NCBI GenBank assembly: GCA_005799545.1 | Contig: SYGM01000182.1 | Coordinates: forward strand, 1 to 60,840 | Length of the DNA stretch: 60,840 nt | Direction of reading: 5' to 3' | From: Planctomycetia bacterium | GTDB lineage: Bacteria > Planctomycetota > UBA1135 > GCA-002686595 | In this document: positions 1 through 60,840 of the stretch, one piece after another | How the letters are laid out: each line of letters starts with the position of its first letter | Numbering within the stretch: the first letter of the stretch is position 1 | Notes under the pieces: generated by a model | Told to the model about the DNA's origin: nothing | Database searches by the model: none | Seen by the model: the letters and a program-made list of their open reading frames with translations, nothing else | Position numbers and translations under genes: made by a program

Positions 1-391
1 AGTCCTGCGAGGTCGTGAGCGTCTTGGCGAGATCCGCCTTGAGCGCCGCCATGTCGAGCTTGGCGAATTCGGCCGCGTAGTCGAAGTCCGCACCCATCGG
101 ATTTCCCGCAGCCGGGTTCTGGCGCAGAATCGTGAGATCGAGTTGGTTGGGCCACCACTCGCGGTTGCTCATCGCGCTGGTCGCGCTGTCCTTGTAGCTC
201 GCTTCGGCGACGCCCGCCTCGTTCATCACGGGGCACTTGCCGGAGTCGGCCTGCGCGTCCGGGTTCTGGGTCGACTGCGTGGCCGCACAGCCGCTGACCA
301 CAGCGGCGAGCGCGAGCGCGCCGACGAAGGAGGAGGCGGAGAAAGCCCCGCGTTCCGCGGAGCACGATTGGGGAGAGGATTCAGTTTGCAT
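1..391 (-). CDS. katG: Catalase-peroxidase KatG, N-terminal part, with lipoprotein signal (runs off the window)
   Basis: The reverse strand encodes an N-terminal leader and then the start of the KatG domain: WWPNQLDL, then NPMGADFDYAAEFAKLD, which are typical of catalase-peroxidases. KatG removes hydrogen peroxide using haem. The catalytic residues lie outside the window. The leader has a hydrophobic stretch ending VVSGC, which reads as a lipobox, so the enzyme is probably exported and membrane-anchored. Most KatG proteins are cytoplasmic, with exported variants known. A second in-frame ATG lies at 407-409; neither start has a strong ribosome site. The gene starts about 30 bases after the fur-like gene on the same strand, the familiar furA-katG arrangement. 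The identification is firm; the export is inferred. Confidence 0.9.
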   Translation of the reverse strand, partial: MQTESSPQSCSAERGAFSASSFVGALALAAVVSGCAATQSTQNPDAQADSGKCPVMNEAGVAEASYKDSATSAMSNREWWPNQLDLTILRQNPAAGNPMGADFDYAAEFAKLDMAALKADLAKTLTTSQD

Positions 392-420
392 GGTTTCTCT
401 GGTTTCCATGGGCACGCCCG

Positions 421-858
421 TCAGCGTCCCCGGGGTGAGCTCGAGGGGGTCTGGCAGTGTGCGCAGAGCCCCCAGTACACGATTTCCGCCGTCTCGATTC
501 GATAGCCGCAGTCCGTAGACGGGGTGAGACAAGGTGCGGTCTGTGCGCCGCAGTCGATGTCGTGGATCGCGCCGCACCGCCTGCAGACGGCGTGGTGATG
601 TCCATCGCCCGCACGCGGATCAAACAGGGCGGGGAATCCGGCAGGCTGCAGGCGCCGCACCAGGCCGTGCTCGCAGAGCGCTGCCAGTGCGTCGTAGACC
701 GCCTGCGTCGACACGGTGCCCAGCTCTCCGCGCACATGCTGCATGATCCTGTCCGCCGAGGCGTGCGGCAGGTGCTCCACGGCGCGCAGCACGGCGAGGC
801 GCTGTGCCGTGACGTGCAGACCACACGCACGCAGTCGATCCGGGGCACTGGCTTGCAT
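421..858 (-). CDS. Fur-family peroxide/metal-responsive repressor upstream of katG
   Basis: 145 residues, normal Fur length. An N-terminal winged helix (TAQRLAVLRAV, then STQAVYDAL) is followed by a metal-binding dimerisation half. That half has HHH at 87-89, CRRC (C92, C95) and CAHC (C132, C135), the two CxxC pairs of a structural zinc site. It lies directly before katG on the same strand. In actinobacteria the equivalent gene furA represses katG until peroxide oxidises it, so the same role (FurA or PerR type) is inferred here. The start at 858 faces the divergent CPCC gene at 927, leaving a 68-base AT-richer promoter region between them. Confidence 0.88.
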   Translation of the reverse strand: MQASAPDRLRACGLHVTAQRLAVLRAVEHLPHASADRIMQHVRGELGTVSTQAVYDALAALCEHGLVRRLQPAGFPALFDPRAGDGHHHAVCRRCGAIHDIDCGAQTAPCLTPSTDCGYRIETAEIVYWGLCAHCQTPSSSPRGR

Positions 859-926
859 TTCTGGACTCTATCTGCTTCTTGATCTCTTCCGGATTCACTA
901 TCCGCCATGCGAATATTTCTCTCCGC

Positions 927-1403
927 ATGAACCAACTGCCGCACTCCTGCCCTTGCTGCCGCGAGCAGACCCTTGCACGCGCTGCCGCCTTCGAGATCTG
1001 CACGCGCTGCGGCTGGGAAGATGACGGGCAGGGCGATGCCGATGCCGACGCCGTTCGCGGAGGCCCCAATGCGGAACTGTCGCTGACTCAGGCGCGCGCC
1101 AACTGGGCACGCCATGGCTCCGCGCAGGGACTGAGCCTGTGGCGCGTCCTGCTGATCGCCGAGTCCGACGACGAATCCGTCGACGAGCAGGAGCGCGTCG
1201 TCGGACTGGCGTTCGTGGAGGCCGGCAATGCCGAAAGGGCCTGGGAGGCAGTGGAACTGGAGCTGCGGGCCGACGGCCTCTGCATCCACGAGCGCGTCAG
1301 TGCGCGCCGGGCGCTGCAGGCACCCGAGGACGCCGACGAACAGCCCTTCTACGAGGAGGCGCTGCGCGAGAAGTTCGTGCTGGTGCTGATTCCTGAGCAG
1401 TGA
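927..1403 (+). CDS. CPCC-family cysteine-rich protein
   Basis: About 158 residues from the ATG at 927; the frame opens at 879, but the conserved part begins just after the inner ATG. The first 60 residues carry CPCC, CTRCGWEDDGQ and a following Q-A-R-A-N-W segment, matching the CPCC cysteine-rich domain, a small predicted zinc-binding module. The remaining 100 residues are acidic, with no motif I recognise. The biochemical role of the family is unknown. It is divergent from the Fur-like gene, so the two may share a control region. Only 7 bases separate it from the 3' end of the convergent S9 peptidase gene. Confidence 0.72.
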   Translation: MNQLPHSCPCCREQTLARAAAFEICTRCGWEDDGQGDADADAVRGGPNAELSLTQARANWARHGSAQGLSLWRVLLIAESDDESVDEQERVVGLAFVEAGNAERAWEAVELELRADGLCIHERVSARRALQAPEDADEQPFYEEALREKFVLVLIPEQ

Positions 1404-1410
1404 ACGCGCT

Positions 1411-3777
1411 TCAGCGCTTCACATGCTCGTCGAACCAGTTCAACATCTCCCAGAGCACATGCAGCACGCTCTCCCGGGCGCGATAGCCGTGTGACTCATG
1501 CGGCAGAACCACCTGCCGCGCGCGACCACCCGTGCCCTTAAGCGCCTGAAACAGGCGCTCGGACTGCAACGGGCTCGTGCCAGGGTTGGGATCCTCTTCG
1601 CCGTGAATCAGAAGCAGCGGCGCACGGATGTTCTGTGCGTCGAGCAGCGGTGAGAGCTTCACATAGGTGTCCTTGGCTTCCCACAGCGTGCGGCGCTCAT
1701 GCTGGAATCCGAACGGCGTCAGGGTGCGGTTGTAGGCTCCGCTGCGGGCGATCCCTGCGCGGAAAAGCTCACTGTGCGCCAGCAGCACGGCGGTCATGAA
1801 GGCGCCGTAGCTGTGACCGCCGACTCCGACACGCGCCGGATCGGCAACGCCGAGCCTGGCCAGATGCTCGATGGCGGCGCGCGCGGAGGCGACGGCCTGC
1901 TCGATGAATGTGTCGTTCATCGTCTCGGGATGCCCCACCACGGGAATGGAGGTCTCATCCAGCACTGCGTAACCGCGCAGCGCAAAGAACAGCGGCGAGG
2001 CGCCGCCGATGCGCACGAACTGATGCGGCGATGCGCGCGTCTGGCCCGCGATGTCGCCATCCGCGTAGTCTTCGGGATACGCCCACAGCACGAGCGGCAG
2101 CGGGCGACCATCCCAGTCCGGCGGCAGGTACAGCTTGCCGCTCAAGGCCACGCCATCGGAGCGGGTGTAACGCTCAATCCGTGGCTCCATGCGGCGCAGG
2201 ATCGGCGCGGGATCCTCGTAGCGCGTCAGGGCGCGGCGCGTGTGGCCGGCCCGATCGAACAGGAACAGGTTGGGAACTTCGCTGCGGCTCTCGCGCAGCG
2301 TGAGAAAGCGCCCGCCCTGATCATCGAGGGGCGCCACCAGCCGCTCATGCACGCGCTCCTCCGCGCGCCACAGTTCCGTGCGCTCGCGCGTCAGCAGATG
2401 CTCGCGCGCCAGAAACGGACGCTGATCGGACTCGGATTGGCCGGCGCCGACGCGCAGCACGCAGTCCTCGTGCACGCGGACGACGCGACGCCCGCGACCG
2501 TCCGGTCGCATCAGCAGCGCACCCGGGTCGCGGTAGAGCTCCTTGACGCTGCGATCATCCAGTACGGAGAGCTCGCGGCCATCGGCACCATCGTGCAGGG
2601 CAAGCCGCGTCCAGCGACGGTCACGATCGTACTGGCGCGCGACGAAACGGCGACCATCGGGCAGCCAAGCCAGCGACGATGTACGGTGCTCGAGGCGCAG
2701 CAGTTCGCGCGCAGACCGTGAGAAAGGCGCCTCCTGCAGCATCCAGCGATCACGGTGGGGTGCCGCCCGGCGCGGATCTCCTCCATCAAGCGCTTCCACC
2801 CACTGCAGCACGGCATCCCCGTGCGGCGCCCACTGCACGGCCCGCGGACCGCAGCGCACACCCTCAATGGGAATGTTCTCGGCCACCGGCACATCGGCGA
2901 CGGTGTGCACGCAGCGGCCCATGGAATCGAGCACCTCGATGCGGTGCGCAAACGCGTGGATCAGATGCGTGTGAGGAAACGGTTGCAGCAGCCGTTCGAT
3001 CAGGATGTGACGGCCATCGGGAGACACGTCGCACTCCGTGATGAAATCCGGCGCGCCGATGCCGCGCGAAACGCCGCTCTCGCAGTCCACAAGACACAAC
3101 TGCAGGCGTGCGTGGTACGCCAACACGTTCTCATCATGTTTGTCCTTGATGAGATCCGGCCACGTGCGCATCGGCGTGCTCTCGCCGTGTGCCTCAAGAA
3201 TGCGCGGTGCTGGCGCCACGGCAGGGCGCTGCGGGGCAGGGCCGCGCGCGTCCGGAATGCAGGTGACAAGCAGCGTCCGGCTGTCCGAGAACCATTGAAA
3301 GCCGTGACTGAAGATGGCGCTGATGCCACCGAGCAGCCGCCGCAGCGGTCCGCCTGAGCGCAGACCGCACCACAGTTCTGTTCCGCCTTCGCCGCTGAGC
3401 GTCACAGCAAAACGCTGCGAGTCATGCGACCAGCCGATGGACCGCAGCTGCAGCCCTGACGGCAGCCTGAACTCGATGCGCGCGCCGGTTTCGAGTTCCT
3501 CCACGGCCAAGGCATGTCCGAACACCAGCTGGTGCTGGGCTTCGTGCACCGTATCGATGCGCAGACCTGCCAGCCGGAGTTCCTTCTGCGCAACATCCGC
3601 CAGCGTGGGCATCGAGCGATGCTCGACGGACAGCCACGCGCCGCCGTCCGGCGAGAGGAACAGCCAGGGCGTCGGCGGGGCATCGAGGATGGCGACGAGA
3701 TCGGGATCGGGTTGACAGTAGCCTTGCACAGCTTCCTTGTACCAAGTCGCCGCATGGCGTTTATGCTGCCCCGTCAT
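1411..3777 (-). CDS. S9-family serine peptidase (prolyl oligopeptidase / glutamyl endopeptidase type)
   Basis: About 788 residues from the ATG at 3777. The N-terminal two thirds look like a beta-propeller (LDAPPTP...LSPDGG...LADVAQKELRLAGLRI, typical of the glutamyl-endopeptidase-like branch). The C-terminal third is an alpha/beta hydrolase with GGHSYGAF (Ser near 656), HGEEDP (Asp near 729) and HESHGY (His near 763). The family cleaves oligopeptides. No convincing signal peptide follows this start. A GTG at 3729 preceded by AAGGA is an alternative and would free the overlap with msrA. The frame stays open to 3972, but that extension has unlike composition and runs antisense to msrA. The function is clear; the start is uncertain. 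Confidence 0.85.
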   Translation of the reverse strand: MTGQHKRHAATWYKEAVQGYCQPDPDLVAILDAPPTPWLFLSPDGGAWLSVEHRSMPTLADVAQKELRLAGLRIDTVHEAQHQLVFGHALAVEELETGARIEFRLPSGLQLRSIGWSHDSQRFAVTLSGEGGTELWCGLRSGGPLRRLLGGISAIFSHGFQWFSDSRTLLVTCIPDARGPAPQRPAVAPAPRILEAHGESTPMRTWPDLIKDKHDENVLAYHARLQLCLVDCESGVSRGIGAPDFITECDVSPDGRHILIERLLQPFPHTHLIHAFAHRIEVLDSMGRCVHTVADVPVAENIPIEGVRCGPRAVQWAPHGDAVLQWVEALDGGDPRRAAPHRDRWMLQEAPFSRSARELLRLEHRTSSLAWLPDGRRFVARQYDRDRRWTRLALHDGADGRELSVLDDRSVKELYRDPGALLMRPDGRGRRVVRVHEDCVLRVGAGQSESDQRPFLAREHLLTRERTELWRAEERVHERLVAPLDDQGGRFLTLRESRSEVPNLFLFDRAGHTRRALTRYEDPAPILRRMEPRIERYTRSDGVALSGKLYLPPDWDGRPLPLVLWAYPEDYADGDIAGQTRASPHQFVRIGGASPLFFALRGYAVLDETSIPVVGHPETMNDTFIEQAVASARAAIEHLARLGVADPARVGVGGHSYGAFMTAVLLAHSELFRAGIARSGAYNRTLTPFGFQHERRTLWEAKDTYVKLSPLLDAQNIRAPLLLIHGEEDPNPGTSPLQSERLFQALKGTGGRARQVVLPHESHGYRARESVLHVLWEMLNWFDEHVKR

Positions 3778-4462
3778 GCGACTCCTGCTGATCCTGCTGC
3801 TGTTCTGCTCGGTACTCGGCTGCCAGTACGAAGTCAGCCCACAGCCCGCGTCTGCTCCACAGCCCGCGGCCGCCACGGACCCTCGCGTCGCCCAACCACA
3901 AGAGCCCTCCCAACCCACTCCAACCAACACGATGGCCATCGCGACTTTCGGAAACGGATGCTTCTGGTGCACCGAGGCTGTGTTCGAGCAGCTGCGCGGA
4001 GTGACGCGCGTGGTCAGCGGCTATTCCGGCGGGCAGATCGAGAACCCGACCTACAAGCAGGTCTGCACCGGAGACACCGGCCACGCCGAGGTGCTGCAGA
4101 TCGAATACAACCCCGGTGAAATCGACTTCAAGACGCTGCTGGAAGTGTTCTGGAAGACGCACGATCCGAACACGCTCAACCGTCAGGGGAATGACGTCGG
4201 CACGCAGTACCGCTCCGTGATCTTCTTCCATGACGCGGAGCAGGAGCGGCTGGCACGGGAGTACAAGTCCAAGCTCGATGCCTCGGGGGCCTTCTCGGAC
4301 CCGATCGTGACCGAGATCTCCCCTGCAGCAAAGTTCTACCCAGCCGAGGACTATCACCAAGGCTACTTCCGCGCCAACGGCCGTGAACCATACTGCCGTT
4401 ACGTGATCGCGCCCAAGGTGGAGAAGTTCCGTCAGGTCTTCGGCAGCAAACTCAAGGACTGA
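3776..4462 (+). CDS. msrA: Peptide methionine sulfoxide reductase MsrA, lipoprotein form
   Basis: 228 residues. The N-terminus is a short hydrophobic signal ending VLGC (Cys16), a lipobox, followed by a Pro/Gln/Ala-rich linker to about residue 50. The catalytic domain follows with GCFWC (nucleophile Cys62), GYSGG, YRSVIF and AEDYHQ, all hallmarks of MsrA. It reduces methionine-S-sulfoxide in proteins; the lipoprotein signal places it outside the cytoplasmic membrane. The frame opens at 3737, but the lipoprotein signal begins at 3776. Its ATG overlaps the possible ATG of the divergent S9 gene within one CATG. The next gene starts 6 bases after the stop, suggesting co-transcription. Confidence 0.93.
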   Translation: MRLLLILLLFCSVLGCQYEVSPQPASAPQPAAATDPRVAQPQEPSQPTPTNTMAIATFGNGCFWCTEAVFEQLRGVTRVVSGYSGGQIENPTYKQVCTGDTGHAEVLQIEYNPGEIDFKTLLEVFWKTHDPNTLNRQGNDVGTQYRSVIFFHDAEQERLAREYKSKLDASGAFSDPIVTEISPAAKFYPAEDYHQGYFRANGREPYCRYVIAPKVEKFRQVFGSKLKD

Positions 4463-4467
4463 ATCAT

Positions 4468-5577
4468 ATGCAGCTTCATCGCCGCGACTTTCTGGCCGCC
4501 ACGGCGGCATTGGCTCTCTCCTGCCACGCGAAAGGCACGAGACGGGAAGAGGCACCGCGCCGCCTCAGCGTCCTGATCCTGGGAGGCACAGGCTTCCTCG
4601 GCCCTGCGCTGGTCGAGGTCTGCCGTGCACAGGGACACACCGTCACGCTCTTCAATCGCGGCAAGACGCGCCCGGGGCTGTTCCCTGAACTTGAAAAACT
4701 GCAGGGCGACCGCGATCCCGACAAGGGCGAAGGCATCCGAGCGCTCGCCGGCCGCAAGTTCGATGTGGTCTTCGACGACTGCGGCTACTACCCGCGACAT
4801 GTGCGCGCCTCAGCCGAGTTGATGGCACCCAATATCGGCCACTACATCTACGTCTCGAGCATCTCTTGCTACGCGCGCACCGACATCGAGAACGCCGACG
4901 AGAGCGCCGAACTTGCGCGCATTCCGGATCCCACCGTGGAGACGATGGGCGCGCAGTATGAGAACTACGGCGCGCTCAAGGCGCTGTGTGAACAGGCCGC
5001 CGAAGCCGCGTTGCCCGGACGCGTCACCGTAATCCGGCCCGGCTTCATCGTCGGTCCCGGAGACCCCACGGATCGATTCACCTACTGGCCTGTGCGCATC
5101 GCGCGGGGTGGCGATGTGCTGGTGCCCGGCACAGCCACCGACCCGATTCAGGTGATCGATGTGCGGGATCTGGCCGAGTTCATGGTGCGCTGCGCGGAGC
5201 GCAAGACGCTCGGACGCTTCAATGCCTGCGGACCTGCGGAGCGGCTGGAATGGGGCCGGTTGCTGGCCGACTGCAACGCAGCGGCGCCCAAGCCTGCCGT
5301 CCTGCACTGGGCTTCCATGGAGGAACTGCAGGCCTTCGGACCGCTCAACCTGCCGATCTGGGTGCCCTACACCGGCGAAACCAAGGGATTCCACACGGCG
5401 AGCAACCGCGCCGCGATCGCCTTGGGCCTCGGCTTCCGGCCGATCGGTGACACGGTGCGAGACACGCTGCAGTGGTTCACGACGCTGCCGGCGGAACGTC
5501 AGGCGCAGCTGCGAGCGGGCCTGAGCGCCGACAAGGAACGCGAGGTCCTGCTCGCGCTCGGCCGCATCAAGGCGTGA
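4468..5577 (+). CDS. Tat-signal NAD-dependent epimerase/dehydratase family protein
   Basis: 369 residues. The N-terminus has the twin-arginine motif RRDFLAAT and a short hydrophobic run, so export by the Tat pathway is likely. A Rossmann domain starts near residue 35 with GGTGFLG (dinucleotide-binding loop), and YGALK supplies the Tyr-x3-Lys catalytic pair of extended short-chain dehydrogenases. It resembles the isoflavone-reductase-like or sugar-epimerase branch often exported in planctomycetes. The substrate is unknown. It lies 6 bases after msrA, probably in the same transcript. Its 3' end overlaps the convergent MORN-like gene by about 11 bases. Confidence 0.8.
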   Translation: MQLHRRDFLAATAALALSCHAKGTRREEAPRRLSVLILGGTGFLGPALVEVCRAQGHTVTLFNRGKTRPGLFPELEKLQGDRDPDKGEGIRALAGRKFDVVFDDCGYYPRHVRASAELMAPNIGHYIYVSSISCYARTDIENADESAELARIPDPTVETMGAQYENYGALKALCEQAAEAALPGRVTVIRPGFIVGPGDPTDRFTYWPVRIARGGDVLVPGTATDPIQVIDVRDLAEFMVRCAERKTLGRFNACGPAERLEWGRLLADCNAAAPKPAVLHWASMEELQAFGPLNLPIWVPYTGETKGFHTASNRAAIALGLGFRPIGDTVRDTLQWFTTLPAERQAQLRAGLSADKEREVLLALGRIKA

Positions 5578-6127
5578 AATCGAGGCTGCGGAACGGCTGA
5601 TCGGCGTTGTCCCGCACCTGCCAGGATCCCGTCCGCAGTCCACCGGCGTAATCGCCCTCTTCGGCAAGCGCACCGTCGGCGAACCACACGCGCCAGCGCC
5701 CCGTGCGCACACCGTCGACCGCGGGGCCCTGCATGCGCCGCGCGCCGTTTTCATGCCAGAAGCTCATGGTGCGCTCGACGCCCGGGCCGGAATGAAAGCA
5801 CTCGCTGCGCATGCGGCCGTTGGCATACCAGCTGCGCCAGGCGCCTGCGGGCTTGCCGTGATCCCACTGCTTCTCCCACTCGCGCGTCCCGTCACGGCGC
5901 CAGACGCGCTCCGGGCCGTGCTTGGATCCATCCGGCAGCAGGCTCCACTCGCGCAGCACCCGTCCGCTCTCGCGGTCCAACGTCCTGCGCGTGCTCGTCT
6001 CCTCGCTTGCGACCGGCTCGCCATAGCGCGCCAGCGCCGTCGGCGGAACCGATACGGCCCGCACTCGCGGTGCCTCGGTCCTGCAGGCGAGCGCTGCAGC
6101 CAGCACGGCCAGACACCACACTCTCAA
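5567..6127 (-). CDS. MORN/YwqK-like repeat lipoprotein
   Basis: 186 residues with a lipoprotein signal (LAAALAC). The body has repeated units of the type GxxxWxxWYxNGxxxxE: W-RDGTREWEKQWDHGKPAGAWRSWYANG, then MSFWHENGARRMQG and RTGRWRVWFADGALAEEG. These are MORN-like beta-hairpin repeats of the kind annotated as YwqK antitoxin-like. There is no evidence for a toxin-antitoxin role here. The start overlaps the stop of the upstream M14 peptidase by 4 bases (ATGA), so the two are translationally coupled. Confidence 0.72.
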   Translation of the reverse strand: MRVWCLAVLAAALACRTEAPRVRAVSVPPTALARYGEPVASEETSTRRTLDRESGRVLREWSLLPDGSKHGPERVWRRDGTREWEKQWDHGKPAGAWRSWYANGRMRSECFHSGPGVERTMSFWHENGARRMQGPAVDGVRTGRWRVWFADGALAEEGDYAGGLRTGSWQVRDNADQPFRSLDFTP

Positions 6128-8523
6128 CGCAGCCGTTCCTCCAACAGCAGGGCGCGCAGCAGCATCGGGAAGCTAGCTTCCGACCACGAGCGATACTGGG
6201 GACGGAAGCCGAACAGGTGCACGCTTCCCCGGCCGCTGCTGACGCTGACCCATGCGCCCTGCCCCTCGATCACCTCCGGCTTCTGAATCCAGCCGGAGAC
6301 CAGCACCCGATTGGGCGCATAGCTGAGCAGCGTGTTGACGACACCGGAACGCGAGCCGCGTTCCTTTTCGCCGAGCGGACGGAACGCGGAGGAACGCGAG
6401 AAGAACACGGCGGGTTCGCGCGCCATGCCGACCGTCAGCGGGTCTTCCTGTGTGCGCGTGCGAACGACGCTGCCCGGACATGAAAAGTCCCTGGCCGTCT
6501 CACCGGTCGTGACATCGGCGAGCGGCAGCTGCAGCAGATCGATGGCGTAGGCGCAGGAGGAGCCGACGGCCACCAGCTTGCCTCCGGAGCGCACGAACTC
6601 GCCAATGGCCTGTGAGCCCTCGGGATCGAGTCCGCCGGTCAGTTCCGCCGGTGCGCTGCCCGGTGCCCGGCCGCGCTCCAGCTCGCGCGCCGCCACCCCC
6701 GGCAGCAGCAGCACATCGACGTGCCGACTCAAGGCTCCTGCACGCAGCTCTTCGTTGCGAATGCGCACATGCGGAAGATCGAAGTGATCCAGCACCCAGC
6801 GCATCCAGCCTTCGTCCATGTTGCCGTTGTGCGGCGCGTACAGACCGATGCGCGGCAGCGCGGCGATGTGCTGCGCCTGCGACGTCGCGGCCTGCGTGAA
6901 GCGTCCATCCGGCTCCAGAGCGACCGGACGCGCGGCCTTCAGCTCCGCGATGGCTCGCCGCCAGCCGTTGGAATCGGCACTGCTCCAATCCGTGCGCCCC
7001 GGACCGAAGCAGTCGCGCGCTTCGCGCAGCGGAACCGCACGTTCCACTTCGAGCTCGCGCACGACGGCCAGCGTCTCCACGCCGAACAGCTCCGGCAGCG
7101 TCCAGCCTGCGATGTCATAGGGCGGATCACCGGCGGGATAGCGCTGGATGTCGAAAAGATCCTTGACGTGCATCGCATAAGGCTGCGGCACGCGAATCAG
7201 GATCGAACCCGCCGGATAGCTGCGACCGTCTGCGCGCACTTCGCTCTCGCAGCGCTCCAGCTCGACGCCCGTCTGCAGCAGCAGCGAGCACAGCCGCTCG
7301 CTGGCTCCGACGTTGGCGGTCCAGGCCGGGATCAGCCATCCGCGCACGCCCAGCTCCTCCGGTCTCCTGAGTGCACGCTGCGACGCGGCGAGCGCATTGG
7401 ACAGCACCCAGCGTGGCTCGCGCGAAACGCTACCCAGCAGAGACCGGCCGAACGCCAGCTCGTAGTCGATGATGTCGCGCACACGCCACCAGCCTCCCGG
7501 CCACGGCGCAGGGAAACGATTCGAGGGCGCGTACGCTCCCAGACCATCCGGAGCCTCGAGATCCGAAGGCGCGAGGAAGATCGGGCTCGCCAGGCGGGCG
7601 CTGGCAGCCTCCGTCAGCAGGCCTGTGATGTTGTGACGCACGGGCACATTGCGATTGCCGCCGTTCCACCACATGTCGTAGGTGACACCCCATGAAATCC
7701 CGCTGAGGCCAGCGGATGTCATGTCGTGGATGGCGCGCATCCCAAAAAGGTTGATCGTGTTGATCACGCCGGCATCCAGATTCGGCGAGAGCGGGTCGCG
7801 GAAGGGCGGCACGAACATGCGCTCGCCCTTGGAGCCCTGCTGGTGCACATCCCAGTAGATCTGCGGGAACCACTCCTTGTAGAGCAGCTGCGTGACGATG
7901 CGCGTCTCCGCCAGCGCCAACGCGAACCAGTCGCGGTTGTTGTCGTGGCCGGCGTAGTACTGGTAGAGCTTGTCGAGCTCGCTGGTCTCGTGCGGCGTGC
8001 CGACCACGCGCCGGTACCAGCTGACCACATGGTCGAGCCCATCGGGATTGAGGCTGGGCGCCAGCAGCACGACGCTGTTCTCCCGCGCGCTCTTCCACGG
8101 TTCGGCTTCCGAGGACGCCAGCTGATGCGCGAACTCCATGGCGAACTGCGGGCTCGCGCACTCGGTGGCGTGCATCGCGCAGGAGATGAACACGAAGGGC
8201 CGCGCCTTGGCGAGCGCGTCACTCAACTCCTGCTCGCCGGCACCGCGGGGATCCGCGATGCGGCGGTTGAGCGCGCGCAGCTCATCGAGTCGCGCGAGAT
8301 TCGCCTCGCTCGAGATGATCGACAGCAGCCAGGGTCGGCCTTCTTCGCTGCGACCCACCTCGCGCGTGATCACGCGCTGACTGGCCTTGTCCAGCTCCAG
8401 AAAGTAGCTCGAGACCTCCTTCCAGTCGGGCAGCTGAAAGTCCGCGCCCACAGGCCGGCCCAGATGCTGCTGGGGAGACGGAAGCGTGCCTTGGAGGAAC
8501 AGCGTGAGGAGGGCTGCGATCAT
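6124..8523 (-). CDS. Secreted M14-family zinc carboxypeptidase
   Basis: 799 residues. A short hydrophobic N-terminus (MIAALLTLFLQG) suggests export. The zinc site is visible as HATE (His118, Glu121) and DVHQQG (His227), with NPDG between them, as in M14 carboxypeptidases. Residues beyond about 380 form a long C-terminal region with a GATase-like feel (DVLLLPGVAA, IGEFVRSGGKLVAVGSS), as in other bacterial M14 proteins of about 800 residues. It probably trims peptides outside the cytoplasm. It is divergent from the M16 peptidase gene, with 29 bases between the starts. Confidence 0.86.
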   Translation of the reverse strand: MIAALLTLFLQGTLPSPQQHLGRPVGADFQLPDWKEVSSYFLELDKASQRVITREVGRSEEGRPWLLSIISSEANLARLDELRALNRRIADPRGAGEQELSDALAKARPFVFISCAMHATECASPQFAMEFAHQLASSEAEPWKSARENSVVLLAPSLNPDGLDHVVSWYRRVVGTPHETSELDKLYQYYAGHDNNRDWFALALAETRIVTQLLYKEWFPQIYWDVHQQGSKGERMFVPPFRDPLSPNLDAGVINTINLFGMRAIHDMTSAGLSGISWGVTYDMWWNGGNRNVPVRHNITGLLTEAASARLASPIFLAPSDLEAPDGLGAYAPSNRFPAPWPGGWWRVRDIIDYELAFGRSLLGSVSREPRWVLSNALAASQRALRRPEELGVRGWLIPAWTANVGASERLCSLLLQTGVELERCESEVRADGRSYPAGSILIRVPQPYAMHVKDLFDIQRYPAGDPPYDIAGWTLPELFGVETLAVVRELEVERAVPLREARDCFGPGRTDWSSADSNGWRRAIAELKAARPVALEPDGRFTQAATSQAQHIAALPRIGLYAPHNGNMDEGWMRWVLDHFDLPHVRIRNEELRAGALSRHVDVLLLPGVAARELERGRAPGSAPAELTGGLDPEGSQAIGEFVRSGGKLVAVGSSCAYAIDLLQLPLADVTTGETARDFSCPGSVVRTRTQEDPLTVGMAREPAVFFSRSSAFRPLGEKERGSRSGVVNTLLSYAPNRVLVSGWIQKPEVIEGQGAWVSVSSGRGSVHLFGFRPQYRSWSEASFPMLLRALLLEERLR

Positions 8524-8552
8524 GTGCGGATCGTAGCGTTCCGGCTGCTAAG

Positions 8553-11426
8553 ATGCGCCCCATGCGAGCGTACCTTGCCACCCTGCTGCTGCTGCTTTCG
8601 GCCTGCTCTTCGCTGACGGGACGCGATGAACTGGAAATCGCCTGCGAGAAGCACGTTCTCGACAATGGACTGGAGGTGATCCTGCACGAGGACCGCTCCG
8701 ATCCCGTCGTGGCGGTCTACGTGCAGTACCACGTGGGGAGCGCGCGCGAGGAGGCCGGCCGCTCGGGTTTCGCCCACCTGTTTGAACATATGCTCTTCCA
8801 AGGGAGTCAGCACGTCGGTGACGACATGCACTTCAAGCTGGTTCAGGAGGCTGGCGGCACGCTCAACGGTTCGACGACGCGCGACCGCACGAACTACTTC
8901 GAGGTGCTCCCCAGCAACCAGCTGGAGCTGGCGCTCTGGCTGGAGGCGGACCGCATGGGCTGGTTCACGCCTTCCGTGACGCAGGCCAAGCTCGACAACC
9001 AGCGCGATGTGGTCAAGAACGAGCGCCGCCAGAACTACGAGAATCGCCCCTACGGCATGTCGCGCGCGTACATTGCCGCGGCGCTCTACCCGCCCGAGCA
9101 CCCGTATCACTGGCTGACGATCGGCTCGCAGGAGGATCTCAACGCAGCCAGCCTGGATGATGTGCTGGCGTTCTTCGGTCGCTGGTACGGCCCCAACAAC
9201 GCGACGCTTGCCATCGGCGGCGACATCGACAAGACTGCGACGCTGGAGCTCGTGCGGCGTTATTTCGGCAGCATCCCGCGCGGGCCCGAGGTCTCCAAGC
9301 CCGAACCCGCACCGATTCGTCTCGCCTCGCCGCTGCGCATCGCCGCCGAGGACAGCGTCAAGCTGCCCCAGCTTTCGCTGACCTGGCCTTCAGTCCCGAT
9401 GGGACACGCCGATGAGGCCGCACTCGACATGCTCGGCCGGATCCTCGCCATGAACGACACCTCCGTGCTCGACCGCGCGCTGCGCATCGACGCACCGCTG
9501 TGCGCGGATGTGCAGGCCAGCAACAATTCGGATGAACTCGCGGGCGAATTCCTGATCAGTGTGCGCGCCAACCCTGGAGTGGCGCTGGATGAGCTGCACC
9601 TACGGGTGCTCGCGCTGCTGGCGCGGCTGGCGGAGGAAGGCATCGATGCGGACGCGCTGGAGGGTGTCAAGGGCCGCTACGAAGCCGAGTTCCTGCGCCG
9701 TCAGGAGTCGGTCAGCATGCGCACAGGCATGCTGGCCAATCTCAATTGCTTCACGCGCGACCCGAACAGCTGGAAGCAGGATCTCGATGCGCATCTCTCC
9801 GTCACGCCGGAGCAGATCAGGGCCGCGCTGAAGCGCTGGATCGTGGGTCAGCCGGAACTCGCGCTTTCGATCGTGCCGAAGAAACAGCTGGCGTTGGCTC
9901 TCAAGAACTCCGTGCCGGCCCCGCGGATCGGCTCCACCGCGCGCCCGGGTGCGAAGCTCGCGGCCGCGGAGGTCCTACTGCGCACGCCCGCGCCCGACGG
10001 CTTCGATCGCTCGATCAAGCCCGCCGCCGCCGCCGCCAAGCCGTTCCGCTCTCCCGCCGTGTGGCACGACACCTGGCCCAACGGCATCTGCGTCACGGCG
10101 GTGCCCTACAAGGAACTGCCGCTTGCCGTCGTCACGGTTTCGTTTGCCGCAGGGCAGATCGCGGAGCCGGATGCGCAGCGCGGAATCAGCATGCTGACGG
10201 CCGGACTGCTGACTCAGGGCACACAGACCCGCACCGCACAGCAGGTGCAGTGCGAGCTCGACCGCCTCGGTGCCACATTGACCGCCGCGGCAAGCGAAGA
10301 GGAGCTGACGCTCTCCCTCAACGTTCCGGAGCGCAATCTCGAGGAGGCTGCCGTGCTGCTCGCGGAGCTGGTACGCCGCCCGCGCTTGGGTACGGAGGAC
10401 TTCGAGCGTCTGCGCAGCGAGCAGCTGGTGGCACTGGGTGCGCGCTCCGATCAGATCCGGCTGATCGCCGACGATGTCTTCCGCAGGCTGCTGCACGGAG
10501 ACGGACCGCTGGCCTCGCCCGGCATCGGCACGCAGGAAGCGCTGCAGGCAATGCGCGTCGGGGATGTCGCCGCCTTCTGGGCTGCCCATGCCAATTCCAG
10601 TACGACACGCGTGACCTATGTCGGCAGCCGCGATGCATCGGGTCTGCGCAAGTGCTTCGCGGAATTGCTGCAGCCTTTCGGCAGCCAGACGGCGCTGCGC
10701 GAGGGCGGTCAGGCCCGCGAATCGGCCGCACTGCAGCCGACGCGCGTCTATCTGGTCGACAAGCCGGGCGCGGCTCAGTCCGAGCTGCGTCTGGGTCATG
10801 TCGCCGACACCGCGCTGTCGCCGCGCAGCTACGCGCTGCAGGTGCTGAATCAACCGCTCGGCGGACAGTTCTCCAGCCGAGTCAACCTCAACCTGCGCGA
10901 AGAGAAGGGCTACACCTACGGTGCGCGCACGAGCTTCGAGTCCGGACGCACTTACGGGTGGTTCCTCGCCTCCGCCGCCGTACAGACGGAAAAACTCGAG
11001 CTCGGCGAAGATCAGAAGACGCGAGTGATCCCCTCGACGTACGAGTCGGTCGATGAGTTCCTCAAGGAGATCCGCAGGTACCGCGAAGGACCCAGCGATG
11101 CCGAGCTGGCCTTCACGAAGGATGCGCTGATTCAGGGCGCGCTGCGGCAGTACGAGTCGATCGTCGCGCTTTCGCGTTATGCCGCCGGCATCTCGTCCTT
11201 CGGCTATCCCGATGACTTCGCGGCACGCCGCCTGGCGGAACTCCAGGCATTGCGCCGTGAAGATCTCGCCCGGCTGGCGCAGGCCACGCTGCATCCCGAG
11301 CGCATGATCGTGCTCGTGGTCGGCGACAAGGCCAAGGTGCGCGACTCCCTGCGCCAGCTGGGGCTGGGCGAGCCGATCGAACTGGACACGCTCGGCAGGC
11401 CGCTGCCGACCACGGGCGCGCACTGA
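8553..11426 (+). CDS. M16-family (pitrilysin-type) zinc peptidase lipoprotein
   Basis: 957 residues, containing two M16 halves in one chain. The N-terminus is a lipoprotein signal (LLLLLSAC). The inverted zinc motif HLFEH (His75, Glu78, His79) sits in the N-terminal half, with the usual NGLEVILHED start and LNGSTTRDRTNYFE. The C-terminal half has the inactive-partner features (LNQPLGGQFSSR, LREEKGYTYGA). The ATG at 8562 is an equally possible start. Together with the neighbouring S9 and M14 genes it makes a cluster of exported peptidases. The 3' end runs into a 12-base tandem repeat that includes the stop codon. Confidence 0.9.
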   Translation: MRPMRAYLATLLLLLSACSSLTGRDELEIACEKHVLDNGLEVILHEDRSDPVVAVYVQYHVGSAREEAGRSGFAHLFEHMLFQGSQHVGDDMHFKLVQEAGGTLNGSTTRDRTNYFEVLPSNQLELALWLEADRMGWFTPSVTQAKLDNQRDVVKNERRQNYENRPYGMSRAYIAAALYPPEHPYHWLTIGSQEDLNAASLDDVLAFFGRWYGPNNATLAIGGDIDKTATLELVRRYFGSIPRGPEVSKPEPAPIRLASPLRIAAEDSVKLPQLSLTWPSVPMGHADEAALDMLGRILAMNDTSVLDRALRIDAPLCADVQASNNSDELAGEFLISVRANPGVALDELHLRVLALLARLAEEGIDADALEGVKGRYEAEFLRRQESVSMRTGMLANLNCFTRDPNSWKQDLDAHLSVTPEQIRAALKRWIVGQPELALSIVPKKQLALALKNSVPAPRIGSTARPGAKLAAAEVLLRTPAPDGFDRSIKPAAAAAKPFRSPAVWHDTWPNGICVTAVPYKELPLAVVTVSFAAGQIAEPDAQRGISMLTAGLLTQGTQTRTAQQVQCELDRLGATLTAAASEEELTLSLNVPERNLEEAAVLLAELVRRPRLGTEDFERLRSEQLVALGARSDQIRLIADDVFRRLLHGDGPLASPGIGTQEALQAMRVGDVAAFWAAHANSSTTRVTYVGSRDASGLRKCFAELLQPFGSQTALREGGQARESAALQPTRVYLVDKPGAAQSELRLGHVADTALSPRSYALQVLNQPLGGQFSSRVNLNLREEKGYTYGARTSFESGRTYGWFLASAAVQTEKLELGEDQKTRVIPSTYESVDEFLKEIRRYREGPSDAELAFTKDALIQGALRQYESIVALSRYAAGISSFGYPDDFAARRLAELQALRREDLARLAQATLHPERMIVLVVGDKAKVRDSLRQLGLGEPIELDTLGRPLPTTGAH

Positions 11427-11487
11427 AGCGCGCACTGAAGCGCGCACTGAAGCGAGCACTGAAGCGAGCACTCAAGCAAGCAGGGAA
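11416..11487. repeat. 12-bp tandem repeat over the M16 stop codon
   Basis: Three exact copies of GCGCGCACTGAA (11416-11451) are followed by GCGAGCACTGAA, GCGAGCACTCAA and a decayed sixth unit. The first unit contains the TGA stop of the M16 gene. All three reverse frames through it are open and give spurious four-residue repeats. It looks like slippage expansion. Confidence 0.9.
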
Positions 11488-11530
11488 TCGTGCCGGGAGA
11501 CGTGCACGACAGCACTCGCTGTTCAGGCGC

Positions 11531-13009
11531 TCAGGCCTTGCGCAGCAGGCGGTACTGAAAGCGCCCCCAGCGACCGGGCACGCCCGGCACGAAGTCGAGC
11601 ACCCGCAAGGCGGCGGCGATGCCGCGCGCGAGCACTCGTGCACGCGGGCCGAAGTTGCGCGTGCGGAATTCCAGCTCTTCGCGCGGTGGTGCCGCCTGAG
11701 CGCCGAAGGCCCCGACCACACGCAGACCCGCTGCGCGGGCCAGCGACTCGATCTGCCCGGAGCGCAGGGCCTCGAAAGGGCCGATGTTCGGGTCGGGCGA
11801 CAGCACGTACTCAACCCCGCGCGGTCCGCCACGACGGCTGCGCAGCCACTCCATCGGATTATGGAATGAGCGCGCATTGACGAAGCCCAGCAGGAGCTCG
11901 CCGTCGGGAGCCAGCGCCTCGCCAAGCCTTGTCAGCAGGGCCGTACGCTCCGCTTCCGCCAGATTCTCCAGTCGATAGAGGCACGTGATGCGTGCGTAGC
12001 GGCCGGAGGGCAGCTGCGGCTGGTCGGGATCCCATAGGCGGACCTGCGCGCGGGGAATGGCGCGTGCCGCGCAGAACTCGGCGACCTCCGGACTGCGCTC
12101 GAGCACTTCGAAGGCATGACTCTGACGCTCTCGCGCCAGGCGCTCGGTCAGGATGCCCGTGCAAGGCAGCACATCGAGCCACACGGGACGCGTCGCCCCG
12201 CCGGATCCCGCACCCGGCGTCGCCTCCGACGGCGTCTGTTCGGGCAGCAGTCGCGCCAGCGCCTCGCCCAGCGCGCTCTGTTCCCAGGCGCGCGGCTTGT
12301 TGTGGCGCAGACCATTGAGCACCCGGGCGCGCTGGTACGTGCGCAGCAGATCCGGGGCCCAGTCCTGCGGACGCACCGAAGAGGGAATCGCGCGGCCGGC
12401 ATAGTGATTCCAGTGCGCAACTTCACGCAGCGGCCGCCGCTTGGGACCCTTGCGGGGCACCAGCTTGGGATAGCCCAGCGCCAGCACGGCGATCACCAGC
12501 CTGTCTTCCGGCAGGCCTACCGTTTCGCGCACGCGCTCGCGATCGCCGGTCTGCGTGATCCAGAAGGTTCCCAGCCCCAGCACATGCGCGGCAAGGCTCA
12601 TGTTCTCGATCGCCGCGCTGGCCGATTGAATGTTGGCCCAGGCCTCCTCGGAGAAGTCGCGACCGTACGAGATGATGATGTTGACGGGCGCGTTGCCCAT
12701 CTGCGACGAGAGCGCAGCCAGTCGCTGGTTGATGGCAGGATCATCGACTGCGACGAAGTCCCACATCTGGTAGTTGCAGGAGGAAGGCGCCCAGATGCCG
12801 GCGTGAAGCACCTGCTCGACGAGCTCGCGCGGAACAGGATCGGGCTTGAACCGACGAATCGAGCGCCGCTGATAGATCGCATCCCAGAAATCGCAGGCCG
12901 GCGTCGGCCCCACCGGACGCCCCTCGTCGGTGTCCGCCTGCGCACGAGTGCCCGAGGGCTCCTCGGGGATGCCTTCGTTACCTGCGGCGCGGGGATCCTC
13001 AGCCTGCAT
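11531..13009 (-). CDS. Nitroreductase fused to a SAM-methyltransferase-like domain
   Basis: 492 residues from the ATG at 13009; the frame is open upstream to 13309, but that part is repetitive and Arg-rich. Residues about 40-210 are a nitroreductase fold: RRSIRRFKPDPVP, APSSCNYQ (FMN site), then AAIENMSLAAHVLGLGTFWI. Residues about 275-430 resemble a class I methyltransferase: VWLDVLPCTGILTERL, then FEVLERSPEVAEFC, ALAPDGELLLGF. The glycine motif is weak (PCTG). The first domain should bind FMN and reduce an unknown substrate. The pairing in one chain is unusual. It lies downstream of the HEAT-VWA gene on the same strand, with a minisatellite between them. Confidence 0.75.
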   Translation of the reverse strand: MQAEDPRAAGNEGIPEEPSGTRAQADTDEGRPVGPTPACDFWDAIYQRRSIRRFKPDPVPRELVEQVLHAGIWAPSSCNYQMWDFVAVDDPAINQRLAALSSQMGNAPVNIIISYGRDFSEEAWANIQSASAAIENMSLAAHVLGLGTFWITQTGDRERVRETVGLPEDRLVIAVLALGYPKLVPRKGPKRRPLREVAHWNHYAGRAIPSSVRPQDWAPDLLRTYQRARVLNGLRHNKPRAWEQSALGEALARLLPEQTPSEATPGAGSGGATRPVWLDVLPCTGILTERLARERQSHAFEVLERSPEVAEFCAARAIPRAQVRLWDPDQPQLPSGRYARITCLYRLENLAEAERTALLTRLGEALAPDGELLLGFVNARSFHNPMEWLRSRRGGPRGVEYVLSPDPNIGPFEALRSGQIESLARAAGLRVVGAFGAQAAPPREELEFRTRNFGPRARVLARGIAAALRVLDFVPGVPGRWGRFQYRLLRKA

Positions 13010-13062
13010 GCGAGAGAGACGATATCGTCCGACGCGCGAGACTGCCTCAAGTCCGCGCCGGG

Positions 13063-13136
13063 GCCCGTGTGCTCGGGGCTGGCTCTGTGCTCGGCGCTGG
13101 CTCTGTGCTCGGGGCTGGCCCGTGTGCTCGGCGCTG
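13063..13136. repeat. 18/19-bp tandem repeat between two reverse-strand genes
   Basis: Four units alternate between the forms GCTCTGTGCTCGGCGCTG and GCCCGTGTGCTCGGGGCTG (18 or 19 bases). They fill most of the 170-base gap between the HEAT-VWA gene and the nitroreductase gene. The unit length matches the 18-base repeats at 17805 and 21034. Confidence 0.85.
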
Positions 13137-13179
13137 GCGGTTCTCCGGCGTTCCCATCGGGCCCGAGGGATGCCGCACC

Positions 13180-14850
13180 TCAGGCTCCGCCTCTGCCTGC
13201 CCTTGGCCCGGGAGAGTCCTTGTCGGCGGCCTGCGAAGGATCGCGCGGTGGTGCGGCCGTTTCCACCTGGATGCAGCGGCCTCCCGTGCGCTCGGCCAGT
13301 CGCGCCCATGCCGCCCGCTGGCGGCGCGGGGAGTCCACCAGCACCGAGTCGATCGCCACCCGTCGCAGCCGATGGTGCTCCTCGAGCACTTCGACCATCA
13401 GGTCCATGTTCCAGCGCCGGCCTCCGGTGGGCACTCCATCGGTCAGCACGCAGATCGTGTCCACCTCCGGATCCTCCATCGCGAGCCGAGCTGCATCGTA
13501 GAAGTTCCCGCGACCGCTCTGGTGACAGCGCTCGAAGTCGGTGATGGCGCGCGTGATGTTGGCAGGAGTGCTCGCGACGAGCTGCCGTTCCCAGGGCAGC
13601 GGCGTGCCCGTGTACGGAATCACGTTGAAGCGCGTACCTTCCGGCAGCGCCTTGAGCACGGCGCGCAGCTGCTCATCGACGATCTGCTTGCGGGTCTTGT
13701 CCCCCACCTTGGCCTGCCATAGCGAGCCCGAGAGATCGATCAGAAAGGCGATCCGATCCGAGACGACCGTCAGCCCTGCGAAGGCCACGCTGCTCTGTCC
13801 CAGCGGACCGCGTCGTGCCGCATCCACGCCGGTCACCAAGCGACCCTGCACGGTCTGCGCCCACTCGCGCCAGGGCTGCGGATCAAAGCCGTGTTCCTGT
13901 CCGGAGCGCGCCCGCAGCCAACCTAGAATCTCCCAGCGCAACCGCGAGCGCGGCTCACTCTGCATGTGCTCGATCAAAGCGAGTATCGAGGCCCGCGAGT
14001 CGATCGTCCGCAGCACGTCGATGCAGGCGGCCCGCACCCGTCCGTCCGGATCCGCCAGCATGCGCCGAGCGATGTCGAGGCCCTCCTGCTCGGTGGTGCG
14101 GGCGAAGAACAGCACGGCGGCGAGCCGCACCACGGCATCGCGGTCGATCAGAGCACGCTCGGCGCGCGGCTGCGCTTCGAAGAAGTCCAGACGCTGCAGC
14201 GCCAGCAGAGCGCCCGCGCGCAGTTCGCCCGGACCGCGCGCATCGATCCAGCGCGCCAGCGCGCGCGCCGCCGCCGAAAGATCTCCCGTCAGGCGACCGG
14301 AGGCCTGAATGCGCTCCAGCATGGCCAGCGCCACGCGCGACAGCTCCACGGCGCGCGGGTCGACCGCCCGGGTCAGCACACCGGCATCCACGGGCAGACT
14401 GCCGCGGCCCAGCGCACCGACGCAGCGCAGGCGCACCCACTCATCCTCGTGCTGCAGTCCGTTGCGGCCGATCAGCTCGCGCCAGGCCCGCTCTTCGCTG
14501 ATGAGCGAGAGCGACAGTTCGGCCTCATCGGCCACCTCCGGTTCCCGATCGCGCAGCGCTCCCAGAACCAGGCGCCATGCAGGCAGACTGCCCTCCAACG
14601 CGAGCCTGCTGACGCAGACTCGGCGTTTCTCAGCCTGAGGCGAGCGCAAACCTTCCTCGAGCGCCTCCGGCAGCGCGGATGCACCGGGGCCTTGAGGCGT
14701 CAGCGCCGCGGCAGCAAAGGCTGCGGGAGACAGCATGCACAGGAGTCCGGCCCCCCACCGCCGGACGATGTCTCTCAGGGATATGTGGTCTCCAAGAAAA
14801 AAGGCGGCTCTCAGGAGCTTGGGAGTGGCTGCAGTGTGGCTCGTTTGCAT
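13180..14850 (-). CDS. HEAT-repeat and von Willebrand A domain protein
   Basis: 556 residues. The N-terminus is basic, then hydrophobic (WGAGLLCMLSPAAFAAAA), so it is probably exported or anchored. Residues about 65-330 are helical HEAT-like repeats (for example RDREPEVADEAELSLSL and LADPDGRVRAACIDVLRTI). Residues about 370-530 form a VWA domain starting IAFLIDLSGSLW, a near-standard MIDAS motif (DxSxS), with a later CVLTDGVPTGG. Such proteins mediate metal-dependent protein contacts. The binding partner is unknown. The C-terminal tail is Pro/Gly/Asp-rich. The start could lie further in, because no clear ribosome site is seen. Confidence 0.75.
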   Translation of the reverse strand: MQTSHTAATPKLLRAAFFLGDHISLRDIVRRWGAGLLCMLSPAAFAAAALTPQGPGASALPEALEEGLRSPQAEKRRVCVSRLALEGSLPAWRLVLGALRDREPEVADEAELSLSLISEERAWRELIGRNGLQHEDEWVRLRCVGALGRGSLPVDAGVLTRAVDPRAVELSRVALAMLERIQASGRLTGDLSAAARALARWIDARGPGELRAGALLALQRLDFFEAQPRAERALIDRDAVVRLAAVLFFARTTEQEGLDIARRMLADPDGRVRAACIDVLRTIDSRASILALIEHMQSEPRSRLRWEILGWLRARSGQEHGFDPQPWREWAQTVQGRLVTGVDAARRGPLGQSSVAFAGLTVVSDRIAFLIDLSGSLWQAKVGDKTRKQIVDEQLRAVLKALPEGTRFNVIPYTGTPLPWERQLVASTPANITRAITDFERCHQSGRGNFYDAARLAMEDPEVDTICVLTDGVPTGGRRWNMDLMVEVLEEHHRLRRVAIDSVLVDSPRRQRAAWARLAERTGGRCIQVETAAPPRDPSQAADKDSPGPRAGRGGA

Positions 14851-14973
14851 GTTGCTGCCCGGGCATTCCCTGCCGCGGCACCTGTCTGGACGGTGCCGCG
14901 CGCCCGGAATCGCGGAAAAATGCGGCCAAAGGCGTATCCAGCCCGATCCCTCGCGTCCCTAGACTGACCATGC

Positions 14974-15609
14974 GTGACGCATGACCCTCGTGCCCTGCGC
15001 CTGCCCCTGACGCTGGCGGCGCTGTATCTGCTGGTCTGGATCTGGAGTGCCATCGAGCCCCTGCACCCGGCCGACTGGCGGCTGGAGAATCTGCTGCTGG
15101 CCGTTGTGCTGCCGCCGCTGGTGCTCACCTGGCGCCATCACCGCTTCAGCCCGCTCAGCTACATCCTGATCTTCAGCTTTCTGGTGCTGCACTCGGTGGG
15201 TGCGCACTACACCTATTCCGAGGTGCCGCTGGGCTTCTGGGTGCGCGACTGGCTGGGACTGTCACGCAACCATTACGACCGGGCCGTGCACTTCTGCTTC
15301 GGACTCCTGCTCGCGATCCCGACGCGGGAGTTGCTGATGCATCTTGCGGGAGTGCGCAGGTTTTGGTCGTACTACCTGGCCTTCGACGCGATCTGCGCGC
15401 TGAGCGGTTTGTACGAGATCGTCGAGTGGATCGCGGCCAGAGTCACCAACCCGGAGCTGGGCACCGCCTATCTCGGAACGCAGGGCGATGAATGGGACGC
15501 GCAGAAGGACATGGCCATGGCGCTGACCGGGGCGTTGCTGTCGCTGGCAGCCCTCGCGCTCTGGAATCGGTTCCGCCCGGGCCGCGCAAGCACCGCCGCG
15601 AACTGCTAG
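14974..15609 (+). CDS. DUF2238 (YjdF-type) integral membrane protein
   Basis: 211 residues with six or so hydrophobic segments. Family motifs are clear: HYTYSEVPLG, LSRNHYDRAVHF, and GTQGDEWDAQKDMAMALTGA near the end. These match the DUF2238/YjdF membrane family, whose function is not established. The GTG at 14974 is the only start that keeps the full first membrane segment; an ATG at 14969 is in another frame. The MFS gene follows 15 bases after the stop, so the two are likely co-transcribed. Confidence 0.82.
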   Translation: MTHDPRALRLPLTLAALYLLVWIWSAIEPLHPADWRLENLLLAVVLPPLVLTWRHHRFSPLSYILIFSFLVLHSVGAHYTYSEVPLGFWVRDWLGLSRNHYDRAVHFCFGLLLAIPTRELLMHLAGVRRFWSYYLAFDAICALSGLYEIVEWIAARVTNPELGTAYLGTQGDEWDAQKDMAMALTGALLSLAALALWNRFRPGRASTAANC

Positions 15610-15624
15610 CTTGCGGGGCCCTGC

Positions 15625-16908
15625 ATGGCCCCTGCTCCCCTCGGCGGCGCACTCGAAGCGCTGCGGCACCGCAACTTCCGACTGCTCTGGATCGGACAGC
15701 TGGTCTCCACGGCCGGCTCGCTGATGCAGAACGCCGTGGTGCTGTGGCACGTGACGCTGCTGGTCAAAGACCCGGCCGACAAGCCGATCGCGCTGGGCCT
15801 CGTGGGATTGTTCAAGTTCCTCTCGATCCTGGGCTGCGCATTGTTCTCCGGCGTGATCGCCGACGCCTTCGATCGGCGCAAGCTGATGATGCTGACGACG
15901 AGCCTCCTGACGCTGATCGCCGGCGCGCTCGCCTGGGTCACGTTCGAGGGCCTCAGCGAACTCTGGCCGATCTACGTGCTGACCTCGCTGACCTCAGCAG
16001 TCGGAACATTCGACGGCACCGCGCGTCAGGCGCTGATTCCGAAGCTGGTGCCCGGCCACATGCTGCCCAACGCGATTGCGCTCAACACGATCCTGTTTCA
16101 GCTGGCCTCCGTGGTGGGCCCGGCGCTGGCGGGGCCGACCATGGCATCGCTGGGACTGGGCTATGTGTACCTGTTCAACGCGCTCTCGTTCCTGGTGGTG
16201 CTGATCGCACTGGCGCGGATGCGCGGTGTCTCGGCCTCTGCAGGTGAGAAAAGGCCCGCGCTGCGTTTCTCGGCGGCGCTGGAAGGGCTGCGTTTCGTGT
16301 TCGGATCGCCGCTGATCCGCTCCTCGATGCTGCTTGATTTCTTCGCGACGTTCTTCTCATCGGCGATGGCCCTGCTGCCGATCTTCGCGCAGGACATCCT
16401 GTTCCTCGACGAGCGCGGCTACGGCCTGCTCGTCGCAGCGCCCGCGGTGGGAGCGCTGGTCACGAGCGCCATCCTCGCGCCGATGGCGACGCACATCGTG
16501 CGACGCGGGCCCATCCTGCTGCTCGCGGTGCTGCTGTACGGGCTGGCGACGATCGGCTTCGGCTTCTCGACGCACTTCTGGCTGACCTATGCCTGCCTGG
16601 CGATCACGGGCGCCGCCGACACGGTCAGCATCGTGCTGCGCAATCTGATTCGGCAATTGCACACACCCGATGAGATGCGCGGCCGCATGATCGCCGTGAA
16701 CATGGTGTTCTTCATGGGCGGTCCGCAGCTGGGCGAGCTGGAAGCAGGCCTGGTAGCCGACCGCTTCGGCGCGGTCTTCAGCGTCGTCAGCGGCGGCCTG
16801 TTGTGCATGCTCTCCACGGCCTGGATCGCCTGGCGCGAGCCGCAGCTGCGCAGCTACCGCAAGGATCCGCGCGAGGGTCAGCCCGCGGACCCGGCGGGAA
16901 CCTCGTGA
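15625..16908 (+). CDS. Major facilitator superfamily exporter (DHA3/EntS-like)
   Basis: 427 residues with about 12 predicted membrane segments. It begins LRHRNFRLLWIGQLVSTAGSLMQ, typical of the MFS_3/EntS branch. The inter-helix motif GVIADAFDRRKLMM corresponds to MFS motif A. The C-terminal half repeats the pattern (DEMRGRMIAVNMVFFMGGPQLGELEAG). This branch exports drugs or siderophores; the substrate here cannot be read from sequence. It is the last gene of a probable two-gene unit with the DUF2238 gene. Confidence 0.85.
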   Translation: MAPAPLGGALEALRHRNFRLLWIGQLVSTAGSLMQNAVVLWHVTLLVKDPADKPIALGLVGLFKFLSILGCALFSGVIADAFDRRKLMMLTTSLLTLIAGALAWVTFEGLSELWPIYVLTSLTSAVGTFDGTARQALIPKLVPGHMLPNAIALNTILFQLASVVGPALAGPTMASLGLGYVYLFNALSFLVVLIALARMRGVSASAGEKRPALRFSAALEGLRFVFGSPLIRSSMLLDFFATFFSSAMALLPIFAQDILFLDERGYGLLVAAPAVGALVTSAILAPMATHIVRRGPILLLAVLLYGLATIGFGFSTHFWLTYACLAITGAADTVSIVLRNLIRQLHTPDEMRGRMIAVNMVFFMGGPQLGELEAGLVADRFGAVFSVVSGGLLCMLSTAWIAWREPQLRSYRKDPREGQPADPAGTS

Positions 16909-17124
16909 ACAGTCAATGAGCCTGCAAGTGTTGGCCGCAAAAAGGCGCCGACCCGATCCACAGTCGTGACCACCTGGATGGTCAGGACAGCGACTCGGGT
17001 CGACAATTTCCTATCTCTTGGAGGAGTACCTGTCTCTTCAGGAGCCCGGGACGCAGCGCAGTTCGGCGGCCCCCCCGCTTCCCCGCGCCGCGGCTTCCCG
17101 GACAGCAGGATCTAACACCGACAT

Positions 17125-17142
17125 GTGCCGAAGTTTCGGCAC
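17125..17142. other. Short perfect inverted repeat in the 281-base gap after the MFS gene
   Basis: GTGCCGAA, two bases, TTCGGCAC: an 8-bp stem 48 bases beyond the 3' end of the ECF sigma gene. No T-run follows on either strand, so it may be an operator or a weak transcript end. The rest of 16909-17189 shows nothing I can name. Confidence 0.35.
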
Positions 17143-17189
17143 GTTGCGCGGAAATACACGCCCCATACACGGGCGGGGCCGAGACGAAT

Positions 17190-17864
17190 TCAGTCGACGA
17201 AAGGTTCCCCTGCCGGCAGCGCAAATTGCCGCGCCCGCTCGCGCAATTTCTGCCAGCGCTTGGCGAGCGCATCGCGCGCGAGCCCGGTGCGCTCGGCAGC
17301 TTCCGCATAGGAGAGACCTTCAAGTCCGCAGTGCACGAACAACTGGCGGTCCTCCTCGTCGAGCTCCTGCACCCAGCTCAACAGGTGCTGCACGCCATCG
17401 AGGCGCGCCACCCGCTGACTGATGGCCGTGGCGCTGTCGGGATAGTGCTGCAGCTGAAACACCCGGGTGCTCGATCCGGCCGCGGGGGCCTTGCTGTCCG
17501 GCCGCAGCTTGCGAAACGACTCCAGCAGCACGTTCTTCGCGATGCGAAACAGCCACGCGCGGAAGCTCGCCTGCGGGTCGAACTGAGGCAGCGCACGGAA
17601 GGCACGGACCCAGACCTCGGCCACGACATCCTCGGGATCGAGCGCGCCGCGCTGGCTGGGTCGGATCTTCATGGCAGCCCATGCGTAGAGCGCCGGGGCG
17701 AGGCGCGCGTACAGCTCGCTGAAGCGCTCGCTCTCCCCTCCGCTGGCCAGCCTTGCCAGACGCTGGGTCTCGCCATCGAGGAAGACCTGAGCGTCATCGC
17801 CGGACATCGCATCGCCAGACTGCATCGGGTCGCCACACTGCATCGGGACAGGCCAGCCTAGCAT
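17190..17864 (-). CDS. ECF-type RNA polymerase sigma factor
   Basis: Up to 224 residues. Region 2 is seen as PEDVVAEVWVRAFRALPQFDP...SFRAWLFRIAKNVLLESFRK. Region 4 is GLSYAEAAERTGLARDALAKRWQKLRERAR. It should direct RNA polymerase to a dedicated promoter set. Four in-frame ATG codons (17864, 17843, 17825, 17807) lie in an 18-base repeat; the conserved protein begins near the last. If translation began at 17864, its start would be only 13 bases from that of the kinase. The divergent membrane kinase is the likely upstream signal. Pairing of ECF factors with Ser/Thr kinases is common in planctomycetes. Confidence 0.87.
   Translation of the reverse strand: MLGWPVPMQCGDPMQSGDAMSGDDAQVFLDGETQRLARLASGGESERFSELYARLAPALYAWAAMKIRPSQRGALDPEDVVAEVWVRAFRALPQFDPQASFRAWLFRIAKNVLLESFRKLRPDSKAPAAGSSTRVFQLQHYPDSATAISQRVARLDGVQHLLSWVQELDEEDRQLFVHCGLEGLSYAEAAERTGLARDALAKRWQKLRERARQFALPAGEPFVD
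17805..17846. repeat. 18-bp repeat carrying alternative start codons of the sigma gene
   Basis: Two full units (17805-17822, 17823-17840) and the start of a third, each beginning CATCG and reading on the reverse strand as an ATG plus five codons ending Gly-Asp-x. Each unit supplies an in-frame ATG. Confidence 0.7.
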
Positions 17865-17877
17865 TACAATTCCCGCC

Positions 17878-20800
17878 GTGAGCTCCCAACCCCGATCCGC
17901 GCGCCGAGACGACCCGACTCTGGCCGCCGTGTTCGATTTCGTGAGCGCGTACTGGGAGGAGCGCGAAGCAGGCCGCGGCCACGAGCTGGGTTACTGGCTG
18001 GCGCGCTTTCCGGGGCACGAACAGGCCATCGCGCGCGAGTTCCTCGAGTTGGAAACGCCGGCCGATGCGGCGGCCGCAACCGCCGATCAGGGGCAGATCG
18101 GTCCCTACCTGATTCTGCGCGAACTCGGCAGCGGAGGTCAGGGTTCCGTCTATCTCGCGCAGGACACGCGCATCGAGCGCACGGTGGCTCTCAAGGTGCT
18201 GAGCGGATTCTTCGGCAGCGTCGGCGAAGAGCGGCGGGCACGGCTGCGTCGCGAAGCCGAGGTCATCGCCCGTCTCGACCATCCCGGCATCTGCGCCATT
18301 CACGATGCGGAGATCGAAACGGATCCGCCCTGGCTGGCGATGCGCCACATCGAAGGTGCGACGCTGGCGGCACTGCTTGCGGCCGCGAAGCGCACTGCCG
18401 TCGGTGGTTCAGCTTCAGCCGGGCCTGCCGAGACGGAGTCCGGTTTGCCTCGCCTCATCGCGCGCTGGCCGGCACGCGATGTGCTCGACGTGCACGCAGT
18501 GCTGGCCTGCTTCGAGAAGGCTGCGCGCGCGCTGCACGCCGCGCACGAAGCGGGCGTGATCCACCGCGACATCAAGCCGGGCAACCTGATGATCAGCACG
18601 CAATGCGAGCCCGTGCTGCTCGACTTCGGACTGGCCCGCGAGGAGCGCGAGGAGGAGGCCGCCGCGCTGACACTCGAGGGCGAGATGCTCGGCACACCGG
18701 CCTACATGTCGCCCGAGCAGCTGCAGGGCGGAGCGGCGCTGGACCGGCGCACGGACATCTACTCGCTGGGCGCGACGCTCTACGAGACGTTGACGCTGCA
18801 CCGCGTGTTCGAGAAGTCCGGCCGCAGCGAGCTGTTTCGCGCCATCGAGCGCGAGGAACCGCGCGATCCGCGCGAGCACAATCCGGCCCTGCCAGCGGAA
18901 GTCGCCGCGGTGCTGGCGGTAGCGCTCGCGAAGGAGCCCGCGCGGCGCTACACCAGCGCGCTGGAGTTCGCCGAGGATCTGCGCCGCATTCGCGTCTACG
19001 AGCCGATTCGCGCGCGCCCGCCCGGGCCGGCCATGCGACTTGTGCTGTGGACGCAGCGCAATCCGCTCTTGGCGGCGACGATTCTCGTGCTGGCCGTGGC
19101 GCTGGGCTTCAGCCTGTACACGCTCGCCTCCGAGCGCGCGGCGCTGCGCGTGGCGCTGGGGCGGCACCTCGGCAGCCGCGCGAACGCGCTGGTCAACGAG
19201 GATCCCTCCGCTGCGGTGGCGCTGGGCGTGCAGGCCTGCGAGCTGGCACCCAATTACCTCACGCGCGCCGCGCTGCTGAGCGCGCTCGACGCCTGCGCGC
19301 TCGAGCGCGAGCTGCGCGTACCGCAGGCGCGCACGAGCGAAGACTTCGCGCTGGACGGTCAGGGACGCTGGATCGCGGTCGCGCTCGGCGGCTACGAGGA
19401 CGGATCGACGCGTCTGGTGCTGCACGCGCTGAACGGATCCGCGCCCGGCGTCGAGCTGCCCGGTCCGCACGGCGCGATCCAGAAGCTGCTCTGGGTGGAA
19501 GCGCATCAGACCCTGCTGAGCGTGGAGCAGGACGGGCGCGTGCGGGCCTTCGATCCCGCGCAACGCCGCCTGCTCGCGGAGGCGCAGCTGGGAGGCGCCC
19601 TGCGACAGTGGCTGGTGTCGCGCGATGGCGGCACTCTGCTGGCACTGACGCGCGAGGGTCGCCTGACGACGCTGAAACTGCCTGAGCTTGCGAATCCGCG
19701 CGTGCTGCGAGAGCGCGGGATCGACGCTGCGCGTCTGGGACTTGGCACGGACAGCGTCTGGATCTGCTCCGATGGCGGCGCGCAGTTGGCGGAGCTGGAT
19801 CTGCGTGCGGCACGCGAGCTCAGCGTCCGCACGGGTCCGCAGGCGGGCGTGCGCAGCTTCGAGGTGACCGCGGATGCGCTCATGCTGGCGACCGCGGACA
19901 ACCGGTTGCTGCGGCTGGATCTGGGCAGCGGCGAGCTCGAGCCGATCGCGCTTGCCAACAACTCGCTGCGCATCGAGGAGCTGCGCCTGGATCCGCGTTC
20001 GCAGCGTCTTCTGGTGCTGCTGGCGCGCGATGAGCGCGGAGCGGCCTTCCTGCTCGATCCTCGTACGCTCGCTCGCACCGAGCTTCTGCCCGAGGACTCG
20101 CGCTTTGCGCTGCGCGGCGCGTTCCGCGGCGACGGGGCACGCGTGGCGCTGGCGTGCTCGGACATGAGCGTTCGCATCTTCGACTGCGAGAGCGGTGCGC
20201 TGGTTCAGCAGTTCCGCGGCCGCTTCCGCGCCCAGGATCTCGCCTACAGCACTGACGGCTCGCGGCTGTACACGCGCAATGTCGGCGGCGCGCTGATGTG
20301 CTGGTACGCGAGCACGAGGCCGGATCTGCTGCGCTTCCGCGTGCCCGGCGCGATCGAGCGCATCGGCTGGAACGGTGCGCGCGGGCGCTTCGAGGCCTTC
20401 ACGCAGGATGGCCTGCGCCACGAATTCGATCTCGCGTCGGACACGCCGCTGCTCAGCGAGCTGGCCCCGGCACGCAAGCGCAATGAGCAGATTTGGGAGC
20501 TCCCCGGCGGAGCGCTGCGCCAGCTCGCGAACCACCGCGTGGTGTTTGAACCGCGCGAGGAATCCGGCGGCGAAAACGGCGGCGGCGTCGCCGGCAAGAG
20601 CTTCGAGCTCGACCTGTCGAAGCCCAACCCGTGCAGCGTGCGCGAGGTCGCGCTCGCACCCGATGGCAGCGAGTTCGTTCTCGTCACGAATTCACTGCGC
20701 GTGCTGCGTGTGCGCCTGCCGGATGGGGCGGTGCTGGAAGAACTGCGGCCCTTCGTTGCGCGCAGCGCGATCTACTCGCCGGATTCGCGCCACCTGCTGC

Positions 20801-21279
20801 TGCTCGGCGAGCACGGCGGCGGCGCATTCCGCATGCTGCAGCTGGATGGCGGCGGGAAAAGCCGCATCCTGCCGAGCGAGATCATTCACACGGCGGATCT
20901 GTGCCTGGGCGGATTCAGCCCCGATGGCACGGTGTTCGTCACCGCTTCGCGCGATGGCGTGGTCTTCGTGCGGGAAACCAAGGGTGGACTGCCGCGCACC
21001 CAGTTCCAGGCCGCCGGCATCCCGACCGCGCTGGGGTTTGAATCGCCACAGGGATTTGAGAAGGCACAGGGGCTTGGGTCGGCACAGGGTTTTGGGAAGG
21101 CAGAGGGCACTGCCGGCGCGCGGGTGCTGGTGGGCACTGCCGAGGGCAATGTCCACGGCTTCCCGATCGACCCCCTGCCCGCGCTGCAGGGGCGGCTCCC
21201 ACGCCCGCTGGAGGCCTGGGAGATCGGCAATGAACAGCGGCTGGCCCTGCCCTTGAGGTACAATCCACGCGTGGACTGA
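17878..21279 (+). CDS. Membrane Ser/Thr protein kinase with C-terminal WD40-like propeller region
   Basis: 1133 residues, GTG start. Kinase domain about 76-375: GSGGQGSVYLAQ loop, Lys106 in VALKVL, HRDIKPGN (Asp231), DFG (249-251), GTPAYMSPE. One membrane helix lies at about 395-417, so the kinase faces the cytoplasm and the rest lies outside. Residues 430-1130 contain repeated beta-propeller-like blades (for example VRAFDPAQRRLLAEA, VRIFDCESGALVQQF, FSPDGTVFVTASRDGVVFV). The first 60 residues form a small helical domain as in other planctomycete kinases. It is divergent from an ECF sigma gene and probably regulates it. A short six-residue repeat interrupts the propeller near its end. Confidence 0.9.
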   Translation: MSSQPRSARRDDPTLAAVFDFVSAYWEEREAGRGHELGYWLARFPGHEQAIAREFLELETPADAAAATADQGQIGPYLILRELGSGGQGSVYLAQDTRIERTVALKVLSGFFGSVGEERRARLRREAEVIARLDHPGICAIHDAEIETDPPWLAMRHIEGATLAALLAAAKRTAVGGSASAGPAETESGLPRLIARWPARDVLDVHAVLACFEKAARALHAAHEAGVIHRDIKPGNLMISTQCEPVLLDFGLAREEREEEAAALTLEGEMLGTPAYMSPEQLQGGAALDRRTDIYSLGATLYETLTLHRVFEKSGRSELFRAIEREEPRDPREHNPALPAEVAAVLAVALAKEPARRYTSALEFAEDLRRIRVYEPIRARPPGPAMRLVLWTQRNPLLAATILVLAVALGFSLYTLASERAALRVALGRHLGSRANALVNEDPSAAVALGVQACELAPNYLTRAALLSALDACALERELRVPQARTSEDFALDGQGRWIAVALGGYEDGSTRLVLHALNGSAPGVELPGPHGAIQKLLWVEAHQTLLSVEQDGRVRAFDPAQRRLLAEAQLGGALRQWLVSRDGGTLLALTREGRLTTLKLPELANPRVLRERGIDAARLGLGTDSVWICSDGGAQLAELDLRAARELSVRTGPQAGVRSFEVTADALMLATADNRLLRLDLGSGELEPIALANNSLRIEELRLDPRSQRLLVLLARDERGAAFLLDPRTLARTELLPEDSRFALRGAFRGDGARVALACSDMSVRIFDCESGALVQQFRGRFRAQDLAYSTDGSRLYTRNVGGALMCWYASTRPDLLRFRVPGAIERIGWNGARGRFEAFTQDGLRHEFDLASDTPLLSELAPARKRNEQIWELPGGALRQLANHRVVFEPREESGGENGGGVAGKSFELDLSKPNPCSVREVALAPDGSEFVLVTNSLRVLRVRLPDGAVLEELRPFVARSAIYSPDSRHLLLLGEHGGGAFRMLQLDGGGKSRILPSEIIHTADLCLGGFSPDGTVFVTASRDGVVFVRETKGGLPRTQFQAAGIPTALGFESPQGFEKAQGLGSAQGFGKAEGTAGARVLVGTAEGNVHGFPIDPLPALQGRLPRPLEAWEIGNEQRLALPLRYNPRVD
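21034..21105 (+). repeat. 18-bp in-frame repeat inside the kinase propeller
   Basis: Four 18-base units (21034, 21052, 21070, 21088) encode GFESPQ, GFEKAQ, GLGSAQ, GFGKAE. They form a low-complexity insert between two propeller strands and keep the reading frame. Confidence 0.85.
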
Positions 21280-21423
21280 GGTCCGTGGGAACAGGAGTGT
21301 CCTGCCCATCGTCCTCTCTCCCGTCGTCGCAAGCCCGGCCCCCGAATCGCCAGTTGGAGGCCCCTACCCGCGGACTCCAGTCGTCGATTCCGTCGCTCGA
21401 GTCCGCCTCGTCAGAGTCACTCC

Positions 21424-23208
21424 ATGCGCACGCTCGGCCCGATCTCCCTGCGACTGCTTGCCTTGTCCTGCCTGTGCGCGCCTCTCGCTGCGCAGGACCT
21501 CACCTTCTCGTTCGACTGGCGCAGCCGCTCCAAGGCCGAGGCCGCCGGCGGCGTGGGCGCGCCACTCAACGAAGGCCGTATTCTGCGCGCCTCGACGCTC
21601 CTGCCTACGGTGGGGCCGCAACCCGCACCTTTGGTTGCGATCGATGCCGCGAGCTTGGGACTCAGCCTCGCGGGCAGCTGCGGCAGTCAGGTCGCCGGCC
21701 AGCCCTGCCAGATCGATGTCGATGCGCTCTCGTACGGCAACGATGCGCGCTTCAAGGCGCTGCCCGGGCCCGGTCAGGCGCGGCTGTACTTCTCGGTAGA
21801 TCCGTACGCGGTCGGCCGCGCGATCGCACCGCAGGGACTGCTGCAGCCCAGTGTGCGCAGCGAAGCCCAGTTCCTCGACGCAGCCAGCGATGTGTTCTTC
21901 GCAGCCGGCGTGCTGCAGGGCACGCTGCCGCTGGGCGGACCGAGTCCGGTGGTTCCTCCCGAGAGCATCGGCGTGGTCGATGGCAACGGCGAGGGTGGCA
22001 GCAGCGCGGGCACGCCCTTCCGCTATCCCGGTCTGGGCCTGTTTGAGCCGACGCTGGCCCCCAGCGGTCAGCTTGGACTCACGGGCGACAACCTCGATGC
22101 GCTGGCGGCTGGTCCGGTTCCGCAGCCAGGAGGTCGCGTCTACTTCTCGCTGGATGCGGGGTTCACCGATCCGCTGACGGGCCTTCCGAACTCGAACTCG
22201 GCTCAGGCTGCCGGATTCCTCCCGGGTGCGGTTCTGGTGGTGCAGCAGGCCACCGGCGTGAGTCCGACGGTCTACGCCTCTCCGGCTCTGCTCGGTCTCG
22301 ACCTCGCCGGTCCCGGCACGGATGACCTCGATGCGCTGCTGGTGTGGGACAACGGCGATGGCGTGTTCCAGCCGGCCGCTTCGCTGTTCCAGTGGAACCA
22401 GGGAACGGCCGACATGGTGCTGTTCTCCGTGCGGCGCGGTTCGGCGCTCGTGGGACAGATCGACTCGCTGCTCGGTCTGCCGATCGAGCCGGGCGACATT
22501 CTGTTCAACCCTCCGGGCGCGGGTCAGCGTCCGCGCATCCTGATCGCTGCGGAGAACATGGGACTGGCTACGGAGCGCTCGGGACAGGTCGGCGAAGGTG
22601 ACGATGTCGATGCGATGCTCGCGCTGACTCCCGTGATGTGGGACTGCAACAACAACGGGGTCGAAGACGCCGTCGACATCGCCACGGGAGCGACTGCGGA
22701 TCTCAACAACAACGGCATCCCGGATGAGTGCGAGCCTGAAGTCGGCACGAAGAGCTGCTTCTGTCCGATCACGGCTCCGCCGCCGTGCGGCAACGATGAT
22801 CCCGCGGCAGGCTGCGAGAACTCCACCGGTGTCGGAGCCCTGCTGTCGAGCTTCGGATCCGACAGCGTCACGAACGATGATCTGGTGCTTGTGGCGACGC
22901 AGCTGCCGGCCAATGTCAACGGACTATGGCTGATGAGCCAGAACACGACGCAGGTTGTGCTCGGTGCGGGTCTGCGCTGCGTCAACAGCACGATCTATCG
23001 CCTCGGCGCGTTCAACAGCGGTCCGGGAGGGACGACCACCTACGGACCCGAGATCGTCTACAACAGCTGCAACGGTTCACTGCCCGCAGCGGCCTGCATC
23101 CAGGTCGGGCAGACCTGGCACTTCCAGGGCTGGTATCGCAACGTCACCGGACCCTGCGGTGCGAACACGAACCTCACGAACCTGCTCTCCGTACCCTTCA
23201 CTCCGTAG
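21424..23208 (+). CDS. Secreted FSVD-repeat protein with dockerin-like motif and divergent C-terminal domain
   Basis: 594 residues. The signal peptide ends near LAAQ. The body has recurring strands of the form LTFSFDWRS, LYFSVDPYA, VYFSLDAGF and VLFSVRRGSALVG, plus DVDALSYGND, GDNLDAL and GTDDLDALL, all shared with the next two genes. Residues about 400-440 read DCNNNGVEDAVDIATGATADLNNNGIPDECE, a paired calcium-loop motif like a dockerin repeat and common in planctomycete secreted proteins. The last 150 residues are a divergent copy of the CPCGN/GCxNS domain (CGN...AAGCENSTG, LRCVNSTIYRLG). The function is unknown. It is the first gene of a tandem family of three. Confidence 0.78.
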   Translation: MRTLGPISLRLLALSCLCAPLAAQDLTFSFDWRSRSKAEAAGGVGAPLNEGRILRASTLLPTVGPQPAPLVAIDAASLGLSLAGSCGSQVAGQPCQIDVDALSYGNDARFKALPGPGQARLYFSVDPYAVGRAIAPQGLLQPSVRSEAQFLDAASDVFFAAGVLQGTLPLGGPSPVVPPESIGVVDGNGEGGSSAGTPFRYPGLGLFEPTLAPSGQLGLTGDNLDALAAGPVPQPGGRVYFSLDAGFTDPLTGLPNSNSAQAAGFLPGAVLVVQQATGVSPTVYASPALLGLDLAGPGTDDLDALLVWDNGDGVFQPAASLFQWNQGTADMVLFSVRRGSALVGQIDSLLGLPIEPGDILFNPPGAGQRPRILIAAENMGLATERSGQVGEGDDVDAMLALTPVMWDCNNNGVEDAVDIATGATADLNNNGIPDECEPEVGTKSCFCPITAPPPCGNDDPAAGCENSTGVGALLSSFGSDSVTNDDLVLVATQLPANVNGLWLMSQNTTQVVLGAGLRCVNSTIYRLGAFNSGPGGTTTYGPEIVYNSCNGSLPAAACIQVGQTWHFQGWYRNVTGPCGANTNLTNLLSVPFTP

Positions 23209-23301
23209 CAGATTTCCGGCAGTTTTCGTTCCACGAAGGCGGCTGTTGATCACGGAGGGATGAGCCGAGCCGGGATTTTCCCCGCCGCTCAACATCCCTC
23301 C

Positions 23302-25002
23302 ATGAAGATCCAAAACTCCCTTCGACTGATCCCCTTCCTCGGCCTCGCCGGCATGGCTCAGGCCCAGATCTCCTTCAGCGTCGACTACCTCGGCTCGACG
23401 GTTTCCCTGCCCTCGACTTGCCCGGGGTTGCCGATCACGGCCGGCGACATCCTCACGCCCGCCACCGGCGCACCGTGCCAACCTGCTTCGGCCGTCATCG
23501 GCGGTCTGCCGCCGCCTTCGATCCTGATCCCCGGCGGCCTGCCGGCACCGATGGGCTTGGGCATTCCCTCAGTCGCCGGCTGCACGGGCGTGCCCGGCGG
23601 CGCTCCCTGCCCGGCGGAGCTCGACGCGCTCTCCTACGGTCGCGACACGATCCAGAATTCGGCAGGCACCGGTCTGCAGGTCGCCAACATCTTCTTCTCG
23701 GTGGATGAGTTTGCCACTGGCATCGCCGGCGGCCCCTTCGCTCCCAATGTGTGGAGCGAAGGGGTGCTGACGGGCGTGAAGGACCACGCGGCCGATGTGT
23801 TCAGCAACAGCCTCGCGATCCCGTTCGTTCCGGCAGGTCCGGGCGCTCCGGCGGCAGCCGGGAACAAGGGCCGAATCGACGGAGACGGCCTGGCGAGCGT
23901 CTCGGGAGCGATCTACGCCGGACTGGGCCTGCACGAGCCGCGCCCGCCGATGGTGGGCCCGGGCCCGCGCATCGGTGACAACATCGATGGGCTGGACATC
24001 GGCCCGGTGCCGGTGACGACGGCGGGCACCACCGCCCCGGTGTTCTTCTCGCTGGACGGCAACTTCGCCGACCCGGCGCGCGGTATCAACAACCTCGGCA
24101 CCGCGCAGGCCAACGGTTTCCTGCCCGGTATGGTGCTGACGCAGGTCGCCGGTGGGCCGCCGGCGGTCTACGCCTGGCCGCAGCAACTCGGTCTGGACCT
24201 CGCGGGCCCGGGCACGGATGACCTCGATGCGCTGGCGCTGCAGGAAAACGCGATTCCCGGCTTCCAGCCGGCCAACACCGGCGTCGTTCCGGACCTGATC
24301 CTGTTCTCGGTGCGCCGCGGCTCGGCAGTGATCGGCATGCCTGACTCGCAGTTCGGCATGCTGATCTGCGAGGGCGACATCCTCACGGTGCCCGCGGCCG
24401 GTGGTGCCACTCCTGCAATCTATGTGGCGGCGGAGTGGCTGGGATTGGTCAGCAACCGGGGACTCGCTCCTGCGGGCTTGTTCGGCGATGAGCTCGATGC
24501 CCTCGATGTCGAGACGTCTCTGCCGCTCGTCGGCCAGCCCTACTGCTCGGGTGACGGATCGCTGCCCACACCCTGCCCCTGCGGCAACTTCGGCAACCCC
24601 GGCGCGGGCTGCAACAACTCGGCGGGCACCGGCGGCGCAGTGCTGACCGCCACCGGCTCGACGGTTCCGGACACGGTGGTGCTGACGAGCTCCGGCGAAC
24701 TGCCGACCTCGACCTCGATCTTCCTGCAGGGCACCAACCTGATTGCCAACGGAGTGACCTTCGGAGACGGTGTGCGCTGCATGGGCGGCCCCTTGCGCCG
24801 ACTCTATGTGAAGAATGCGGTGGCGGGCGTGGTCAGCGCGCCGATCGGCGCGGAACCCTCGATCACGACGCGCTCGGCGGCCCTTGGGGACATCCTGCTG
24901 CCCGGCACGACGCGCTACTACCAGGTGCAGTACCGCGATCCGGCCAACTTCTGCACGGCGGCACTGTTCAACGCGTCAAGTGGCTACGTGATCACCTGGT
25001 GA
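23302..25002 (+). CDS. Secreted FSVD-repeat protein with CPCGN C-terminal domain (copy 1)
   Basis: 566 residues from the ATG at 23302, which opens a signal peptide ending MAQAQ; the 14 codons before it are leader. FSVD-type strands recur (ISFSVDYLG, IFFSVDEFA, VFFSLDGNF, ILFSVRRGS). Shared landmarks are LDALSYGRD, GPRIGDNIDGLDIG, LGLDLAGPGTDDLDALALQEN and SVRRGSAVIGMPDS. Residues about 410-566 form the CPCGN...GAGCNNS domain, ending GYVITW. The next gene is a close paralogue, and the two share leader sequence too. I recognise no function; secretion and a structural or surface role are inferred. Confidence 0.78.
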   Translation: MKIQNSLRLIPFLGLAGMAQAQISFSVDYLGSTVSLPSTCPGLPITAGDILTPATGAPCQPASAVIGGLPPPSILIPGGLPAPMGLGIPSVAGCTGVPGGAPCPAELDALSYGRDTIQNSAGTGLQVANIFFSVDEFATGIAGGPFAPNVWSEGVLTGVKDHAADVFSNSLAIPFVPAGPGAPAAAGNKGRIDGDGLASVSGAIYAGLGLHEPRPPMVGPGPRIGDNIDGLDIGPVPVTTAGTTAPVFFSLDGNFADPARGINNLGTAQANGFLPGMVLTQVAGGPPAVYAWPQQLGLDLAGPGTDDLDALALQENAIPGFQPANTGVVPDLILFSVRRGSAVIGMPDSQFGMLICEGDILTVPAAGGATPAIYVAAEWLGLVSNRGLAPAGLFGDELDALDVETSLPLVGQPYCSGDGSLPTPCPCGNFGNPGAGCNNSAGTGGAVLTATGSTVPDTVVLTSSGELPTSTSIFLQGTNLIANGVTFGDGVRCMGGPLRRLYVKNAVAGVVSAPIGAEPSITTRSAALGDILLPGTTRYYQVQYRDPANFCTAALFNASSGYVITW

Positions 25003-25025
25003 GACAAGCACCAGGGGGAGGTTGC

Positions 25026-25060
25026 GGGCGCCGTCCGGGAGGGGACGGCGCCCTTTTTTT
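25026..25060 (+). terminator. Rho-independent terminator after copy 1
   Basis: Perfect 11-bp stem (GGGCGCCGTCC / GGACGGCGCCC) with a 6-base loop, followed by seven T, one G and six more T. It starts 24 bases after the stop of the upstream secreted-protein gene. Confidence 0.95.
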
Positions 25061-25143
25061 GTTTTTTCGTTCCACGGCCGGGGGGCCTGAGTCACGGGGC
25101 TTGTGAGGACGGGATGTTCCCGCCTCAGAAAGCACCTCCCCCA

Positions 25144-26835
25144 ATGAAGATCCACACGACCTCCCTCCAGTTCCTCTCCGCGCTGTGCCTCGCCGGTGCC
25201 GCGCAAGCCCAGATCACCTTCTCCATCGACCGCCTCGGTCCGGTGATCGCCACGCCGTCCACCTGCCCCGGCGCTCCGATCACAGGCGCCGACATCCTCA
25301 CCCCCTCGAGCGGCCTGCCTTGCCAGGCTTCCTCGGCAGTGGTGGCCCCCCTGCCGGTGCCCTCGATCGTGAGTCCGGGCGGTCCGGGCGGTCTGGGCAT
25401 CGCCACGGCGGCCGGCTGCACCGGCGCTCCTCCGGGAAACAACTGCCCCTCCGAGGTCGATGCGCTGAGCTACGGTCTGGACCAGATCATGACCGCGACG
25501 GGCCTCACGCTGCCCGTGAGCTCGATCTTCTTCTCGGTCGATGAGTTTGCCCAAGGCATCCCCGGCAGTCCCTTCCCGCCCAATGTCTTCAGCGAGGGCT
25601 TTCTGACCGGTGTCAACGATGCGGCTGCGGATGTGTTCCGTAACACGATCCCGATGCCGCTCCTGCCGCTGGGCCCGGGCGCGCCGGCGACGGCAGGCAA
25701 CAAGGGCGTGATCGATGGCGACGCCAACCCGAGCGGTTCAGGTGCTGTCTACGCCGGTGTGGGTCTGCGCGAGCCGCGTCTGCCGATGTTTGGCCCCGGT
25801 CCGCGCACCGGTGACAACATCGATGCGTTGGACATCGGCAAGCTGCCGATCAACACGGCCGGGGCCATCGGCCCGGTGTACTTCTCCTTGGATGCCGCGT
25901 TCCCCGACGTCCTGCGCGGCATTCCCAACACCAACACGGCTCTCGCCAACGGCTTCCTGCCAGGGGCGGTGCTGGTGCAGAACGGCGGCGGAGCTCCGGT
26001 GGTCTATGCCATGCCCATGCAGCTGGGTCTGGATTTGGGGGGGCCGGCGACCGACGACCTCGACGCGCTGGCCCTTCAGGAAAACGGCCTGCCCGGCTTC
26101 CAGCCGATCAATGCCGGTGGCGTGTTCGGCGACCGCATCATCTTCTCCGTGCGCCGCGGCTCGGCCGTGATCGGCATGCCGGATTCGCTGTTCGGAATGC
26201 CGATCTGCGAAGGCGATCTGCTGACCGTCCCGACGGCTCCGGGTCTTCCGCCCTCGATGTTCATCGCAGCAGAGTGGCTGGGCCTCAACACCTTCCGCGT
26301 GACTCCGGGTGTGGTCAGCGATGAGCTCGACGCGCTCGACATCGAAGTCCCGATGGCGCCTCCGGGCCAGCCCTTCTGCTCCGGCGACGGCACGCTGCCG
26401 ACCCCCTGCCCCTGCGGCAACATCGGCAACCCCGGCGCGGGCTGCAACAACTCGGCGGGCACCGGCGGCGCAACTCTGACCGCGACCGGCTCCACCACGC
26501 CCGACACGGTCGTGCTGACGAGCTCCGGCGAGCTCGCAACCTCGACCTCGATCTTCCTGCAGGCTACCGGCGTCCTTCCCAACGGCGTGGTCTTCGGAGA
26601 CGGCGTGCGCTGCATCAACGGCGGACTGCGCCGCCTCTACGTGAAGAATGCGGTGGCGGGTGTGGTCAGCGCTCCGGTCGGTGCGGAACCCTCGATCACG
26701 GCGCGCTCGGCTGCGCTGGGTGATGTGCTGCTGCCGGGCATGACGCGCTACTACCAGGTGCAGTACCGCGATTCGGCCCCCTTCTGCACGGCCGCCAACT
26801 TCAATGCTTCGAGCGGCTTCGTGATCACCTGGTGA
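25144..26835 (+). CDS. Secreted FSVD-repeat protein with CPCGN C-terminal domain (copy 2)
   Basis: 563 residues from the ATG at 25144, with a signal peptide ending GAAQAQ. It closely matches the preceding gene along its whole length: LDALSYGLD, GPRTGDNIDALDIG, TDDLDALALQENGLPGFQP, SVRRGSAVIGMPDSLFG, and the C-terminal domain CPCGNIGNPGAGCNNS to GFVITW. The 80 bases before the two start codons are also related. This points to tandem duplication of gene plus leader after the 21424 gene had diverged. A strong hairpin follows the stop. The function is unknown. Confidence 0.78.
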   Translation: MKIHTTSLQFLSALCLAGAAQAQITFSIDRLGPVIATPSTCPGAPITGADILTPSSGLPCQASSAVVAPLPVPSIVSPGGPGGLGIATAAGCTGAPPGNNCPSEVDALSYGLDQIMTATGLTLPVSSIFFSVDEFAQGIPGSPFPPNVFSEGFLTGVNDAAADVFRNTIPMPLLPLGPGAPATAGNKGVIDGDANPSGSGAVYAGVGLREPRLPMFGPGPRTGDNIDALDIGKLPINTAGAIGPVYFSLDAAFPDVLRGIPNTNTALANGFLPGAVLVQNGGGAPVVYAMPMQLGLDLGGPATDDLDALALQENGLPGFQPINAGGVFGDRIIFSVRRGSAVIGMPDSLFGMPICEGDLLTVPTAPGLPPSMFIAAEWLGLNTFRVTPGVVSDELDALDIEVPMAPPGQPFCSGDGTLPTPCPCGNIGNPGAGCNNSAGTGGATLTATGSTTPDTVVLTSSGELATSTSIFLQATGVLPNGVVFGDGVRCINGGLRRLYVKNAVAGVVSAPVGAEPSITARSAALGDVLLPGMTRYYQVQYRDSAPFCTAANFNASSGFVITW

Positions 26836-26857
26836 TCCCAAGCAGAAGAAAAGTCCC

Positions 26858-26895
26858 CGGCGGGCGTCGTTCCGGAAGCGGAACGACGCCCGCCG
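26858..26895 (+). terminator. Perfect 16-bp hairpin between copy 2 and the polyferredoxin gene
   Basis: CGGCGGGCGTCGTTCC and its exact complement flank a 6-base loop. No T-run follows. It lies 22 bases after the secreted-protein stop and 8 bases before the ATG at 26904, so it could end the first transcript and also limit initiation of the next gene. Confidence 0.75.
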
Positions 26896-26903
26896 CGCTT
26901 GGT

Positions 26904-28547
26904 ATGGTGTCCGAGGTCATGGGTTCCTGCAGCAGCGATGGCAAGCACCTTGCACCGCGCGTCTCACGCGCCGGGCGTTGGCGCGCGATCGTGCTGATCG
27001 TCGTGCATGTCGCGATCGCGCTGCACATCGGCCACTACATGGCGACAGGCCGGACGGTCTCACCGCTGGAACCCTCGGAATCGATGGCCTTCACCGGCGA
27101 CGGTCTGGTCAATGCGGGCGTGATCTTCTTTGCGCTGGCGATTGCGAGCACGCTGGTGCTGGGCCGCTGGTTCTGCGGCTGGGCCTGCCATGTGGTCGCG
27201 TTGCAGGATCTGTGCCGCCACTGGATGGTGAAGCTCGGCATCCGGCCGCGTCATGTGGATCTGGGCGTGCTCAAGCTCGTGCCGTGGATGGCCTTTGTCT
27301 ACATGTTCCTCATGCCGCTCGTGCTGACCTGGCTCGATGGAAAGAGCTTTGCCATCAGCGCCGTGGCGCTCACCACGGACAGCTTCTGGCGTACCTTCCC
27401 GGGTTGGGAAGTCGCGCTGCTGACCTTTTTCGTGTGCGGCTTCGCGATCGTGTACCTGCTTGGCGGGAAGGCCTTCTGCTCGTACGGTTGCCCCTACGGC
27501 GGCATCTTCGGCATCGCCGATCAGCTCGCTCCGCTGCGCATCCGCGTCACCGATGCCTGCTCGCAGTGCGGACACTGCACGGTGGCGTGCACCTCGAATG
27601 TCAATGTCAGCCGCGAAGTGCGCGAGTACGGCATGGTGGTCGATCCGGGCTGCATGAAGTGCCTCGACTGCGTGCAGGTCTGCCCCAAGGAAGCCCTGTA
27701 CGTGGGCTGGGGCGCGCCCGCGCTGTTCGCCAAGGCCCGCACGGCGCTGCGCGAACGCTCGCGCAGCTGGATCCGCGAAATCCTGACGCTTCTCTTCCTT
27801 TTCGGCGGCTACATGGCGCTGACGCTGCACAATGGCCCGTCCGGCGCGCTGCTCAACGCCCCGCAGTGGAAGCTCGCCGCGATCCTCGCGGCCGGTTCCT
27901 GGCTGGTGGCCTTCGTGTTCCGGCCGAAATCGTCTGCGCGCGGCGACTACTCGCCGTTCGAGGAGATCGCGCTGGGCGTGCTGTTCCTCGCCGCCCTGAT
28001 CTCGTTTCGCGGCCTGCACGGCTGGGTGCCGCTGCTGATGGCAATGGGCGTCGCCGCGATCGCCGCGTGGGTGGCGTTGCAGGGCTGGCGGCTGACCGCA
28101 CGACGCGATCTCAGCTGGCGCAACTGGCGGCTGAAGCGCGATGGCGGCTTCACGCCCGCGGGCGCCGTCTTTGGCGTGCTGGTGCTCGCTTCGGTTGGAG
28201 GCTGGGCCCTTGCCGCGCGCGAGCAGCGCACGCTGGTGCGGGACTTCCGCACCAAGGAAGCGGCGCTGATCGCCTGCAGCAACGGCGATTTCACGCGCGG
28301 TCTGGGCCTGCTGGAGGAACTGATCGCAGCTGCGCCCGATGATGTCGAGCTGCGCATCTACGCGGGGCAGGCCTGCCTCTATCTGCAGCAGAACGAACGC
28401 GCCCGCGGCCACCTCGAGGCGGCTGTGCGTGCGGATCCGCTCTCTGCGCCCGCGCACCGCCTGCTGGCGGCTCTGTGTGACATGGAGGGCAAGAGCGATG
28501 AAGCCGCGCGCCACCGCGAGGCAGCCGAACTCGGTCGAGATCCCTGA
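26904..28547 (+). CDS. NapH/CcoG-like 4Fe-4S membrane polyferredoxin with C-terminal TPR domain
   Basis: About 547 residues from the ATG at 26904; an ATG at 26919 is also possible. Several membrane helices surround FCGWACH and FCSYGCPYG, the paired Cys motifs of NapH/NosR-type proteins. Two ferredoxin clusters follow, CSQCGHCTVAC and CMKCLDCVQVC. Further helices come next, then about 100 soluble C-terminal residues with TPR character (LGLLEELIAAAPDDVELRIYAGQACLYLQQNERARGHLEAAVRADP). It should move electrons across or along the membrane. The partner enzyme is unknown and not encoded nearby. Joining a TPR tail to a NapH-like core is unusual. The gene is convergent with the M2 peptidase, 27 bases away. 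Confidence 0.82.
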   Translation: MVSEVMGSCSSDGKHLAPRVSRAGRWRAIVLIVVHVAIALHIGHYMATGRTVSPLEPSESMAFTGDGLVNAGVIFFALAIASTLVLGRWFCGWACHVVALQDLCRHWMVKLGIRPRHVDLGVLKLVPWMAFVYMFLMPLVLTWLDGKSFAISAVALTTDSFWRTFPGWEVALLTFFVCGFAIVYLLGGKAFCSYGCPYGGIFGIADQLAPLRIRVTDACSQCGHCTVACTSNVNVSREVREYGMVVDPGCMKCLDCVQVCPKEALYVGWGAPALFAKARTALRERSRSWIREILTLLFLFGGYMALTLHNGPSGALLNAPQWKLAAILAAGSWLVAFVFRPKSSARGDYSPFEEIALGVLFLAALISFRGLHGWVPLLMAMGVAAIAAWVALQGWRLTARRDLSWRNWRLKRDGGFTPAGAVFGVLVLASVGGWALAAREQRTLVRDFRTKEAALIACSNGDFTRGLGLLEELIAAAPDDVELRIYAGQACLYLQQNERARGHLEAAVRADPLSAPAHRLLAALCDMEGKSDEAARHREAAELGRDP

Positions 28548-28574
28548 CCCGACCCGCGCGGATCAGGGCTCGCT

Positions 28575-30380
28575 TCAGATCTCGCCCAGCGTGCAGGTGC
28601 GACCCTTGTTCTCGCGCTTGAGCCACTCCATCAGGGGTGCGAAGTAGTTGAGCATCGCCTTCGCCGACAGATCCGAGCCTGTCTTCTCGCGCAGCAGCTG
28701 ACGCCAGTCCGCCGAAGCGCCGGGCGTCATGATCGACTTCAGGAACTCGCCGACTTCCTTGCGACCGTAGTAGTTCGTGTCGCGCGGATCCTCGTGCAGG
28801 ATGTTGCGCGCGATGTGGTCGTGCAGCTGGAACAGCAGCACGAAGGACAGCGCGTAGTCGTAGTAACCCGCCGGATCGTCGTTGATGTGGGTCTTGGTGG
28901 CGGCATCGCAGTACTCTTCGCCGCGCGCGGAAGGCGGAGCGATGCCCTGATAGCGGGCTGCGAGCTCCCACCAGCGCGCGTTCCAGCGCGAGGGATCGAG
29001 CTTGTCGTGGTAGAGCTCCTTCTCGAAGTGGTACATCGTGCCCGTCGACCATGGAATGAACACGCAGTAGTTCATCGCCTCCTTCAGCAGCAAGCGCATC
29101 GCATCGGGCTTGGCTCCGCCCGTGTCGAGCCCGACGCTCGCCACGAAGCGCGGCTGCATCGCCGCGAGACCCATCAGCGAGCCCATGGCCTCGTGATAGG
29201 CGCGGTTGGCGCCCTCGCGCAGCAGCGGCGGCACGGACGGGTTGGAGTAGCACATGTAGTAGTAGATATGCCCCAGCTCGTGATGCGTGGTCTCGTACCA
29301 CTCCTGATTGGGCTCAACGCTCATCAGCGAGCGCACATCCTTGTCGAGATCGATGTGCCAGGCGGAGGCGTGCGTGTTCTTCTTGTAGCCGGCGTCCTTC
29401 GCGACGGAATACAGCGAGGAGAGCTGATGGAAGCTCTGTGGCAGCGGATCGAAGCCCAACGAAACGTAGAAGCGCTCCGCCTGCGCGATCACCCACTCCG
29501 GCGGGTGCTTCGCCATGGCCGCATTGAGATCGAAGCCCTGCACTTCCACCAGCTCGGACCAGTCCTGCCCCCAGCGATTCGGCAGCCAGTGCGCCGGAAT
29601 CAGATCCGGAACCGGCTGCCCGAACTGCTTGGCGAGTTCATGCCGCGCATAGGTGTGCAGCTCGCGGAACAGCGGCCGCAGCTCGCGATTGATCTCGACG
29701 ATCTTCTCGGTGAGTTCCGGCGTCGTCATGCCGTACTCCGAGGCCATGTACGAGAAGTAGTCGGGATAGCCCAGCTGCTGCACCACATCGTTGCGCAAGC
29801 TCCGCAGATTGACGAGCCCCGGCTTGAGCGCCCGGCCGACATCCTTGGATGCTTCCCAGACGCGCAGCCGACGGTTGAGGTCGCGCTCAGACTTGAGGCA
29901 GCCGTCGATCTCGTTGGGCGTCAGCTCTTTTCCATCGAGCTCGAAGCGAAAACCGTAGAGCTGCTCGGTCTGCGCTGCTTCTGCGGCGATGCGGCGCTTG
30001 ACCAGTTCGGCGGCGGTCTGCGGACCCGAGCCCGCCTTGAACAGCACGGCCTCGAGCTGACGCACCTCCAGCGCGTCGAGCTGGTCGCGATGTGCGAGGA
30101 AGGCGCGCGCGGCCTCGATCACTTCCACCGATCCGGTGTACGCCGCGAGCGCCTCGTTGGCCGCGCGTGTGGCCTTGGAGTTGGTCTCGTCGCCCTCGAT
30201 GATGTGCGTCTGCGAACGCCACTCCGCCTCGGCCGAGGCTGTTGCCAGACGCTGGTAGTTCCGGTTGTAGCGCTCCAGCCACAGACGGGCATCGGCCGCC
30301 AACTGGCTCGATTGACTGGTGTTCTCCATCGCGCAGGAGCACAGGACGGCCAGAGGCAGGGCCAGCAGCAGGTATCGCAT
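28575..30380 (-). CDS. M2-family (angiotensin-converting-enzyme-like) peptidase lipoprotein
   Basis: 601 residues. The lipoprotein signal ends LCSC. The zinc motif HHELGH (His367, Glu368, His371) and the downstream ANRAYHEAMGSLM supply the M2 gluzincin site, and the length fits bacterial ACE-like dipeptidyl carboxypeptidases. MSVEPNQEWYETTHHELGH is close to the family consensus. It should release dipeptides from peptides outside the cytoplasmic membrane. It is divergent from the thioredoxin-fold gene with 37 bases between starts. Confidence 0.9.
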   Translation of the reverse strand: MRYLLLALPLAVLCSCAMENTSQSSQLAADARLWLERYNRNYQRLATASAEAEWRSQTHIIEGDETNSKATRAANEALAAYTGSVEVIEAARAFLAHRDQLDALEVRQLEAVLFKAGSGPQTAAELVKRRIAAEAAQTEQLYGFRFELDGKELTPNEIDGCLKSERDLNRRLRVWEASKDVGRALKPGLVNLRSLRNDVVQQLGYPDYFSYMASEYGMTTPELTEKIVEINRELRPLFRELHTYARHELAKQFGQPVPDLIPAHWLPNRWGQDWSELVEVQGFDLNAAMAKHPPEWVIAQAERFYVSLGFDPLPQSFHQLSSLYSVAKDAGYKKNTHASAWHIDLDKDVRSLMSVEPNQEWYETTHHELGHIYYYMCYSNPSVPPLLREGANRAYHEAMGSLMGLAAMQPRFVASVGLDTGGAKPDAMRLLLKEAMNYCVFIPWSTGTMYHFEKELYHDKLDPSRWNARWWELAARYQGIAPPSARGEEYCDAATKTHINDDPAGYYDYALSFVLLFQLHDHIARNILHEDPRDTNYYGRKEVGEFLKSIMTPGASADWRQLLREKTGSDLSAKAMLNYFAPLMEWLKRENKGRTCTLGEI

Positions 30381-30417
30381 GGCAACAGCCTAGCGTGCAG
30401 GGTTATGCTTCCCCCGC

Positions 30418-31479
30418 ATGAGTCCGATCCGCGTCCTCGCCGCCCTGCTCCTTTCGGCCAGTGCCTTTGCGCAAGCCAATCCCGTCGAGGAGGAGGCCTG
30501 GTCCAAGGCCATGGCGATCAAGCAAAAGCGCGAATGGCCGGCCGCGATCGCTGCCTTGCAGGAATTCCGCAAGCAGCATCCTCAGGGCTCACGCGCCCTG
30601 CAGGCCCAAATCGAGATCGGCGTCTGCTGGATCGGCGAAGCTCAGAACAACCTCGTGCTGCGCCGCCCTACACCCAAGGCACTCGAAGCCTACACAACAG
30701 CCGAAGCGCTGTTCCGCGAGGTGCTGAATTCCTCTTCCGGCAAGGAGCTTGCTCCGCGCGCTCAGTATCTGACGGGCCAGCTGAGCTGGTATCGCGACGA
30801 CATGGCGGCCGCTTTCACCGCCTACGATGCGGGGGTTCGCACCTACGCCGCCGATGCCACATATCACGCCAAGTGCCTTGAGCGCCGCGCAGCCGTTTCG
30901 CGCGCGCTGCTCGACCAGGCGGCGGCGATGCAGGACTACAAGCTCTACATTGAACGCTATTCGAACGACAAGGACATCGCGATCGTGCGCCGCAGCCGCG
31001 ACTACACTGCGCTGTGCGGCCGTCCCGCACCGGCCTTCAGTGCCGATCGTTGGGCGCTGGGACAACCGCTGACGCGCGAAGGCCTGCTGGGACAGCCTGT
31101 GCTGGTGAGCTTCATGGCGAGCTGGTGCGAGAAGTGCGACAAGGAGAAGGAGTTCATCAAGGACCTCAAGAAGCGTTACGGGCCGCGCGGGCTGCGCTTC
31201 GTCGGCGTCGTGCATCCCTGGCGCGAGAAGGAAGGCAAGAATCGCCATACCGAAGAGAGCTTCCTGACCTTCGCGGCCCAGAGCGGGCTGGACTTCCCGC
31301 TGCTTCAGGACAGCGGAGAACTGACGGGCAACACGGCGCGTGCCTTCGGCTCGCAGGCCCTTCCGGATCTGGTTCTGATCGATGCGCAGGGCAATGTGCG
31401 CTGGCACGACCATCCGGCCAGCCTGCAGGCAAGCACGATCGAGCGTCTGCTCGCCTCCAAGCCCGCGCAACCGAAATGA
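30418..31479 (+). CDS. Secreted thioredoxin-fold protein with N-terminal helical repeats (TlpA-like)
   Basis: 353 residues. The signal peptide ends SAFAQA. Residues about 25-195 are TPR-like helical repeats (WPAAIAALQEFRKQHPQGSRALQAQIEIG). Residues about 200-345 are a TlpA/AhpC-type thioredoxin domain with FMASWCEKC (Cys237, Cys240) and LPDLVLIDAQGNVRW. A CxxC redox pair and export suggest a role in disulphide exchange or peroxide defence in the periplasm. The LOG gene overlaps its stop by 4 bases. Confidence 0.84.
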   Translation: MSPIRVLAALLLSASAFAQANPVEEEAWSKAMAIKQKREWPAAIAALQEFRKQHPQGSRALQAQIEIGVCWIGEAQNNLVLRRPTPKALEAYTTAEALFREVLNSSSGKELAPRAQYLTGQLSWYRDDMAAAFTAYDAGVRTYAADATYHAKCLERRAAVSRALLDQAAAMQDYKLYIERYSNDKDIAIVRRSRDYTALCGRPAPAFSADRWALGQPLTREGLLGQPVLVSFMASWCEKCDKEKEFIKDLKKRYGPRGLRFVGVVHPWREKEGKNRHTEESFLTFAAQSGLDFPLLQDSGELTGNTARAFGSQALPDLVLIDAQGNVRWHDHPASLQASTIERLLASKPAQPK

Positions 31480-32063
31480 AGCTGCACAGATTGTGCGTTT
31501 TCTGCGGATCGCGCAGCGGCGCCCGGCCGGAATACGCCGAGGCGGCGCGGGAGCTCGGTCGCCGCATGGCCGAGCAGCAGATCGAGCTGGTCTTCGGCGG
31601 CGGCAAGGTCGGACTGATGGGCATCGTGGCGGATTCGGTGCTGAAGCACGGCGGGAGCGCGGTCGGCATCATCCCGCGCGGCCTGCTGGAGCGTGAAGTG
31701 GGCCACACCGGACTGACCCGCCTCGAGGTCGTGCAGACCATGCACGAACGCAAGGCTCGCATGGCCGAGTTGTCCGACGGGTTCGTGGCCCTGCCCGGCG
31801 GCTACGGCACCTATGAGGAAATCTGCGAGGTGGTCACCTGGGCACAGCTGGGCATTCACTACAAGCCCTGCGTGCTGGTCGATATCGCCGGATACTGGCA
31901 GCCGCTGATCGCACAGATCGACAGCGGCGTGCGCGAGGGCTTCGTCGACCCGGCCATGCGCTCGCTGCTCACAAGCGCATCCACACTCGATCAGCTGTTT
32001 CAGCAGTTCGAGCAGTTCCAGCCCGCGCCGGTTCAGCGCTGGATGGGCCTGCGCGACTCCTGA
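31476..32063 (+). CDS. LOG-family protein (cytokinin riboside monophosphate phosphoribohydrolase type)
   Basis: 195 residues from the ATG at 31476, which overlaps the previous stop (ATGA). The family signatures are VFCGSRSG at the start, VFGGGKVGLMGIVAD, and the catalytic LPGGYGTYEE near residue 108. LOG proteins cleave the base from nucleotide monophosphates such as AMP or cytokinin nucleotides. The usual length is 180-200 residues. Translational coupling to the thioredoxin-fold gene is clear, but no functional link is obvious. Confidence 0.92.
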   Translation: MKLHRLCVFCGSRSGARPEYAEAARELGRRMAEQQIELVFGGGKVGLMGIVADSVLKHGGSAVGIIPRGLLEREVGHTGLTRLEVVQTMHERKARMAELSDGFVALPGGYGTYEEICEVVTWAQLGIHYKPCVLVDIAGYWQPLIAQIDSGVREGFVDPAMRSLLTSASTLDQLFQQFEQFQPAPVQRWMGLRDS

Positions 32064-32071
32064 GCACGACG

Positions 32072-34003
32072 CTACTGACCGAGTCCGTCGAGAATCTCGA
32101 CCTTGGATTTCTGACGGAGCGCATTGCGCCAGGTCATCAGCTCCGGCAGGCTCGGCCGGCGCGTGCGCAGTTCCTCGGTGATCTCGGCGGCAACTTCATC
32201 AAAGCTCACCTTGCGGCGCTCGACGACTTCGACGAGATACCAAGCGTTGGCCTGACGGAACGGCCCCATGGCCTCGCCGAGCTTGCCGCCCTGCGCGGCC
32301 GAATAGATCTCAGGCGTGAAGCGATCTTCGCGGAAGCGGCCGGCCACGCGACCTCCGGCCACGCGACTGGGTGCATCCGCGCTCTCTGCCCTCGCGATCG
32401 CGGCAAAGTCCTCGCCTGAGTGGATCCGCGCCAGCAGATCCGCGGCCTTGACCTTGGCGCGCTCCGAGGCCGCCTCCATGGCGGCGTCCAGCTGCTCGCG
32501 CGACCAGCCGTCCTCGACCTTGTCCATCAGGATCGGTATCGCGATCACGCGCGCCTCGATGCGCTCACCGGTCTTGCCGTACAGCTCTTCGAAGCGAAGT
32601 CGGGCCGATTCCGGGCTGACTTTGCGCTCGGCAATGATCATCTTCTCGACCAACACGTCCGTCTGGGAACGGAAGGTCCACTCGCGATAGAGCGTATTGG
32701 GATCGCGGCCGCCCTGCTTGAGATACTCCAGCCAAGCCTCGCGCGTACCGCCCTTGGAATCGCGGATCAGTTCGTCGATGTAGTCGCGCGCACGCTGCTG
32801 TGCCTCCTCCAGCGTGGCGGTGACACCCAGCTCCTCGGCGCGCTTGTGTGCCAGATAAGACTCGGCGAAGGTATGCGTCAGCGACTCGCCAATGCGCTGC
32901 GACATCCAGCGGGCGAAGACCGCCTTGGAAACCGGCTCTCCGTCTACCGACAGCACCGGATCCGCGAGATCAGGACGCTCCGGGTTCTCGCGCTCGCCCC
33001 ACATCGAGGGCAGCACTTCCACCTTGACGTTCTCGCGCAGGCGCTCCTGCACCGCACCGACCTCATCCATCTGCGGTCCGCGCGCCAGCAGCGTCAGTTC
33101 CAGCTCGCGCCGCACGGAATCCAGCGGCGTGGATTCAACCTTGAGCACCTTGATCAGCCAGTAGCCGCCGCGCGCATACAGCGGAGCCGAGACCTCCCCC
33201 ACCGGCAGTCCCTCGATGGCATCGAGGAAGTTCCAGGGCCAGCCCGGGTGGCGAAAACCGCCGGGGAACTGGCCGCGTCGGGCCTTGGTTGCCGGATCTT
33301 CCGAATCGCGCGCCGCCAGGGTTTCGAAGTCCTCACCCTTGAGAACACGCGCGCGCAGTGCCTCTGCTCGCGCCTTGCCTTCCACCTTGGCCTTCTCGGT
33401 CGCGGCCTGAAATGCGGCCCGATCCATGTTTTCGGGTGTGGGCACGACGACCCTGACGAAGATCCCGCGCAGATCGAAGCGCTTGCCGTGGCGACCGTAG
33501 AGCAGCTCCCACTCGCGCACGATCTGGTGCTCAGGCACGACCCGGTCGATCGCAGCCAGTGACTTGCTCAGCAACTCGGCGCCGAAGCGATTCCCGAAGT
33601 CCGCGCGCACGCCGCGCTCGGTGCGGCCTGTACGCTCGAGTTCGGCGAGCCATTCGGACTTGCGGCCGAAGAAGGCCTTTTCGATCCGCTCGCCAAGCAC
33701 CCGGTCGATTTCGGCATCGACGGCACCGGGCTCCAGCTCAATCTGCTTGCGCAGCGCTTCGCGCTCGATCACGTAGGTTTCCAGACCGTACTCGCGCGCG
33801 CGGGACTCACCGGTGAACCGGACCAGCCAGCGCGCGAACTCGCCCCAGCTGACAGTTTCGCCGTCGATGCGCAGGGCTGGAGCGGTTTCGGACAGATCGG
33901 CAGGCACGCCGGCAGCCGGCGTCGAAGTCGGCATCTGCGGACGGATCGGCTGCTGGGCCAGGCCCAGCGACAACGGGAGAGCGGCAATCAGGGACAACAG
34001 CAT
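32072..34003 (-). CDS. Secreted two-domain parvulin-type peptidyl-prolyl isomerase (SurA-like)
   Basis: 643 residues from the ATG at 34003, which begins a signal peptide ending SLGLAQ. Two similar halves each hold a helical segment (ETVSWGEFARWLVRFTGE; GEPVSKAVFARWMSQRIGE) and a PPIC-type isomerase core (GEDFETLAARDSEDPATKARRGQFPGG; GEDFAAIARAESADAPSRVAGG). The layout suggests an exported chaperone-isomerase for envelope proteins, a natural partner for the many secreted proteins here. The frame remains open to 34282, but that extension runs antisense to the next gene. Confidence 0.85.
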   Translation of the reverse strand: MLLSLIAALPLSLGLAQQPIRPQMPTSTPAAGVPADLSETAPALRIDGETVSWGEFARWLVRFTGESRAREYGLETYVIEREALRKQIELEPGAVDAEIDRVLGERIEKAFFGRKSEWLAELERTGRTERGVRADFGNRFGAELLSKSLAAIDRVVPEHQIVREWELLYGRHGKRFDLRGIFVRVVVPTPENMDRAAFQAATEKAKVEGKARAEALRARVLKGEDFETLAARDSEDPATKARRGQFPGGFRHPGWPWNFLDAIEGLPVGEVSAPLYARGGYWLIKVLKVESTPLDSVRRELELTLLARGPQMDEVGAVQERLRENVKVEVLPSMWGERENPERPDLADPVLSVDGEPVSKAVFARWMSQRIGESLTHTFAESYLAHKRAEELGVTATLEEAQQRARDYIDELIRDSKGGTREAWLEYLKQGGRDPNTLYREWTFRSQTDVLVEKMIIAERKVSPESARLRFEELYGKTGERIEARVIAIPILMDKVEDGWSREQLDAAMEAASERAKVKAADLLARIHSGEDFAAIARAESADAPSRVAGGRVAGRFREDRFTPEIYSAAQGGKLGEAMGPFRQANAWYLVEVVERRKVSFDEVAAEITEELRTRRPSLPELMTWRNALRQKSKVEILDGLGQ

Positions 34004-34067
34004 CGCTCCGGGAGTATCGCACAGCACAGGGGGTCGGATCAGCAGGACCGCGCTAGGATCAGCCCCC

Positions 34068-35891
34068 GTGAACCTGAGCCGTACACAGGCGCTCATCGTG
34101 CTGGGTCTGCTGGCCCTCGCAGCGGCATGGCTGCGGGTTTCCCTGACACTGGCCGATCCGGGCTTTGACCCGGTGGAGGCGCGCGGCCTGCTGCGCAGCG
34201 ACCCGGCGCTCCTGTTCCACTTCGTGCAGAGCATCCTCGATGTCGGCGGCGTCCCGGCCGAGTTTGCCCGGCATGCCCGCATCGAGGCACCGCAGCCGAT
34301 GTCCGTGCCTCAGCTGTTTGCCTTGGGACCGGAGTTCGCAACCGCGGCCTTTCATGCACTCTTGCGCGCCACGGTGGCGCCGCACCTGCCGCTGCATGTC
34401 AGCTGCCTCTGGTTCAGCTCCCTGTGCGCCTCGTCCCTTGCTCTCGGCGCGGCACTCCTGGCGCGCGAGTTGGGCTTGTCGCGTGCTTTGGCCTTGCTGG
34501 CGGCCCTGCTGACGCTCTTGTTGCCGGCCAACCAGCGCACGCTGGGATTTCTGCTGGTGGGCGAGGACTACAGCTTTCCGCTGTGGCTGCTGCATCTGGG
34601 CCTGGCACTGCGCGCCGTGCGCACGCGCTCGAGCGTCTGGGCGCTGCTGGCGAGCTTGAGTCTGCTGGCCTCGCTCGCAACCTGGCATGCCGCCAGCTTC
34701 TTTCTGACGCTCGAAGTGGCCGCGGCATTCGCGCTGTATCTGCGCAGTGCAGGCAATCCGCTGCGCGAACGCTCCGGTCAGATGGCTCTGGGAGTCCTGC
34801 TGCTGGGAAGCCTTGCGATCCCGATGCTGCGCCACACGGCCTTCGTTTTCTCGGTGCCTGCGGCCCTGATGCTGGGAATGGCCGCAGGCAGGACGCGGAT
34901 GGCGGCCTGCGCCTGCGCAGGGCTGGTGCTCGGCGCCGGTCTGATTTGGGCCCACTTTTCGGGCGGCGGCAGCGGGGAATACAGTCACGTCTTCGCGCTG
35001 CTTGCGGCGAAGCTCGAACACGCACTGGTGCTGCCGGCCGATCCGCGCGAGCTGCCCTTCGAAGTGCGCATCATGTGGCAGGGTCCTTTCGCGAGCCTGG
35101 GACCTGCCACGCTGCTTGCTCTGCTGGGCGTCGGCTCGCTGGCGGCGCTGAGCAGCGCGCGCACGCTCGGGCGTTTTTTCAGCCAACCCGCCGCTTCGGA
35201 TCCGCGCACGGCGCTGGTCGCCGGCCTGTTCTGGCTGGGACTGCCGCTGGCCCTGATGATCGAGCGCGTGGTGGTTCTCCCGGGCGCTCTGGCCGGGGTG
35301 CTGCTCGTGCACGGCCTGCAGCGAAGAGGCGCCTGGCTCCTCGGTCTGGCAGCGCTCCAGTTGGCGCTCTGCGGCGCCCATTTCCGCGACTGGCGCAACC
35401 CGTGGTACCAGCCGGTGATCCGTCGCGATGAGTTGCGCGCCGCACTGGCTGCGGTCGAACGCCTGACTCCCAGCAGTGGCGTGGTCGCGACCGACTTCGT
35501 CAACGGCCCGGCCGTGCTGGCCCACACCGGCCGCGCCATCGTCCAGCAACCCAAGTGGGAAACGCGACGCAGTCGGGAGCGCATCGAGGAGTTCCTCAAG
35601 GCGTGGTTTGAGGGCGACCTCGTGAGCTTCCACCGGTTGCTGCGCGAGGGTTACGGTGCCGAGTACCTGCTGGTGGACCGCGCCACGCTGACGATGGGAA
35701 TGCGCTACGCCGCCGGGATTCCAGCGGGGGTGCCGCTTCGGCCGGACAGCCCCGCCGCATTGCTGGGGAGCTTTGACGGGCGCCCCACCCCGCCGGTGAC
35801 CGGGTTCGAAACGCTGTACGAGAGTTCTCCGCTGCTGCGCCAATCCAACGGCCAGCCCTCGGCGCTCTTCCGTCTGTACAAGCTTAAGTAA
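34068..35891 (+). CDS. GT-C-fold-like polytopic membrane protein
   Basis: 607 residues, GTG start at 34068; the upstream open frame is antisense to the isomerase gene. It has about 11-12 hydrophobic helices, with an acidic first loop (TLADPGFDPVEARG) of the kind seen in GT-C glycosyltransferases and oligosaccharyltransferases. A soluble C-terminal part of about 150 residues follows (SSGVVATDFVNGPAVLAHTG, EYLLVDRATL). The layout resembles STT3 or family-39-type sugar transferases using lipid-linked donors, but no decisive motif is visible, so the activity is tentative. Confidence 0.6.
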   Translation: MNLSRTQALIVLGLLALAAAWLRVSLTLADPGFDPVEARGLLRSDPALLFHFVQSILDVGGVPAEFARHARIEAPQPMSVPQLFALGPEFATAAFHALLRATVAPHLPLHVSCLWFSSLCASSLALGAALLARELGLSRALALLAALLTLLLPANQRTLGFLLVGEDYSFPLWLLHLGLALRAVRTRSSVWALLASLSLLASLATWHAASFFLTLEVAAAFALYLRSAGNPLRERSGQMALGVLLLGSLAIPMLRHTAFVFSVPAALMLGMAAGRTRMAACACAGLVLGAGLIWAHFSGGGSGEYSHVFALLAAKLEHALVLPADPRELPFEVRIMWQGPFASLGPATLLALLGVGSLAALSSARTLGRFFSQPAASDPRTALVAGLFWLGLPLALMIERVVVLPGALAGVLLVHGLQRRGAWLLGLAALQLALCGAHFRDWRNPWYQPVIRRDELRAALAAVERLTPSSGVVATDFVNGPAVLAHTGRAIVQQPKWETRRSRERIEEFLKAWFEGDLVSFHRLLREGYGAEYLLVDRATLTMGMRYAAGIPAGVPLRPDSPAALLGSFDGRPTPPVTGFETLYESSPLLRQSNGQPSALFRLYKLK

Positions 35892-35919
35892 CGGCCTTTA
35901 ATAGACTTAGCTACACAGA

Positions 35920-35959
35920 GGGAAATCGGTTCCCAACGAACCGACGGAAGCAATTTCCC
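35920..35959 (+). promoter_or_regulatory. Nested inverted repeat in the leader of the first array gene
   Basis: GGGAAAT pairs with ATTTCCC (outer, 7 bp) and CGGTTC with GAACCG (inner, 6 bp) in the 95-base AT-richer gap before 35987. A GGAG at suitable spacing precedes the GTG start. It may be a leader hairpin or an operator; no known riboswitch matches. Confidence 0.45.
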
Positions 35960-35986
35960 AAGGGTAAGGTTCCTTGGAGCCTATAC

Positions 35987-36979
35987 GTGCTGAACCGAAT
36001 CCCCATCCTGCCCTGCCTTCTGACGACTGCGTTGAGCGGTCTGCTCTCCCCGGTGCTGCTTGCCGGCACCAAGGAGGCCGGCAGCCTGCTGCTGTTCCCG
36101 GTCTTCGACAACACCCGTGGTCAGCAGACGCTGATCACGGTGACCAACAGCAACCCGGACCCGACGGCGGGCTCGGTTCGCCTCGAATACATCTACATCA
36201 ACCGGGCGGGCTGTCAGGAGTTCAACCGCAGCCGGACGCTGACGCCCAACGACACGCTCAGCGTGATCACCAAGGTCGACAATCCGAACATGGTGCAAGG
36301 CTATGTCTATGTGGTGGCCCGAAGCACCAGCACGGGCAAGGCCATCAAGTTCGATCACCTGATCGGCACCGGAGTGAACCTGGGCTTGAGCAACTTTGAG
36401 TTCGACCCCTTCGTCTTCCGCGCGGGTGCCGCACTTGCGGAGGGAGCCCCAACGGATCTGGAAAACGGGGGCGTCGGCGATGGCCTGCGCGATCTCGATG
36501 GCCTGGAGTACGAGGCCGCCCCGGCCGAATTGCTGATCCCGCGCTTCCTCGGTCAGGATTCCACGCTGGAGTCGGAGCTGATCCTGATCAACCTCACCGG
36601 CGGAGCGCAGTTCGATGCGCTAATCGACCTGCTGATCTACAACGACAACGAAGAGGTGTTCTCCGGCCAGTACAGCTTCCGGTGCTGGAAGCGCGTGCGC
36701 CTGCTCGACATCAGCGCTGCGTTCTCCAGTTCTTTCCTGCTCTCCACCAATCAGGCCCCCAATGAGATCAATGCGGGCGGCGGTCCTGCGGCGATCGAGA
36801 CCGGTTGGCTGCGCATCAACGGCAACATCGCCAACTCCACTCAGACCGTGCTGCCGGATCCCGCGATTCTCGCCGTTCGGATTGACGATGCTCTCGACAC
36901 GCCTCTGGCCGCATTGCCGTTCTCCAAGGGCCTGCAGGTCAATGGCAGCCTGCTCTCGCACTCTCTGACTGGTCAATAG
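35987..36979 (+). CDS. Secreted array protein 1 (IPRF.GQ / DNEEVFSGQ family)
   Basis: 330 residues, GTG start with GGAG upstream. The signal peptide ends near VLLAG. Landmarks shared with the next two genes are AGSLLLFPVF, EYIYINRAGCQEFNRSRTLTP, GLRDLDGLEYEAAP, LLIPRFLGQ, LLIYNDNEEVFSGQYSFRCW and IANST. It is mostly beta-rich with one conserved pair of cysteines. It lacks the C-terminal NN ending of the other two, stopping at SLTGQ. I do not recognise the family. A secreted surface or matrix protein is the best inference. Confidence 0.75.
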   Translation: MLNRIPILPCLLTTALSGLLSPVLLAGTKEAGSLLLFPVFDNTRGQQTLITVTNSNPDPTAGSVRLEYIYINRAGCQEFNRSRTLTPNDTLSVITKVDNPNMVQGYVYVVARSTSTGKAIKFDHLIGTGVNLGLSNFEFDPFVFRAGAALAEGAPTDLENGGVGDGLRDLDGLEYEAAPAELLIPRFLGQDSTLESELILINLTGGAQFDALIDLLIYNDNEEVFSGQYSFRCWKRVRLLDISAAFSSSFLLSTNQAPNEINAGGGPAAIETGWLRINGNIANSTQTVLPDPAILAVRIDDALDTPLAALPFSKGLQVNGSLLSHSLTGQ

Positions 36980-37088
36980 GCATCGGCAGGGCCAAGTCCC
37001 GTCGGTACAAGGGCTTAGCGCCGGCCGAGCCCCCCAAATTACGACACTGAAGCCGCATCAAATACGCCATTTTTCAGGAAGACGCATC

Positions 37089-37116
37089 TTGCGCGCCGGC
37101 CGCAGACCCCTACAAT
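37089..37116 (+). promoter_or_regulatory. Likely sigma-70-type promoter of array gene 2
   Basis: TTGCGC, 16 bases, TACAAT. It leaves a 5' leader of about 150 bases with GC-rich complementary stretches (CACCGCGGGGGCCCGG) before the ATG at 37274. Confidence 0.45.
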
Positions 37117-37273
37117 CGGCCCACGGCTCACCGCTTTTGGCCGCTCCGCATTCGCGTGGTCGGGGCTGCTCGAGGAGGTGGACCACTTCCAATCCCCCAC
37201 CGCGGGGGCCCGGAACCCCTAGGGCTAGCCACAGGGAACCGGCCACCCCCAGGATTCAACTCAGAAAGACATC

Positions 37274-38245
37274 ATGATCAAGTTCTCGACTCTCGCTCTG
37301 GCCGGCGCCGCCGTCCTGGGTCTCACCGCTGGCGCCTCCGCTGGCGTCCAATCCGCTGGTTCGCTGCTGGTGTTCCCTTACTTCGAGAGCGGCCGCAACG
37401 CCGCCTCGGGTGTGGACACCTACGTGACCGTCACGAACATCAACCTGAACCCCGACAACGGCACGGTCAAGGTTGAGTACGTGTACATCAACGGCAGCAC
37501 CTGCCTCGAGTTCAACCGCACGCGCACCCTCACCCCGGGTGACACGCTGACGGTGAACACGCGTCAGGACAACCCCAACAGCACCTCCGGCTACCTGTAC
37601 GTCTTCGCCAAGAACAAGACGACCGGCGCCGCGATGAGCTTCAACCACCTCATCGGTACCTCGCGCGTCACCAGCGGCTCGAGCGGCACCGACATGGAAA
37701 TCGCCCCGTTCGTTTTCAAGGCCAGCGGCGCTGAAGGTGCCAACACGGACACCGACAACGACGGCCTCCGCGACATGAACGGCACCGAGTACGAAGGTGC
37801 TCCGGACCAGATCTTCATCCCGCGCTTCGTGGGTCAAGGTGCTGCTGACTCCCAGCTCATCCTCATCGGCCTGACGGGCACCAAGTTCACCACCACGGTG
37901 GACCTGCTCATCTGGAACGACAACGAGGAAGTGTTCTCGGGTCAACACACTGTTGACTGCTGGCAGAAGACTTCGCTGAGCAGCATCAGCGGTGCCTTCA
38001 ACAACGACTTCCTGGCCTCGACCAACCACAACACCCTCGAGTCGCTCAACGGCGCCGAGACGGGCATGTTCTGGATCAACGGCCTGATCGCCAACTCGAC
38101 GGCCGCTTCGGTCGCCGGTCCGGCGGTGCTCGCCACCCTCGTTGAGAAGATCAACGGCGGTTCGGGCGCGGTTCTGCCCTACGCGGTTGGCACCCAGAAC
38201 AACGGCGACCTGGTCAACCAGAGCCTGTTCGCGGACAACAACTGA
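37274..38245 (+). CDS. Secreted array protein 2, probably highly expressed
   Basis: 323 residues. The signal peptide ends AGASAG. It shares with its neighbours AGSLLVFPYF, EYVYINGSTCLEFNRTRTLTP, the calcium-loop-like DTDNDGLRDMNGTEYEGAP, IFIPRFVGQ, LLIWNDNEEVFSGQ and IANST, and it ends DLVNQSLFADNN. Codon choice is markedly narrow (AAC, ACC, CTC, GGC), unlike the surrounding genes. It has its own promoter candidate and a textbook terminator. These point to strong expression, as for a major surface-layer or matrix protein. The family is unknown to me. Confidence 0.78.
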   Translation: MIKFSTLALAGAAVLGLTAGASAGVQSAGSLLVFPYFESGRNAASGVDTYVTVTNINLNPDNGTVKVEYVYINGSTCLEFNRTRTLTPGDTLTVNTRQDNPNSTSGYLYVFAKNKTTGAAMSFNHLIGTSRVTSGSSGTDMEIAPFVFKASGAEGANTDTDNDGLRDMNGTEYEGAPDQIFIPRFVGQGAADSQLILIGLTGTKFTTTVDLLIWNDNEEVFSGQHTVDCWQKTSLSSISGAFNNDFLASTNHNTLESLNGAETGMFWINGLIANSTAASVAGPAVLATLVEKINGGSGAVLPYAVGTQNNGDLVNQSLFADNN

Positions 38246-38272
38246 TTCCAACCGGACCTAGCGTCCGCTTCG

Positions 38273-38305
38273 GAGCCGCTCCCCTCGGGGGGCGGCTCTT
38301 TTTTT
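38273..38305 (+). terminator. Rho-independent terminator of array gene 2
   Basis: GAGCCGC / GCGGCTC stem with a C/G-rich loop, followed by a run of seven T, 27 bases after the stop codon. Confidence 0.93.
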
Positions 38306-38856
38306 GAAAATTCCCAAGAATGGCTTACGTCATCCGATTCCTAGGTCTCTTGGCGTAATTCTCCGGATCGAAGGCGGTGCGCGGGAGTAGCCGCAGTCAA
38401 CGCTTTCCAAGGACTCCTCAACCTTGTTGCCTCCCTGCAGACCTGACAAGCGACATCCTGCACAGGCGGATCCGGAAGGAGTATCCGGTCTCCCGATCGT
38501 GGATCGAACGCCGCGAGCGGAGCTCTGGCCGCACAGTCGCCACGATGCAACTTGCTGAATTCGTGAGGATTTCGCGATCGACTGCGCATGTTCCGAGCCC
38601 AGCGAACCTACCCACGTTGCGTGGTCAATCTAGAAAGCCTGATTGTCCTTTCGCGCCCCTCCCCGCTGCGAGCGAACTCCTACCCGACAGGAGCACGCAA
38701 AGTTCCATGTGAGTGTCGCACGGCTTGTCTGAGTCGGAGCGGTCTTGTCAGCGAGCCGAGGTCCGCTAACGTGTGGCGAGTTCGCGCAGTTTCTCGCAGG
38801 GTTTTTTCGAGCCTCGCCGCTGCGTCGGACGCATCCAACCACCTCAGATTCTCATC
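38306..38856 (+). other. 551-base gap without a convincing gene, holding a promoter candidate
   Basis: Short open frames here on both strands have no recognisable motifs and atypical composition. A promoter-like pair, TTGTCA (38745-38750), 16 bases, TAACGT (38767-38772), lies about 85 bases before array gene 3. The rest could hold a small RNA, but I see no clear terminator or structure to claim one. Confidence 0.4.
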
Positions 38857-39924
38857 ATGAACCTCAAGCATGTCATTCTCATGGGTGCGACGCTCGCCTT
38901 CGCCGGCAGCGCTCTTGCTCAGGACGCATCCCAAAACAACAAGCGCGGCAACAGCCTCTACGTCTTCCCCCTGATCCAGAAGACCCCCGGCAGCCTCAGC
39001 CTGATCTCGATCGCCAACCTCGACGAAGGCGGCACGCAGGGCACGGCCTCGGTGGACGCTCACTTCGTCTTCCGCAGTGGCCAGACCTGCTTGGAGACCC
39101 TGAACTTCAGCAAGCCGCTGACCCCGCTGGACACGCTGACACTCAGCGTCAACGGTCAGGGTGCTCTCCCCAACGGCTTCAACGGCTTCGCCTATGTCTA
39201 CGCGGAGGCCACCGGCGCCAGCGCCACGGCCATCAAGTACGACAACCTGGCCGCAGCCCAGTATGTGTTCGACGGCGTCAACGCTTCGGCCTACGAGATC
39301 GACGCTTACGGATTCAAGGCGGGCTCCGCGCTGGCGAACCTCGCCAACACGGACACCGACAACGACGGCGTCCGTGACCTCAACGGCACCGAGTATGAGG
39401 CTGTCCCCAACGTTCAGATCTACCCGCGCTTCTTTGGTCAGGCCACCCAGGGCGCTCCCGGCTTCAGCTCGACGCTGACGCTGCTGTCGCTCGTCGGCAG
39501 TCAGTTCGACGTCGTGGTCGACTTCCTGATCATCAACGACAACGAGAATGCCTTCTCTGGTCAGGCCGGCTTCCGCTGCCACAAGACCTTCTCTCTGCTG
39601 GAGATCTCGGGTGCCACCGCCAACCAGTGGCTCGCCGACTCCAGCGGTGACAACGACAGCGAGTTCATCGTCTGGCCGCGGACCACCGCTCAGGTCGAGA
39701 CAGGTCTGCTGCGCATCGTCGGCGCGACGGCCAACAGCACCGCCGCGACGCAGGATAACCCTGCACTGCTGAGCCTGCTGGTCAACCGCCGCCAACCCGG
39801 CGGAAACCCGCCCGGATTCGGCGGTGAGGGCTCGGGCGAGACGACCGCGACCCTGCCCTACGGCAAGGGCGTCAACAACAAGGGCAAGCTCGTCAACCTG
39901 AGCCTGTTCCCCAACAACAACTGA
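38857..39924 (+). CDS. Secreted array protein 3
   Basis: 355 residues from the ATG at 38857; the signal peptide ends SALAQ. Conserved landmarks are GNSLYVFPLI, GQTCLETLNFSKPLTPLDTLTL, DTDNDGVRDLNGTEYEAVP, IYPRFFGQ, FLIINDNENAFSGQAGFRC and GATANST. A Pro/Gly-rich insert (RRQPGGNPPGFGGEGSGE) lies near the end, then LVNLSLFPNNN. The same C-terminal pattern closes gene 2 and may be a sorting or assembly tag. It is more distant from genes 1 and 2 than they are from each other. The function is unknown. Confidence 0.76.
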   Translation: MNLKHVILMGATLAFAGSALAQDASQNNKRGNSLYVFPLIQKTPGSLSLISIANLDEGGTQGTASVDAHFVFRSGQTCLETLNFSKPLTPLDTLTLSVNGQGALPNGFNGFAYVYAEATGASATAIKYDNLAAAQYVFDGVNASAYEIDAYGFKAGSALANLANTDTDNDGVRDLNGTEYEAVPNVQIYPRFFGQATQGAPGFSSTLTLLSLVGSQFDVVVDFLIINDNENAFSGQAGFRCHKTFSLLEISGATANQWLADSSGDNDSEFIVWPRTTAQVETGLLRIVGATANSTAATQDNPALLSLLVNRRQPGGNPPGFGGEGSGETTATLPYGKGVNNKGKLVNLSLFPNNN

Positions 39925-39954
39925 TGTCCTGACGACGGAAGTGGTTCCAAGCCG

Positions 39955-39989
39955 GCGGGGAGTCCGAGATCGGACTCCCCGCTTTCGTT
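39955..39989 (+). terminator. Terminator hairpin after array gene 3
   Basis: Perfect 13-bp stem (GCGGGGAGTCCGA / TCGGACTCCCCGC) with a 2-base gap, then TTTCGTT. It ends 3 bases before the GTG start of the sulfatase-like gene. Confidence 0.85.
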
Positions 39990-39992
39990 CCG

Positions 39993-41726
39993 GTGCGTAT
40001 CATCGGCGCGGTGAAACACACGTTGTTCCCTGTGCTGGCCGGACTACTGATGACAGCGCTGGCTGCCTGCGGCCGGCAGCCCAAGCGGCCGGACCTGATC
40101 CTGATCACGCTCGACACGACGCGCTCGGACGCTCTGGGCTGCTACGGGCGAAGCGGAGATCCGACGCCCAACCTCGATGCGCTCGCGCGCGAAGGCGTGC
40201 GCTACACGCAGGCGCGCAGCGTGGCCCCGCTGACACTGCCCTCGCATGCTTCGATGCTGACGGGCCTGTATCCCCCGCGCCACACCGTGCGCGACAACGG
40301 GCAGGCTGTCCTCCCGCAGAGCGCACGCACAGCCGCAGAAGTCCTGGAGGACGCGGGCTACGAGACAGCGGCCTTCGTCGCCGCCGCGGTTCTCGATGAG
40401 CCCTGGGGCATCGCGCAGGGCTTTCAGTATTTCGACGCGCCGCAGGATACGGGCGATGGCAGCGCGCATGTCGGCGAACGCAGCGGCCGCGAGGTGATCG
40501 ACCGCGTACTCGCGTGGCTGCCGACGCGCGATGCACAGCGCCCGCTGTTCCTGTGGGTGCATCTGTTTGATCCGCATGCACCTTACGAGCCGCCGGAGGA
40601 TGCGCTCGCGCGCGCCGGCGGCAATGCCTATCTGGGCGAGGTCGTTGAGACCGATCGCCAGGTGGGTCGCCTGCTCGCGGCACTGCGCGCTTCCGCGTCC
40701 TTCGATGCATCGGCTGTGCTGGTTGTCGCCGACCACGGCGAGGCACTGGGCCAGCACGGCGAGCCCACGCACTCCGCGCTGTGCTACGAGCCGACCATTC
40801 ACGTGCCGCTGATCCTGCGTCTGCCCTCCGGCGCACAGGCCGGCCGCGTGGAAGACAAGCTCGTCAGCGTCGCGGACATCTTTCCCACGCTGCTGGAGCT
40901 GGCCGGAGAGAGCGTGCCCGAGCGCATCGACGGCCGCAGCCTCCGGGCGCCGGAGTCGGCGCGTGCCGTTTACTTCGAGTCATACTCCGGTTGGCTCAAT
41001 CACGGCTGGAGCCCGCTGATCGGTGTGGCGCAGGGCCGCGAGAAATATCTGTGGAGTGAAACGCACGAGTTGTACGACCTGAGCCGCGATCCGCGCGAGA
41101 AGCTGGATCTCGGACCGGCGCAGCCCTCACGCTGCACGCAGTTGGCGGAGCTGCTGATGCAGCAGATCAGCCAGCCCGCTCTGCGTCCGGACGCTTCCGC
41201 AGGCATCGATGCCGCTCAGCGCGAACGCATTCGCGCGCTGGGTTACGCCGGGGCCGGCGAAGAAGGTGCCGCGCTTCCCGCACCGTTCACGCCGACGGGC
41301 CTGCCGCGCCCCAAGGACTCCATGTCCGAACTGCGCGCCTACTACGAGGCACTGCTGGCCGACGCGCGCGGAGAACGCGAGCAGGCGATCCGCACCCTGC
41401 AGGACATCGTCGCCGCCAACCCGGCGCACTATGCCGCCGCGGACTACCTCGGCGCTGCATTGCTGAGCGCAGGTCGGGCTGCGGATGCCGAGCGAATGCT
41501 GCTGGCTCTGGCGCGTGCGGGACGCGCGCGCACCACGACGGCAGCCAATCTCGCACGCGCCTGCGAAGCCCTGGGCCGACTCGATGAGGCGCGCGGACAC
41601 TGGAAGCAGTGCGCAGAACTCGCGCCGCTGTCGCGCGAACCCTGGCAACAATTGCTGCGACTTTCCGAGAGTCTGGGCGATGCCAAAGGCGCGCAGGCTG
41701 CGCGCACGGCGCTGGAAAAGCTCTAG
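39993..41726 (+). CDS. Sulfatase-fold lipoprotein with C-terminal TPR repeats
   Basis: 577 residues. A lipoprotein signal ends LAAC (GTG start at 39993, or GTG at 40011). The alkaline-phosphatase/sulfatase fold is clear: LILITLDTTRSDALGCYG, LPSHASMLTG, HLFDPHAPYEPP, VVADHGEALGQHG. The position normally holding the formylglycine Cys or Ser is Thr81 (T-L-P-S-H instead of C-x-P-x-R), so it is probably not activated as a classical sulfatase. Residues about 440-575 are TPR-like. It may be a phosphodiesterase or phosphotransferase acting outside the membrane. Its 3' end overlaps the convergent radical SAM gene by 4 bases. Confidence 0.84.
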   Translation: MRIIGAVKHTLFPVLAGLLMTALAACGRQPKRPDLILITLDTTRSDALGCYGRSGDPTPNLDALAREGVRYTQARSVAPLTLPSHASMLTGLYPPRHTVRDNGQAVLPQSARTAAEVLEDAGYETAAFVAAAVLDEPWGIAQGFQYFDAPQDTGDGSAHVGERSGREVIDRVLAWLPTRDAQRPLFLWVHLFDPHAPYEPPEDALARAGGNAYLGEVVETDRQVGRLLAALRASASFDASAVLVVADHGEALGQHGEPTHSALCYEPTIHVPLILRLPSGAQAGRVEDKLVSVADIFPTLLELAGESVPERIDGRSLRAPESARAVYFESYSGWLNHGWSPLIGVAQGREKYLWSETHELYDLSRDPREKLDLGPAQPSRCTQLAELLMQQISQPALRPDASAGIDAAQRERIRALGYAGAGEEGAALPAPFTPTGLPRPKDSMSELRAYYEALLADARGEREQAIRTLQDIVAANPAHYAAADYLGAALLSAGRAADAERMLLALARAGRARTTTAANLARACEALGRLDEARGHWKQCAELAPLSREPWQQLLRLSESLGDAKGAQAARTALEKL

Positions 41727-43387
41727 CTCTCTTCCTTGCCCGCCGTGGTGCCCGTCATCGCCTCGCGGCTCTGCGAGGCCTTGGTGGCGGAAGTTCCGGT
41801 GCTGTGGCCGGGATCGACCCACGAGCGCGAGAGCTCCTTGGTGCCGAACAGCTTCTTCGTCACGCGGTTGTAGACATCAAAGGCCTTGGCTTCGACGCGC
41901 GCCGGCGGGAATCCGCCCAGCAGCTCGCCGCGCTCCAGACGCGCCTTGGCACGCTTCTCCCACCAGCCCTTCTTGCCGCGCGCGAGCCCGTAGTTGAGCG
42001 TCGCGTAGTGGTGGTACATCTTGCGCGCGAGCATCACATCATCGGGGATGCGGCCTTCCCAGGTCTCTTCGAGGTGGTACTGGCCGAGCTTGCCGAAGTC
42101 TTCGAGCCTCGTCGGAGGCACGAAGCCCTGCTCGATGGCCTGATCCCACATCGCCGTGCCCGGAATCGGGCGATACGGCCAGACGGTGGCACGCGAGCGC
42201 GGGCAGGCGACATGCACGCGGCGGCACTGATCGATCGTGGCGAGCATCGATTCGCGCGGCTCGCCGGGGTAGCCGATGATGTAGGTCAGGTTGGCGCAGA
42301 TACCGCGCTTGTCGAGTTCGATCGCGCCCAGAACGTTGTCGTCGTCCTTGATGGGCTTGCCGATCTTCTTCATCATCTCGTTCGTGCCCGCCTCGGCGCC
42401 GATTTCGGCGACATACATGCCGGAGGCGATCATCAGATCGAGCGTGTCGGGCTTGTAGTGCAGGATGGAATGCGTCTCGATGAACGCGTTCCACCAGAAC
42501 TTGATGTTGCGATCCAGCAGTCCCTGCGCGAACTCGCGCGTGCGCTTCTCCATCACGCCGAAGTTGGCATCGTGGAAACGAACCACATCGAAGTTCCAGC
42601 GCTCCTTGAGCTCGGCAAGATCATCGAGCATCCGATCCGCCGGCATGGCCTTCCAGCGCCGATCCGTCACGAACGGCGAACAGCAGAAGGTGCAGGGCTC
42701 GGGGCAGCCGTAGCTGGAGAAGTACGTGATGCCGAAGTACGGCTTGCGATCGCCGATCGCTTCCGGCGTGGGCATACGCAGCACGTCGCGGTGGCTCTGT
42801 GCGCGCATCTGGTGCACGCGGTAGGGCTCGATGTCGATCAGGTGCCAAGGCAGCCGGGTGATCTTGTCCCAGCCCGCGACACCGCGCTTCTCGGTCTTGA
42901 TGACCTGACCATCACGCAGCAGCGCGAGGCCTTGAACCTGCTCCAGCGGCGTGCCGGCCTCGACGGCCTGCACCAGATCGCGGAAGGTCAGCTCGCCCTG
43001 GCCGAGCACCACGGCATCGTAGGGAGCCTGAGTCAGCTGCAGGTCCGGGCGCACGCTGGCGAACCAGCCGCCGATGAACATCGGCAGCTTGGGGTACCGC
43101 GCGCGCACCTTGCGCGAGCACATCAGGCCGTCGAACACCATGTACCCGAGGATGCCGGTGGTGGCGTAGAGCAGCGCGTCCTCGCAGGCCTCGACAACTT
43201 TGCGGTGCGCCTCCTCGGCGTCCATGATGCTCGCGTCGATGATCACGACCTCGTAGCCGTCCTGAATCGGCCAAGCCGAGATGGTCAGCATCTCCAGCGG
43301 CAGCAGGTCCTTGCTGGAGGGCAGGCCGAGGCTCTCGTCCACCTGCTGAGGCTGGTACAGAACGATCTTCTTCTTGCGACCGGTCAT
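41723..43387 (-). CDS. Cobalamin-binding-type radical SAM enzyme
   Basis: 554 residues. Residues about 1-155 look like a B12-binding Rossmann domain of the BchE/HpnJ type (IDGYEVV-like IQDGYEVVIIDASI, FIGGWFASVRPD, DAVVLGQGELTFRDLV). The radical SAM core starts near 215 with the cluster motif GCPEPCTFC (C-x3-C-x2-C), then AEIGAEAGTNEMMKKIGK and IIGYPGEPRESM. Such enzymes catalyse methylation or ring chemistry on lipids, pigments or peptides. The substrate here is unknown. The C-terminal 100 residues are basic, then Ser/Thr-rich. Confidence 0.85.
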   Translation of the reverse strand: MTGRKKKIVLYQPQQVDESLGLPSSKDLLPLEMLTISAWPIQDGYEVVIIDASIMDAEEAHRKVVEACEDALLYATTGILGYMVFDGLMCSRKVRARYPKLPMFIGGWFASVRPDLQLTQAPYDAVVLGQGELTFRDLVQAVEAGTPLEQVQGLALLRDGQVIKTEKRGVAGWDKITRLPWHLIDIEPYRVHQMRAQSHRDVLRMPTPEAIGDRKPYFGITYFSSYGCPEPCTFCCSPFVTDRRWKAMPADRMLDDLAELKERWNFDVVRFHDANFGVMEKRTREFAQGLLDRNIKFWWNAFIETHSILHYKPDTLDLMIASGMYVAEIGAEAGTNEMMKKIGKPIKDDDNVLGAIELDKRGICANLTYIIGYPGEPRESMLATIDQCRRVHVACPRSRATVWPYRPIPGTAMWDQAIEQGFVPPTRLEDFGKLGQYHLEETWEGRIPDDVMLARKMYHHYATLNYGLARGKKGWWEKRAKARLERGELLGGFPPARVEAKAFDVYNRVTKKLFGTKELSRSWVDPGHSTGTSATKASQSREAMTGTTAGKEES

Positions 43388-43502
43388 GGTGCGGATGCCT
43401 AGTGAGAGTTTACCAGCGAACCTGACGCGCAGGGGAGATTCAGAGGGGAGGGAGCCACGCAGGGTCCATCGGCAGGGGAACTCGGGAGCATGAGAACTTT
43501 CT

Positions 43503-44423
43503 TCAGGGTCGGCCGACCCAGGCCGCCGCCTGCCGCAAGGCCTGGATCAGGTTCTCGGGGGAGGCCTTGCCCTGACCCGCGATGTCGAAGGCCGTCCCGT
43601 GGACGGGGCTGATGCGCAGGTAGGGCAGTCCCGCCAGCGCCGTGACCCCCCCATCGGCGGCCAGCAGCTTGACCGGGATGAAGGCCTGATCGTGGTAGAG
43701 GGCCAGCACCCCGTCGTAAGCCCCTTTGGAAGCCTGCAGGAACACGGTGTCGGGCGAGAGCGGTCCATGCACATCCAGACCGACCCGGCGCGCCTGCTCG
43801 ACGGCCGGCGCGAGGATTTCTCCATCCTCTCGGCCGAGCACCCCGTTCTCGCCGGCGTGCGGGTTAAGGCCTGCGAGGGCCAGCTTCGGTCGCGCCATGC
43901 CGAAGCGCTGCAGGCTTTCGTGGAACAGCAGCAGCCGGTCCAGCACGCGCTCCGTCGTCACGCAGTCCAGTGCCGCGCGCAGCGGCATGTGGCGAGTCAG
44001 CAACATCACGCGCAACGAGCCCGCGATGGCGAGCATCTCAAAGCGCGTCACGCCGCACCAGCGTCCCAGCAGCTCGGTCTGTCCCTCGACTTTCTCGCCT
44101 GCCAGGTGCAGCGCCTCCTTACTGACAGGACCGGTGACCAGTGCCTGAACACGGCCGGACAGCGCGAGTTCGTGCCCCAGCCGCAGCGCGGAGAGCGCAG
44201 CGCGACCGCACTGCACCTGCACGCGCCCCATCACGAACTCACCGGGATCCTCGCTGACGATCCAGCGTTCGCGCGCCAAGCCATGCGGCCGATGGCGCTG
44301 TGGTCCCACCACGAGCAGTTCCATCGCGCTCTGCACCCGCGGGTCGGCCAGTGCTGCCAGTGCGATCTCCGGACCGATTCCGGCCGGATCGCCGAGCGTC
44401 AACGCGATGACGGGCTTGCCCAT
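43503..44423 (-). CDS. pdxA: 4-hydroxythreonine-4-phosphate dehydrogenase PdxA
   Basis: 306 residues from the ATG at 44423, just before GKPVIALTLGDPAGIGPE, the conserved N-terminus. Further signatures are LTRHMPLR, LNPHAGENGVLGREDGEI, LSPDTVF, YHDQAFIPVKLL and SPVHGTAFDIAGQGKA. PdxA oxidises 4-phosphohydroxy-threonine in pyridoxal phosphate synthesis, with metal bound by the three histidine positions. It is slightly shorter than the usual 330 residues. The frame extends to 44510, but the terminator of the preceding gene lies in that stretch. Confidence 0.93.
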   Translation of the reverse strand: MGKPVIALTLGDPAGIGPEIALAALADPRVQSAMELLVVGPQRHRPHGLARERWIVSEDPGEFVMGRVQVQCGRAALSALRLGHELALSGRVQALVTGPVSKEALHLAGEKVEGQTELLGRWCGVTRFEMLAIAGSLRVMLLTRHMPLRAALDCVTTERVLDRLLLFHESLQRFGMARPKLALAGLNPHAGENGVLGREDGEILAPAVEQARRVGLDVHGPLSPDTVFLQASKGAYDGVLALYHDQAFIPVKLLAADGGVTALAGLPYLRISPVHGTAFDIAGQGKASPENLIQALRQAAAWVGRP

Positions 44424-44436
44424 GTGCACTGAGCAT

Positions 44437-44466
44437 AAAAAAACCACCCTGCCGGAGGCAGGGTGG
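44437..44466 (-). terminator. Rho-independent terminator of the sigma/anti-sigma operon
   Basis: On the reverse strand, CCACCCTGCC pairs with GGCAGGGTGG around a 3-base loop, followed by seven T. It lies 74 bases after the stop of the small secreted-protein gene and just before pdxA. Confidence 0.93.
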
Positions 44467-44539
44467 CGTTTCGAACTTCGCGGCGCGGATACTGGCAGCG
44501 GCACTCGCACTCGCCGCAGTGAGCCTCACCGCAGCAGGC

Positions 44540-45070
44540 TCAGTACTGGGCCAGCATCAGCAGGCCTTCGTCGCTCCAGCTGCGGAAGTGGTAGCTGCCC
44601 TGCTCCGCCGAGTGCGCGCGGAACTGCGCCATCACCGGCAGGTTGGCCTGTTGACCGCGGAAGGCGGCCGGCACATGGATGCCCATCCGGATGCGGGTCA
44701 TCGCCAACAGGTTCATGTCCAGTCCGATCGCGAGGCGACCGTGGAACACGCAGCGCACGCGCTCTCCGCCCAGAGACTCAACCGACATCAGGCCGCGGCC
44801 CTGTGAGTGGCTCAGCACCGAGAGGATCTCGTCATAGCGTCCCTCGAGGTACAGCGAGGGCTGGACGCCGGAACGGTTGCGCACGATCGCGATCGAGCCG
44901 TTGCCGCCGAGCATCGGCAGGGTGCCGATGGTCTCGTCATCGCCGGAATAGATCGAGTCGTTCGTGATCTGAGATGCCGTGGTCAGCGGGAGGCAGACCA
45001 CGAGCGCGAGCGCCATCCAAACGACACTGCGCATCAGCTTTCGAAGATAGGAAGGGGTCTTGGCGTTCAT
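44540..45070 (-). CDS. Small secreted protein, third gene of the sigma operon
   Basis: 176 residues. A basic N-terminus and a hydrophobic core (SVVWMALALVVCLPLTTAS) form a signal peptide. The rest appears beta-rich (GSIAIVRNRSGVQPSLYLEGRYDEI, GERVRCVFHGRLAIGLDMNLLAM) with no family I recognise. Its ATG overlaps the stop of the zinc-finger TPR gene (ATGA), and a strong terminator follows, so it closes the operon. A product or sensor of the sigma response is inferred from position only. Confidence 0.7.
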   Translation of the reverse strand: MNAKTPSYLRKLMRSVVWMALALVVCLPLTTASQITNDSIYSGDDETIGTLPMLGGNGSIAIVRNRSGVQPSLYLEGRYDEILSVLSHSQGRGLMSVESLGGERVRCVFHGRLAIGLDMNLLAMTRIRMGIHVPAAFRGQQANLPVMAQFRAHSAEQGSYHFRSWSDEGLLMLAQY

Positions 45071-46140
45071 GTCACATCCCCGGAAGGGTTGGGTCCATCC
45101 GCGGCCGCGCTGAAGAGCTCGGGGCAGGTCTGCACGAGAGCTTCGGCAAAGCCGGGTTGTTCGTCGATCGCCGCTCGCAGCTTGGGGGAGCGGGCGAAGA
45201 GCTCCGCCACCTCCGCCACTCGCATCGGGTGACGATCGAGGAGTTGGCGGAAATAGTCGAGCGAGCGGTGCTGGTTGCGCTCGAGCGCGTAAACCATACC
45301 GATATTGAACCGAGCGACGAAGAAGCGGTCGTCGCGATCGGCAAGTCCGCTGATCGTGATCCAGCGCCAGCAGGCGATGGCCTTGCGGTAGCTTTGCTCA
45401 GCGGAGTGGAGACGGCCGAGTTGGATCGCGGCGTGACCGCGATTGGCGTCATCGATGGCCGTCTGGAAGATCTCGAGGTACTCCTCCGCAGCGAGGAGAC
45501 GCTTGCCCTCGTGACCGTGCAGGAACGCGAGATAGAGGCGCGCTTCCTCGTGGCTGGGATCGACGGCGATCGCTTCCTCGAGCAGCTTGCGCCCTTTTTC
45601 CAGCGGCGACTCGATGCGCTCCAGGCGCCCGTTGAGCATCGCGCGGGCGCGTTGCCAGTCCAGACCGCCCGACAGCCCGCGCCCAGAGGCCAGCACACCG
45701 TCGACGAAGCCGCGACCGCTGGCATGTCCGTTTTCGATCGGCAGCGCAGCTTCGAAAACGCGCTCGCGATAACCGGGGTCAATCGCGGCGAGGATGTAGG
45801 CCTTGCCGATCTGGTAGAAGAGCGAGGACAGGCGGTGGACGAGGTCGAGGCTCTCGAGATCCTCGTGAGCGGCGGGCAGTTTGCGCCCGGTCAGCATCGA
45901 GAGCCGCGCGAAGATGCGCTCCGGCGCAGCCATGTCGCGGTGCATGTCGCGCTGTTGGCGGGCATCTTCGAAGAAGCCGCGGCAGCAGGAGCAGGCCTCC
46001 ATATGCACCATCGCGCGGCCGGCGGCGGCCTCGTCGAGCTCGGCATCGAGCAGGCAGGAAAGGTCCACCTGGAAGTCCGTGCAGACTCCAGCATGGGCCG
46101 GACCATCATCCGGCGTCAGATTCCACGGATCAGGGCTCAT
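45067..46140 (-). CDS. Zinc-finger anti-sigma-type protein with TPR repeats
   Basis: 357 residues from the ATG at 46140 (46164 also possible). Near the N-terminus, LSCLLDAELDEAAAGRAMVHMEACSCCRGFF gives the His-x3-Cys-x2-Cys of a zf-HC2 anti-sigma domain. The rest is TPR-like helices (RKLLEEAIAVDPSHEEARLYLAFLHGHEGKRLLAAEEYLEIFQ and later units). No membrane helix is evident, so it is probably cytoplasmic. It overlaps the end of the sigma gene by about 11 bases. It probably binds and restrains that sigma factor. Confidence 0.8.
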   Translation of the reverse strand: MSPDPWNLTPDDGPAHAGVCTDFQVDLSCLLDAELDEAAAGRAMVHMEACSCCRGFFEDARQQRDMHRDMAAPERIFARLSMLTGRKLPAAHEDLESLDLVHRLSSLFYQIGKAYILAAIDPGYRERVFEAALPIENGHASGRGFVDGVLASGRGLSGGLDWQRARAMLNGRLERIESPLEKGRKLLEEAIAVDPSHEEARLYLAFLHGHEGKRLLAAEEYLEIFQTAIDDANRGHAAIQLGRLHSAEQSYRKAIACWRWITISGLADRDDRFFVARFNIGMVYALERNQHRSLDYFRQLLDRHPMRVAEVAELFARSPKLRAAIDEQPGFAEALVQTCPELFSAAADGPNPSGDVT

Positions 46141-46996
46141 CGCTGTCCTCCTCGCTCCAGACATCCTGAAGCTGATCGGATTCCGGGTTCGAGCCGCGTG
46201 CGGGGCGGCAGTCAGGGCTCAGGCCTTCAAAGACCCGACGCATCGAGCGGTGGATCTTCCGGCGCGCCCGGAAGATCACCATCTTCAGATTCTCCAGACG
46301 GATGCCGAGTTGGTCCGCCGCCTCGCGGTAGCTGACCTCGTCGACTTCGACCAGATGGAGTGCCTTGCGCTCGCGCTCAGAGAGCATCGAATAGAAGCGC
46401 AGGTAGAGGTGCAGGTAGGTCAGGTAGACCTGGGTGCACTCCTTGCGGCTCTCGCTCTCGACCGCTCCCGCAAGCGGTGAGGAGGCGGGCGCGGCCTGCG
46501 GCTCGCTGACCATGTCCTCGATCGCGAGCTCGGTGCGGCCACCGCGCCCGAGCGAGCGCAGGTGCTTGAGCACGGTGTTGCGAACGATCATCGCCGACCA
46601 GACGCGGAACGCATCCTCACGCTCGGCGTTGAAGCGGTGCGGGTAGCGATAGACGTTGAAGAACACCTCCTGCAGCACATCGCGGGGGTCGGCCTTGCTG
46701 CCGTAGCGGCGCAGGCGCGAGGCCACCTGAATCAGAAGGTGCTGGCTGTTGAGCTCGTACAGCAGGCCGAAGACTCCCCGGCCCTGACGCAGCCGGAAGG
46801 CCTCCATCAGCCGGGTCGAAACGCTGTCCCGCAGGTTCTCCGGAGCGCGGTTTGTGTCCGCGCACAGGCCGAGCAGAGCCTCCGCCTCCTCACGCAGAAG
46901 CTCAGTTCCCAATTCCCGAATCCGCACGACCAGGCGCTGGGCGCCGAGGTCGTTGGGCAAGGCGAAATCGGATTGGAGAGGATCCGTGACCTGCAT
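46130..46996 (-). CDS. Sigma-70-family (ECF-like) RNA polymerase sigma factor
   Basis: 288 residues, longer than usual for ECF factors. The N-terminal 70 residues are extra. Region 2 reads DPRDVLQEVFFNVYRYPHRFNAEREDAFRVWSAMIVRNTVLKHLR. Region 4 reads LSERERKALHLVEVDEVSYREAADQLGIRLENLKMVIFRARRKIHRSMRR. The tail is acidic (SEEDSDEP). It heads a three-gene unit with the zinc-finger TPR protein and a secreted protein. The queG gene starts divergently 123 bases away. Confidence 0.87.
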   Translation of the reverse strand: MQVTDPLQSDFALPNDLGAQRLVVRIRELGTELLREEAEALLGLCADTNRAPENLRDSVSTRLMEAFRLRQGRGVFGLLYELNSQHLLIQVASRLRRYGSKADPRDVLQEVFFNVYRYPHRFNAEREDAFRVWSAMIVRNTVLKHLRSLGRGGRTELAIEDMVSEPQAAPASSPLAGAVESESRKECTQVYLTYLHLYLRFYSMLSERERKALHLVEVDEVSYREAADQLGIRLENLKMVIFRARRKIHRSMRRVFEGLSPDCRPARGSNPESDQLQDVWSEEDSDEP

Positions 46997-47119
46997 GAGG
47001 GGCAGGATGGGGCAGGAGGGAGGGGGCTATCTCGATCCTAGCCGCATTCAGCCGGGTGGTAACCCCGAGCTTGCGAAGATTTCATTTTCTTTTTTCAGGA
47101 CTCCGGCGAGCATCGCGGC

Positions 47120-48178
47120 GTGCGCAGCGAGCAGCAGATCGAAGAGTGGGCCCGAGAGCTGGGCTTCGATCTGTTCGGGATCGCACCGCTGCGGCCGCCG
47201 CGGGATGCCGCACAGTTCGAGGACTGGCTGGCGCAAGGCCACCATGCCGGCCTGCATTGGCTGGAGGAGCAACGCGAGCGCATCGTGGACCCGCGCCGGG
47301 TGCTGCCGGAAGGCAAGAGCATCGTTGTTCTGGGCATGGGCCACTCGCGCCCCGCCGTCACGCTGGAGGGCGGTGGTCGCGTGGCGCGCTATGCCGCCGG
47401 CCGGGACTACCACAACCTGCTGATCAAGCGCGTCCGGCGGCTGCTGCGTCGCATGAAGGCCGCCGGTTTCGTGCGCGATGCGCGCACCATGGCGGATGCG
47501 GCTCCCCTGCTGGAGCGCTCGCATGCGGCCGAAGCCGGGCTGGGATTTCTGTCCAAGGCCGCGAATCTACTGCACCCCGCCTTCGGCCCCTTCTTCTTCC
47601 TCGCCGAGGTGCTTGTTGATCTGGAACTGGAGCCGACAAGCAGCCCGTTGCCCGGTTCCTGCGGCACCTGCACGGCCTGCATCGAGGCCTGCCCCACTGG
47701 AGCGATCGTCGCACCCGGCCGGATCGATGCCGGACGCTGCATCAGCTACCACACGATCGAGAGCCGCGTCGCCATCCCCCCCGCCATCGCCGAAAAGACG
47801 GGACCGTGGGCCTTCGGCTGCGATGCCTGCTCCGAGATCTGCCCTTGGTCGCGCAAGGCGCCGGACCTTGCCGGGCGCTGGGGCACCAATCGGGTGGTCG
47901 AGGGAGGACTGGTCAGCTGGCTGGAGCCGCGTGCGGATTTCGAAGACTGGACGGAAGGCACCGCCCTGCGCAGGCCCGGTGCCGAGGGACTGGCCCGCAA
48001 TGCGGCCATCGCCCTGGCGGGCATTCAGACCGATGCCAGCCAACGCGCTTTGCTCAAGGCGCTGCGCTCTCACCCCGCGGAGCTCGTTCGGGATGCGGCG
48101 GCCTGGAGTCTGGGGCGGGGCTTCGGCCAGGACACGCAGGTCCGCCGCGAGCTCGAGCACTGGCGTCGCTCCCGATAG
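47120..48178 (+). CDS. queG: Epoxyqueuosine reductase QueG
   Basis: 352 residues, GTG start. It uses cobalamin and two 4Fe-4S clusters to make queuosine in tRNA, the last step. The clusters are visible as CGTCTACIEACPTGAI (from Cys181) and GCDACSEICPW (from Cys234). DAAPLLERSHAAEAGLGF supplies the cobalamin-proximal Asp, and GRCISYHTIE is typical. The extra C-terminal 60 residues are HEAT-like (ALLKALRSHPAELVRDAAAWSLG), as in many QueG proteins. queA, the preceding pathway step, lies about 7 kb away on the other strand. Confidence 0.94.
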   Translation: MRSEQQIEEWARELGFDLFGIAPLRPPRDAAQFEDWLAQGHHAGLHWLEEQRERIVDPRRVLPEGKSIVVLGMGHSRPAVTLEGGGRVARYAAGRDYHNLLIKRVRRLLRRMKAAGFVRDARTMADAAPLLERSHAAEAGLGFLSKAANLLHPAFGPFFFLAEVLVDLELEPTSSPLPGSCGTCTACIEACPTGAIVAPGRIDAGRCISYHTIESRVAIPPAIAEKTGPWAFGCDACSEICPWSRKAPDLAGRWGTNRVVEGGLVSWLEPRADFEDWTEGTALRRPGAEGLARNAAIALAGIQTDASQRALLKALRSHPAELVRDAAAWSLGRGFGQDTQVRRELEHWRRSR

Positions 48179-48475
48179 ACACAGACGAGCGTGTGTCAAA
48201 ATGGCGCAACACAAGCGCATAACATGTTATACTGCAACACTTTACGTCCAAGATCATGGAAAGCACCCCCCGCGCGCCATAGGATGTTGCATTCTTCTTC
48301 AGGAGTCGGCCGTGATGTCGCTCCGCCCGCTCTGTCGATTCCATTCGACAGTCAGGGACGGGGGGTCCAGGAGTGGGGCAAAGGCAGCCTTGCCCTAAGT
48401 CGTGGCGGCTCCGATATTTGCAACTTTCTAAGCCGCTCCGGCTGCCAGCGGCATTGCTCTTGCTAGGTCCCAAGC
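48179..48475 (+). promoter_or_regulatory. 297-base control region with a palindrome and promoter candidates
   Basis: ATAACATGTTAT (48219-48230) is a perfect 12-base palindrome overlapping a TATACT -10 candidate (48228-48233). CTGTCGA / TCGACAG form a small hairpin near 48330-48350. TTGCCC (48390), 17 bases, GATATT (48413-48418) is a second promoter candidate about 60 bases before the zinc-ribbon gene. No convincing gene is seen here. Confidence 0.45.
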
Positions 48476-48688
48476 ATGGAACACAGCAACTTCTACAGCG
48501 ACCGCAAGTTCTGCACCCAGTGCCGCAAGTACGTGAGCTACCTGGTGTCGCTGGAGCACTCCTACTGCTGCGAGTGCGGATCGCGCGTGCGCCTGTTCTC
48601 CGAGAACGACTGGACGCACTTCCACGAAAACCTTGAGCGCAACCGCCCGCGCGGTGGCCGCCCCAAGAAGGGCAAGGAATCGGCCTGA
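48476..48688 (+). CDS. 70-residue zinc-ribbon protein
   Basis: The protein has two CxxC pairs, CTQC and CCEC, spaced 18 residues apart as in a zinc ribbon, then a basic Gly/Lys-rich tail (RPRGGRPKKGKESA) that could contact nucleic acid. Composition and codon use fit a real gene, and an AGG precedes the ATG. A strong hairpin lies after the stop. The function is unknown. It has its own upstream control region with an operator-like palindrome, so a small regulator or ribosome-associated protein is possible. Confidence 0.65.
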   Translation: MEHSNFYSDRKFCTQCRKYVSYLVSLEHSYCCECGSRVRLFSENDWTHFHENLERNRPRGGRPKKGKESA

Positions 48689-48744
48689 GACTACCGACCG
48701 CAGGATCGGACCCGCGTTCCCTGATCTCTCGGTACTTCAATCGC

Positions 48745-48778
48745 GGCCTCGCGATCCCGGCACGGGGATCGCGAGGCC
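48745..48778. terminator. Bidirectional hairpin terminator between convergent genes
   Basis: Perfect 14-bp stem (GGCCTCGCGATCCC / GGGATCGCGAGGCC) with a 6-base loop, then GCCCTTATTTATTT on the forward strand. It lies between the zinc-ribbon gene and the convergent TPR gene. Confidence 0.88.
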
Positions 48779-48786
48779 GCCCTTAT

Positions 48787-49890
48787 TTATTTGCCGCGCA
48801 GGCGCAGACGGCGCTCCCCCGCTTCGATCTGCAGCTTACGGTCCTTGATGCTCGCATAGAACTGCTCCAACCGTTCCCACACCAGCACGTCCTCGGGCGC
48901 TAGCTGGGCGAGCTGCTCGGCAAGCAGCCTCGCCGCGGCCTCATCCCCCAGCCCGGCGGTGAGCTCCAGTCCGTACAGGCGCAATTCGACGGACGAGGGA
49001 TCCGTGCGGAACAGACGCGCAAGGCTCTCGCGCAGCTGTGTTCGATTCCCCGCGCGACGGTGCAGCTCACAGGCACTGCGCAGCAGCAACCGGTCACCGG
49101 GCCGGTAGAGCAGCCGGTTTTCGACGGCACGCAGTTCCTGGGAGATCACGGACAGTTCCTCGAAGCGGCGCTGCGCCTCCTCGGCCGCTTTTTCCTCACC
49201 ACGATCAGCCTGAATGCGCGCCAGCAGAAACCAGGGCTTGGGCTGAAAGGCGTCGAGATCGCGAGCCAGCGCGGCCGCCGCAAGCGCATCATCGAGGCGC
49301 TCCAGATCATAGAGCAGCGAGGCGCGCCATGTGGCGGCATCGGCGTGGCGCGGATCGAGCGCCAGAACGGCATCGAGTTCCGACAGGGCGCGCTCGCTCT
49401 CTCCCAGACGCATGCACGCCAGAGCGTGGCCGCGCAGCGCCTCAAGCTCCTTGGGATTGCGCTCCAGCACGCGCTCGTAGTGCGCCTTGGCGCGCGCGTA
49501 TTCCCCGAGCGAGTAGTAACCGTGAGCGAGCACGCGCGTGTCACCCACTCGTTGCGGAACAAGCTCAAGATAACGTTCCAGACAGACGACGGCATCGCCG
49601 TAGCGCTGCAGGCGGAAGTACAGCACTCCCAGCTGATGCCAGGCCGGCGGGAAGTCCTCGGTCTGACGCAGCACGGCGTGCAGCGCAGCCAGCGCGCGCG
49701 GATAGTCCTGCGCGAGCAGCGCGCGCTGCACCTCCTCCATGCCCGCGGGCAGCACCGAGCGCTCGAGCTTCGCAGGATCAAAGTCCTTCCAGCGCGCACC
49801 GTCGCCGCGCGGCAACAGACGGGGATCGAGTTCCGTGGCGGGAACCTGCGCCAGCAGCAACGCAGCGAGCAGCAAGGACAGTGCGCTCAT
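48787..49890 (-). CDS. Secreted TPR-repeat protein
   Basis: 367 residues. The signal peptide is short (SLLLAALLLAQVPA). At least six tetratricopeptide units follow, for example PPAWHQLGVLYFRLQRYGDAVVCLERYLELVP, AHGYYSLGEYARAKAHYERVLERNP and ALACMRLGESERALSELDAVLALDP. Its ATG overlaps the stop of the CRTAC1 gene by 4 bases. CRTAC1/UnbV plus TPR pairs are common in planctomycetes and may form surface protein assemblies; the exact role is unknown. Confidence 0.84.
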   Translation of the reverse strand: MSALSLLLAALLLAQVPATELDPRLLPRGDGARWKDFDPAKLERSVLPAGMEEVQRALLAQDYPRALAALHAVLRQTEDFPPAWHQLGVLYFRLQRYGDAVVCLERYLELVPQRVGDTRVLAHGYYSLGEYARAKAHYERVLERNPKELEALRGHALACMRLGESERALSELDAVLALDPRHADAATWRASLLYDLERLDDALAAAALARDLDAFQPKPWFLLARIQADRGEEKAAEEAQRRFEELSVISQELRAVENRLLYRPGDRLLLRSACELHRRAGNRTQLRESLARLFRTDPSSVELRLYGLELTAGLGDEAAARLLAEQLAQLAPEDVLVWERLEQFYASIKDRKLQIEAGERRLRLRGK

Positions 49891-51497
49891 GGCCGGCGCT
49901 CCAGCAGCAACAGCCGATCAAGCCCGGCGCAGGCAAATTCCTGCTCGATGCCATCCGGCCAGCGCACGCGGATGCGCTCAGGAGCAGGTCGCGACCCCAG
50001 GCCGAAGTGCACTTCCGGCGCCACCGCTGACTGGTAGCCGCCCGCGGTGCGGATCTCGGCGCCCTGCTGTCTGTCCTTCCACTCCAGCGTCACGCGAGCA
50101 CCCAGCGCAAAGCGGTTCTTCCCGGGCTGGCGCAGCGCGATCCGCAGCCAGCGATGATTCTCGCCGTGTGCGGCCTGATTGAGCAGCACGCGCACGGGAC
50201 CTTCGACCGACACCGCCACGATGTCGAGGTCGCCGTCGTTGTCGAGGTCGCCGACGGCGCTCGCACGCGAGACGGCGGGCTTGCTGTCCGAGAGCACGGC
50301 ACTGCCGAACTTGCCGCCTTCCAGGCCGCGGTGGAAAAGGTCGGCCTGCGCGTAGCTCGTGTCGGTGCCGGGCTGATCTGCCTGAGGGTAGACGTGGCCG
50401 TTGAGCACGAACAGATCGAGTCGCCCGTCAAGGTCATAGTCAGCGAAGGATGTGCCCCAGCCCAGCAGTGGCAGACTCGGAGCCGCCAATCCGGCCTGAC
50501 CCGAGCGCTCGCGGTATCCGAGACCCTTGGCAGCCGAGAGATACAGCACGTTGTTCTCGCCGGAGAAGTTGGTCACGAACAGATCGTCGCGCCCGTCTTC
50601 GTTGGCATCTGCGCAGGCGATGCCCATGCTGGCCTGCTCGCGCCCGTTGGCATCGTGCGAAACACCGCGCGCAAATCCGACTTCTGCGAAGGTGCCGTCA
50701 CCACGATTTTCGAACAGGTGATTGGGCGTCGAGTCGTTCGCAACATACAGATCGCTGTCGCCGTCGCGATCGTAGTCGAGCACCATCACGCCCAGCCCGA
50801 AGCCCGGCTTCACACCCGCAATGCCGGCTTCCTTGCTGCGTTCCTCGAAGCGGCCATTGCCCAAGCCTCGGAAGAACTGCGAAGGCAGCGGTGTCAGGCC
50901 TTCGGGCCCGCACATCACCGCGTGACCCTTCCACCGACAGTTGCCCGTTTCGCGCGAGCCGATTCGCGCGAAATCGAAGTCGAGATAATTGACGACGAAC
51001 AGGTCGAGGTTGCCGTCGCAATCCGCGTCGAACAGCGCGGCGCTCGAACCCCATGAGCCCGCACCCAGCCCGGCCTCGGTCGTGATTTCGCGGAAGCCCT
51101 TGCCTCCCTCGTTGCGGATCACGCGCGTCGGTCCCCACTGCGTGGTCACCGCATCCGGCCAGCCGTCGTTGTCGATGTCACCCACTGCGCCGCCCATGCC
51201 GAAACGCCCGCCCTCGAGCTGCCACGCAGCGCCTGCAGGCTGAAACGTGCCGTCGCCCTTGCCGAGGAAAAGGCGCGGAGGCAGGCCGCTTTCCTGCTTG
51301 CGTGCGCGCTCGCCGGTGGAGCCGTCGACCAGCAGCAGATCAAGCCGGCCGTCGCCATCGAAGTCCGCCAGCAGCACGCCGCCGCCGTTGACCTCGAGGA
51401 TGTAGTCCTTCGCAGGACTGCCGCAGGTGGTTACGACGCCGGGCAGTGCCCGCGCGCCGATCTCGATAAAGGGAGGTGTCGTCTGGAGGAAAAGCAT
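49887..51497 (-). CDS. CRTAC1/UnbV family protein with FG-GAP repeats
   Basis: 536 residues. Repeated calcium-loop blades such as DFDGDGRLDLLLVDG, DIDNDGWPDAV, DADCDGNLDLFVVN, DYDRDGDSDLYVAN and DLDNDGDLDIVAV mark an FG-GAP/VCBS propeller. The C-terminal 100 residues are the ASPIC/UnbV domain (HRWLRIALRQPGKNRFALGARVTL, RTAGGYQSAVAPEVHFGLG, IRVRWPDG). No signal peptide is visible after this ATG, and the ATG lies inside the hairpin ending the upstream gene, so the true start is uncertain. It is coupled to the TPR gene. Confidence 0.85.
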   Translation of the reverse strand: MLFLQTTPPFIEIGARALPGVVTTCGSPAKDYILEVNGGGVLLADFDGDGRLDLLLVDGSTGERARKQESGLPPRLFLGKGDGTFQPAGAAWQLEGGRFGMGGAVGDIDNDGWPDAVTTQWGPTRVIRNEGGKGFREITTEAGLGAGSWGSSAALFDADCDGNLDLFVVNYLDFDFARIGSRETGNCRWKGHAVMCGPEGLTPLPSQFFRGLGNGRFEERSKEAGIAGVKPGFGLGVMVLDYDRDGDSDLYVANDSTPNHLFENRGDGTFAEVGFARGVSHDANGREQASMGIACADANEDGRDDLFVTNFSGENNVLYLSAAKGLGYRERSGQAGLAAPSLPLLGWGTSFADYDLDGRLDLFVLNGHVYPQADQPGTDTSYAQADLFHRGLEGGKFGSAVLSDSKPAVSRASAVGDLDNDGDLDIVAVSVEGPVRVLLNQAAHGENHRWLRIALRQPGKNRFALGARVTLEWKDRQQGAEIRTAGGYQSAVAPEVHFGLGSRPAPERIRVRWPDGIEQEFACAGLDRLLLLERRP

Positions 51498-51538
51498 TCG
51501 GCCATCCGCACTCCGCAGGGAGCGCCGATGGCCGAATG
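51495..51538 (-). terminator. 20-bp hairpin overlapping the CRTAC1 start codon
   Basis: Two 20-base arms (18 matching) flank a 4-base loop. On the reverse strand the second arm ends in the ATG of the CRTAC1 gene and is followed by CTTTTCC. It lies 15 bases after the stop of the FG-GAP gene. Confidence 0.75.
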
Positions 51539-51552
51539 TACGCTGCGAGGGC

Positions 51553-53841
51553 TTACCAGTTCAGCGTCCAGCCGTTGGAAACATTCCAGGTGTTGCCGGG
51601 CGGGTTGGCGCAGAAGCCAGGGTTGGCATCGCGGTAGTAGGCTTGGTAGTGGCGCTGCGTGCCCGGGACGATCGTGTCGCCCAGCGCCGCCGAGCGCGCA
51701 CTGACGGACAGGTCGCCGGCCGCCGGGGCGCTGACGGCACCGCCCGAAGCGTTCTTGACGTAGAGACGCTTGAGAGCGCCCGCCACGCAGCGCACGCCGT
51801 CTCCGAACACCGCGCCATTGGCGTTGATGGCATCGCCCTGCAGGAAGATCGTCAGAGCGGTCGGCAGCTCGCCAATGGCGTTGAACTGGATCGTGTCCGG
51901 CGTGGTCGATCCCAGCGCCCACAGGCGTGAACCGGCCGTGTTGGCCGAGTTGGCGCAGCCGTTGGCGGGGCCGCCCGTGTTGCCGCAGGGGCAGGCCGTG
52001 GCAAGGGAACCGTTGCCGAAGCAGAAGGCGGCTCCCGGCGTGTTCGAAGCCAGCGGGATCGCGCGCGCGTTGGAGATGCGCACGTTGCCCGGCCAGTCGG
52101 CGAAGCGCAGCTCGTAGCACAGCTGCACCCCCGCCGCACCGGTGTTGTCGGTCATGCGGAAGCGGTACATCTGACCGGCCATGTGCAGGCCGGTAACCGT
52201 GGTCGTGCTGCCCGTCACGACGATCTGGCCGGCGAAGCCGCCGCCCGCACTGGTGTAGTTGTAGGTGCCGGGCGCCACGAAGGTGCGGCTGTACGTGCCG
52301 CCGTTGCTGATGTTGCCCGACGCGTAGGTGTAGGGCGCGGTCGCGCTGGTGACGCTCTGCACGCCGCCTGACGCGTTCGTGAAGGTGACCGTCGTTCCGG
52401 CGGCGATCGTCAGCACGGCCGGAGAGAAGGCCGATGCGGAGATCGTCACGCTGTCGTTCTGCGCGGCCGGAATCACCACGTACTCGGCGCTGGCCCGCAC
52501 GTAGTTGATGGCATCGTCGAGCACCTGATCACGGATCTTGGCCTTGATCGTCCAGGGGCCCGTGGTCGGGAGGCTCGCGGGGATCTGCTCCGCGGTGATC
52601 ACCGGCGCAAGCGTGTCCGCAGCCCCGGTGTTCCGGTAGAACTTGTTGGTGAACACGCCGGACTCGCCCTGCGCGGTGATGAAGTCATAGCGCCCGTCGT
52701 TGTTGAGGTCGGCGAACGTACAATCCAGCGAAGAGTCAGCCTGCGCCTGAATCGTCGCGGCCGTGACGGCCGTGAAGGAAAGCGCACCGTTGTTGCGGTA
52801 GACCGCCTCCGTGGCACCCAGCGAGCCGATGAACACATCGTAGTCGCCGTCGTTGTCGTAGTCGCAGAAGGCGACTTCGTTGTCGTCGTTGGTGCCGAAG
52901 GTGGCCTGCGTGGTGAAGCTCAGCGTTCCGTTGGGAACCATGTTGTTCCGCACGGAGCCTTCGGCAAAGCCCGAAAGCGACACGAAGAACATGTCCGCAT
53001 CGTTGTCACCGTCGAGATCGCACAGATCGTTCTCGTAGGTGTTGCCGTTGCCGGCGGCAAGCAGCGCGGAGGAGTCCGTGAACGTGCCCGCGCCGTTGTT
53101 GAGCATCACATAGTGGTTGCCGCTTGCGTTGACCGCACGGCAGACGCCCACGAAGTCAAGATCCCAGTCGTTGTCGAGATCCACCAGCTGCACGTCCATC
53201 TGCGTGCTCTTGTTGGGAGCACCTAGAGCGGCGGCGTTCTCGGTGAAGACACCCGTGCCGTTGTTGAAAAACAGGTGCGGCTTACCGGCAGCGGCACCGA
53301 GGTACGCGTCATTGATGATCAGGTCGAGGTCGCCATCGTCATCGAGGTCGCCGAACTGGGCATTGCCGGAGGAGTAGGTGGCGGTGAGTCCGCGCGCCGC
53401 CGCTTCCTGATCGAAGAAGCCGGGCTGGGCCGCGCCGCGGTTGTGGTAGAGGAAGGGAGGATCGGTCAGGAAGGCATTGGCGAAGAGCGCATCCACCCAG
53501 CCGTCCGCGTCGATGTCTGCGGTGATCACGCCCTTGGCATTCGAGAGGTTGGTGCCCAGGCGCGCCACGCTCTCGTTGGTGAACGTGTACGCCGGGCCCG
53601 TTCCGACCACCTGATTGATGAACAGCGTGTTCTGACGCTGGGTGCCGGCGCTCGAGAAGCCGTCACCGTCGGCAAAGAAGACATCGAGGTCGCCGTCGTT
53701 GTCGACGTCCGCGCACTCCACGCCCTCCGACCAAACGGCGGCGCCAGGGAAGGCGGTCACTTGCTGGAACTGCTGGCCGGAAGCCTGAGAGGCGACGAGG
53801 CCCAGAGCGATCGCTCCGGGCAGGAGGCGGTGGAAATGCAT
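51553..53841 (-). CDS. Large secreted FG-GAP protein with cupredoxin-like and CPCGN C-terminal domains
   Basis: 762 residues. The signal peptide ends SQASGQ. Residues about 30-420 contain many FG-GAP/VCBS blades (DVDNDGDLDVFFADGDG, DLDDDGDLDLIINDAY, DYDNDGDYDVFIG). Residues about 470-565 resemble a cupredoxin (FSPAVLTIAAGTTVTFTN, TFVAPGTYNY), but the usual copper ligands are replaced (VQSVTS instead of HTV; no Cys or His after GTYNY). Residues about 610-762 are the CPCGNTGGPANGCANS domain, ending GWTLNW, shared with the genes at 23302 and 25144. A pyrimidine-rich leader precedes the start. The function is unknown; it is probably a surface protein. Confidence 0.82.
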   Translation of the reverse strand: MHFHRLLPGAIALGLVASQASGQQFQQVTAFPGAAVWSEGVECADVDNDGDLDVFFADGDGFSSAGTQRQNTLFINQVVGTGPAYTFTNESVARLGTNLSNAKGVITADIDADGWVDALFANAFLTDPPFLYHNRGAAQPGFFDQEAAARGLTATYSSGNAQFGDLDDDGDLDLIINDAYLGAAAGKPHLFFNNGTGVFTENAAALGAPNKSTQMDVQLVDLDNDWDLDFVGVCRAVNASGNHYVMLNNGAGTFTDSSALLAAGNGNTYENDLCDLDGDNDADMFFVSLSGFAEGSVRNNMVPNGTLSFTTQATFGTNDDNEVAFCDYDNDGDYDVFIGSLGATEAVYRNNGALSFTAVTAATIQAQADSSLDCTFADLNNDGRYDFITAQGESGVFTNKFYRNTGAADTLAPVITAEQIPASLPTTGPWTIKAKIRDQVLDDAINYVRASAEYVVIPAAQNDSVTISASAFSPAVLTIAAGTTVTFTNASGGVQSVTSATAPYTYASGNISNGGTYSRTFVAPGTYNYTSAGGGFAGQIVVTGSTTTVTGLHMAGQMYRFRMTDNTGAAGVQLCYELRFADWPGNVRISNARAIPLASNTPGAAFCFGNGSLATACPCGNTGGPANGCANSANTAGSRLWALGSTTPDTIQFNAIGELPTALTIFLQGDAINANGAVFGDGVRCVAGALKRLYVKNASGGAVSAPAAGDLSVSARSAALGDTIVPGTQRHYQAYYRDANPGFCANPPGNTWNVSNGWTLNW

Positions 53842-53961
53842 GGATGAAAAGGCAGAGAGAGAGAGAAAAGAGAGTTCATTTTGAGCTTACCCGCCCCCTG
53901 CGTTTCCGGGGGGTGGAAAGCCTTTCCCCAGACGCAGAGCGGATCGTTTAGGATCCCCCGG

Positions 53962-54657
53962 ATGTCGGTTTCCGCCCTGCTTCGAGGCCCGGAGGCATTG
54001 CAGCGGCTCTCCCGAGCCCGCCTGTGCCTGCTTTTCACGCCCGAGCTCCTGCCGGCGGCCGACCCGCTGGCCGCGCTGGAATCGGCGCTTCCGCACATCG
54101 ATCTCCTGCAGGTCCGGCCGAAGGCTCCGGGCTCGCGCGCGGGCGCACAGGCCCGTGCCACGCACGACTGGTCGCTGCGGGTGATCGATCTGCTCGCCGC
54201 GCATCCCGACTGCCCGCTCGTGCTGACGGTCAACGACCGCGTCGATGTGGCCATGGCCCTGCGCGAGCAGGGCATAGCCGGCGTTCACCTCGGTGAGGAT
54301 GACACCCCTCCCGCCATGGCGCGCGAGCTGCTCGGACAGGATGCGCTGATCGGACTGTCGACCCACGACCTCGATGCCGTGATCGAAGCCAACGAGCAGC
54401 CCGTCAACTATCTGGGCTTCGGCCCCATTCACGCAACGCACACCAAGGGCTACCTGCAAGGCCTGGGCAGCGAGCTGGCGTGGATCGCGCACGGAGCTTC
54501 GGGCCTGCCGCTGTTTCCGATCGGCGGAATTGACGCGTCCAACGCCGGCGAACTCAATCGCATCGGCCGCGCCGCCGTCTCCTCGAGCGTGCTGTGCGCG
54601 AGCGATCCGGGCGCCGCGGCGCGCGAACTGCGCCGCCTGCTCGCGGAACGCGACTGA
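53962..54657 (+). CDS. thiE: Thiamine-phosphate synthase (ThiE/TenI family)
   Basis: 231 residues from the ATG at 53962; the frame opens at 53881, but the fold starts after it. The TIM-barrel signatures are VNDRVDVAMALREQGIAGVHLGEDD, LIGLSTHDLDAVIEA, VNYLGFGPIHATHTKG and LPLFPIGGID. ThiE joins the pyrimidine and thiazole phosphates to give thiamine monophosphate. TenI-type paralogues look similar, and no other thiamine gene is near, so the exact role is less sure than the family. It is convergent with queA, 7 bases apart. Confidence 0.82.
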   Translation: MSVSALLRGPEALQRLSRARLCLLFTPELLPAADPLAALESALPHIDLLQVRPKAPGSRAGAQARATHDWSLRVIDLLAAHPDCPLVLTVNDRVDVAMALREQGIAGVHLGEDDTPPAMARELLGQDALIGLSTHDLDAVIEANEQPVNYLGFGPIHATHTKGYLQGLGSELAWIAHGASGLPLFPIGGIDASNAGELNRIGRAAVSSSVLCASDPGAAARELRRLLAERD

Positions 54658-54664
54658 GCTCGCT

Positions 54665-55735
54665 CTAAGGCAGCAGCAGCATCGCGTCGCCGTAGCTGTA
54701 AAAGCGATACTCGCGCGCGATCGCCTCGCGGTACAGCTCCAGCACGCGCTCACGGCCCGCCAGCGCGCTGACCAGCATCAGCAGTGTGCTCTTCGGCAGG
54801 TGGAAGTTCGTGAACAGAGCGTCGATCACCTGCGGCGGATGCTCAGGATGCAGGAAGATCTGCGTCGATCCGGACTGCGCGCGCACGCACTGGTCCGGCG
54901 CTCGACAGCTCTCCAGCACGCGGGCGCTCGTGGTCCCGATTGCCACAACGCGCGCCGAGCGTGCCCTCGCGGCCGCAATCGCCGCAGCCGTGGCCTCGGG
55001 CAGCACATAGCGCTCGCTGTGCATCCGGTGGTCGGCGATGCGCTCCGCGCTGACCGGCTGAAAAGTGCCGAGCCCCACGTGCAGCGTCACCTCGGCGCGC
55101 TCCAGCCCGCGCTGCTCGAGCGCACAGAGCAGTTCCTGGGTGAAATGCAGACCTGCCGTCGGCGCAGCGACCGCGCCTTGTTCGCGCGCGAAGATCGTCT
55201 GGTAGCGCTGTTTGTCTTCCGCACTGCGCGCATCCATCGGCGAGCGGGCGATGTAGGGCGGCAGCGGCATGCGCCCGTGCCGATCCAGAAGCTCCAGCAC
55301 GGGCTCCTCGCCCAGCAACTCCACGCTCCAGCGCGCGCCGGGCGTACCGTCGGCCTCCGCCAGCCGCTCGATCAGCCGCGCCTGCACGCAGCCCTGTTCC
55401 AGCGCGAGCACCTCGCCCGCTCCCATGCGCGCTGCGGGCTTGACCAGCGCCCTCCATGCGCGCGCGCCGTGCTCAGGCGCAGGCTCAAGCAGCAGCAACT
55501 CGGCCTTGCCGCCGCTCGCGCGCTGTCCCAGCAGCCTCGCGGGCACGACCTTGGTGTTGTTGAACACGCACAGATCGCCCGGCTCAAGAAAGCGCGGCAG
55601 ATCCCGCACCTGCGCATGCTCGCTGCGTTGCGCGCCGATCCAGTGCACGAAGAGCCGTGCGCTGTCGCGCGGCTGCGCCGCCTCCTGGGCGATGCGCTCT
55701 TCGGGCAAGTGAAAGTCGAAGTCGGCCGTGTTCAC
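54665..55735 (-). CDS. queA: S-adenosylmethionine:tRNA ribosyltransferase-isomerase QueA
   Basis: 356 residues, normal length. The signatures are DFDFHLPEERIAQ, CVFNNTKVVPARLLG, AAPTAGLHFT, EVTLHVGLGTFQPV and HSERYVL. QueA transfers the ribosyl part of SAM to preQ1 in tRNA, giving epoxyqueuosine, the substrate of QueG. Both enzymes are encoded in this window. No preQ1 riboswitch is visible upstream. Confidence 0.95.
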   Translation of the reverse strand: MNTADFDFHLPEERIAQEAAQPRDSARLFVHWIGAQRSEHAQVRDLPRFLEPGDLCVFNNTKVVPARLLGQRASGGKAELLLLEPAPEHGARAWRALVKPAARMGAGEVLALEQGCVQARLIERLAEADGTPGARWSVELLGEEPVLELLDRHGRMPLPPYIARSPMDARSAEDKQRYQTIFAREQGAVAAPTAGLHFTQELLCALEQRGLERAEVTLHVGLGTFQPVSAERIADHRMHSERYVLPEATAAAIAAARARSARVVAIGTTSARVLESCRAPDQCVRAQSGSTQIFLHPEHPPQVIDALFTNFHLPKSTLLMLVSALAGRERVLELYREAIAREYRFYSYGDAMLLLP

Positions 55736-55960
55736 GCGCGCCTCTTATGCCATGAAGCGACGCAGCGCACGAGAGCGCACCGTACCACTTGTTTCGCCGC
55801 CCTCTGCACACTTCGGATTCGGGCCTCCCCAATCCGGCGCGGGCGGCCGATTTTTGCCGGTGATGCTTTGCTCTCACCCTTGGATCACCTCTTGACTCGG
55901 GATCGGGTGACGGGGTCGCTCGAGCACGGAAAAGCCATTTCTTCCCTACAACAACTCCCG

Positions 55961-56113
55961 CCTTGCGTCGTATGAGTGGGCGGGGTTGGAAACAGCCCTG
56001 TGGATCGGTTGGCCGTGCCCGGGGGGGCCCCGGCTCCGATCCGCGCCTCTCCCCTGCGGATAGGCACTCCAAGGACCGCCGACGAGGGAAGACCGTCGGC
56101 GGTCCTGCCTTTT
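55961..56113 (+). ncRNA. Probable structured small RNA with its own terminator, 6S-like in outline
   Basis: The 427-base gap after queA contains a long-range fold. CCTTG (55961) and GAGTG (55974) pair with CACTC-CAAGG (56065-56074), and GGGG (55982) pairs with CCCC (56051). A bubble of about 16 and 8 bases then leads to a terminal hairpin, GGATCGG (56002) with CCGATCC (56036). A 12-bp terminator stem (56072-56083 / 56095-56106) and GCCTTTT follow. No forward gene lies upstream or downstream, so a free RNA is likely. Closing stem, central bubble and a CGGUUGG-type terminal stem recall 6S RNA, but this is by eye only. 55736-55960 shows nothing further. Confidence 0.45.
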
Positions 56114-56162
56114 CAGCAAAGCTGAACACACCTGCCACGTCGGCATCGAGAAACCTCGACGC

Positions 56163-58814
56163 TCACGCCGCGCCATCCGGCGGCAGCGCCGCGGTGCCGG
56201 TCTCCACGGGGAAATCCAGCCCGCCCCAGCTGAGGATCTCGAAGGGTCCTTCCTGCGGGATGCCCAGATCCTGCATCCGCGCCACGAGAGTGTCCGGATC
56301 CCAGCCCAGGTACAGCGCCGCGCGGGTCTTGTTGACCCGCCCGGTTCCAAGGCGCGTGATCGACAGCGCCGCCAGCAGGTCGGCGCGATCCGGATGCCGC
56401 GAGGGCAGCCGCTCCAGCGGCCGGATGCCGAACTCGCGCAGCAGTCGCGCCAGCAGTTCCGCATCGATGCGACGACCGGGCGCGAACAGGAGGCAGCGCA
56501 GCGCGACGCTCTCAAGTTCGGTGAGGTTGCCCTGCCAGCGCTGGCGCCAGAGCAATGCCAGCGCATCGTCTTCCCACTGCGGCACACGCAGCTGCTCGCG
56601 CCGCGCGAGGCTCTCGGTCACGGCGGTGAACAGCGTCAGGATCTCGCCGCGGCGCTCGTGGAGCGAGGGTACACGCCAGCACAGCCGTTCCAGGCGTCGG
56701 GCGAGTGCGGGCTCGAGCAGCCCCTTCGATTCCGCCTGGGCGGGCGAAAGCCCCATCACCACGATCGGCTGCGGCGCGTTGGCGCGTGGATTGCCCTCGT
56801 GCTCCTGAAGCCACTCAAGCAGTTGTCGCTGCGCTGTCAGCGGCCAACGTTCCAGCTCGGTGAAAAGCAATGCCGAGCCGGCGTGGCGCTCGAGCAGGTG
56901 CTGCAGCGCACCGGCCTCGAACTCGCTCTCCGGTCCCTGCACGCCCAGCTCGGCATCCCGCGCAGGCGAAAGCCAGTGAACCCAGCGCGCGAGCGTCTTG
57001 CGACCGCTGCCGAGTGCGCCGCACAGCGTGATGCACTGACCGCGGCGCGCGGCGCGCATGAGACGCTCGGCAAAGCGCCGAAAACCCGCGGCGTGCACGT
57101 CGAAGCAGGGCTCGGCCCGGTGCCGGGAGCGTTGGAACTCGCGGAAAGCCGCCAGTTCCAGAGCGAGAGCATGGGTGCTGAGCAGCTCCTCGTGGCGCGC
57201 CAGATCAAGTCGCGCGAAGTCGCGCCGACGTTGTGATTCGATGGCGAGCAGGCCCATGGTCGAATCTGCGAAGCGCAATTGCAGTACAAGTCCGGACTCG
57301 GACTCCGGATGAATGCCCCAACCCGGCTGAACTTCATCGAAGCGCACGTGACCGGCGGCATCGATCGCGCGCAGCAGGGCGCTGCCGGGCTGCAGGCCGC
57401 TGCCGAGCAGCGCATCGCCCTCCACCGATCCGGCGATCAGCACCGGTTGATGACCGTGCAGGCTGAAGCCCCACCAGCGACGCTGCGTGCTCTCCAGACC
57501 GAGTGCGCGCACGCAGTCTTGGAACACGGCTTCGCGCAGCGGCGCGTCGCGCTCGACGTGCAGGGCGGGTTGCACAGCGGCGGCGAACTTGCCGCAGGAC
57601 TGCGCCCAGTGCGCGAGGTACTCCGGACTCGGCACCAGATGGTGCTCGAATTCCAGCCGCATCCAGCCGCGCACGCGACCGCGTTCGTCGTGCAGCGGCA
57701 CAAGCGCGACCGCAAGAGTCGCGCTGCCCCCCACCGCATCGACCAGCGTGCGGGACTCGCAGCGATGCTCGATGCAGATGCGGTCTTCCAGCACGCAGCG
57801 CTGTTCCACGCTGTGCAGTTCCTGATGCGGAGCCGGACGCTGGGCGAGCCACTGACGCGCGGCCTGACGCAGACCGGGAGCCGCCTCGAGTGACTCCAGC
57901 TGGGCTTCGCCGCCGTCATCGAGCCGATATTCGATGCGCAGACTGGCGCCCAGTGCCTGCCGCGAGGCATCGTCGGAATGCAGCCGGACGCGTCCATCCA
58001 TCGGTGCTTCGCGGCCGGGGAGGTAGCGCGTCCACTCGGGAAGGCGTTGGCGCAGAGCGGCAAGCGAACGCGGCAATGTCAGTTCCTCCGGCCTCAGATC
58101 CGCCAGAAGCTCGACACTGGCGGGCCCCTCTCCGCAGACGACCAGCACCCACGCCGCCAGACACCGCAGGCGCGGACTGCGCGGCAGCAGCGCCGCATGC
58201 TGTGCGAGCAGTGCTCGGGCCTCGCGGACCGCTCCGCGCTCGAGCAGGCATTCGGTCCATCCGGCGATCCAGGGCGCGAGTTCCGCCGGGGCAGCCTTGG
58301 CGCGCGCCTTCGCGCCAGCTTCCAGCAGGGGCAGGGCGAAGCGCGGACCCTTCCGCACCCGCTCCAACCGTGCATTCCACAGTTCGCGCAGAGGGTTGCC
58401 GGTCTGCAGGCTGTCGAGCAGCGCCAACGCGCGCTCGGCGAAAGCGGTCGGGTCTTCGCCAGGCGTCGGAAACAACGGAGCGATGCCGAGCTCGGGTCCG
58501 TGATCCGCGAGCGTGGCGAAGGCCTGTGCCGCACTGCCGTGTGGAGTTCCGAACTGCATGAAGGCATCACAACCGGAGGCGTGAGACAGATAGTGCCGTG
58601 CGAGGTCCGTCAGTGCTTGCTCCACCCGCGCACGCTCCGCCTGCTCCCACTCGGCGGTGACGCGTTCGGAGTCCAACCCGACGCGTGTGCCGGACGCGGA
58701 CTTGGCATCCATCACGAACAGTCGCAGGAACTGCGTGAGATCGCGCGCCCGGCGCAGGACATGTGCATCGGCGCGGGGCAACAAGAGATCGAGAGGATCC
58801 TCTTTGGGAAGCAT
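56163..58814 (-). CDS. Degenerate NtrC-type (sigma-54 activator-like) regulator
   Basis: 883 residues. The first 280 are helical. Residues about 290-570 are probably sensory (GAF-like). The AAA part begins near 599 with GALGSGRKTLARWVH, a damaged Walker A. The Walker B place reads ALLFTELERW, without Asp-Glu, and the GAFTGA sigma-54 loop is missing. Later landmarks of the family remain: RLERLCWRVPSLHERRGEILTLF and RQRWQGNLTELESVAL. A Fis-like helix-turn-helix, NKTRAALYLGWDPDTLVARMQDLGI, lies near 829-853. It likely binds DNA but cannot be a standard sigma-54 ATPase. It is the last gene of a three-gene unit. Confidence 0.75.
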   Translation of the reverse strand: MLPKEDPLDLLLPRADAHVLRRARDLTQFLRLFVMDAKSASGTRVGLDSERVTAEWEQAERARVEQALTDLARHYLSHASGCDAFMQFGTPHGSAAQAFATLADHGPELGIAPLFPTPGEDPTAFAERALALLDSLQTGNPLRELWNARLERVRKGPRFALPLLEAGAKARAKAAPAELAPWIAGWTECLLERGAVREARALLAQHAALLPRSPRLRCLAAWVLVVCGEGPASVELLADLRPEELTLPRSLAALRQRLPEWTRYLPGREAPMDGRVRLHSDDASRQALGASLRIEYRLDDGGEAQLESLEAAPGLRQAARQWLAQRPAPHQELHSVEQRCVLEDRICIEHRCESRTLVDAVGGSATLAVALVPLHDERGRVRGWMRLEFEHHLVPSPEYLAHWAQSCGKFAAAVQPALHVERDAPLREAVFQDCVRALGLESTQRRWWGFSLHGHQPVLIAGSVEGDALLGSGLQPGSALLRAIDAAGHVRFDEVQPGWGIHPESESGLVLQLRFADSTMGLLAIESQRRRDFARLDLARHEELLSTHALALELAAFREFQRSRHRAEPCFDVHAAGFRRFAERLMRAARRGQCITLCGALGSGRKTLARWVHWLSPARDAELGVQGPESEFEAGALQHLLERHAGSALLFTELERWPLTAQRQLLEWLQEHEGNPRANAPQPIVVMGLSPAQAESKGLLEPALARRLERLCWRVPSLHERRGEILTLFTAVTESLARREQLRVPQWEDDALALLWRQRWQGNLTELESVALRCLLFAPGRRIDAELLARLLREFGIRPLERLPSRHPDRADLLAALSITRLGTGRVNKTRAALYLGWDPDTLVARMQDLGIPQEGPFEILSWGGLDFPVETGTAALPPDGAA

Positions 58815-58817
58815 GCG

Positions 58818-59531
58818 TCACTCCAGTGCGAGAGCCAGTTCAAGAGCCGGCAGCGGACATTCGCTGCCCAGCCATTCCAGCGGTGCTCTGCGGCTGCGCC
58901 GCCGATCGCGCAGCACGCCGAGCAGCCGCGCCTGCATCTGCTGCTCGTACTCTGATCCATCCAGCAGGTGCGACCAGCGTGCGATGTGCTGGGGAGACCC
59001 CGCATCCAGCGCGTAGGCCAGCGCTTGGATGCGCAGCGCGGCATCGCCGGTCTGCAGCGCCAGCCCGAATCGCCTAAGGGCGGCCTCGACCGCCCCCTCG
59101 CGCGCGCTCAGCAGCGCGTTGCTCTCCAGCCATTGCAATGCGGATGCACCCGGTCCTGATAGACCCATCGGACGCACGCCCCAGCCCGAATCCAGTGAGC
59201 TCCAGCGCGCCATTCCGCGGCAAAACAAGGTCCCCACACCGGGTAGCAGCGCTTCCGCCGCTTCGATCAGGGACAGCGCGGGCGGCTGCTCATGCAGACA
59301 GGCTTGCAGCACGGGCGGCGGGCGGAGTCCGTCAGCGTGCGCAAGGCGCAGCGCCGCCCGGATCTCGAGCTGCAGACGCGCATCTTTCAGCCCGCCACAC
59401 GAAGGCGGATACCAAACGCAACCCTGGGTGCGCGCGCTCGCCTCGAGGCTCGACTGCAGCAGCAGGCGCACCCAGGCGTGCCGGTGCACCCGCAGCAGTT
59501 CCTCTTCCAGTTGTGCGGGCTCAAAGCTCAC
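58818..59531 (-). CDS. Unknown protein between two degenerate regulators
   Basis: 237 residues, mostly helical, Leu/Ala/Arg-rich, with no signal peptide or membrane helix. A middle part reads GTLFCRGMARWSSLDSGWGVRPMGLSGPG, and the C-terminal half is alpha-helical (VEAALRRFGLALQTGDAALRIQALAYAL). I do not recognise it. Its start overlaps the end of the upstream sigma-like gene by about 11 bases, and 3 bases separate it from the regulator that follows, so the three are co-transcribed. Confidence 0.65.
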   Translation of the reverse strand: MSFEPAQLEEELLRVHRHAWVRLLLQSSLEASARTQGCVWYPPSCGGLKDARLQLEIRAALRLAHADGLRPPPVLQACLHEQPPALSLIEAAEALLPGVGTLFCRGMARWSSLDSGWGVRPMGLSGPGASALQWLESNALLSAREGAVEAALRRFGLALQTGDAALRIQALAYALDAGSPQHIARWSHLLDGSEYEQQMQARLLGVLRDRRRSRRAPLEWLGSECPLPALELALALE

Positions 59532-60099
59532 GGACGCACTCCGGCCGCGTCAGCGTCGCCGCCGGATCAAGGAACAGATCCAGTACGTAGCGCGCGCGTC
59601 GGCCGAGTTCCGGTGCGGATTCACCGAGTTGGGCAGCGAGCGCTTCCATGCGCTGACCGCGGATCACGAGCCCGAAGAAGGCCTGGCGATCCGCTTCCGC
59701 CAGCCGATTGAAGCGTGCCGCCACGCGCCGCATCGCGCAGGGATCGAGTCCCAGCGGACGGCCGATGTGCTCATAGACGCCACCCTCCGACGGATAGCGC
59801 ACCGGTTCCTGCAGCAGTTCCTGCACGGCCTCGTGCATGCGTGCTTCGATCCATGCGTCCGCGTCGGCGGCAGTGCGACAGCGCGGGCCGGCATGCGCGA
59901 TGACGGCGATCGTGCGCAGGAAGAGCGCATCGCCTTCCAGCAGGTACGCATGGCGCTCCAGAAACGACCCGGCGCGCGCGCGCAGCAGAAGCGGATCTCC
60001 GTTGGCGAGCCGGTGCAGGATTTCGCGCGGGCTGCGCACGCGGAACCACTCGGGAAGGCGATGACCGACGATCGAAGTGCGATCTGTTCCGGACTCCAT
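59521..60099 (-). CDS. Divergent ECF-sigma-like protein
   Basis: 192 residues from the ATG at 60099; the frame is open to 60279, but the added part is Pro-rich and crosses the likely fabI promoter. The C-terminal half (RRVAARFNRLAEADRQAFFGLVIRGQRMEALAAQLGESAPELGRRARYVLDLFLD) has the shape of sigma region 4. The N-terminal half is only loosely like region 2 (ANGDPLLLRARAGSFLERHAYLL). It could be a highly diverged sigma factor or an anti-sigma-type mimic. It heads the three-gene unit. Assignment is tentative. Confidence 0.55.
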   Translation of the reverse strand: MESGTDRTSIVGHRLPEWFRVRSPREILHRLANGDPLLLRARAGSFLERHAYLLEGDALFLRTIAVIAHAGPRCRTAADADAWIEARMHEAVQELLQEPVRYPSEGGVYEHIGRPLGLDPCAMRRVAARFNRLAEADRQAFFGLVIRGQRMEALAAQLGESAPELGRRARYVLDLFLDPAATLTRPECVREL

Positions 60100-60239
60100 G
60101 GAAGGCGGTGTCACGGGGTTGGGGGGCGAGGCAGGCGGCGGAGCGTCGCCTGCGAATGCGAGTTTAGGCAGAGGGCTGGATTTGCGCAGGCCACCCAGCG
60201 GATCCCGCGGTCGAGTTTTTTGAATGAAACCATAAGCAA

Positions 60240-60267
60240 TTGACCAATAATGACCTGTCAGCATATT
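60240..60267 (+). promoter_or_regulatory. Likely sigma-70-type promoter of fabI
   Basis: TTGACC, 16 bases, CATATT in an AT-rich patch between the divergent sigma-like gene and fabI. A leader of about 80 bases would follow. Confidence 0.4.
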
Positions 60268-60353
60268 GCATTTCGGCAAGGCGCTGGCTCGCGGCTTGCG
60301 GAGAGCCCCGTTTCCCCACTTTCACGCTCCAACTCGCTACACTGCCGGGTCGC

Positions 60354-60840
60354 GTGCAGAACCTCCTTCACCAAAGAACCGGTCTGATTCTCGGCGTCGC
60401 CAACAAGCGTTCCATCGCCTGGGCCTGCGCCCAGTCGCTGGCGCGTCAGGGCATGCGCCTGTGCTTCACCTACATGGGCGAGCGCATGGAGCGCAGCGTC
60501 CGCGAGCTCGCCGCCGATGTGCCCGGCTCGATTGTGCTGCCCTGCGATGTCACCCAGCCGGAGACCATCGATGCCGTGATGGAGAAGCTGAAGTCGGAGT
60601 TCGGCGGGCTGGACTGCATCGTGCATGCCGTCGCCTTCGCCAAGCGCGAGGAGCTGCAGGGCGATTTCTTCGACACCTCGCGCGAGGGCTACATGATCGC
60701 GCACGAGATTTCCGCCTACTCGCTGGCCGCCGTGACGCGGCGCGCGCTGCCCCTGATGGAAGGCCGTCCCGGCTCGATCATCACGCTGAGCTACATCGGC
60801 GGCGAGCGCGTGGTGCCCAACTACAACATCATGGGCGTCG
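60354..60840 (+). CDS. fabI: Enoyl-[acyl-carrier-protein] reductase FabI, N-terminal part (runs off the window)
   Basis: 162 codons are present. GTG start, then LILGVANKRSIAWACAQ, the FabI nucleotide-binding start. It is followed by FTYMGERMERSVRELA, VLPCDVTQPETIDAV, LDCIVHAVAFAKREEL, and finally ITLSYIGGERVVPNYNIMGV, which holds the first catalytic Tyr region. The Tyr-x6-Lys lysine falls at or beyond the edge. FabI reduces the enoyl group in each fatty-acid elongation cycle with NADH. The identification is secure. Confidence 0.94.
   Translation, partial: MQNLLHQRTGLILGVANKRSIAWACAQSLARQGMRLCFTYMGERMERSVRELAADVPGSIVLPCDVTQPETIDAVMEKLKSEFGGLDCIVHAVAFAKREELQGDFFDTSREGYMIAHEISAYSLAAVTRRALPLMEGRPGSIITLSYIGGERVVPNYNIMGV

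Follow-up and report, generated by a model that had tools for sequence, protein, structure and literature searches.

Genes and domain copies in the window

The window (the whole stretch of DNA analysed here, 60,840 nucleotides long and from an uncultured planctomycete) holds four open reading frames (ORFs), 21424, 23302, 25144 and 51553, whose products end in a common domain of ~140-157 residues. The extents of two of these ORFs were confirmed as 21424-23208 and, on the minus strand, 51553-53841; 23302 and 25144 start at internal ATGs, with a clear signal peptide right after each. The parts of the four genes are:

21424..22737, plus strand: cargo part of the 21424 protein, with a signal peptide and FSVD-repeat region, then a DCNNNGVEDAVDI...NGIPDECE spacer; 44% identity to the 23302 protein
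22738..23208, plus strand: second-subtype C-terminal domain (PCGN...GCENSTG) of the 21424 protein; 149.6 bits with the second-subtype profile versus 107.2 with type A
23302..24528, plus strand: cargo part of the 23302 protein, with the signal peptide MKIQNSLRLIPFLGLAGMAQAQ and an FSVD-repeat region; without Pfam match
24529..25002, plus strand: type A C-terminal domain of the 23302 protein, including the stop codon; 212-bit profile match reaching the last residue, AlphaFold2 pLDDT 96.2
25144..26361, plus strand: cargo part of the 25144 protein, with a signal peptide and FSVD-repeat region; 66% identity to the 23302 protein
26362..26835, plus strand: type A C-terminal domain of the 25144 protein, including the stop codon; 85% identity to the domain of the 23302 protein, reaching the last residue
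51553..52026, minus strand: type A C-terminal domain of the 51553 protein, including the stop codon; 198.9 bits, reaching the last residue, 55% identity to the domain of the 23302 protein
52027..53841, minus strand: cargo part of the 51553 protein, with a signal peptide, seven FG-GAP repeats (FG-GAP_3, E 5e-33) and a cupredoxin-like stretch (Cupredoxin_1, E 6e-4, below its cut-off)

A preliminary description of this DNA had proposed a common C-terminal domain on the 23302, 25144 and 51553 proteins. This is confirmed, as all four ORFs (with 21424) were found in place and the landmarks CPCGN, GCxNS, FGDGVRC, LYVKNA, RSAALGD, YRD, FC and a final W are all present. The further claim of unrelated N-terminal parts needs a correction for the window: the N-terminal parts of the 21424, 23302 and 25144 proteins are paralogous (44% and 66% identity of 21424 and 25144 to 23302), and there are therefore two cargo types rather than three. 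Across the whole genome the cargo is far more diverse. The 21424 copy had been taken for a decayed form of the domain. It scores best, instead, with the profile of a second subfamily (149.6 versus 107.2 bits), of which it is itself one row, and this subfamily is intact and common elsewhere, being present in 42 of 294 genomes from a phylum-wide sample and reaching at least 10 copies in some other families. The score and this spread rule out the decayed reading. Profile-profile comparison of the second subtype with type A gives a probability of 99.5 (E 4e-22), and in most related genomes the second subtype sits on 21424-type FSVD cargo. A third subtype, with the motif YCTAK...NS.GC, is also C-terminal.

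Copy number, placement and export signals

Used alone as the query, the domain of the 23302 protein matches 55 places in the genome that contains the window (3.4 Mb, 77% complete), with E values from 1e-102 to 2.5e-4. With pooled profiles for the three subtypes, and the stretches fetched from the genome, 72 distinct copies were obtained. Together with 39 to at least 90 type A copies in 17 genomes of the same family, this bears out the expectation of many copies per genome. No tandem or double copies occur, and no protein of this genome has two.

All 70 copies of the window's genome with a visible stop codon are C-terminal, including one (L160) whose alignment halts 20 residues before the protein end because the profile match stops early. 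In a wider set of 187 ORFs, among them 77 loci from public planctomycete genomes found by a scan with a 14-row alignment, the domain lies no more than 6 residues from the protein end in 182 closed ORFs. A further copy, L048, has an internal deletion and retains the terminal motif of the domain at its end; counting it, 183 of 183 closed ORFs are C-terminal, and three ORFs are cut by contig ends. The sole internal copy among the 187, L021, has the order signal peptide, domain and FGE-sulfatase, in a reading frame that runs off the contig end. Strictly C-terminal placement thus holds for every closed ORF in both sets, with L021 as an exception at a contig end; since the preliminary description had itself named an internal copy as grounds for refutation, L021 weakens the case for a signal that is strictly C-terminal. 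Of 174 type A copies, 159 have a Trp separated from the stop by 0-2 residues.

A signal peptide on the domain proteins had also been predicted. It is recognisable in 51 of 54 such proteins of the window's genome, checked singly with an own-made heuristic (not SignalP), and the other three have no readable N-terminus, two lying at contig ends and one starting within a repeat array. Applied uniformly, an own-made heuristic (again not SignalP) was positive for 131 of 171 domain ORFs versus 48 of 300 other long ORFs, with some starts masked by stop-free GC-rich upstream sequence. Only a single lipobox candidate was seen among the domain proteins.

The cargo in the window's genome includes peptidases (M36 fungalysin, M64, subtilase S8, M12B and trypsin-like) and GSDH, C-type lectin, FG-GAP, TSP3, beta-helix, lactonase, MauG and cupredoxin domains, each identified type being found on one to three proteins; a T9SS-associated galactose-binding-like domain (GBD_T9SS_assoc) is present on three. 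Clustering of 172 proteins (blastp, E 1e-12) gave 70 cargo clusters. Glycan-active proteins are not the main share of the identified cargo. The features of a general C-terminal sorting domain (C-terminal position, single copy, signal peptide, unrelated cargos) were therefore all found, with L021 as the one internal exception.

Predicted fold and relation to known families

We found no description of the domain in the libraries or the open literature searched. Pfam gave no match over the domain for any of 54 copies, nor did NCBIfam for the four window proteins scanned, and a profile search of PDB sequences returned chance matches only. An AlphaFold2 model built from 74 aligned copies (mean pLDDT 96.2) is compact and all-beta with one short helix, and in a Foldseek search with it no PDB match had E below 0.03, while TM did not exceed 0.41 among the matches listed. 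The full-length 23302 protein likewise has no significant PDB fold match, its model being weak (pLDDT 63.6). These negative sequence and fold searches agree with the preliminary description, in which a match to a known catalytic or binding family would have spoken against a sorting role. The domain has six conserved Cys and two invariant residues, Arg95 and Arg140. With predicted strands of 3-9 residues and six Cys, the domain was rejected as an outer-membrane barrel.

Distribution between genomes and genome-specific dialects

Among 25 genomes of the family, 17 have 39 to at least 90 type A copies and 8 have 0-1. Elsewhere in the phylum sample (E 1e-8), type A occurs in only 1-3 copies, in five genomes of three other families; type A in large numbers is limited to the window's family. 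The third subtype shows a parallel split (at least 20 versus 0-4 copies), with some cross-matching between the profiles. Exactly the 17 carrier genomes contain the FSVD cargo of the 23302 protein, which also has a weak match in one genome outside the family; this cargo bears different domain subtypes in different genomes. The on/off split between related genomes may reflect one clade or a single event.

The nearest copy comes from the same genome for 70% of copies versus 19% with shuffled genome labels, in a sample narrowed by the fact that the loci from other genomes were picked by similarity to type A. Between genomes, the mean identity of copies is 0.465 on homologous cargo versus 0.472 on other cargo, and for strict reciprocal best cargo pairs it is 0.48 versus 0.45. 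Distant best pairs have domain identities at background with cargo up to 61% identical, and some close pairs retain similar domains (e.g., 0.73-0.79 versus 0.58-0.59). Because of this same-genome clustering and the weak coupling to cargo relatedness, the domain appears to evolve largely as a genome-wide set. Such a set fits co-evolution with a common partner, and gene conversion or recent expansion could be another source of the dialects.

These patterns bear on the idea that the domain is a folding or stability module, i.e., a disulfide-rich C-terminal cap that shields extracellular proteins from proteolysis and was spread by gene shuffling without a receptor. The six conserved Cys, the compact predicted fold and the weak coupling of domain to cargo would suit such a cap. 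It accounts poorly, though, for the strong conservation of individual residues (Arg95 and Arg140 are invariant), for the genome-wide dialects and for the presence/absence split between related genomes, and we judge it improbable.

Search for a dedicated machine

A dedicated transporter or protease co-occurring with the domain had been anticipated, and the searches did not bear this out. Por_Secre_tail (PF18962) T9SS tails were found in 0 of 41 genomes with a positive control, and SprA also in 0 of 41, with a profile that was silent in the control genomes too and thus had no positive control. The C25 (PorU-type) peptidase is present in 4 of 17 carrier and 2 of 8 non-carrier genomes of the family, and is uncorrelated with the domain. 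Secretins, which form the outer-membrane pore in type II systems and in type IV pili, occur in 41 of 41 genomes; being universal, they are uninformative and were set aside as a discriminating partner. Clustering of 367 ORFs adjoining cargo genes gave no family that recurs next to the domain in three or more genomes, and a dedicated transporter or protease adjoining the cargo genes was rejected for lack of a recurrent neighbour family. A Pfam scan of 20 other window proteins returned no secretion component. The cargo genes are scattered in the genome, as substrate genes regularly are in type IX and PEP-CTERM systems too.

We weighed whether the domain might be a true type IX substrate signal, served by a type IX system that has diverged beyond the reach of our profiles. 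It is alike in logic, placement and cargo spectrum, and three of the proteins carry GBD_T9SS_assoc. The missing tails (0/41, control positive), the silent SprA profile (0/41, no positive control), the scarcity of C25 among carrier genomes (4 of 17) and a list of the 50 best fold matches that includes no type IX C-terminal domain (CTD) all speak against it, as does a survey of secretion systems that found type IX only in Bacteroidetes (PMC4793230). With tails and SprA negative (the latter without positive control) and C25 uncorrelated, type IX membership is not supported, and we consider it very improbable.

The main rival to the sorting reading is a C-terminal beta-sandwich binding domain. Much as dockerins or carbohydrate-binding modules do, it would tether proteins after their secretion, by non-covalent contacts, to a surface glycan, a matrix or a scaffold protein, with export by another route such as type II. 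The all-beta predicted fold would agree with this, the invariant Arg95 and Arg140 could form a putative binding site, an internal copy such as L021 is tolerable for a binding domain, secretins are present in all 41 genomes, and the SprA (without positive control), C25 and neighbour searches found no dedicated machine. Unlike most carbohydrate-binding modules, however, the domain is never tandem and all but one of its copies are C-terminal; moreover, its cargo is not mainly glycan-active, and no Pfam binding family or PDB fold was matched. On balance, we regard surface binding as rather unlikely.

A proposed C-terminal sorting domain and its significance

In kind, the domain belongs among C-terminal sorting domains, a reading to which we assign a probability of roughly 0.5, marginally above even. 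It has the anatomy of a sorting domain: one copy per protein, set at the very C-terminus of unrelated extracellular cargo with signal peptides, and many copies per genome that share a genome-wide dialect. The preliminary suggestion of a sorting or surface-anchoring module is supported in part: placement, signal peptides, copy number and the lack of a known family speak for it, the one internal copy speaks against it, and the anticipated transporter or protease did not turn up. Several points could count against the sorting reading: the searches returned no machine, L021 is internal, the split between genomes may come from one clade, and the dialects may come from gene conversion or expansion.

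As a sorting domain, it might act as follows. Cargo would cross the inner membrane via Sec by its N-terminal SPase I-type signal peptide, and the C-terminal domain would then fold in the periplasm into a beta-sandwich, probably stabilised by disulfides. A common envelope machine or receptor would recognise the folded domain and deliver the cargo to the cell's outer face or retain it there, perhaps with cleavage or anchoring of the cargo. The mode of action would be like that of the Bacteroidota type IX CTD, a likeness that does not imply homology. More tentatively, and with somewhat less than even confidence, we propose that this planctomycete family may have an outer-membrane system for export or surface display that is still to be discovered and has no relation to type IX. 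Its substrates, ~70 to well over 90 per genome, would be tagged by the ~155-residue Cys-rich domain in co-existing subtypes A, B and C.

Extracellular proteins are prominent in planctomycete genomes and, to our knowledge, the routes by which they are sorted at the outer membrane are poorly known. The authors of the secretion-system survey speculated that further systems await discovery in clades for which few are recognised (PMC4793230). A separate export machine, if there is one here, would be a new secretion system. One tag on ~70 exported proteins of a small genome would give a candidate extracellular proteome at once, and would offer a handle on the missing machine, as close relatives with and without the tag are available for profiling. 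Dozens of hypothetical proteins per genome, now without domain assignment, would gain annotation.

Comparison with known systems

Like dockerins and carbohydrate-binding modules, which are modular and often terminal, the domain is found on many secreted enzymes; it differs from them in its lack of a family match, its non-tandem and (but for one copy) C-terminal occurrence, and its mainly non-glycan-active cargo. With sortase LPXTG anchoring it has in common a C-terminal sorting feature on signal-peptide proteins, but LPXTG is found in 0 of 174 copies, which do not qualify as LPXTG sortase substrates.

In the PEP-CTERM/exosortase, MYXO-CTERM/myxosortase and GlyGly-CTERM/rhombosortase systems, each genome has dozens of exported proteins with a common C-terminal tag (PMC1569441, PMC11980579, PMC3237569). 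The planctomycete tag is alike in marking dozens of exported proteins and in the scattering of its cargo genes. Those tags are short, with a motif, a transmembrane helix and a basic tail, whereas the planctomycete tag is predicted to be a folded domain: only 5 of 174 copies have a membrane-like segment (19-residue hydropathy of at least 1.6), only 1 of 174 has a basic tail, and the PEP-CTERM/MYXO-CTERM combination of motif, helix and tail is absent.

Set beside the type IX CTD (Por_Secre_tail PF18962 and relatives), the domain differs in size and make-up, with ~155 residues and six Cys here versus a compact seven-stranded domain there. The two have no sequence match (no Por_Secre_tail hit in 54 copies or 41 genomes), a PorU-type C25 sortase is present in no more than 4 of the 17 carrier genomes, and for the Ig-like seven-stranded sandwich of type IX our all-beta model returned no type IX CTD among its 50 best listed PDB fold matches, none of which fell below E 0.03. 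The likeness is one of design: both combine a signal peptide with a C-terminal domain, here predicted to be a beta-sandwich, on many diverse and unrelated extracellular proteins, and both have conserved last residues. The type IX substrate CTD is a beta-sandwich whose last residues matter for secretion (PMC11285876), and the terminal Trp of the planctomycete domain may, by analogy, parallel those residues.

Cargo of the C-terminal domain

A tandem of three FSVD-repeat paralogues occupies positions 21424-26835 of the window, and the C-terminal domain occurs on them in two different subtypes. No Pfam family matches the FSVD region, which is present in the family's 17 carrier genomes (those with 39 or more domain copies), with one weak match outside the family. 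Locus L145, in a genome from another family of the order (G025), has at 233-1948 a weak FSVD homologue that lacks the C-terminal domain.

FG-GAP repeats are seen in the window on two neighbours:

49887-51497 and 51553-53841, minus strand: two adjoining FG-GAP proteins

One of them combines a signal peptide with the C-terminal domain, while the other is an UnbV/ASPIC protein that lacks the domain.

Long and repeat-rich cargo is found at two further loci:

L127, 1232-14626 (genome G005): secreted protein of 4,465 residues
L017, 1-8500 (own genome, contig C132): C-terminal domain preceded by long repeat arrays

The former contains repeated beta-helix-like and TSP3-like stretches and ends in the C-terminal domain. 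At the latter, two proteins carry arrays of the pattern DTDSDGTxxCNDxCPNDPxKxAPGxCGCGVA ahead of the domain. One array-bearing ORF starts inside its array and has no signal peptide, perhaps as a result of the assembly or of a frameshift.

Position and distribution of the domain

The sole internal copy of the domain is at the following locus:

L021, 1-1258 (own genome, contig C147): signal peptide, then C-terminal domain, then FGE-sulfatase domain

Here the FGE-sulfatase domain runs off the contig and the C-terminus is missing, where a second domain copy may sit.

The domain was also observed on a contig filed as Chloroflexi (L087, JACRBR010000091.1). This contig and a planctomycete bin come from the same groundwater sample series, and the contig is probably mis-binned.

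Follow-up and report, generated by a model that had tools for sequence, protein, structure and literature searches.

Three adjacent genes for secreted paralogues

The window, meaning the whole stretch of DNA analysed here, is one entire contig of 60,840 bases from a host genome of 3.4 Mb that is 77% complete. It contains three genes on the forward strand, located at 35987-36979 (gene 1, 330 aa, GTG start), 37274-38245 (gene 2, 323 aa, ATG start) and 38857-39924 (gene 3, 355 aa from ATG). Each was predicted to encode a signal peptide, recognized by eye at the N-terminus, followed by a double ASRAH-type domain in the stand-alone form. The signal peptide of gene 2 corresponds to residues 1-23 as read by eye (37274-37342, forward strand). 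As for gene 3, the longest open reading frame spans 38773-39924, but the more likely start codon is the ATG at 38857, where the putative signal peptide begins. The original prediction that the three genes are adjacent forward paralogues was borne out, as genes 1 and 3 were 52% and 44% identical to gene 2, respectively, and a search of the own genome detected them far beyond chance (E 1.6e-81 for gene 1 and 2.0e-47 for gene 3). The intergenic gaps were approximately 300 bases between genes 1 and 2 and approximately 610 bases between genes 2 and 3, and neither Rfam nor tRNA scanning yielded a hit in the window. In a tree built from 136 units, all three genes fell inside a 28-member clade of single-unit forms with a support of 99. 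A simple recent triplication of the array was rejected, as gene 2 grouped, with a support of 98, with the two own-genome copies on contig C6 and genes 1 and 3 were placed elsewhere within the clade.

The motifs that had been regarded as common to the array differed in their reach. The motif DNE-x-x-FSGQ and a Cys pair (C77 and C229 in gene 2 numbering) were present in all three genes. IPRF-x-GQ and IANST were found in genes 1 and 2, but gene 3 reads YPRF and TANST at these sites, and the exact loop DTDNDG-x-RD-x-NGTEYE was found in genes 2 and 3 but is broken in gene 1 by a 4-residue insertion. The ending LVN-x-SLF-x-x-NN, indeed present in genes 2 and 3, occurred in only 2 of the 13 copies in the own genome; it was thus not a signal of the family, and its candidacy as a C-terminal sorting tag was ruled out. 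The C-terminal feature actually kept was NG[DS]L[LV], seen in 12 of the 13 copies, and the C-terminus of gene 2 was predicted to be folded rather than a loose tail (pLDDT 90 for the last ten-residue block).

An intrinsic-terminator-like hairpin was identified by consensus match downstream of gene 2 (38272-38299, forward strand). It has the 12-pair stem and T run expected of the terminator that had been called perfect, although one of the pairs is G-T by eye. The wide intergenic gaps, together with this hairpin, suggest that the genes of the array may be transcribed separately. The promoter candidate and the 150-base leader proposed for gene 2 gained no support, as the scan of 35800-40100 detected no sigma-70-type site on the forward strand and one on the minus strand. 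Codon adaptation was evaluated for 84 ORFs of at least 150 codons, taken by a crude caller from the window and six stretches of the own genome, with 14 ribosomal protein genes, assigned from sequence and order on contig C29, as the reference. The narrow codon choice reported for gene 2 was confirmed by a codon adaptation index of 0.796 (rank 4 of 84) and an effective number of codons of 31.2. The family copy on contig C2 showed an index of 0.803 (rank 3) and gene 3 that of 0.751 (rank 8); the value for gene 1, 0.629 (rank 38), represents average bias, since the median was 0.615 and the ribosomal protein genes themselves ranged from 0.67 to 0.80. This adaptation to the ribosomal protein genes points to, without proving, a high level of expression for genes 2 and 3. 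The view of gene 2 as a major surface protein gains only indirect support from its ribosomal-like codon bias and the strong terminator-like site.

Predicted fold and kinship with the ASRAH superfamily

The three window proteins gave no match in Pfam, NCBIfam and PHROGs. The family as a whole was, as originally described, a secreted one without a name: none of the 104 aligned members matched Pfam, and NCBIfam and PHROGs returned no real match for the three proteins. A line for adenosylhomocysteinase in the NCBIfam search (13.1 bits against a cut-off of 485) was noise, and sequence searches of the PDB likewise returned only noise. A text-based search of the literature found no description of the family.

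The family had been taken as unrecognized, but structure prediction indicated that both halves adopt a known fold, that of the Anabaena sensory rhodopsin transducer (ASRT) and TM1070, namely the ASRAH fold. The AlphaFold2 model of gene 2, built on the 104-member alignment of the mature unit, reached a pLDDT of 95.0 and a pTM of 0.92, and its strands fell into two similar sets. The first predicted beta-sandwich comprises mature residues 4-126 (37352-37720, forward strand) and the second comprises mature residues 150-290 (37790-38212, forward strand), the latter being modelled alone with a pLDDT of 93.8. When the candidates of Foldseek, and only these, were compared by VIA-align, the first half (residues 4-128 of the model) matched Thermotoga TM1070 (1nc7) with a Z of 12.8 and an rmsd of 2.6 over 110 residues and ASRT with a Z of 8.5, followed by an unrelated entry at 6.1. 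For the second half, the best Foldseek match was again 1nc7 (E 6.6e-4, probability 1.00), with chains of the transducer ranking next, and VIA-align gave Z values of 11.1 over 104 residues for 1nc7, 8.1 for ASRT and 5.6 for the next entry, a carbohydrate-binding module. The next matches of this half were carbohydrate-binding modules of Ruminococcus flavefaciens (5fu2 and 5aot), whose Z values of 5.1-5.6 are of a size that beta-sandwiches commonly show with one another. The Foldseek search with the whole model also listed arrestins, vicilins and capsids of viruses, which were dismissed at TM-scores of about 0.2 and rmsd above 13.

As 1nc7 and the transducer were the best structural matches of both halves, and as the eight-stranded beta-sandwich of TM1070 topology was present in the models of both, the prediction that gene 2 consists of two successive ASRAH-type beta-sandwiches is well supported, and the fold of each half is predicted with high confidence. 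With regard to a possible internal duplication, the best fold match of the two halves was the same, but the profile comparison between them was not significant (E 0.18).

The ASRAH superfamily was named by De Souza, Iyer and Aravind in 2009, who proposed sugar binding for it (PMC2739507). According to that article, secreted ASRAH proteins often occur as dyads or tetrads, dyads being found in secreted actinobacterial forms, and the hallmark of the superfamily is an almost invariant Asn that closes strand 2 (PMC2739507). Profile comparison by hhalign of the present family directly with ASRT was not significant (E 0.099 and 0.53). When 12 domains taken from giant secreted proteins of other planctomycetes were included as a bridge, the E value of the first half became 0.0069, with a score of 20.1, higher than any of 100 shuffles (at most 17.2), and that of the second half was 0.33. 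The Asn closing strand 2 was present in the first half of 101 of the 104 members, whereas in the second half the candidate for this position, close to where strand 2 ends, was Asn in only 55, so that the hallmark is not clear there. Other features of ASRAH domains, or of their ASRT branch, were not kept among the 104 members. The conserved Trp that begins strand 1 in ASRAH domains was absent from the five commonest residues in every column, strand 1 reading P-G-S-L-L-[VLI]-[FY]-P. In the strand-2 motif whose Cys and His line the ligand cleft of ASRT, the position of the ligand Cys, three residues before the Asn, was occupied by Thr in 56, Ser in 32 and Cys in 13; and the commonest residues at the position of the ligand His, seven residues before the Asn, were F, L, V, A and T. 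PF07100, the ASRT family of Pfam, matched none of the 104 members at E 0.01 and gave no match in the own genome either. Membership in the ASRAH superfamily is thus likely when judged by the predicted fold, kinship at the level of sequence is weakly supported, and the family is not part of PF07100.

The best fold match of both halves, the dyad arrangement and the strand-2 Asn in the first half are shared with ASRT, TM1070 and other ASRAH proteins. Unlike these, the present family is about 300 aa long with a calcium-type loop between the halves, lacks the strand-1 Trp and the His of the ligand motif, occurs at the C-terminus of giant proteins and includes circular permutants. The giant proteins L205-L208 from other Planctomycetota (open frames of 1831-2527 aa, family code f10) resemble it in having extracellular-looking tandem ASRAH domains near the C-terminus. 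They differ in that they are matched by PF07100 and contain at least three domains, with neither the calcium loop nor the NDNE motif seen, and their profile match to the present family was at the noise level.

Between the two halves of gene 2 lies an EF-hand-like loop, DTDNDGLRDMNGTEYE (37748-37795, forward strand). Its four aspartates, the last of which is that of the RD motif, were kept in 96, 76 (Asn in another 19), 80 (Asn in another 17) and 94 of the 104 members, and the loop Glu172 in 100. We infer that the loop binds calcium because its spacing is that of EF-hand-like calcium sites. Five residues were invariant in all 104 members (Ser30, Cys77, Gly106, Tyr173 and Ser222 in gene 2 numbering), NDNE at residues 215-218 was kept in 102-103, Glu256 in 100 and Glu262 in 102. 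Cys77 (codon at 37502-37504, forward strand) has its probable disulfide partner in Cys229 (codon at 37958-37960, forward strand), which is Cys in 102 of the 104 members.

Distribution, architectures and gene neighbourhood

The own genome contained 13 copies of the family, namely three in the window, five on contig C21, two on C6 and one each on C196, C38 and C2; two weak matches on contig C132 (E 2.8 and 3.0) were rejected as chance hits to repeat proteins. A profile search detected the double-sandwich family in 18 of the 81 genomes and 16 of the 42 genera of the same taxonomic family; the working profile omitted 7 of the 41 extracted proteins (L016, L028, L031, L037, L038, L039 and L042), which were cut, over-extended or contained a stop. 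A search with a single protein gave up to 20 matches, fragments counted, in one relative genome. Across the phylum, 16 of 392 genomes were positive, representing ten family codes, one of which (G378) gave partial matches only. A single narrow motif pattern, run against one genome for every species of a set of 84,980, retrieved 75 loci, nearly all of them titled Planctomycetota; the Myxococcota title of one locus (L147) may be a matter of binning or naming. In viral contigs there were four pattern matches, none of which was a relative; given the narrowness of the pattern, this is weak evidence of absence. The double-sandwich family is essentially restricted to Planctomycetota.

The window and the fetched loci together contained 148 distinct copies, of which 136 were normal, five were permuted and seven were cut by contig ends, the last being partial and kept outside the architecture classes. 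A stop codon was visible for 135 of the normal copies, and in 132 of these the unit lay at most 16 residues from the protein end. The normal copies comprised 101 single-unit and 35 long forms, so that about three quarters consisted of a signal peptide and the dyad only. Eight long forms were scanned for domains, three of which carried Big_9 repeats, one TSP3 repeats, one FG-GAP_2 and one a Vgb/NHL propeller (Vgb below the cut-off), and two had no known domain. No lipobox was detected in the 35 long forms by a rough test on the most hydrophobic stretch before the unit, eight of these forms being cut at the N-terminus. In the tree, for which L065, L147 and L089 were manually reassigned as long forms (long ORFs and a pre-domain Cys) and L079 as a single-unit form (signal peptide), the single or long state changed at least nine times, five of the changes being forced by well-supported branches. 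Fusion or fission has therefore recurred.

The five permuted copies came from three genomes (L071; L087 = L144, with three genes; and L088 = L143). They begin with strand D of the first sandwich and extend as far as the old C-terminus, where a short linker leads into the missing strands A to C, an arrangement that requires the natural ends of the unit to be near each other. One of them is located behind a VWA-like region with TSP3-like repeats, as judged by eye. The long forms had additional cysteines. All 35 had one directly preceding the unit, and 29 of the 35 had one in a C-terminal LPF-x-x-C motif, compared with none of the 101 single-unit forms for the latter. A natural reading is that the linker Cys and the Cys of the C-terminal strand would form a clamp, but a kinship-aware test of the pattern had too few independent events, with two pairs for, none against and three undecided (p 0.5).

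Examination of the flanking genes, whose families were assigned from some members only, showed FG-GAP lipoprotein-like genes near copies at nine loci, propeller-type secreted proteins adjoining long forms (nine genes at six loci, three of the genes being on contig C21 of the own genome) and a small lipoprotein of about 180 residues near copies (six genes at five loci). The small lipoprotein (alignment A6) was found in 8 of the 81 genomes, all eight being among the 18 genomes with the double-sandwich family, for which the hypergeometric test, ignoring kinship, gave a chance of 1.4e-6. In nine of its ten copies, but not in the tenth, the gene immediately upstream belonged to the double-sandwich family and had the same orientation; it was the stand-alone copies that were often followed by a lipoprotein gene of this kind. 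It had no NCBIfam match above noise, and two members scanned against Pfam gave no match. The array in the window had no adjoining gene of this kind, the sole copy in the own genome being on contig C2.

Proposed role of the double-sandwich module

C-terminal modules for retention or sorting occur in large secreted bacterial proteins, as exemplified by the type IX CTD, SLH and PEP-CTERM. The present module resembles these in position, being a C-terminal element common to otherwise unrelated secreted proteins, and differs from them in that it is much larger, has a predicted double ASRAH fold and mostly constitutes the whole protein alone. The family represents, by its predicted structure, a known fold in a new extracellular form, and the shared ASRAH fold alone shows no function.

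Our preferred reading, which we put forward tentatively and somewhat short of an even chance, is that the unit works outside the cell as a module for retention or coating and probably binds glycans. The proteins of the array would each be exported by a Sec-type signal peptide and fold into one unit of two ASRAH-type beta-sandwiches joined by the putative calcium loop. The unit would serve as an extracellular binding module, whose likeliest ligand may be a carbohydrate of the cell envelope or matrix, accommodated in the clefts typical of the fold. Single-unit proteins such as those of genes 1-3 might then coat the cell surface or matrix, and the unit at the C-terminus of large proteins, in which no other anchor was seen, might keep a cargo of Ig-like, TSP3, FG-GAP or propeller domains attached there. 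The small lipoprotein encoded downstream in part of the family would probably tether or assemble the single-unit form. Within this account, the fold of both halves is predicted with high confidence, and the C-terminal position, the architectures, the pairing of genes and the expansion of the family were directly observed. Calcium binding, the disulfides and high expression are inferred, and sugar binding, retention at the surface and the role of the lipoprotein are more conjectural still.

A rather unlikely competitor is a purely structural role, where single units self-assemble into an S-layer-like coat or fibre that the long proteins join through their C-termini, no sugar being needed. The many copies per genome (13 here and up to 20 in relatives), the place of gene 2 and the copy on contig C2 among the most codon-biased ORFs sampled and the occurrence of circularly permuted copies are all consistent with such a building block, as is the tetramer that TM1070 is described to form (PMC2739507). 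However, the copies diverge down to 27% identity to gene 2 (alignment A3), which is unlike a single lattice protein. We consider it unlikely that the module is instead an adhesive head, that is, an outer tip on Ig or propeller stalks that grips particles, cells or polysaccharide. The stalk-like architectures ending in the module, including the permuted copy behind the VWA-like/TSP3-like region, would suit this role, and the extra Cys pair of the long forms could clamp the module under load; yet three quarters of the copies lack a stalk, the N-terminal regions of the long forms showed no other anchor and the Cys pattern was not significant after kinship was considered. An ordinary secreted enzyme or a soluble periplasmic solute-binding protein is highly improbable: the strictly conserved polar cluster of NDNE, Ser and Glu might be expected of either, but no enzyme family was matched and the best fold matches are non-enzymatic.

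A bolder extension of the glycan-binding retention or coat module, also unlikely as a whole, would be an undescribed surface-display system of uncultured Planctomycetota. The module would act there as an interchangeable, calcium-braced double ASRAH dock at the C-terminus, forming a coat alone or fused to giant adhesins and propellers, with the lipoprotein encoded beside the single-unit form as its dedicated receptor; since the ends of the module would adjoin each other, circular permutation could be tolerated.

Most surface proteins of uncultured Planctomycetota lack annotation, and no route of anchoring or display could be assigned to them here. A module of known fold that is present in many copies, is missing from Pfam and ends many of the largest secreted proteins would allow sets of 'hypothetical' proteins to be placed at the cell surface, and it would give a concrete hypothesis for the ligand. 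A fold named after a partner of rhodopsin would, in addition, gain a large family outside the cell, in which circular permutants occur naturally.

Variants of the double ASRAH unit

The double ASRAH unit also occurred naturally in circularly permuted form, in the fetched loci L143 and L144 (identical to L088 and L087, respectively) and at L071:5335-7335, and one of the permutants was preceded by a region read as putative VWA-like and TSP3-like repeats. In other Planctomycetota (L205-L208), giant secreted-looking proteins carried at least three tandem ASRAH domains close to the C-terminus.

Neighbors of the family genes

A gene for a small lipoprotein of approximately 180 aa (L048:9424-9960) was nearly always located, as were its aligned relatives, directly downstream of a single-unit family gene. 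These lipoproteins shared invariant W and Y residues and, from their appearance, may be NTF2-like. On contig C21 of the window's own genome, genes for secreted propeller-like proteins with weak PD40 or WD40-like matches (L044:9114-10718, 12795-14534 and 3-1382) alternated with the long forms of the family on the opposite strand.

Other genes in the window and a recurrent C-terminal motif

The window also encoded a peptidase M2 (angiotensin-converting enzyme) family homologue (28575-30380, minus strand; Pfam E-value 3.5e-99), a 1133-aa serine/threonine kinase fused to WD40-like repeats (17878-21279), and a radical SAM/B12-binding protein (41723-43387, minus strand), whose gene had a codon bias of unusual strength (rank 7 of 84 ORFs). 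No Pfam match was obtained for three proteins encoded side by side (21424-23208, 23260-25002 and 25114-26835), which are 573-594 aa long and look secreted. Two of the three terminated in YRD..FC.A..FN.SSG...W, and, as this ending recurred in a looser form in other secreted proteins of the same genome and its relatives (L045, L049 and L052), the motif may mark a second shared C-terminal module.
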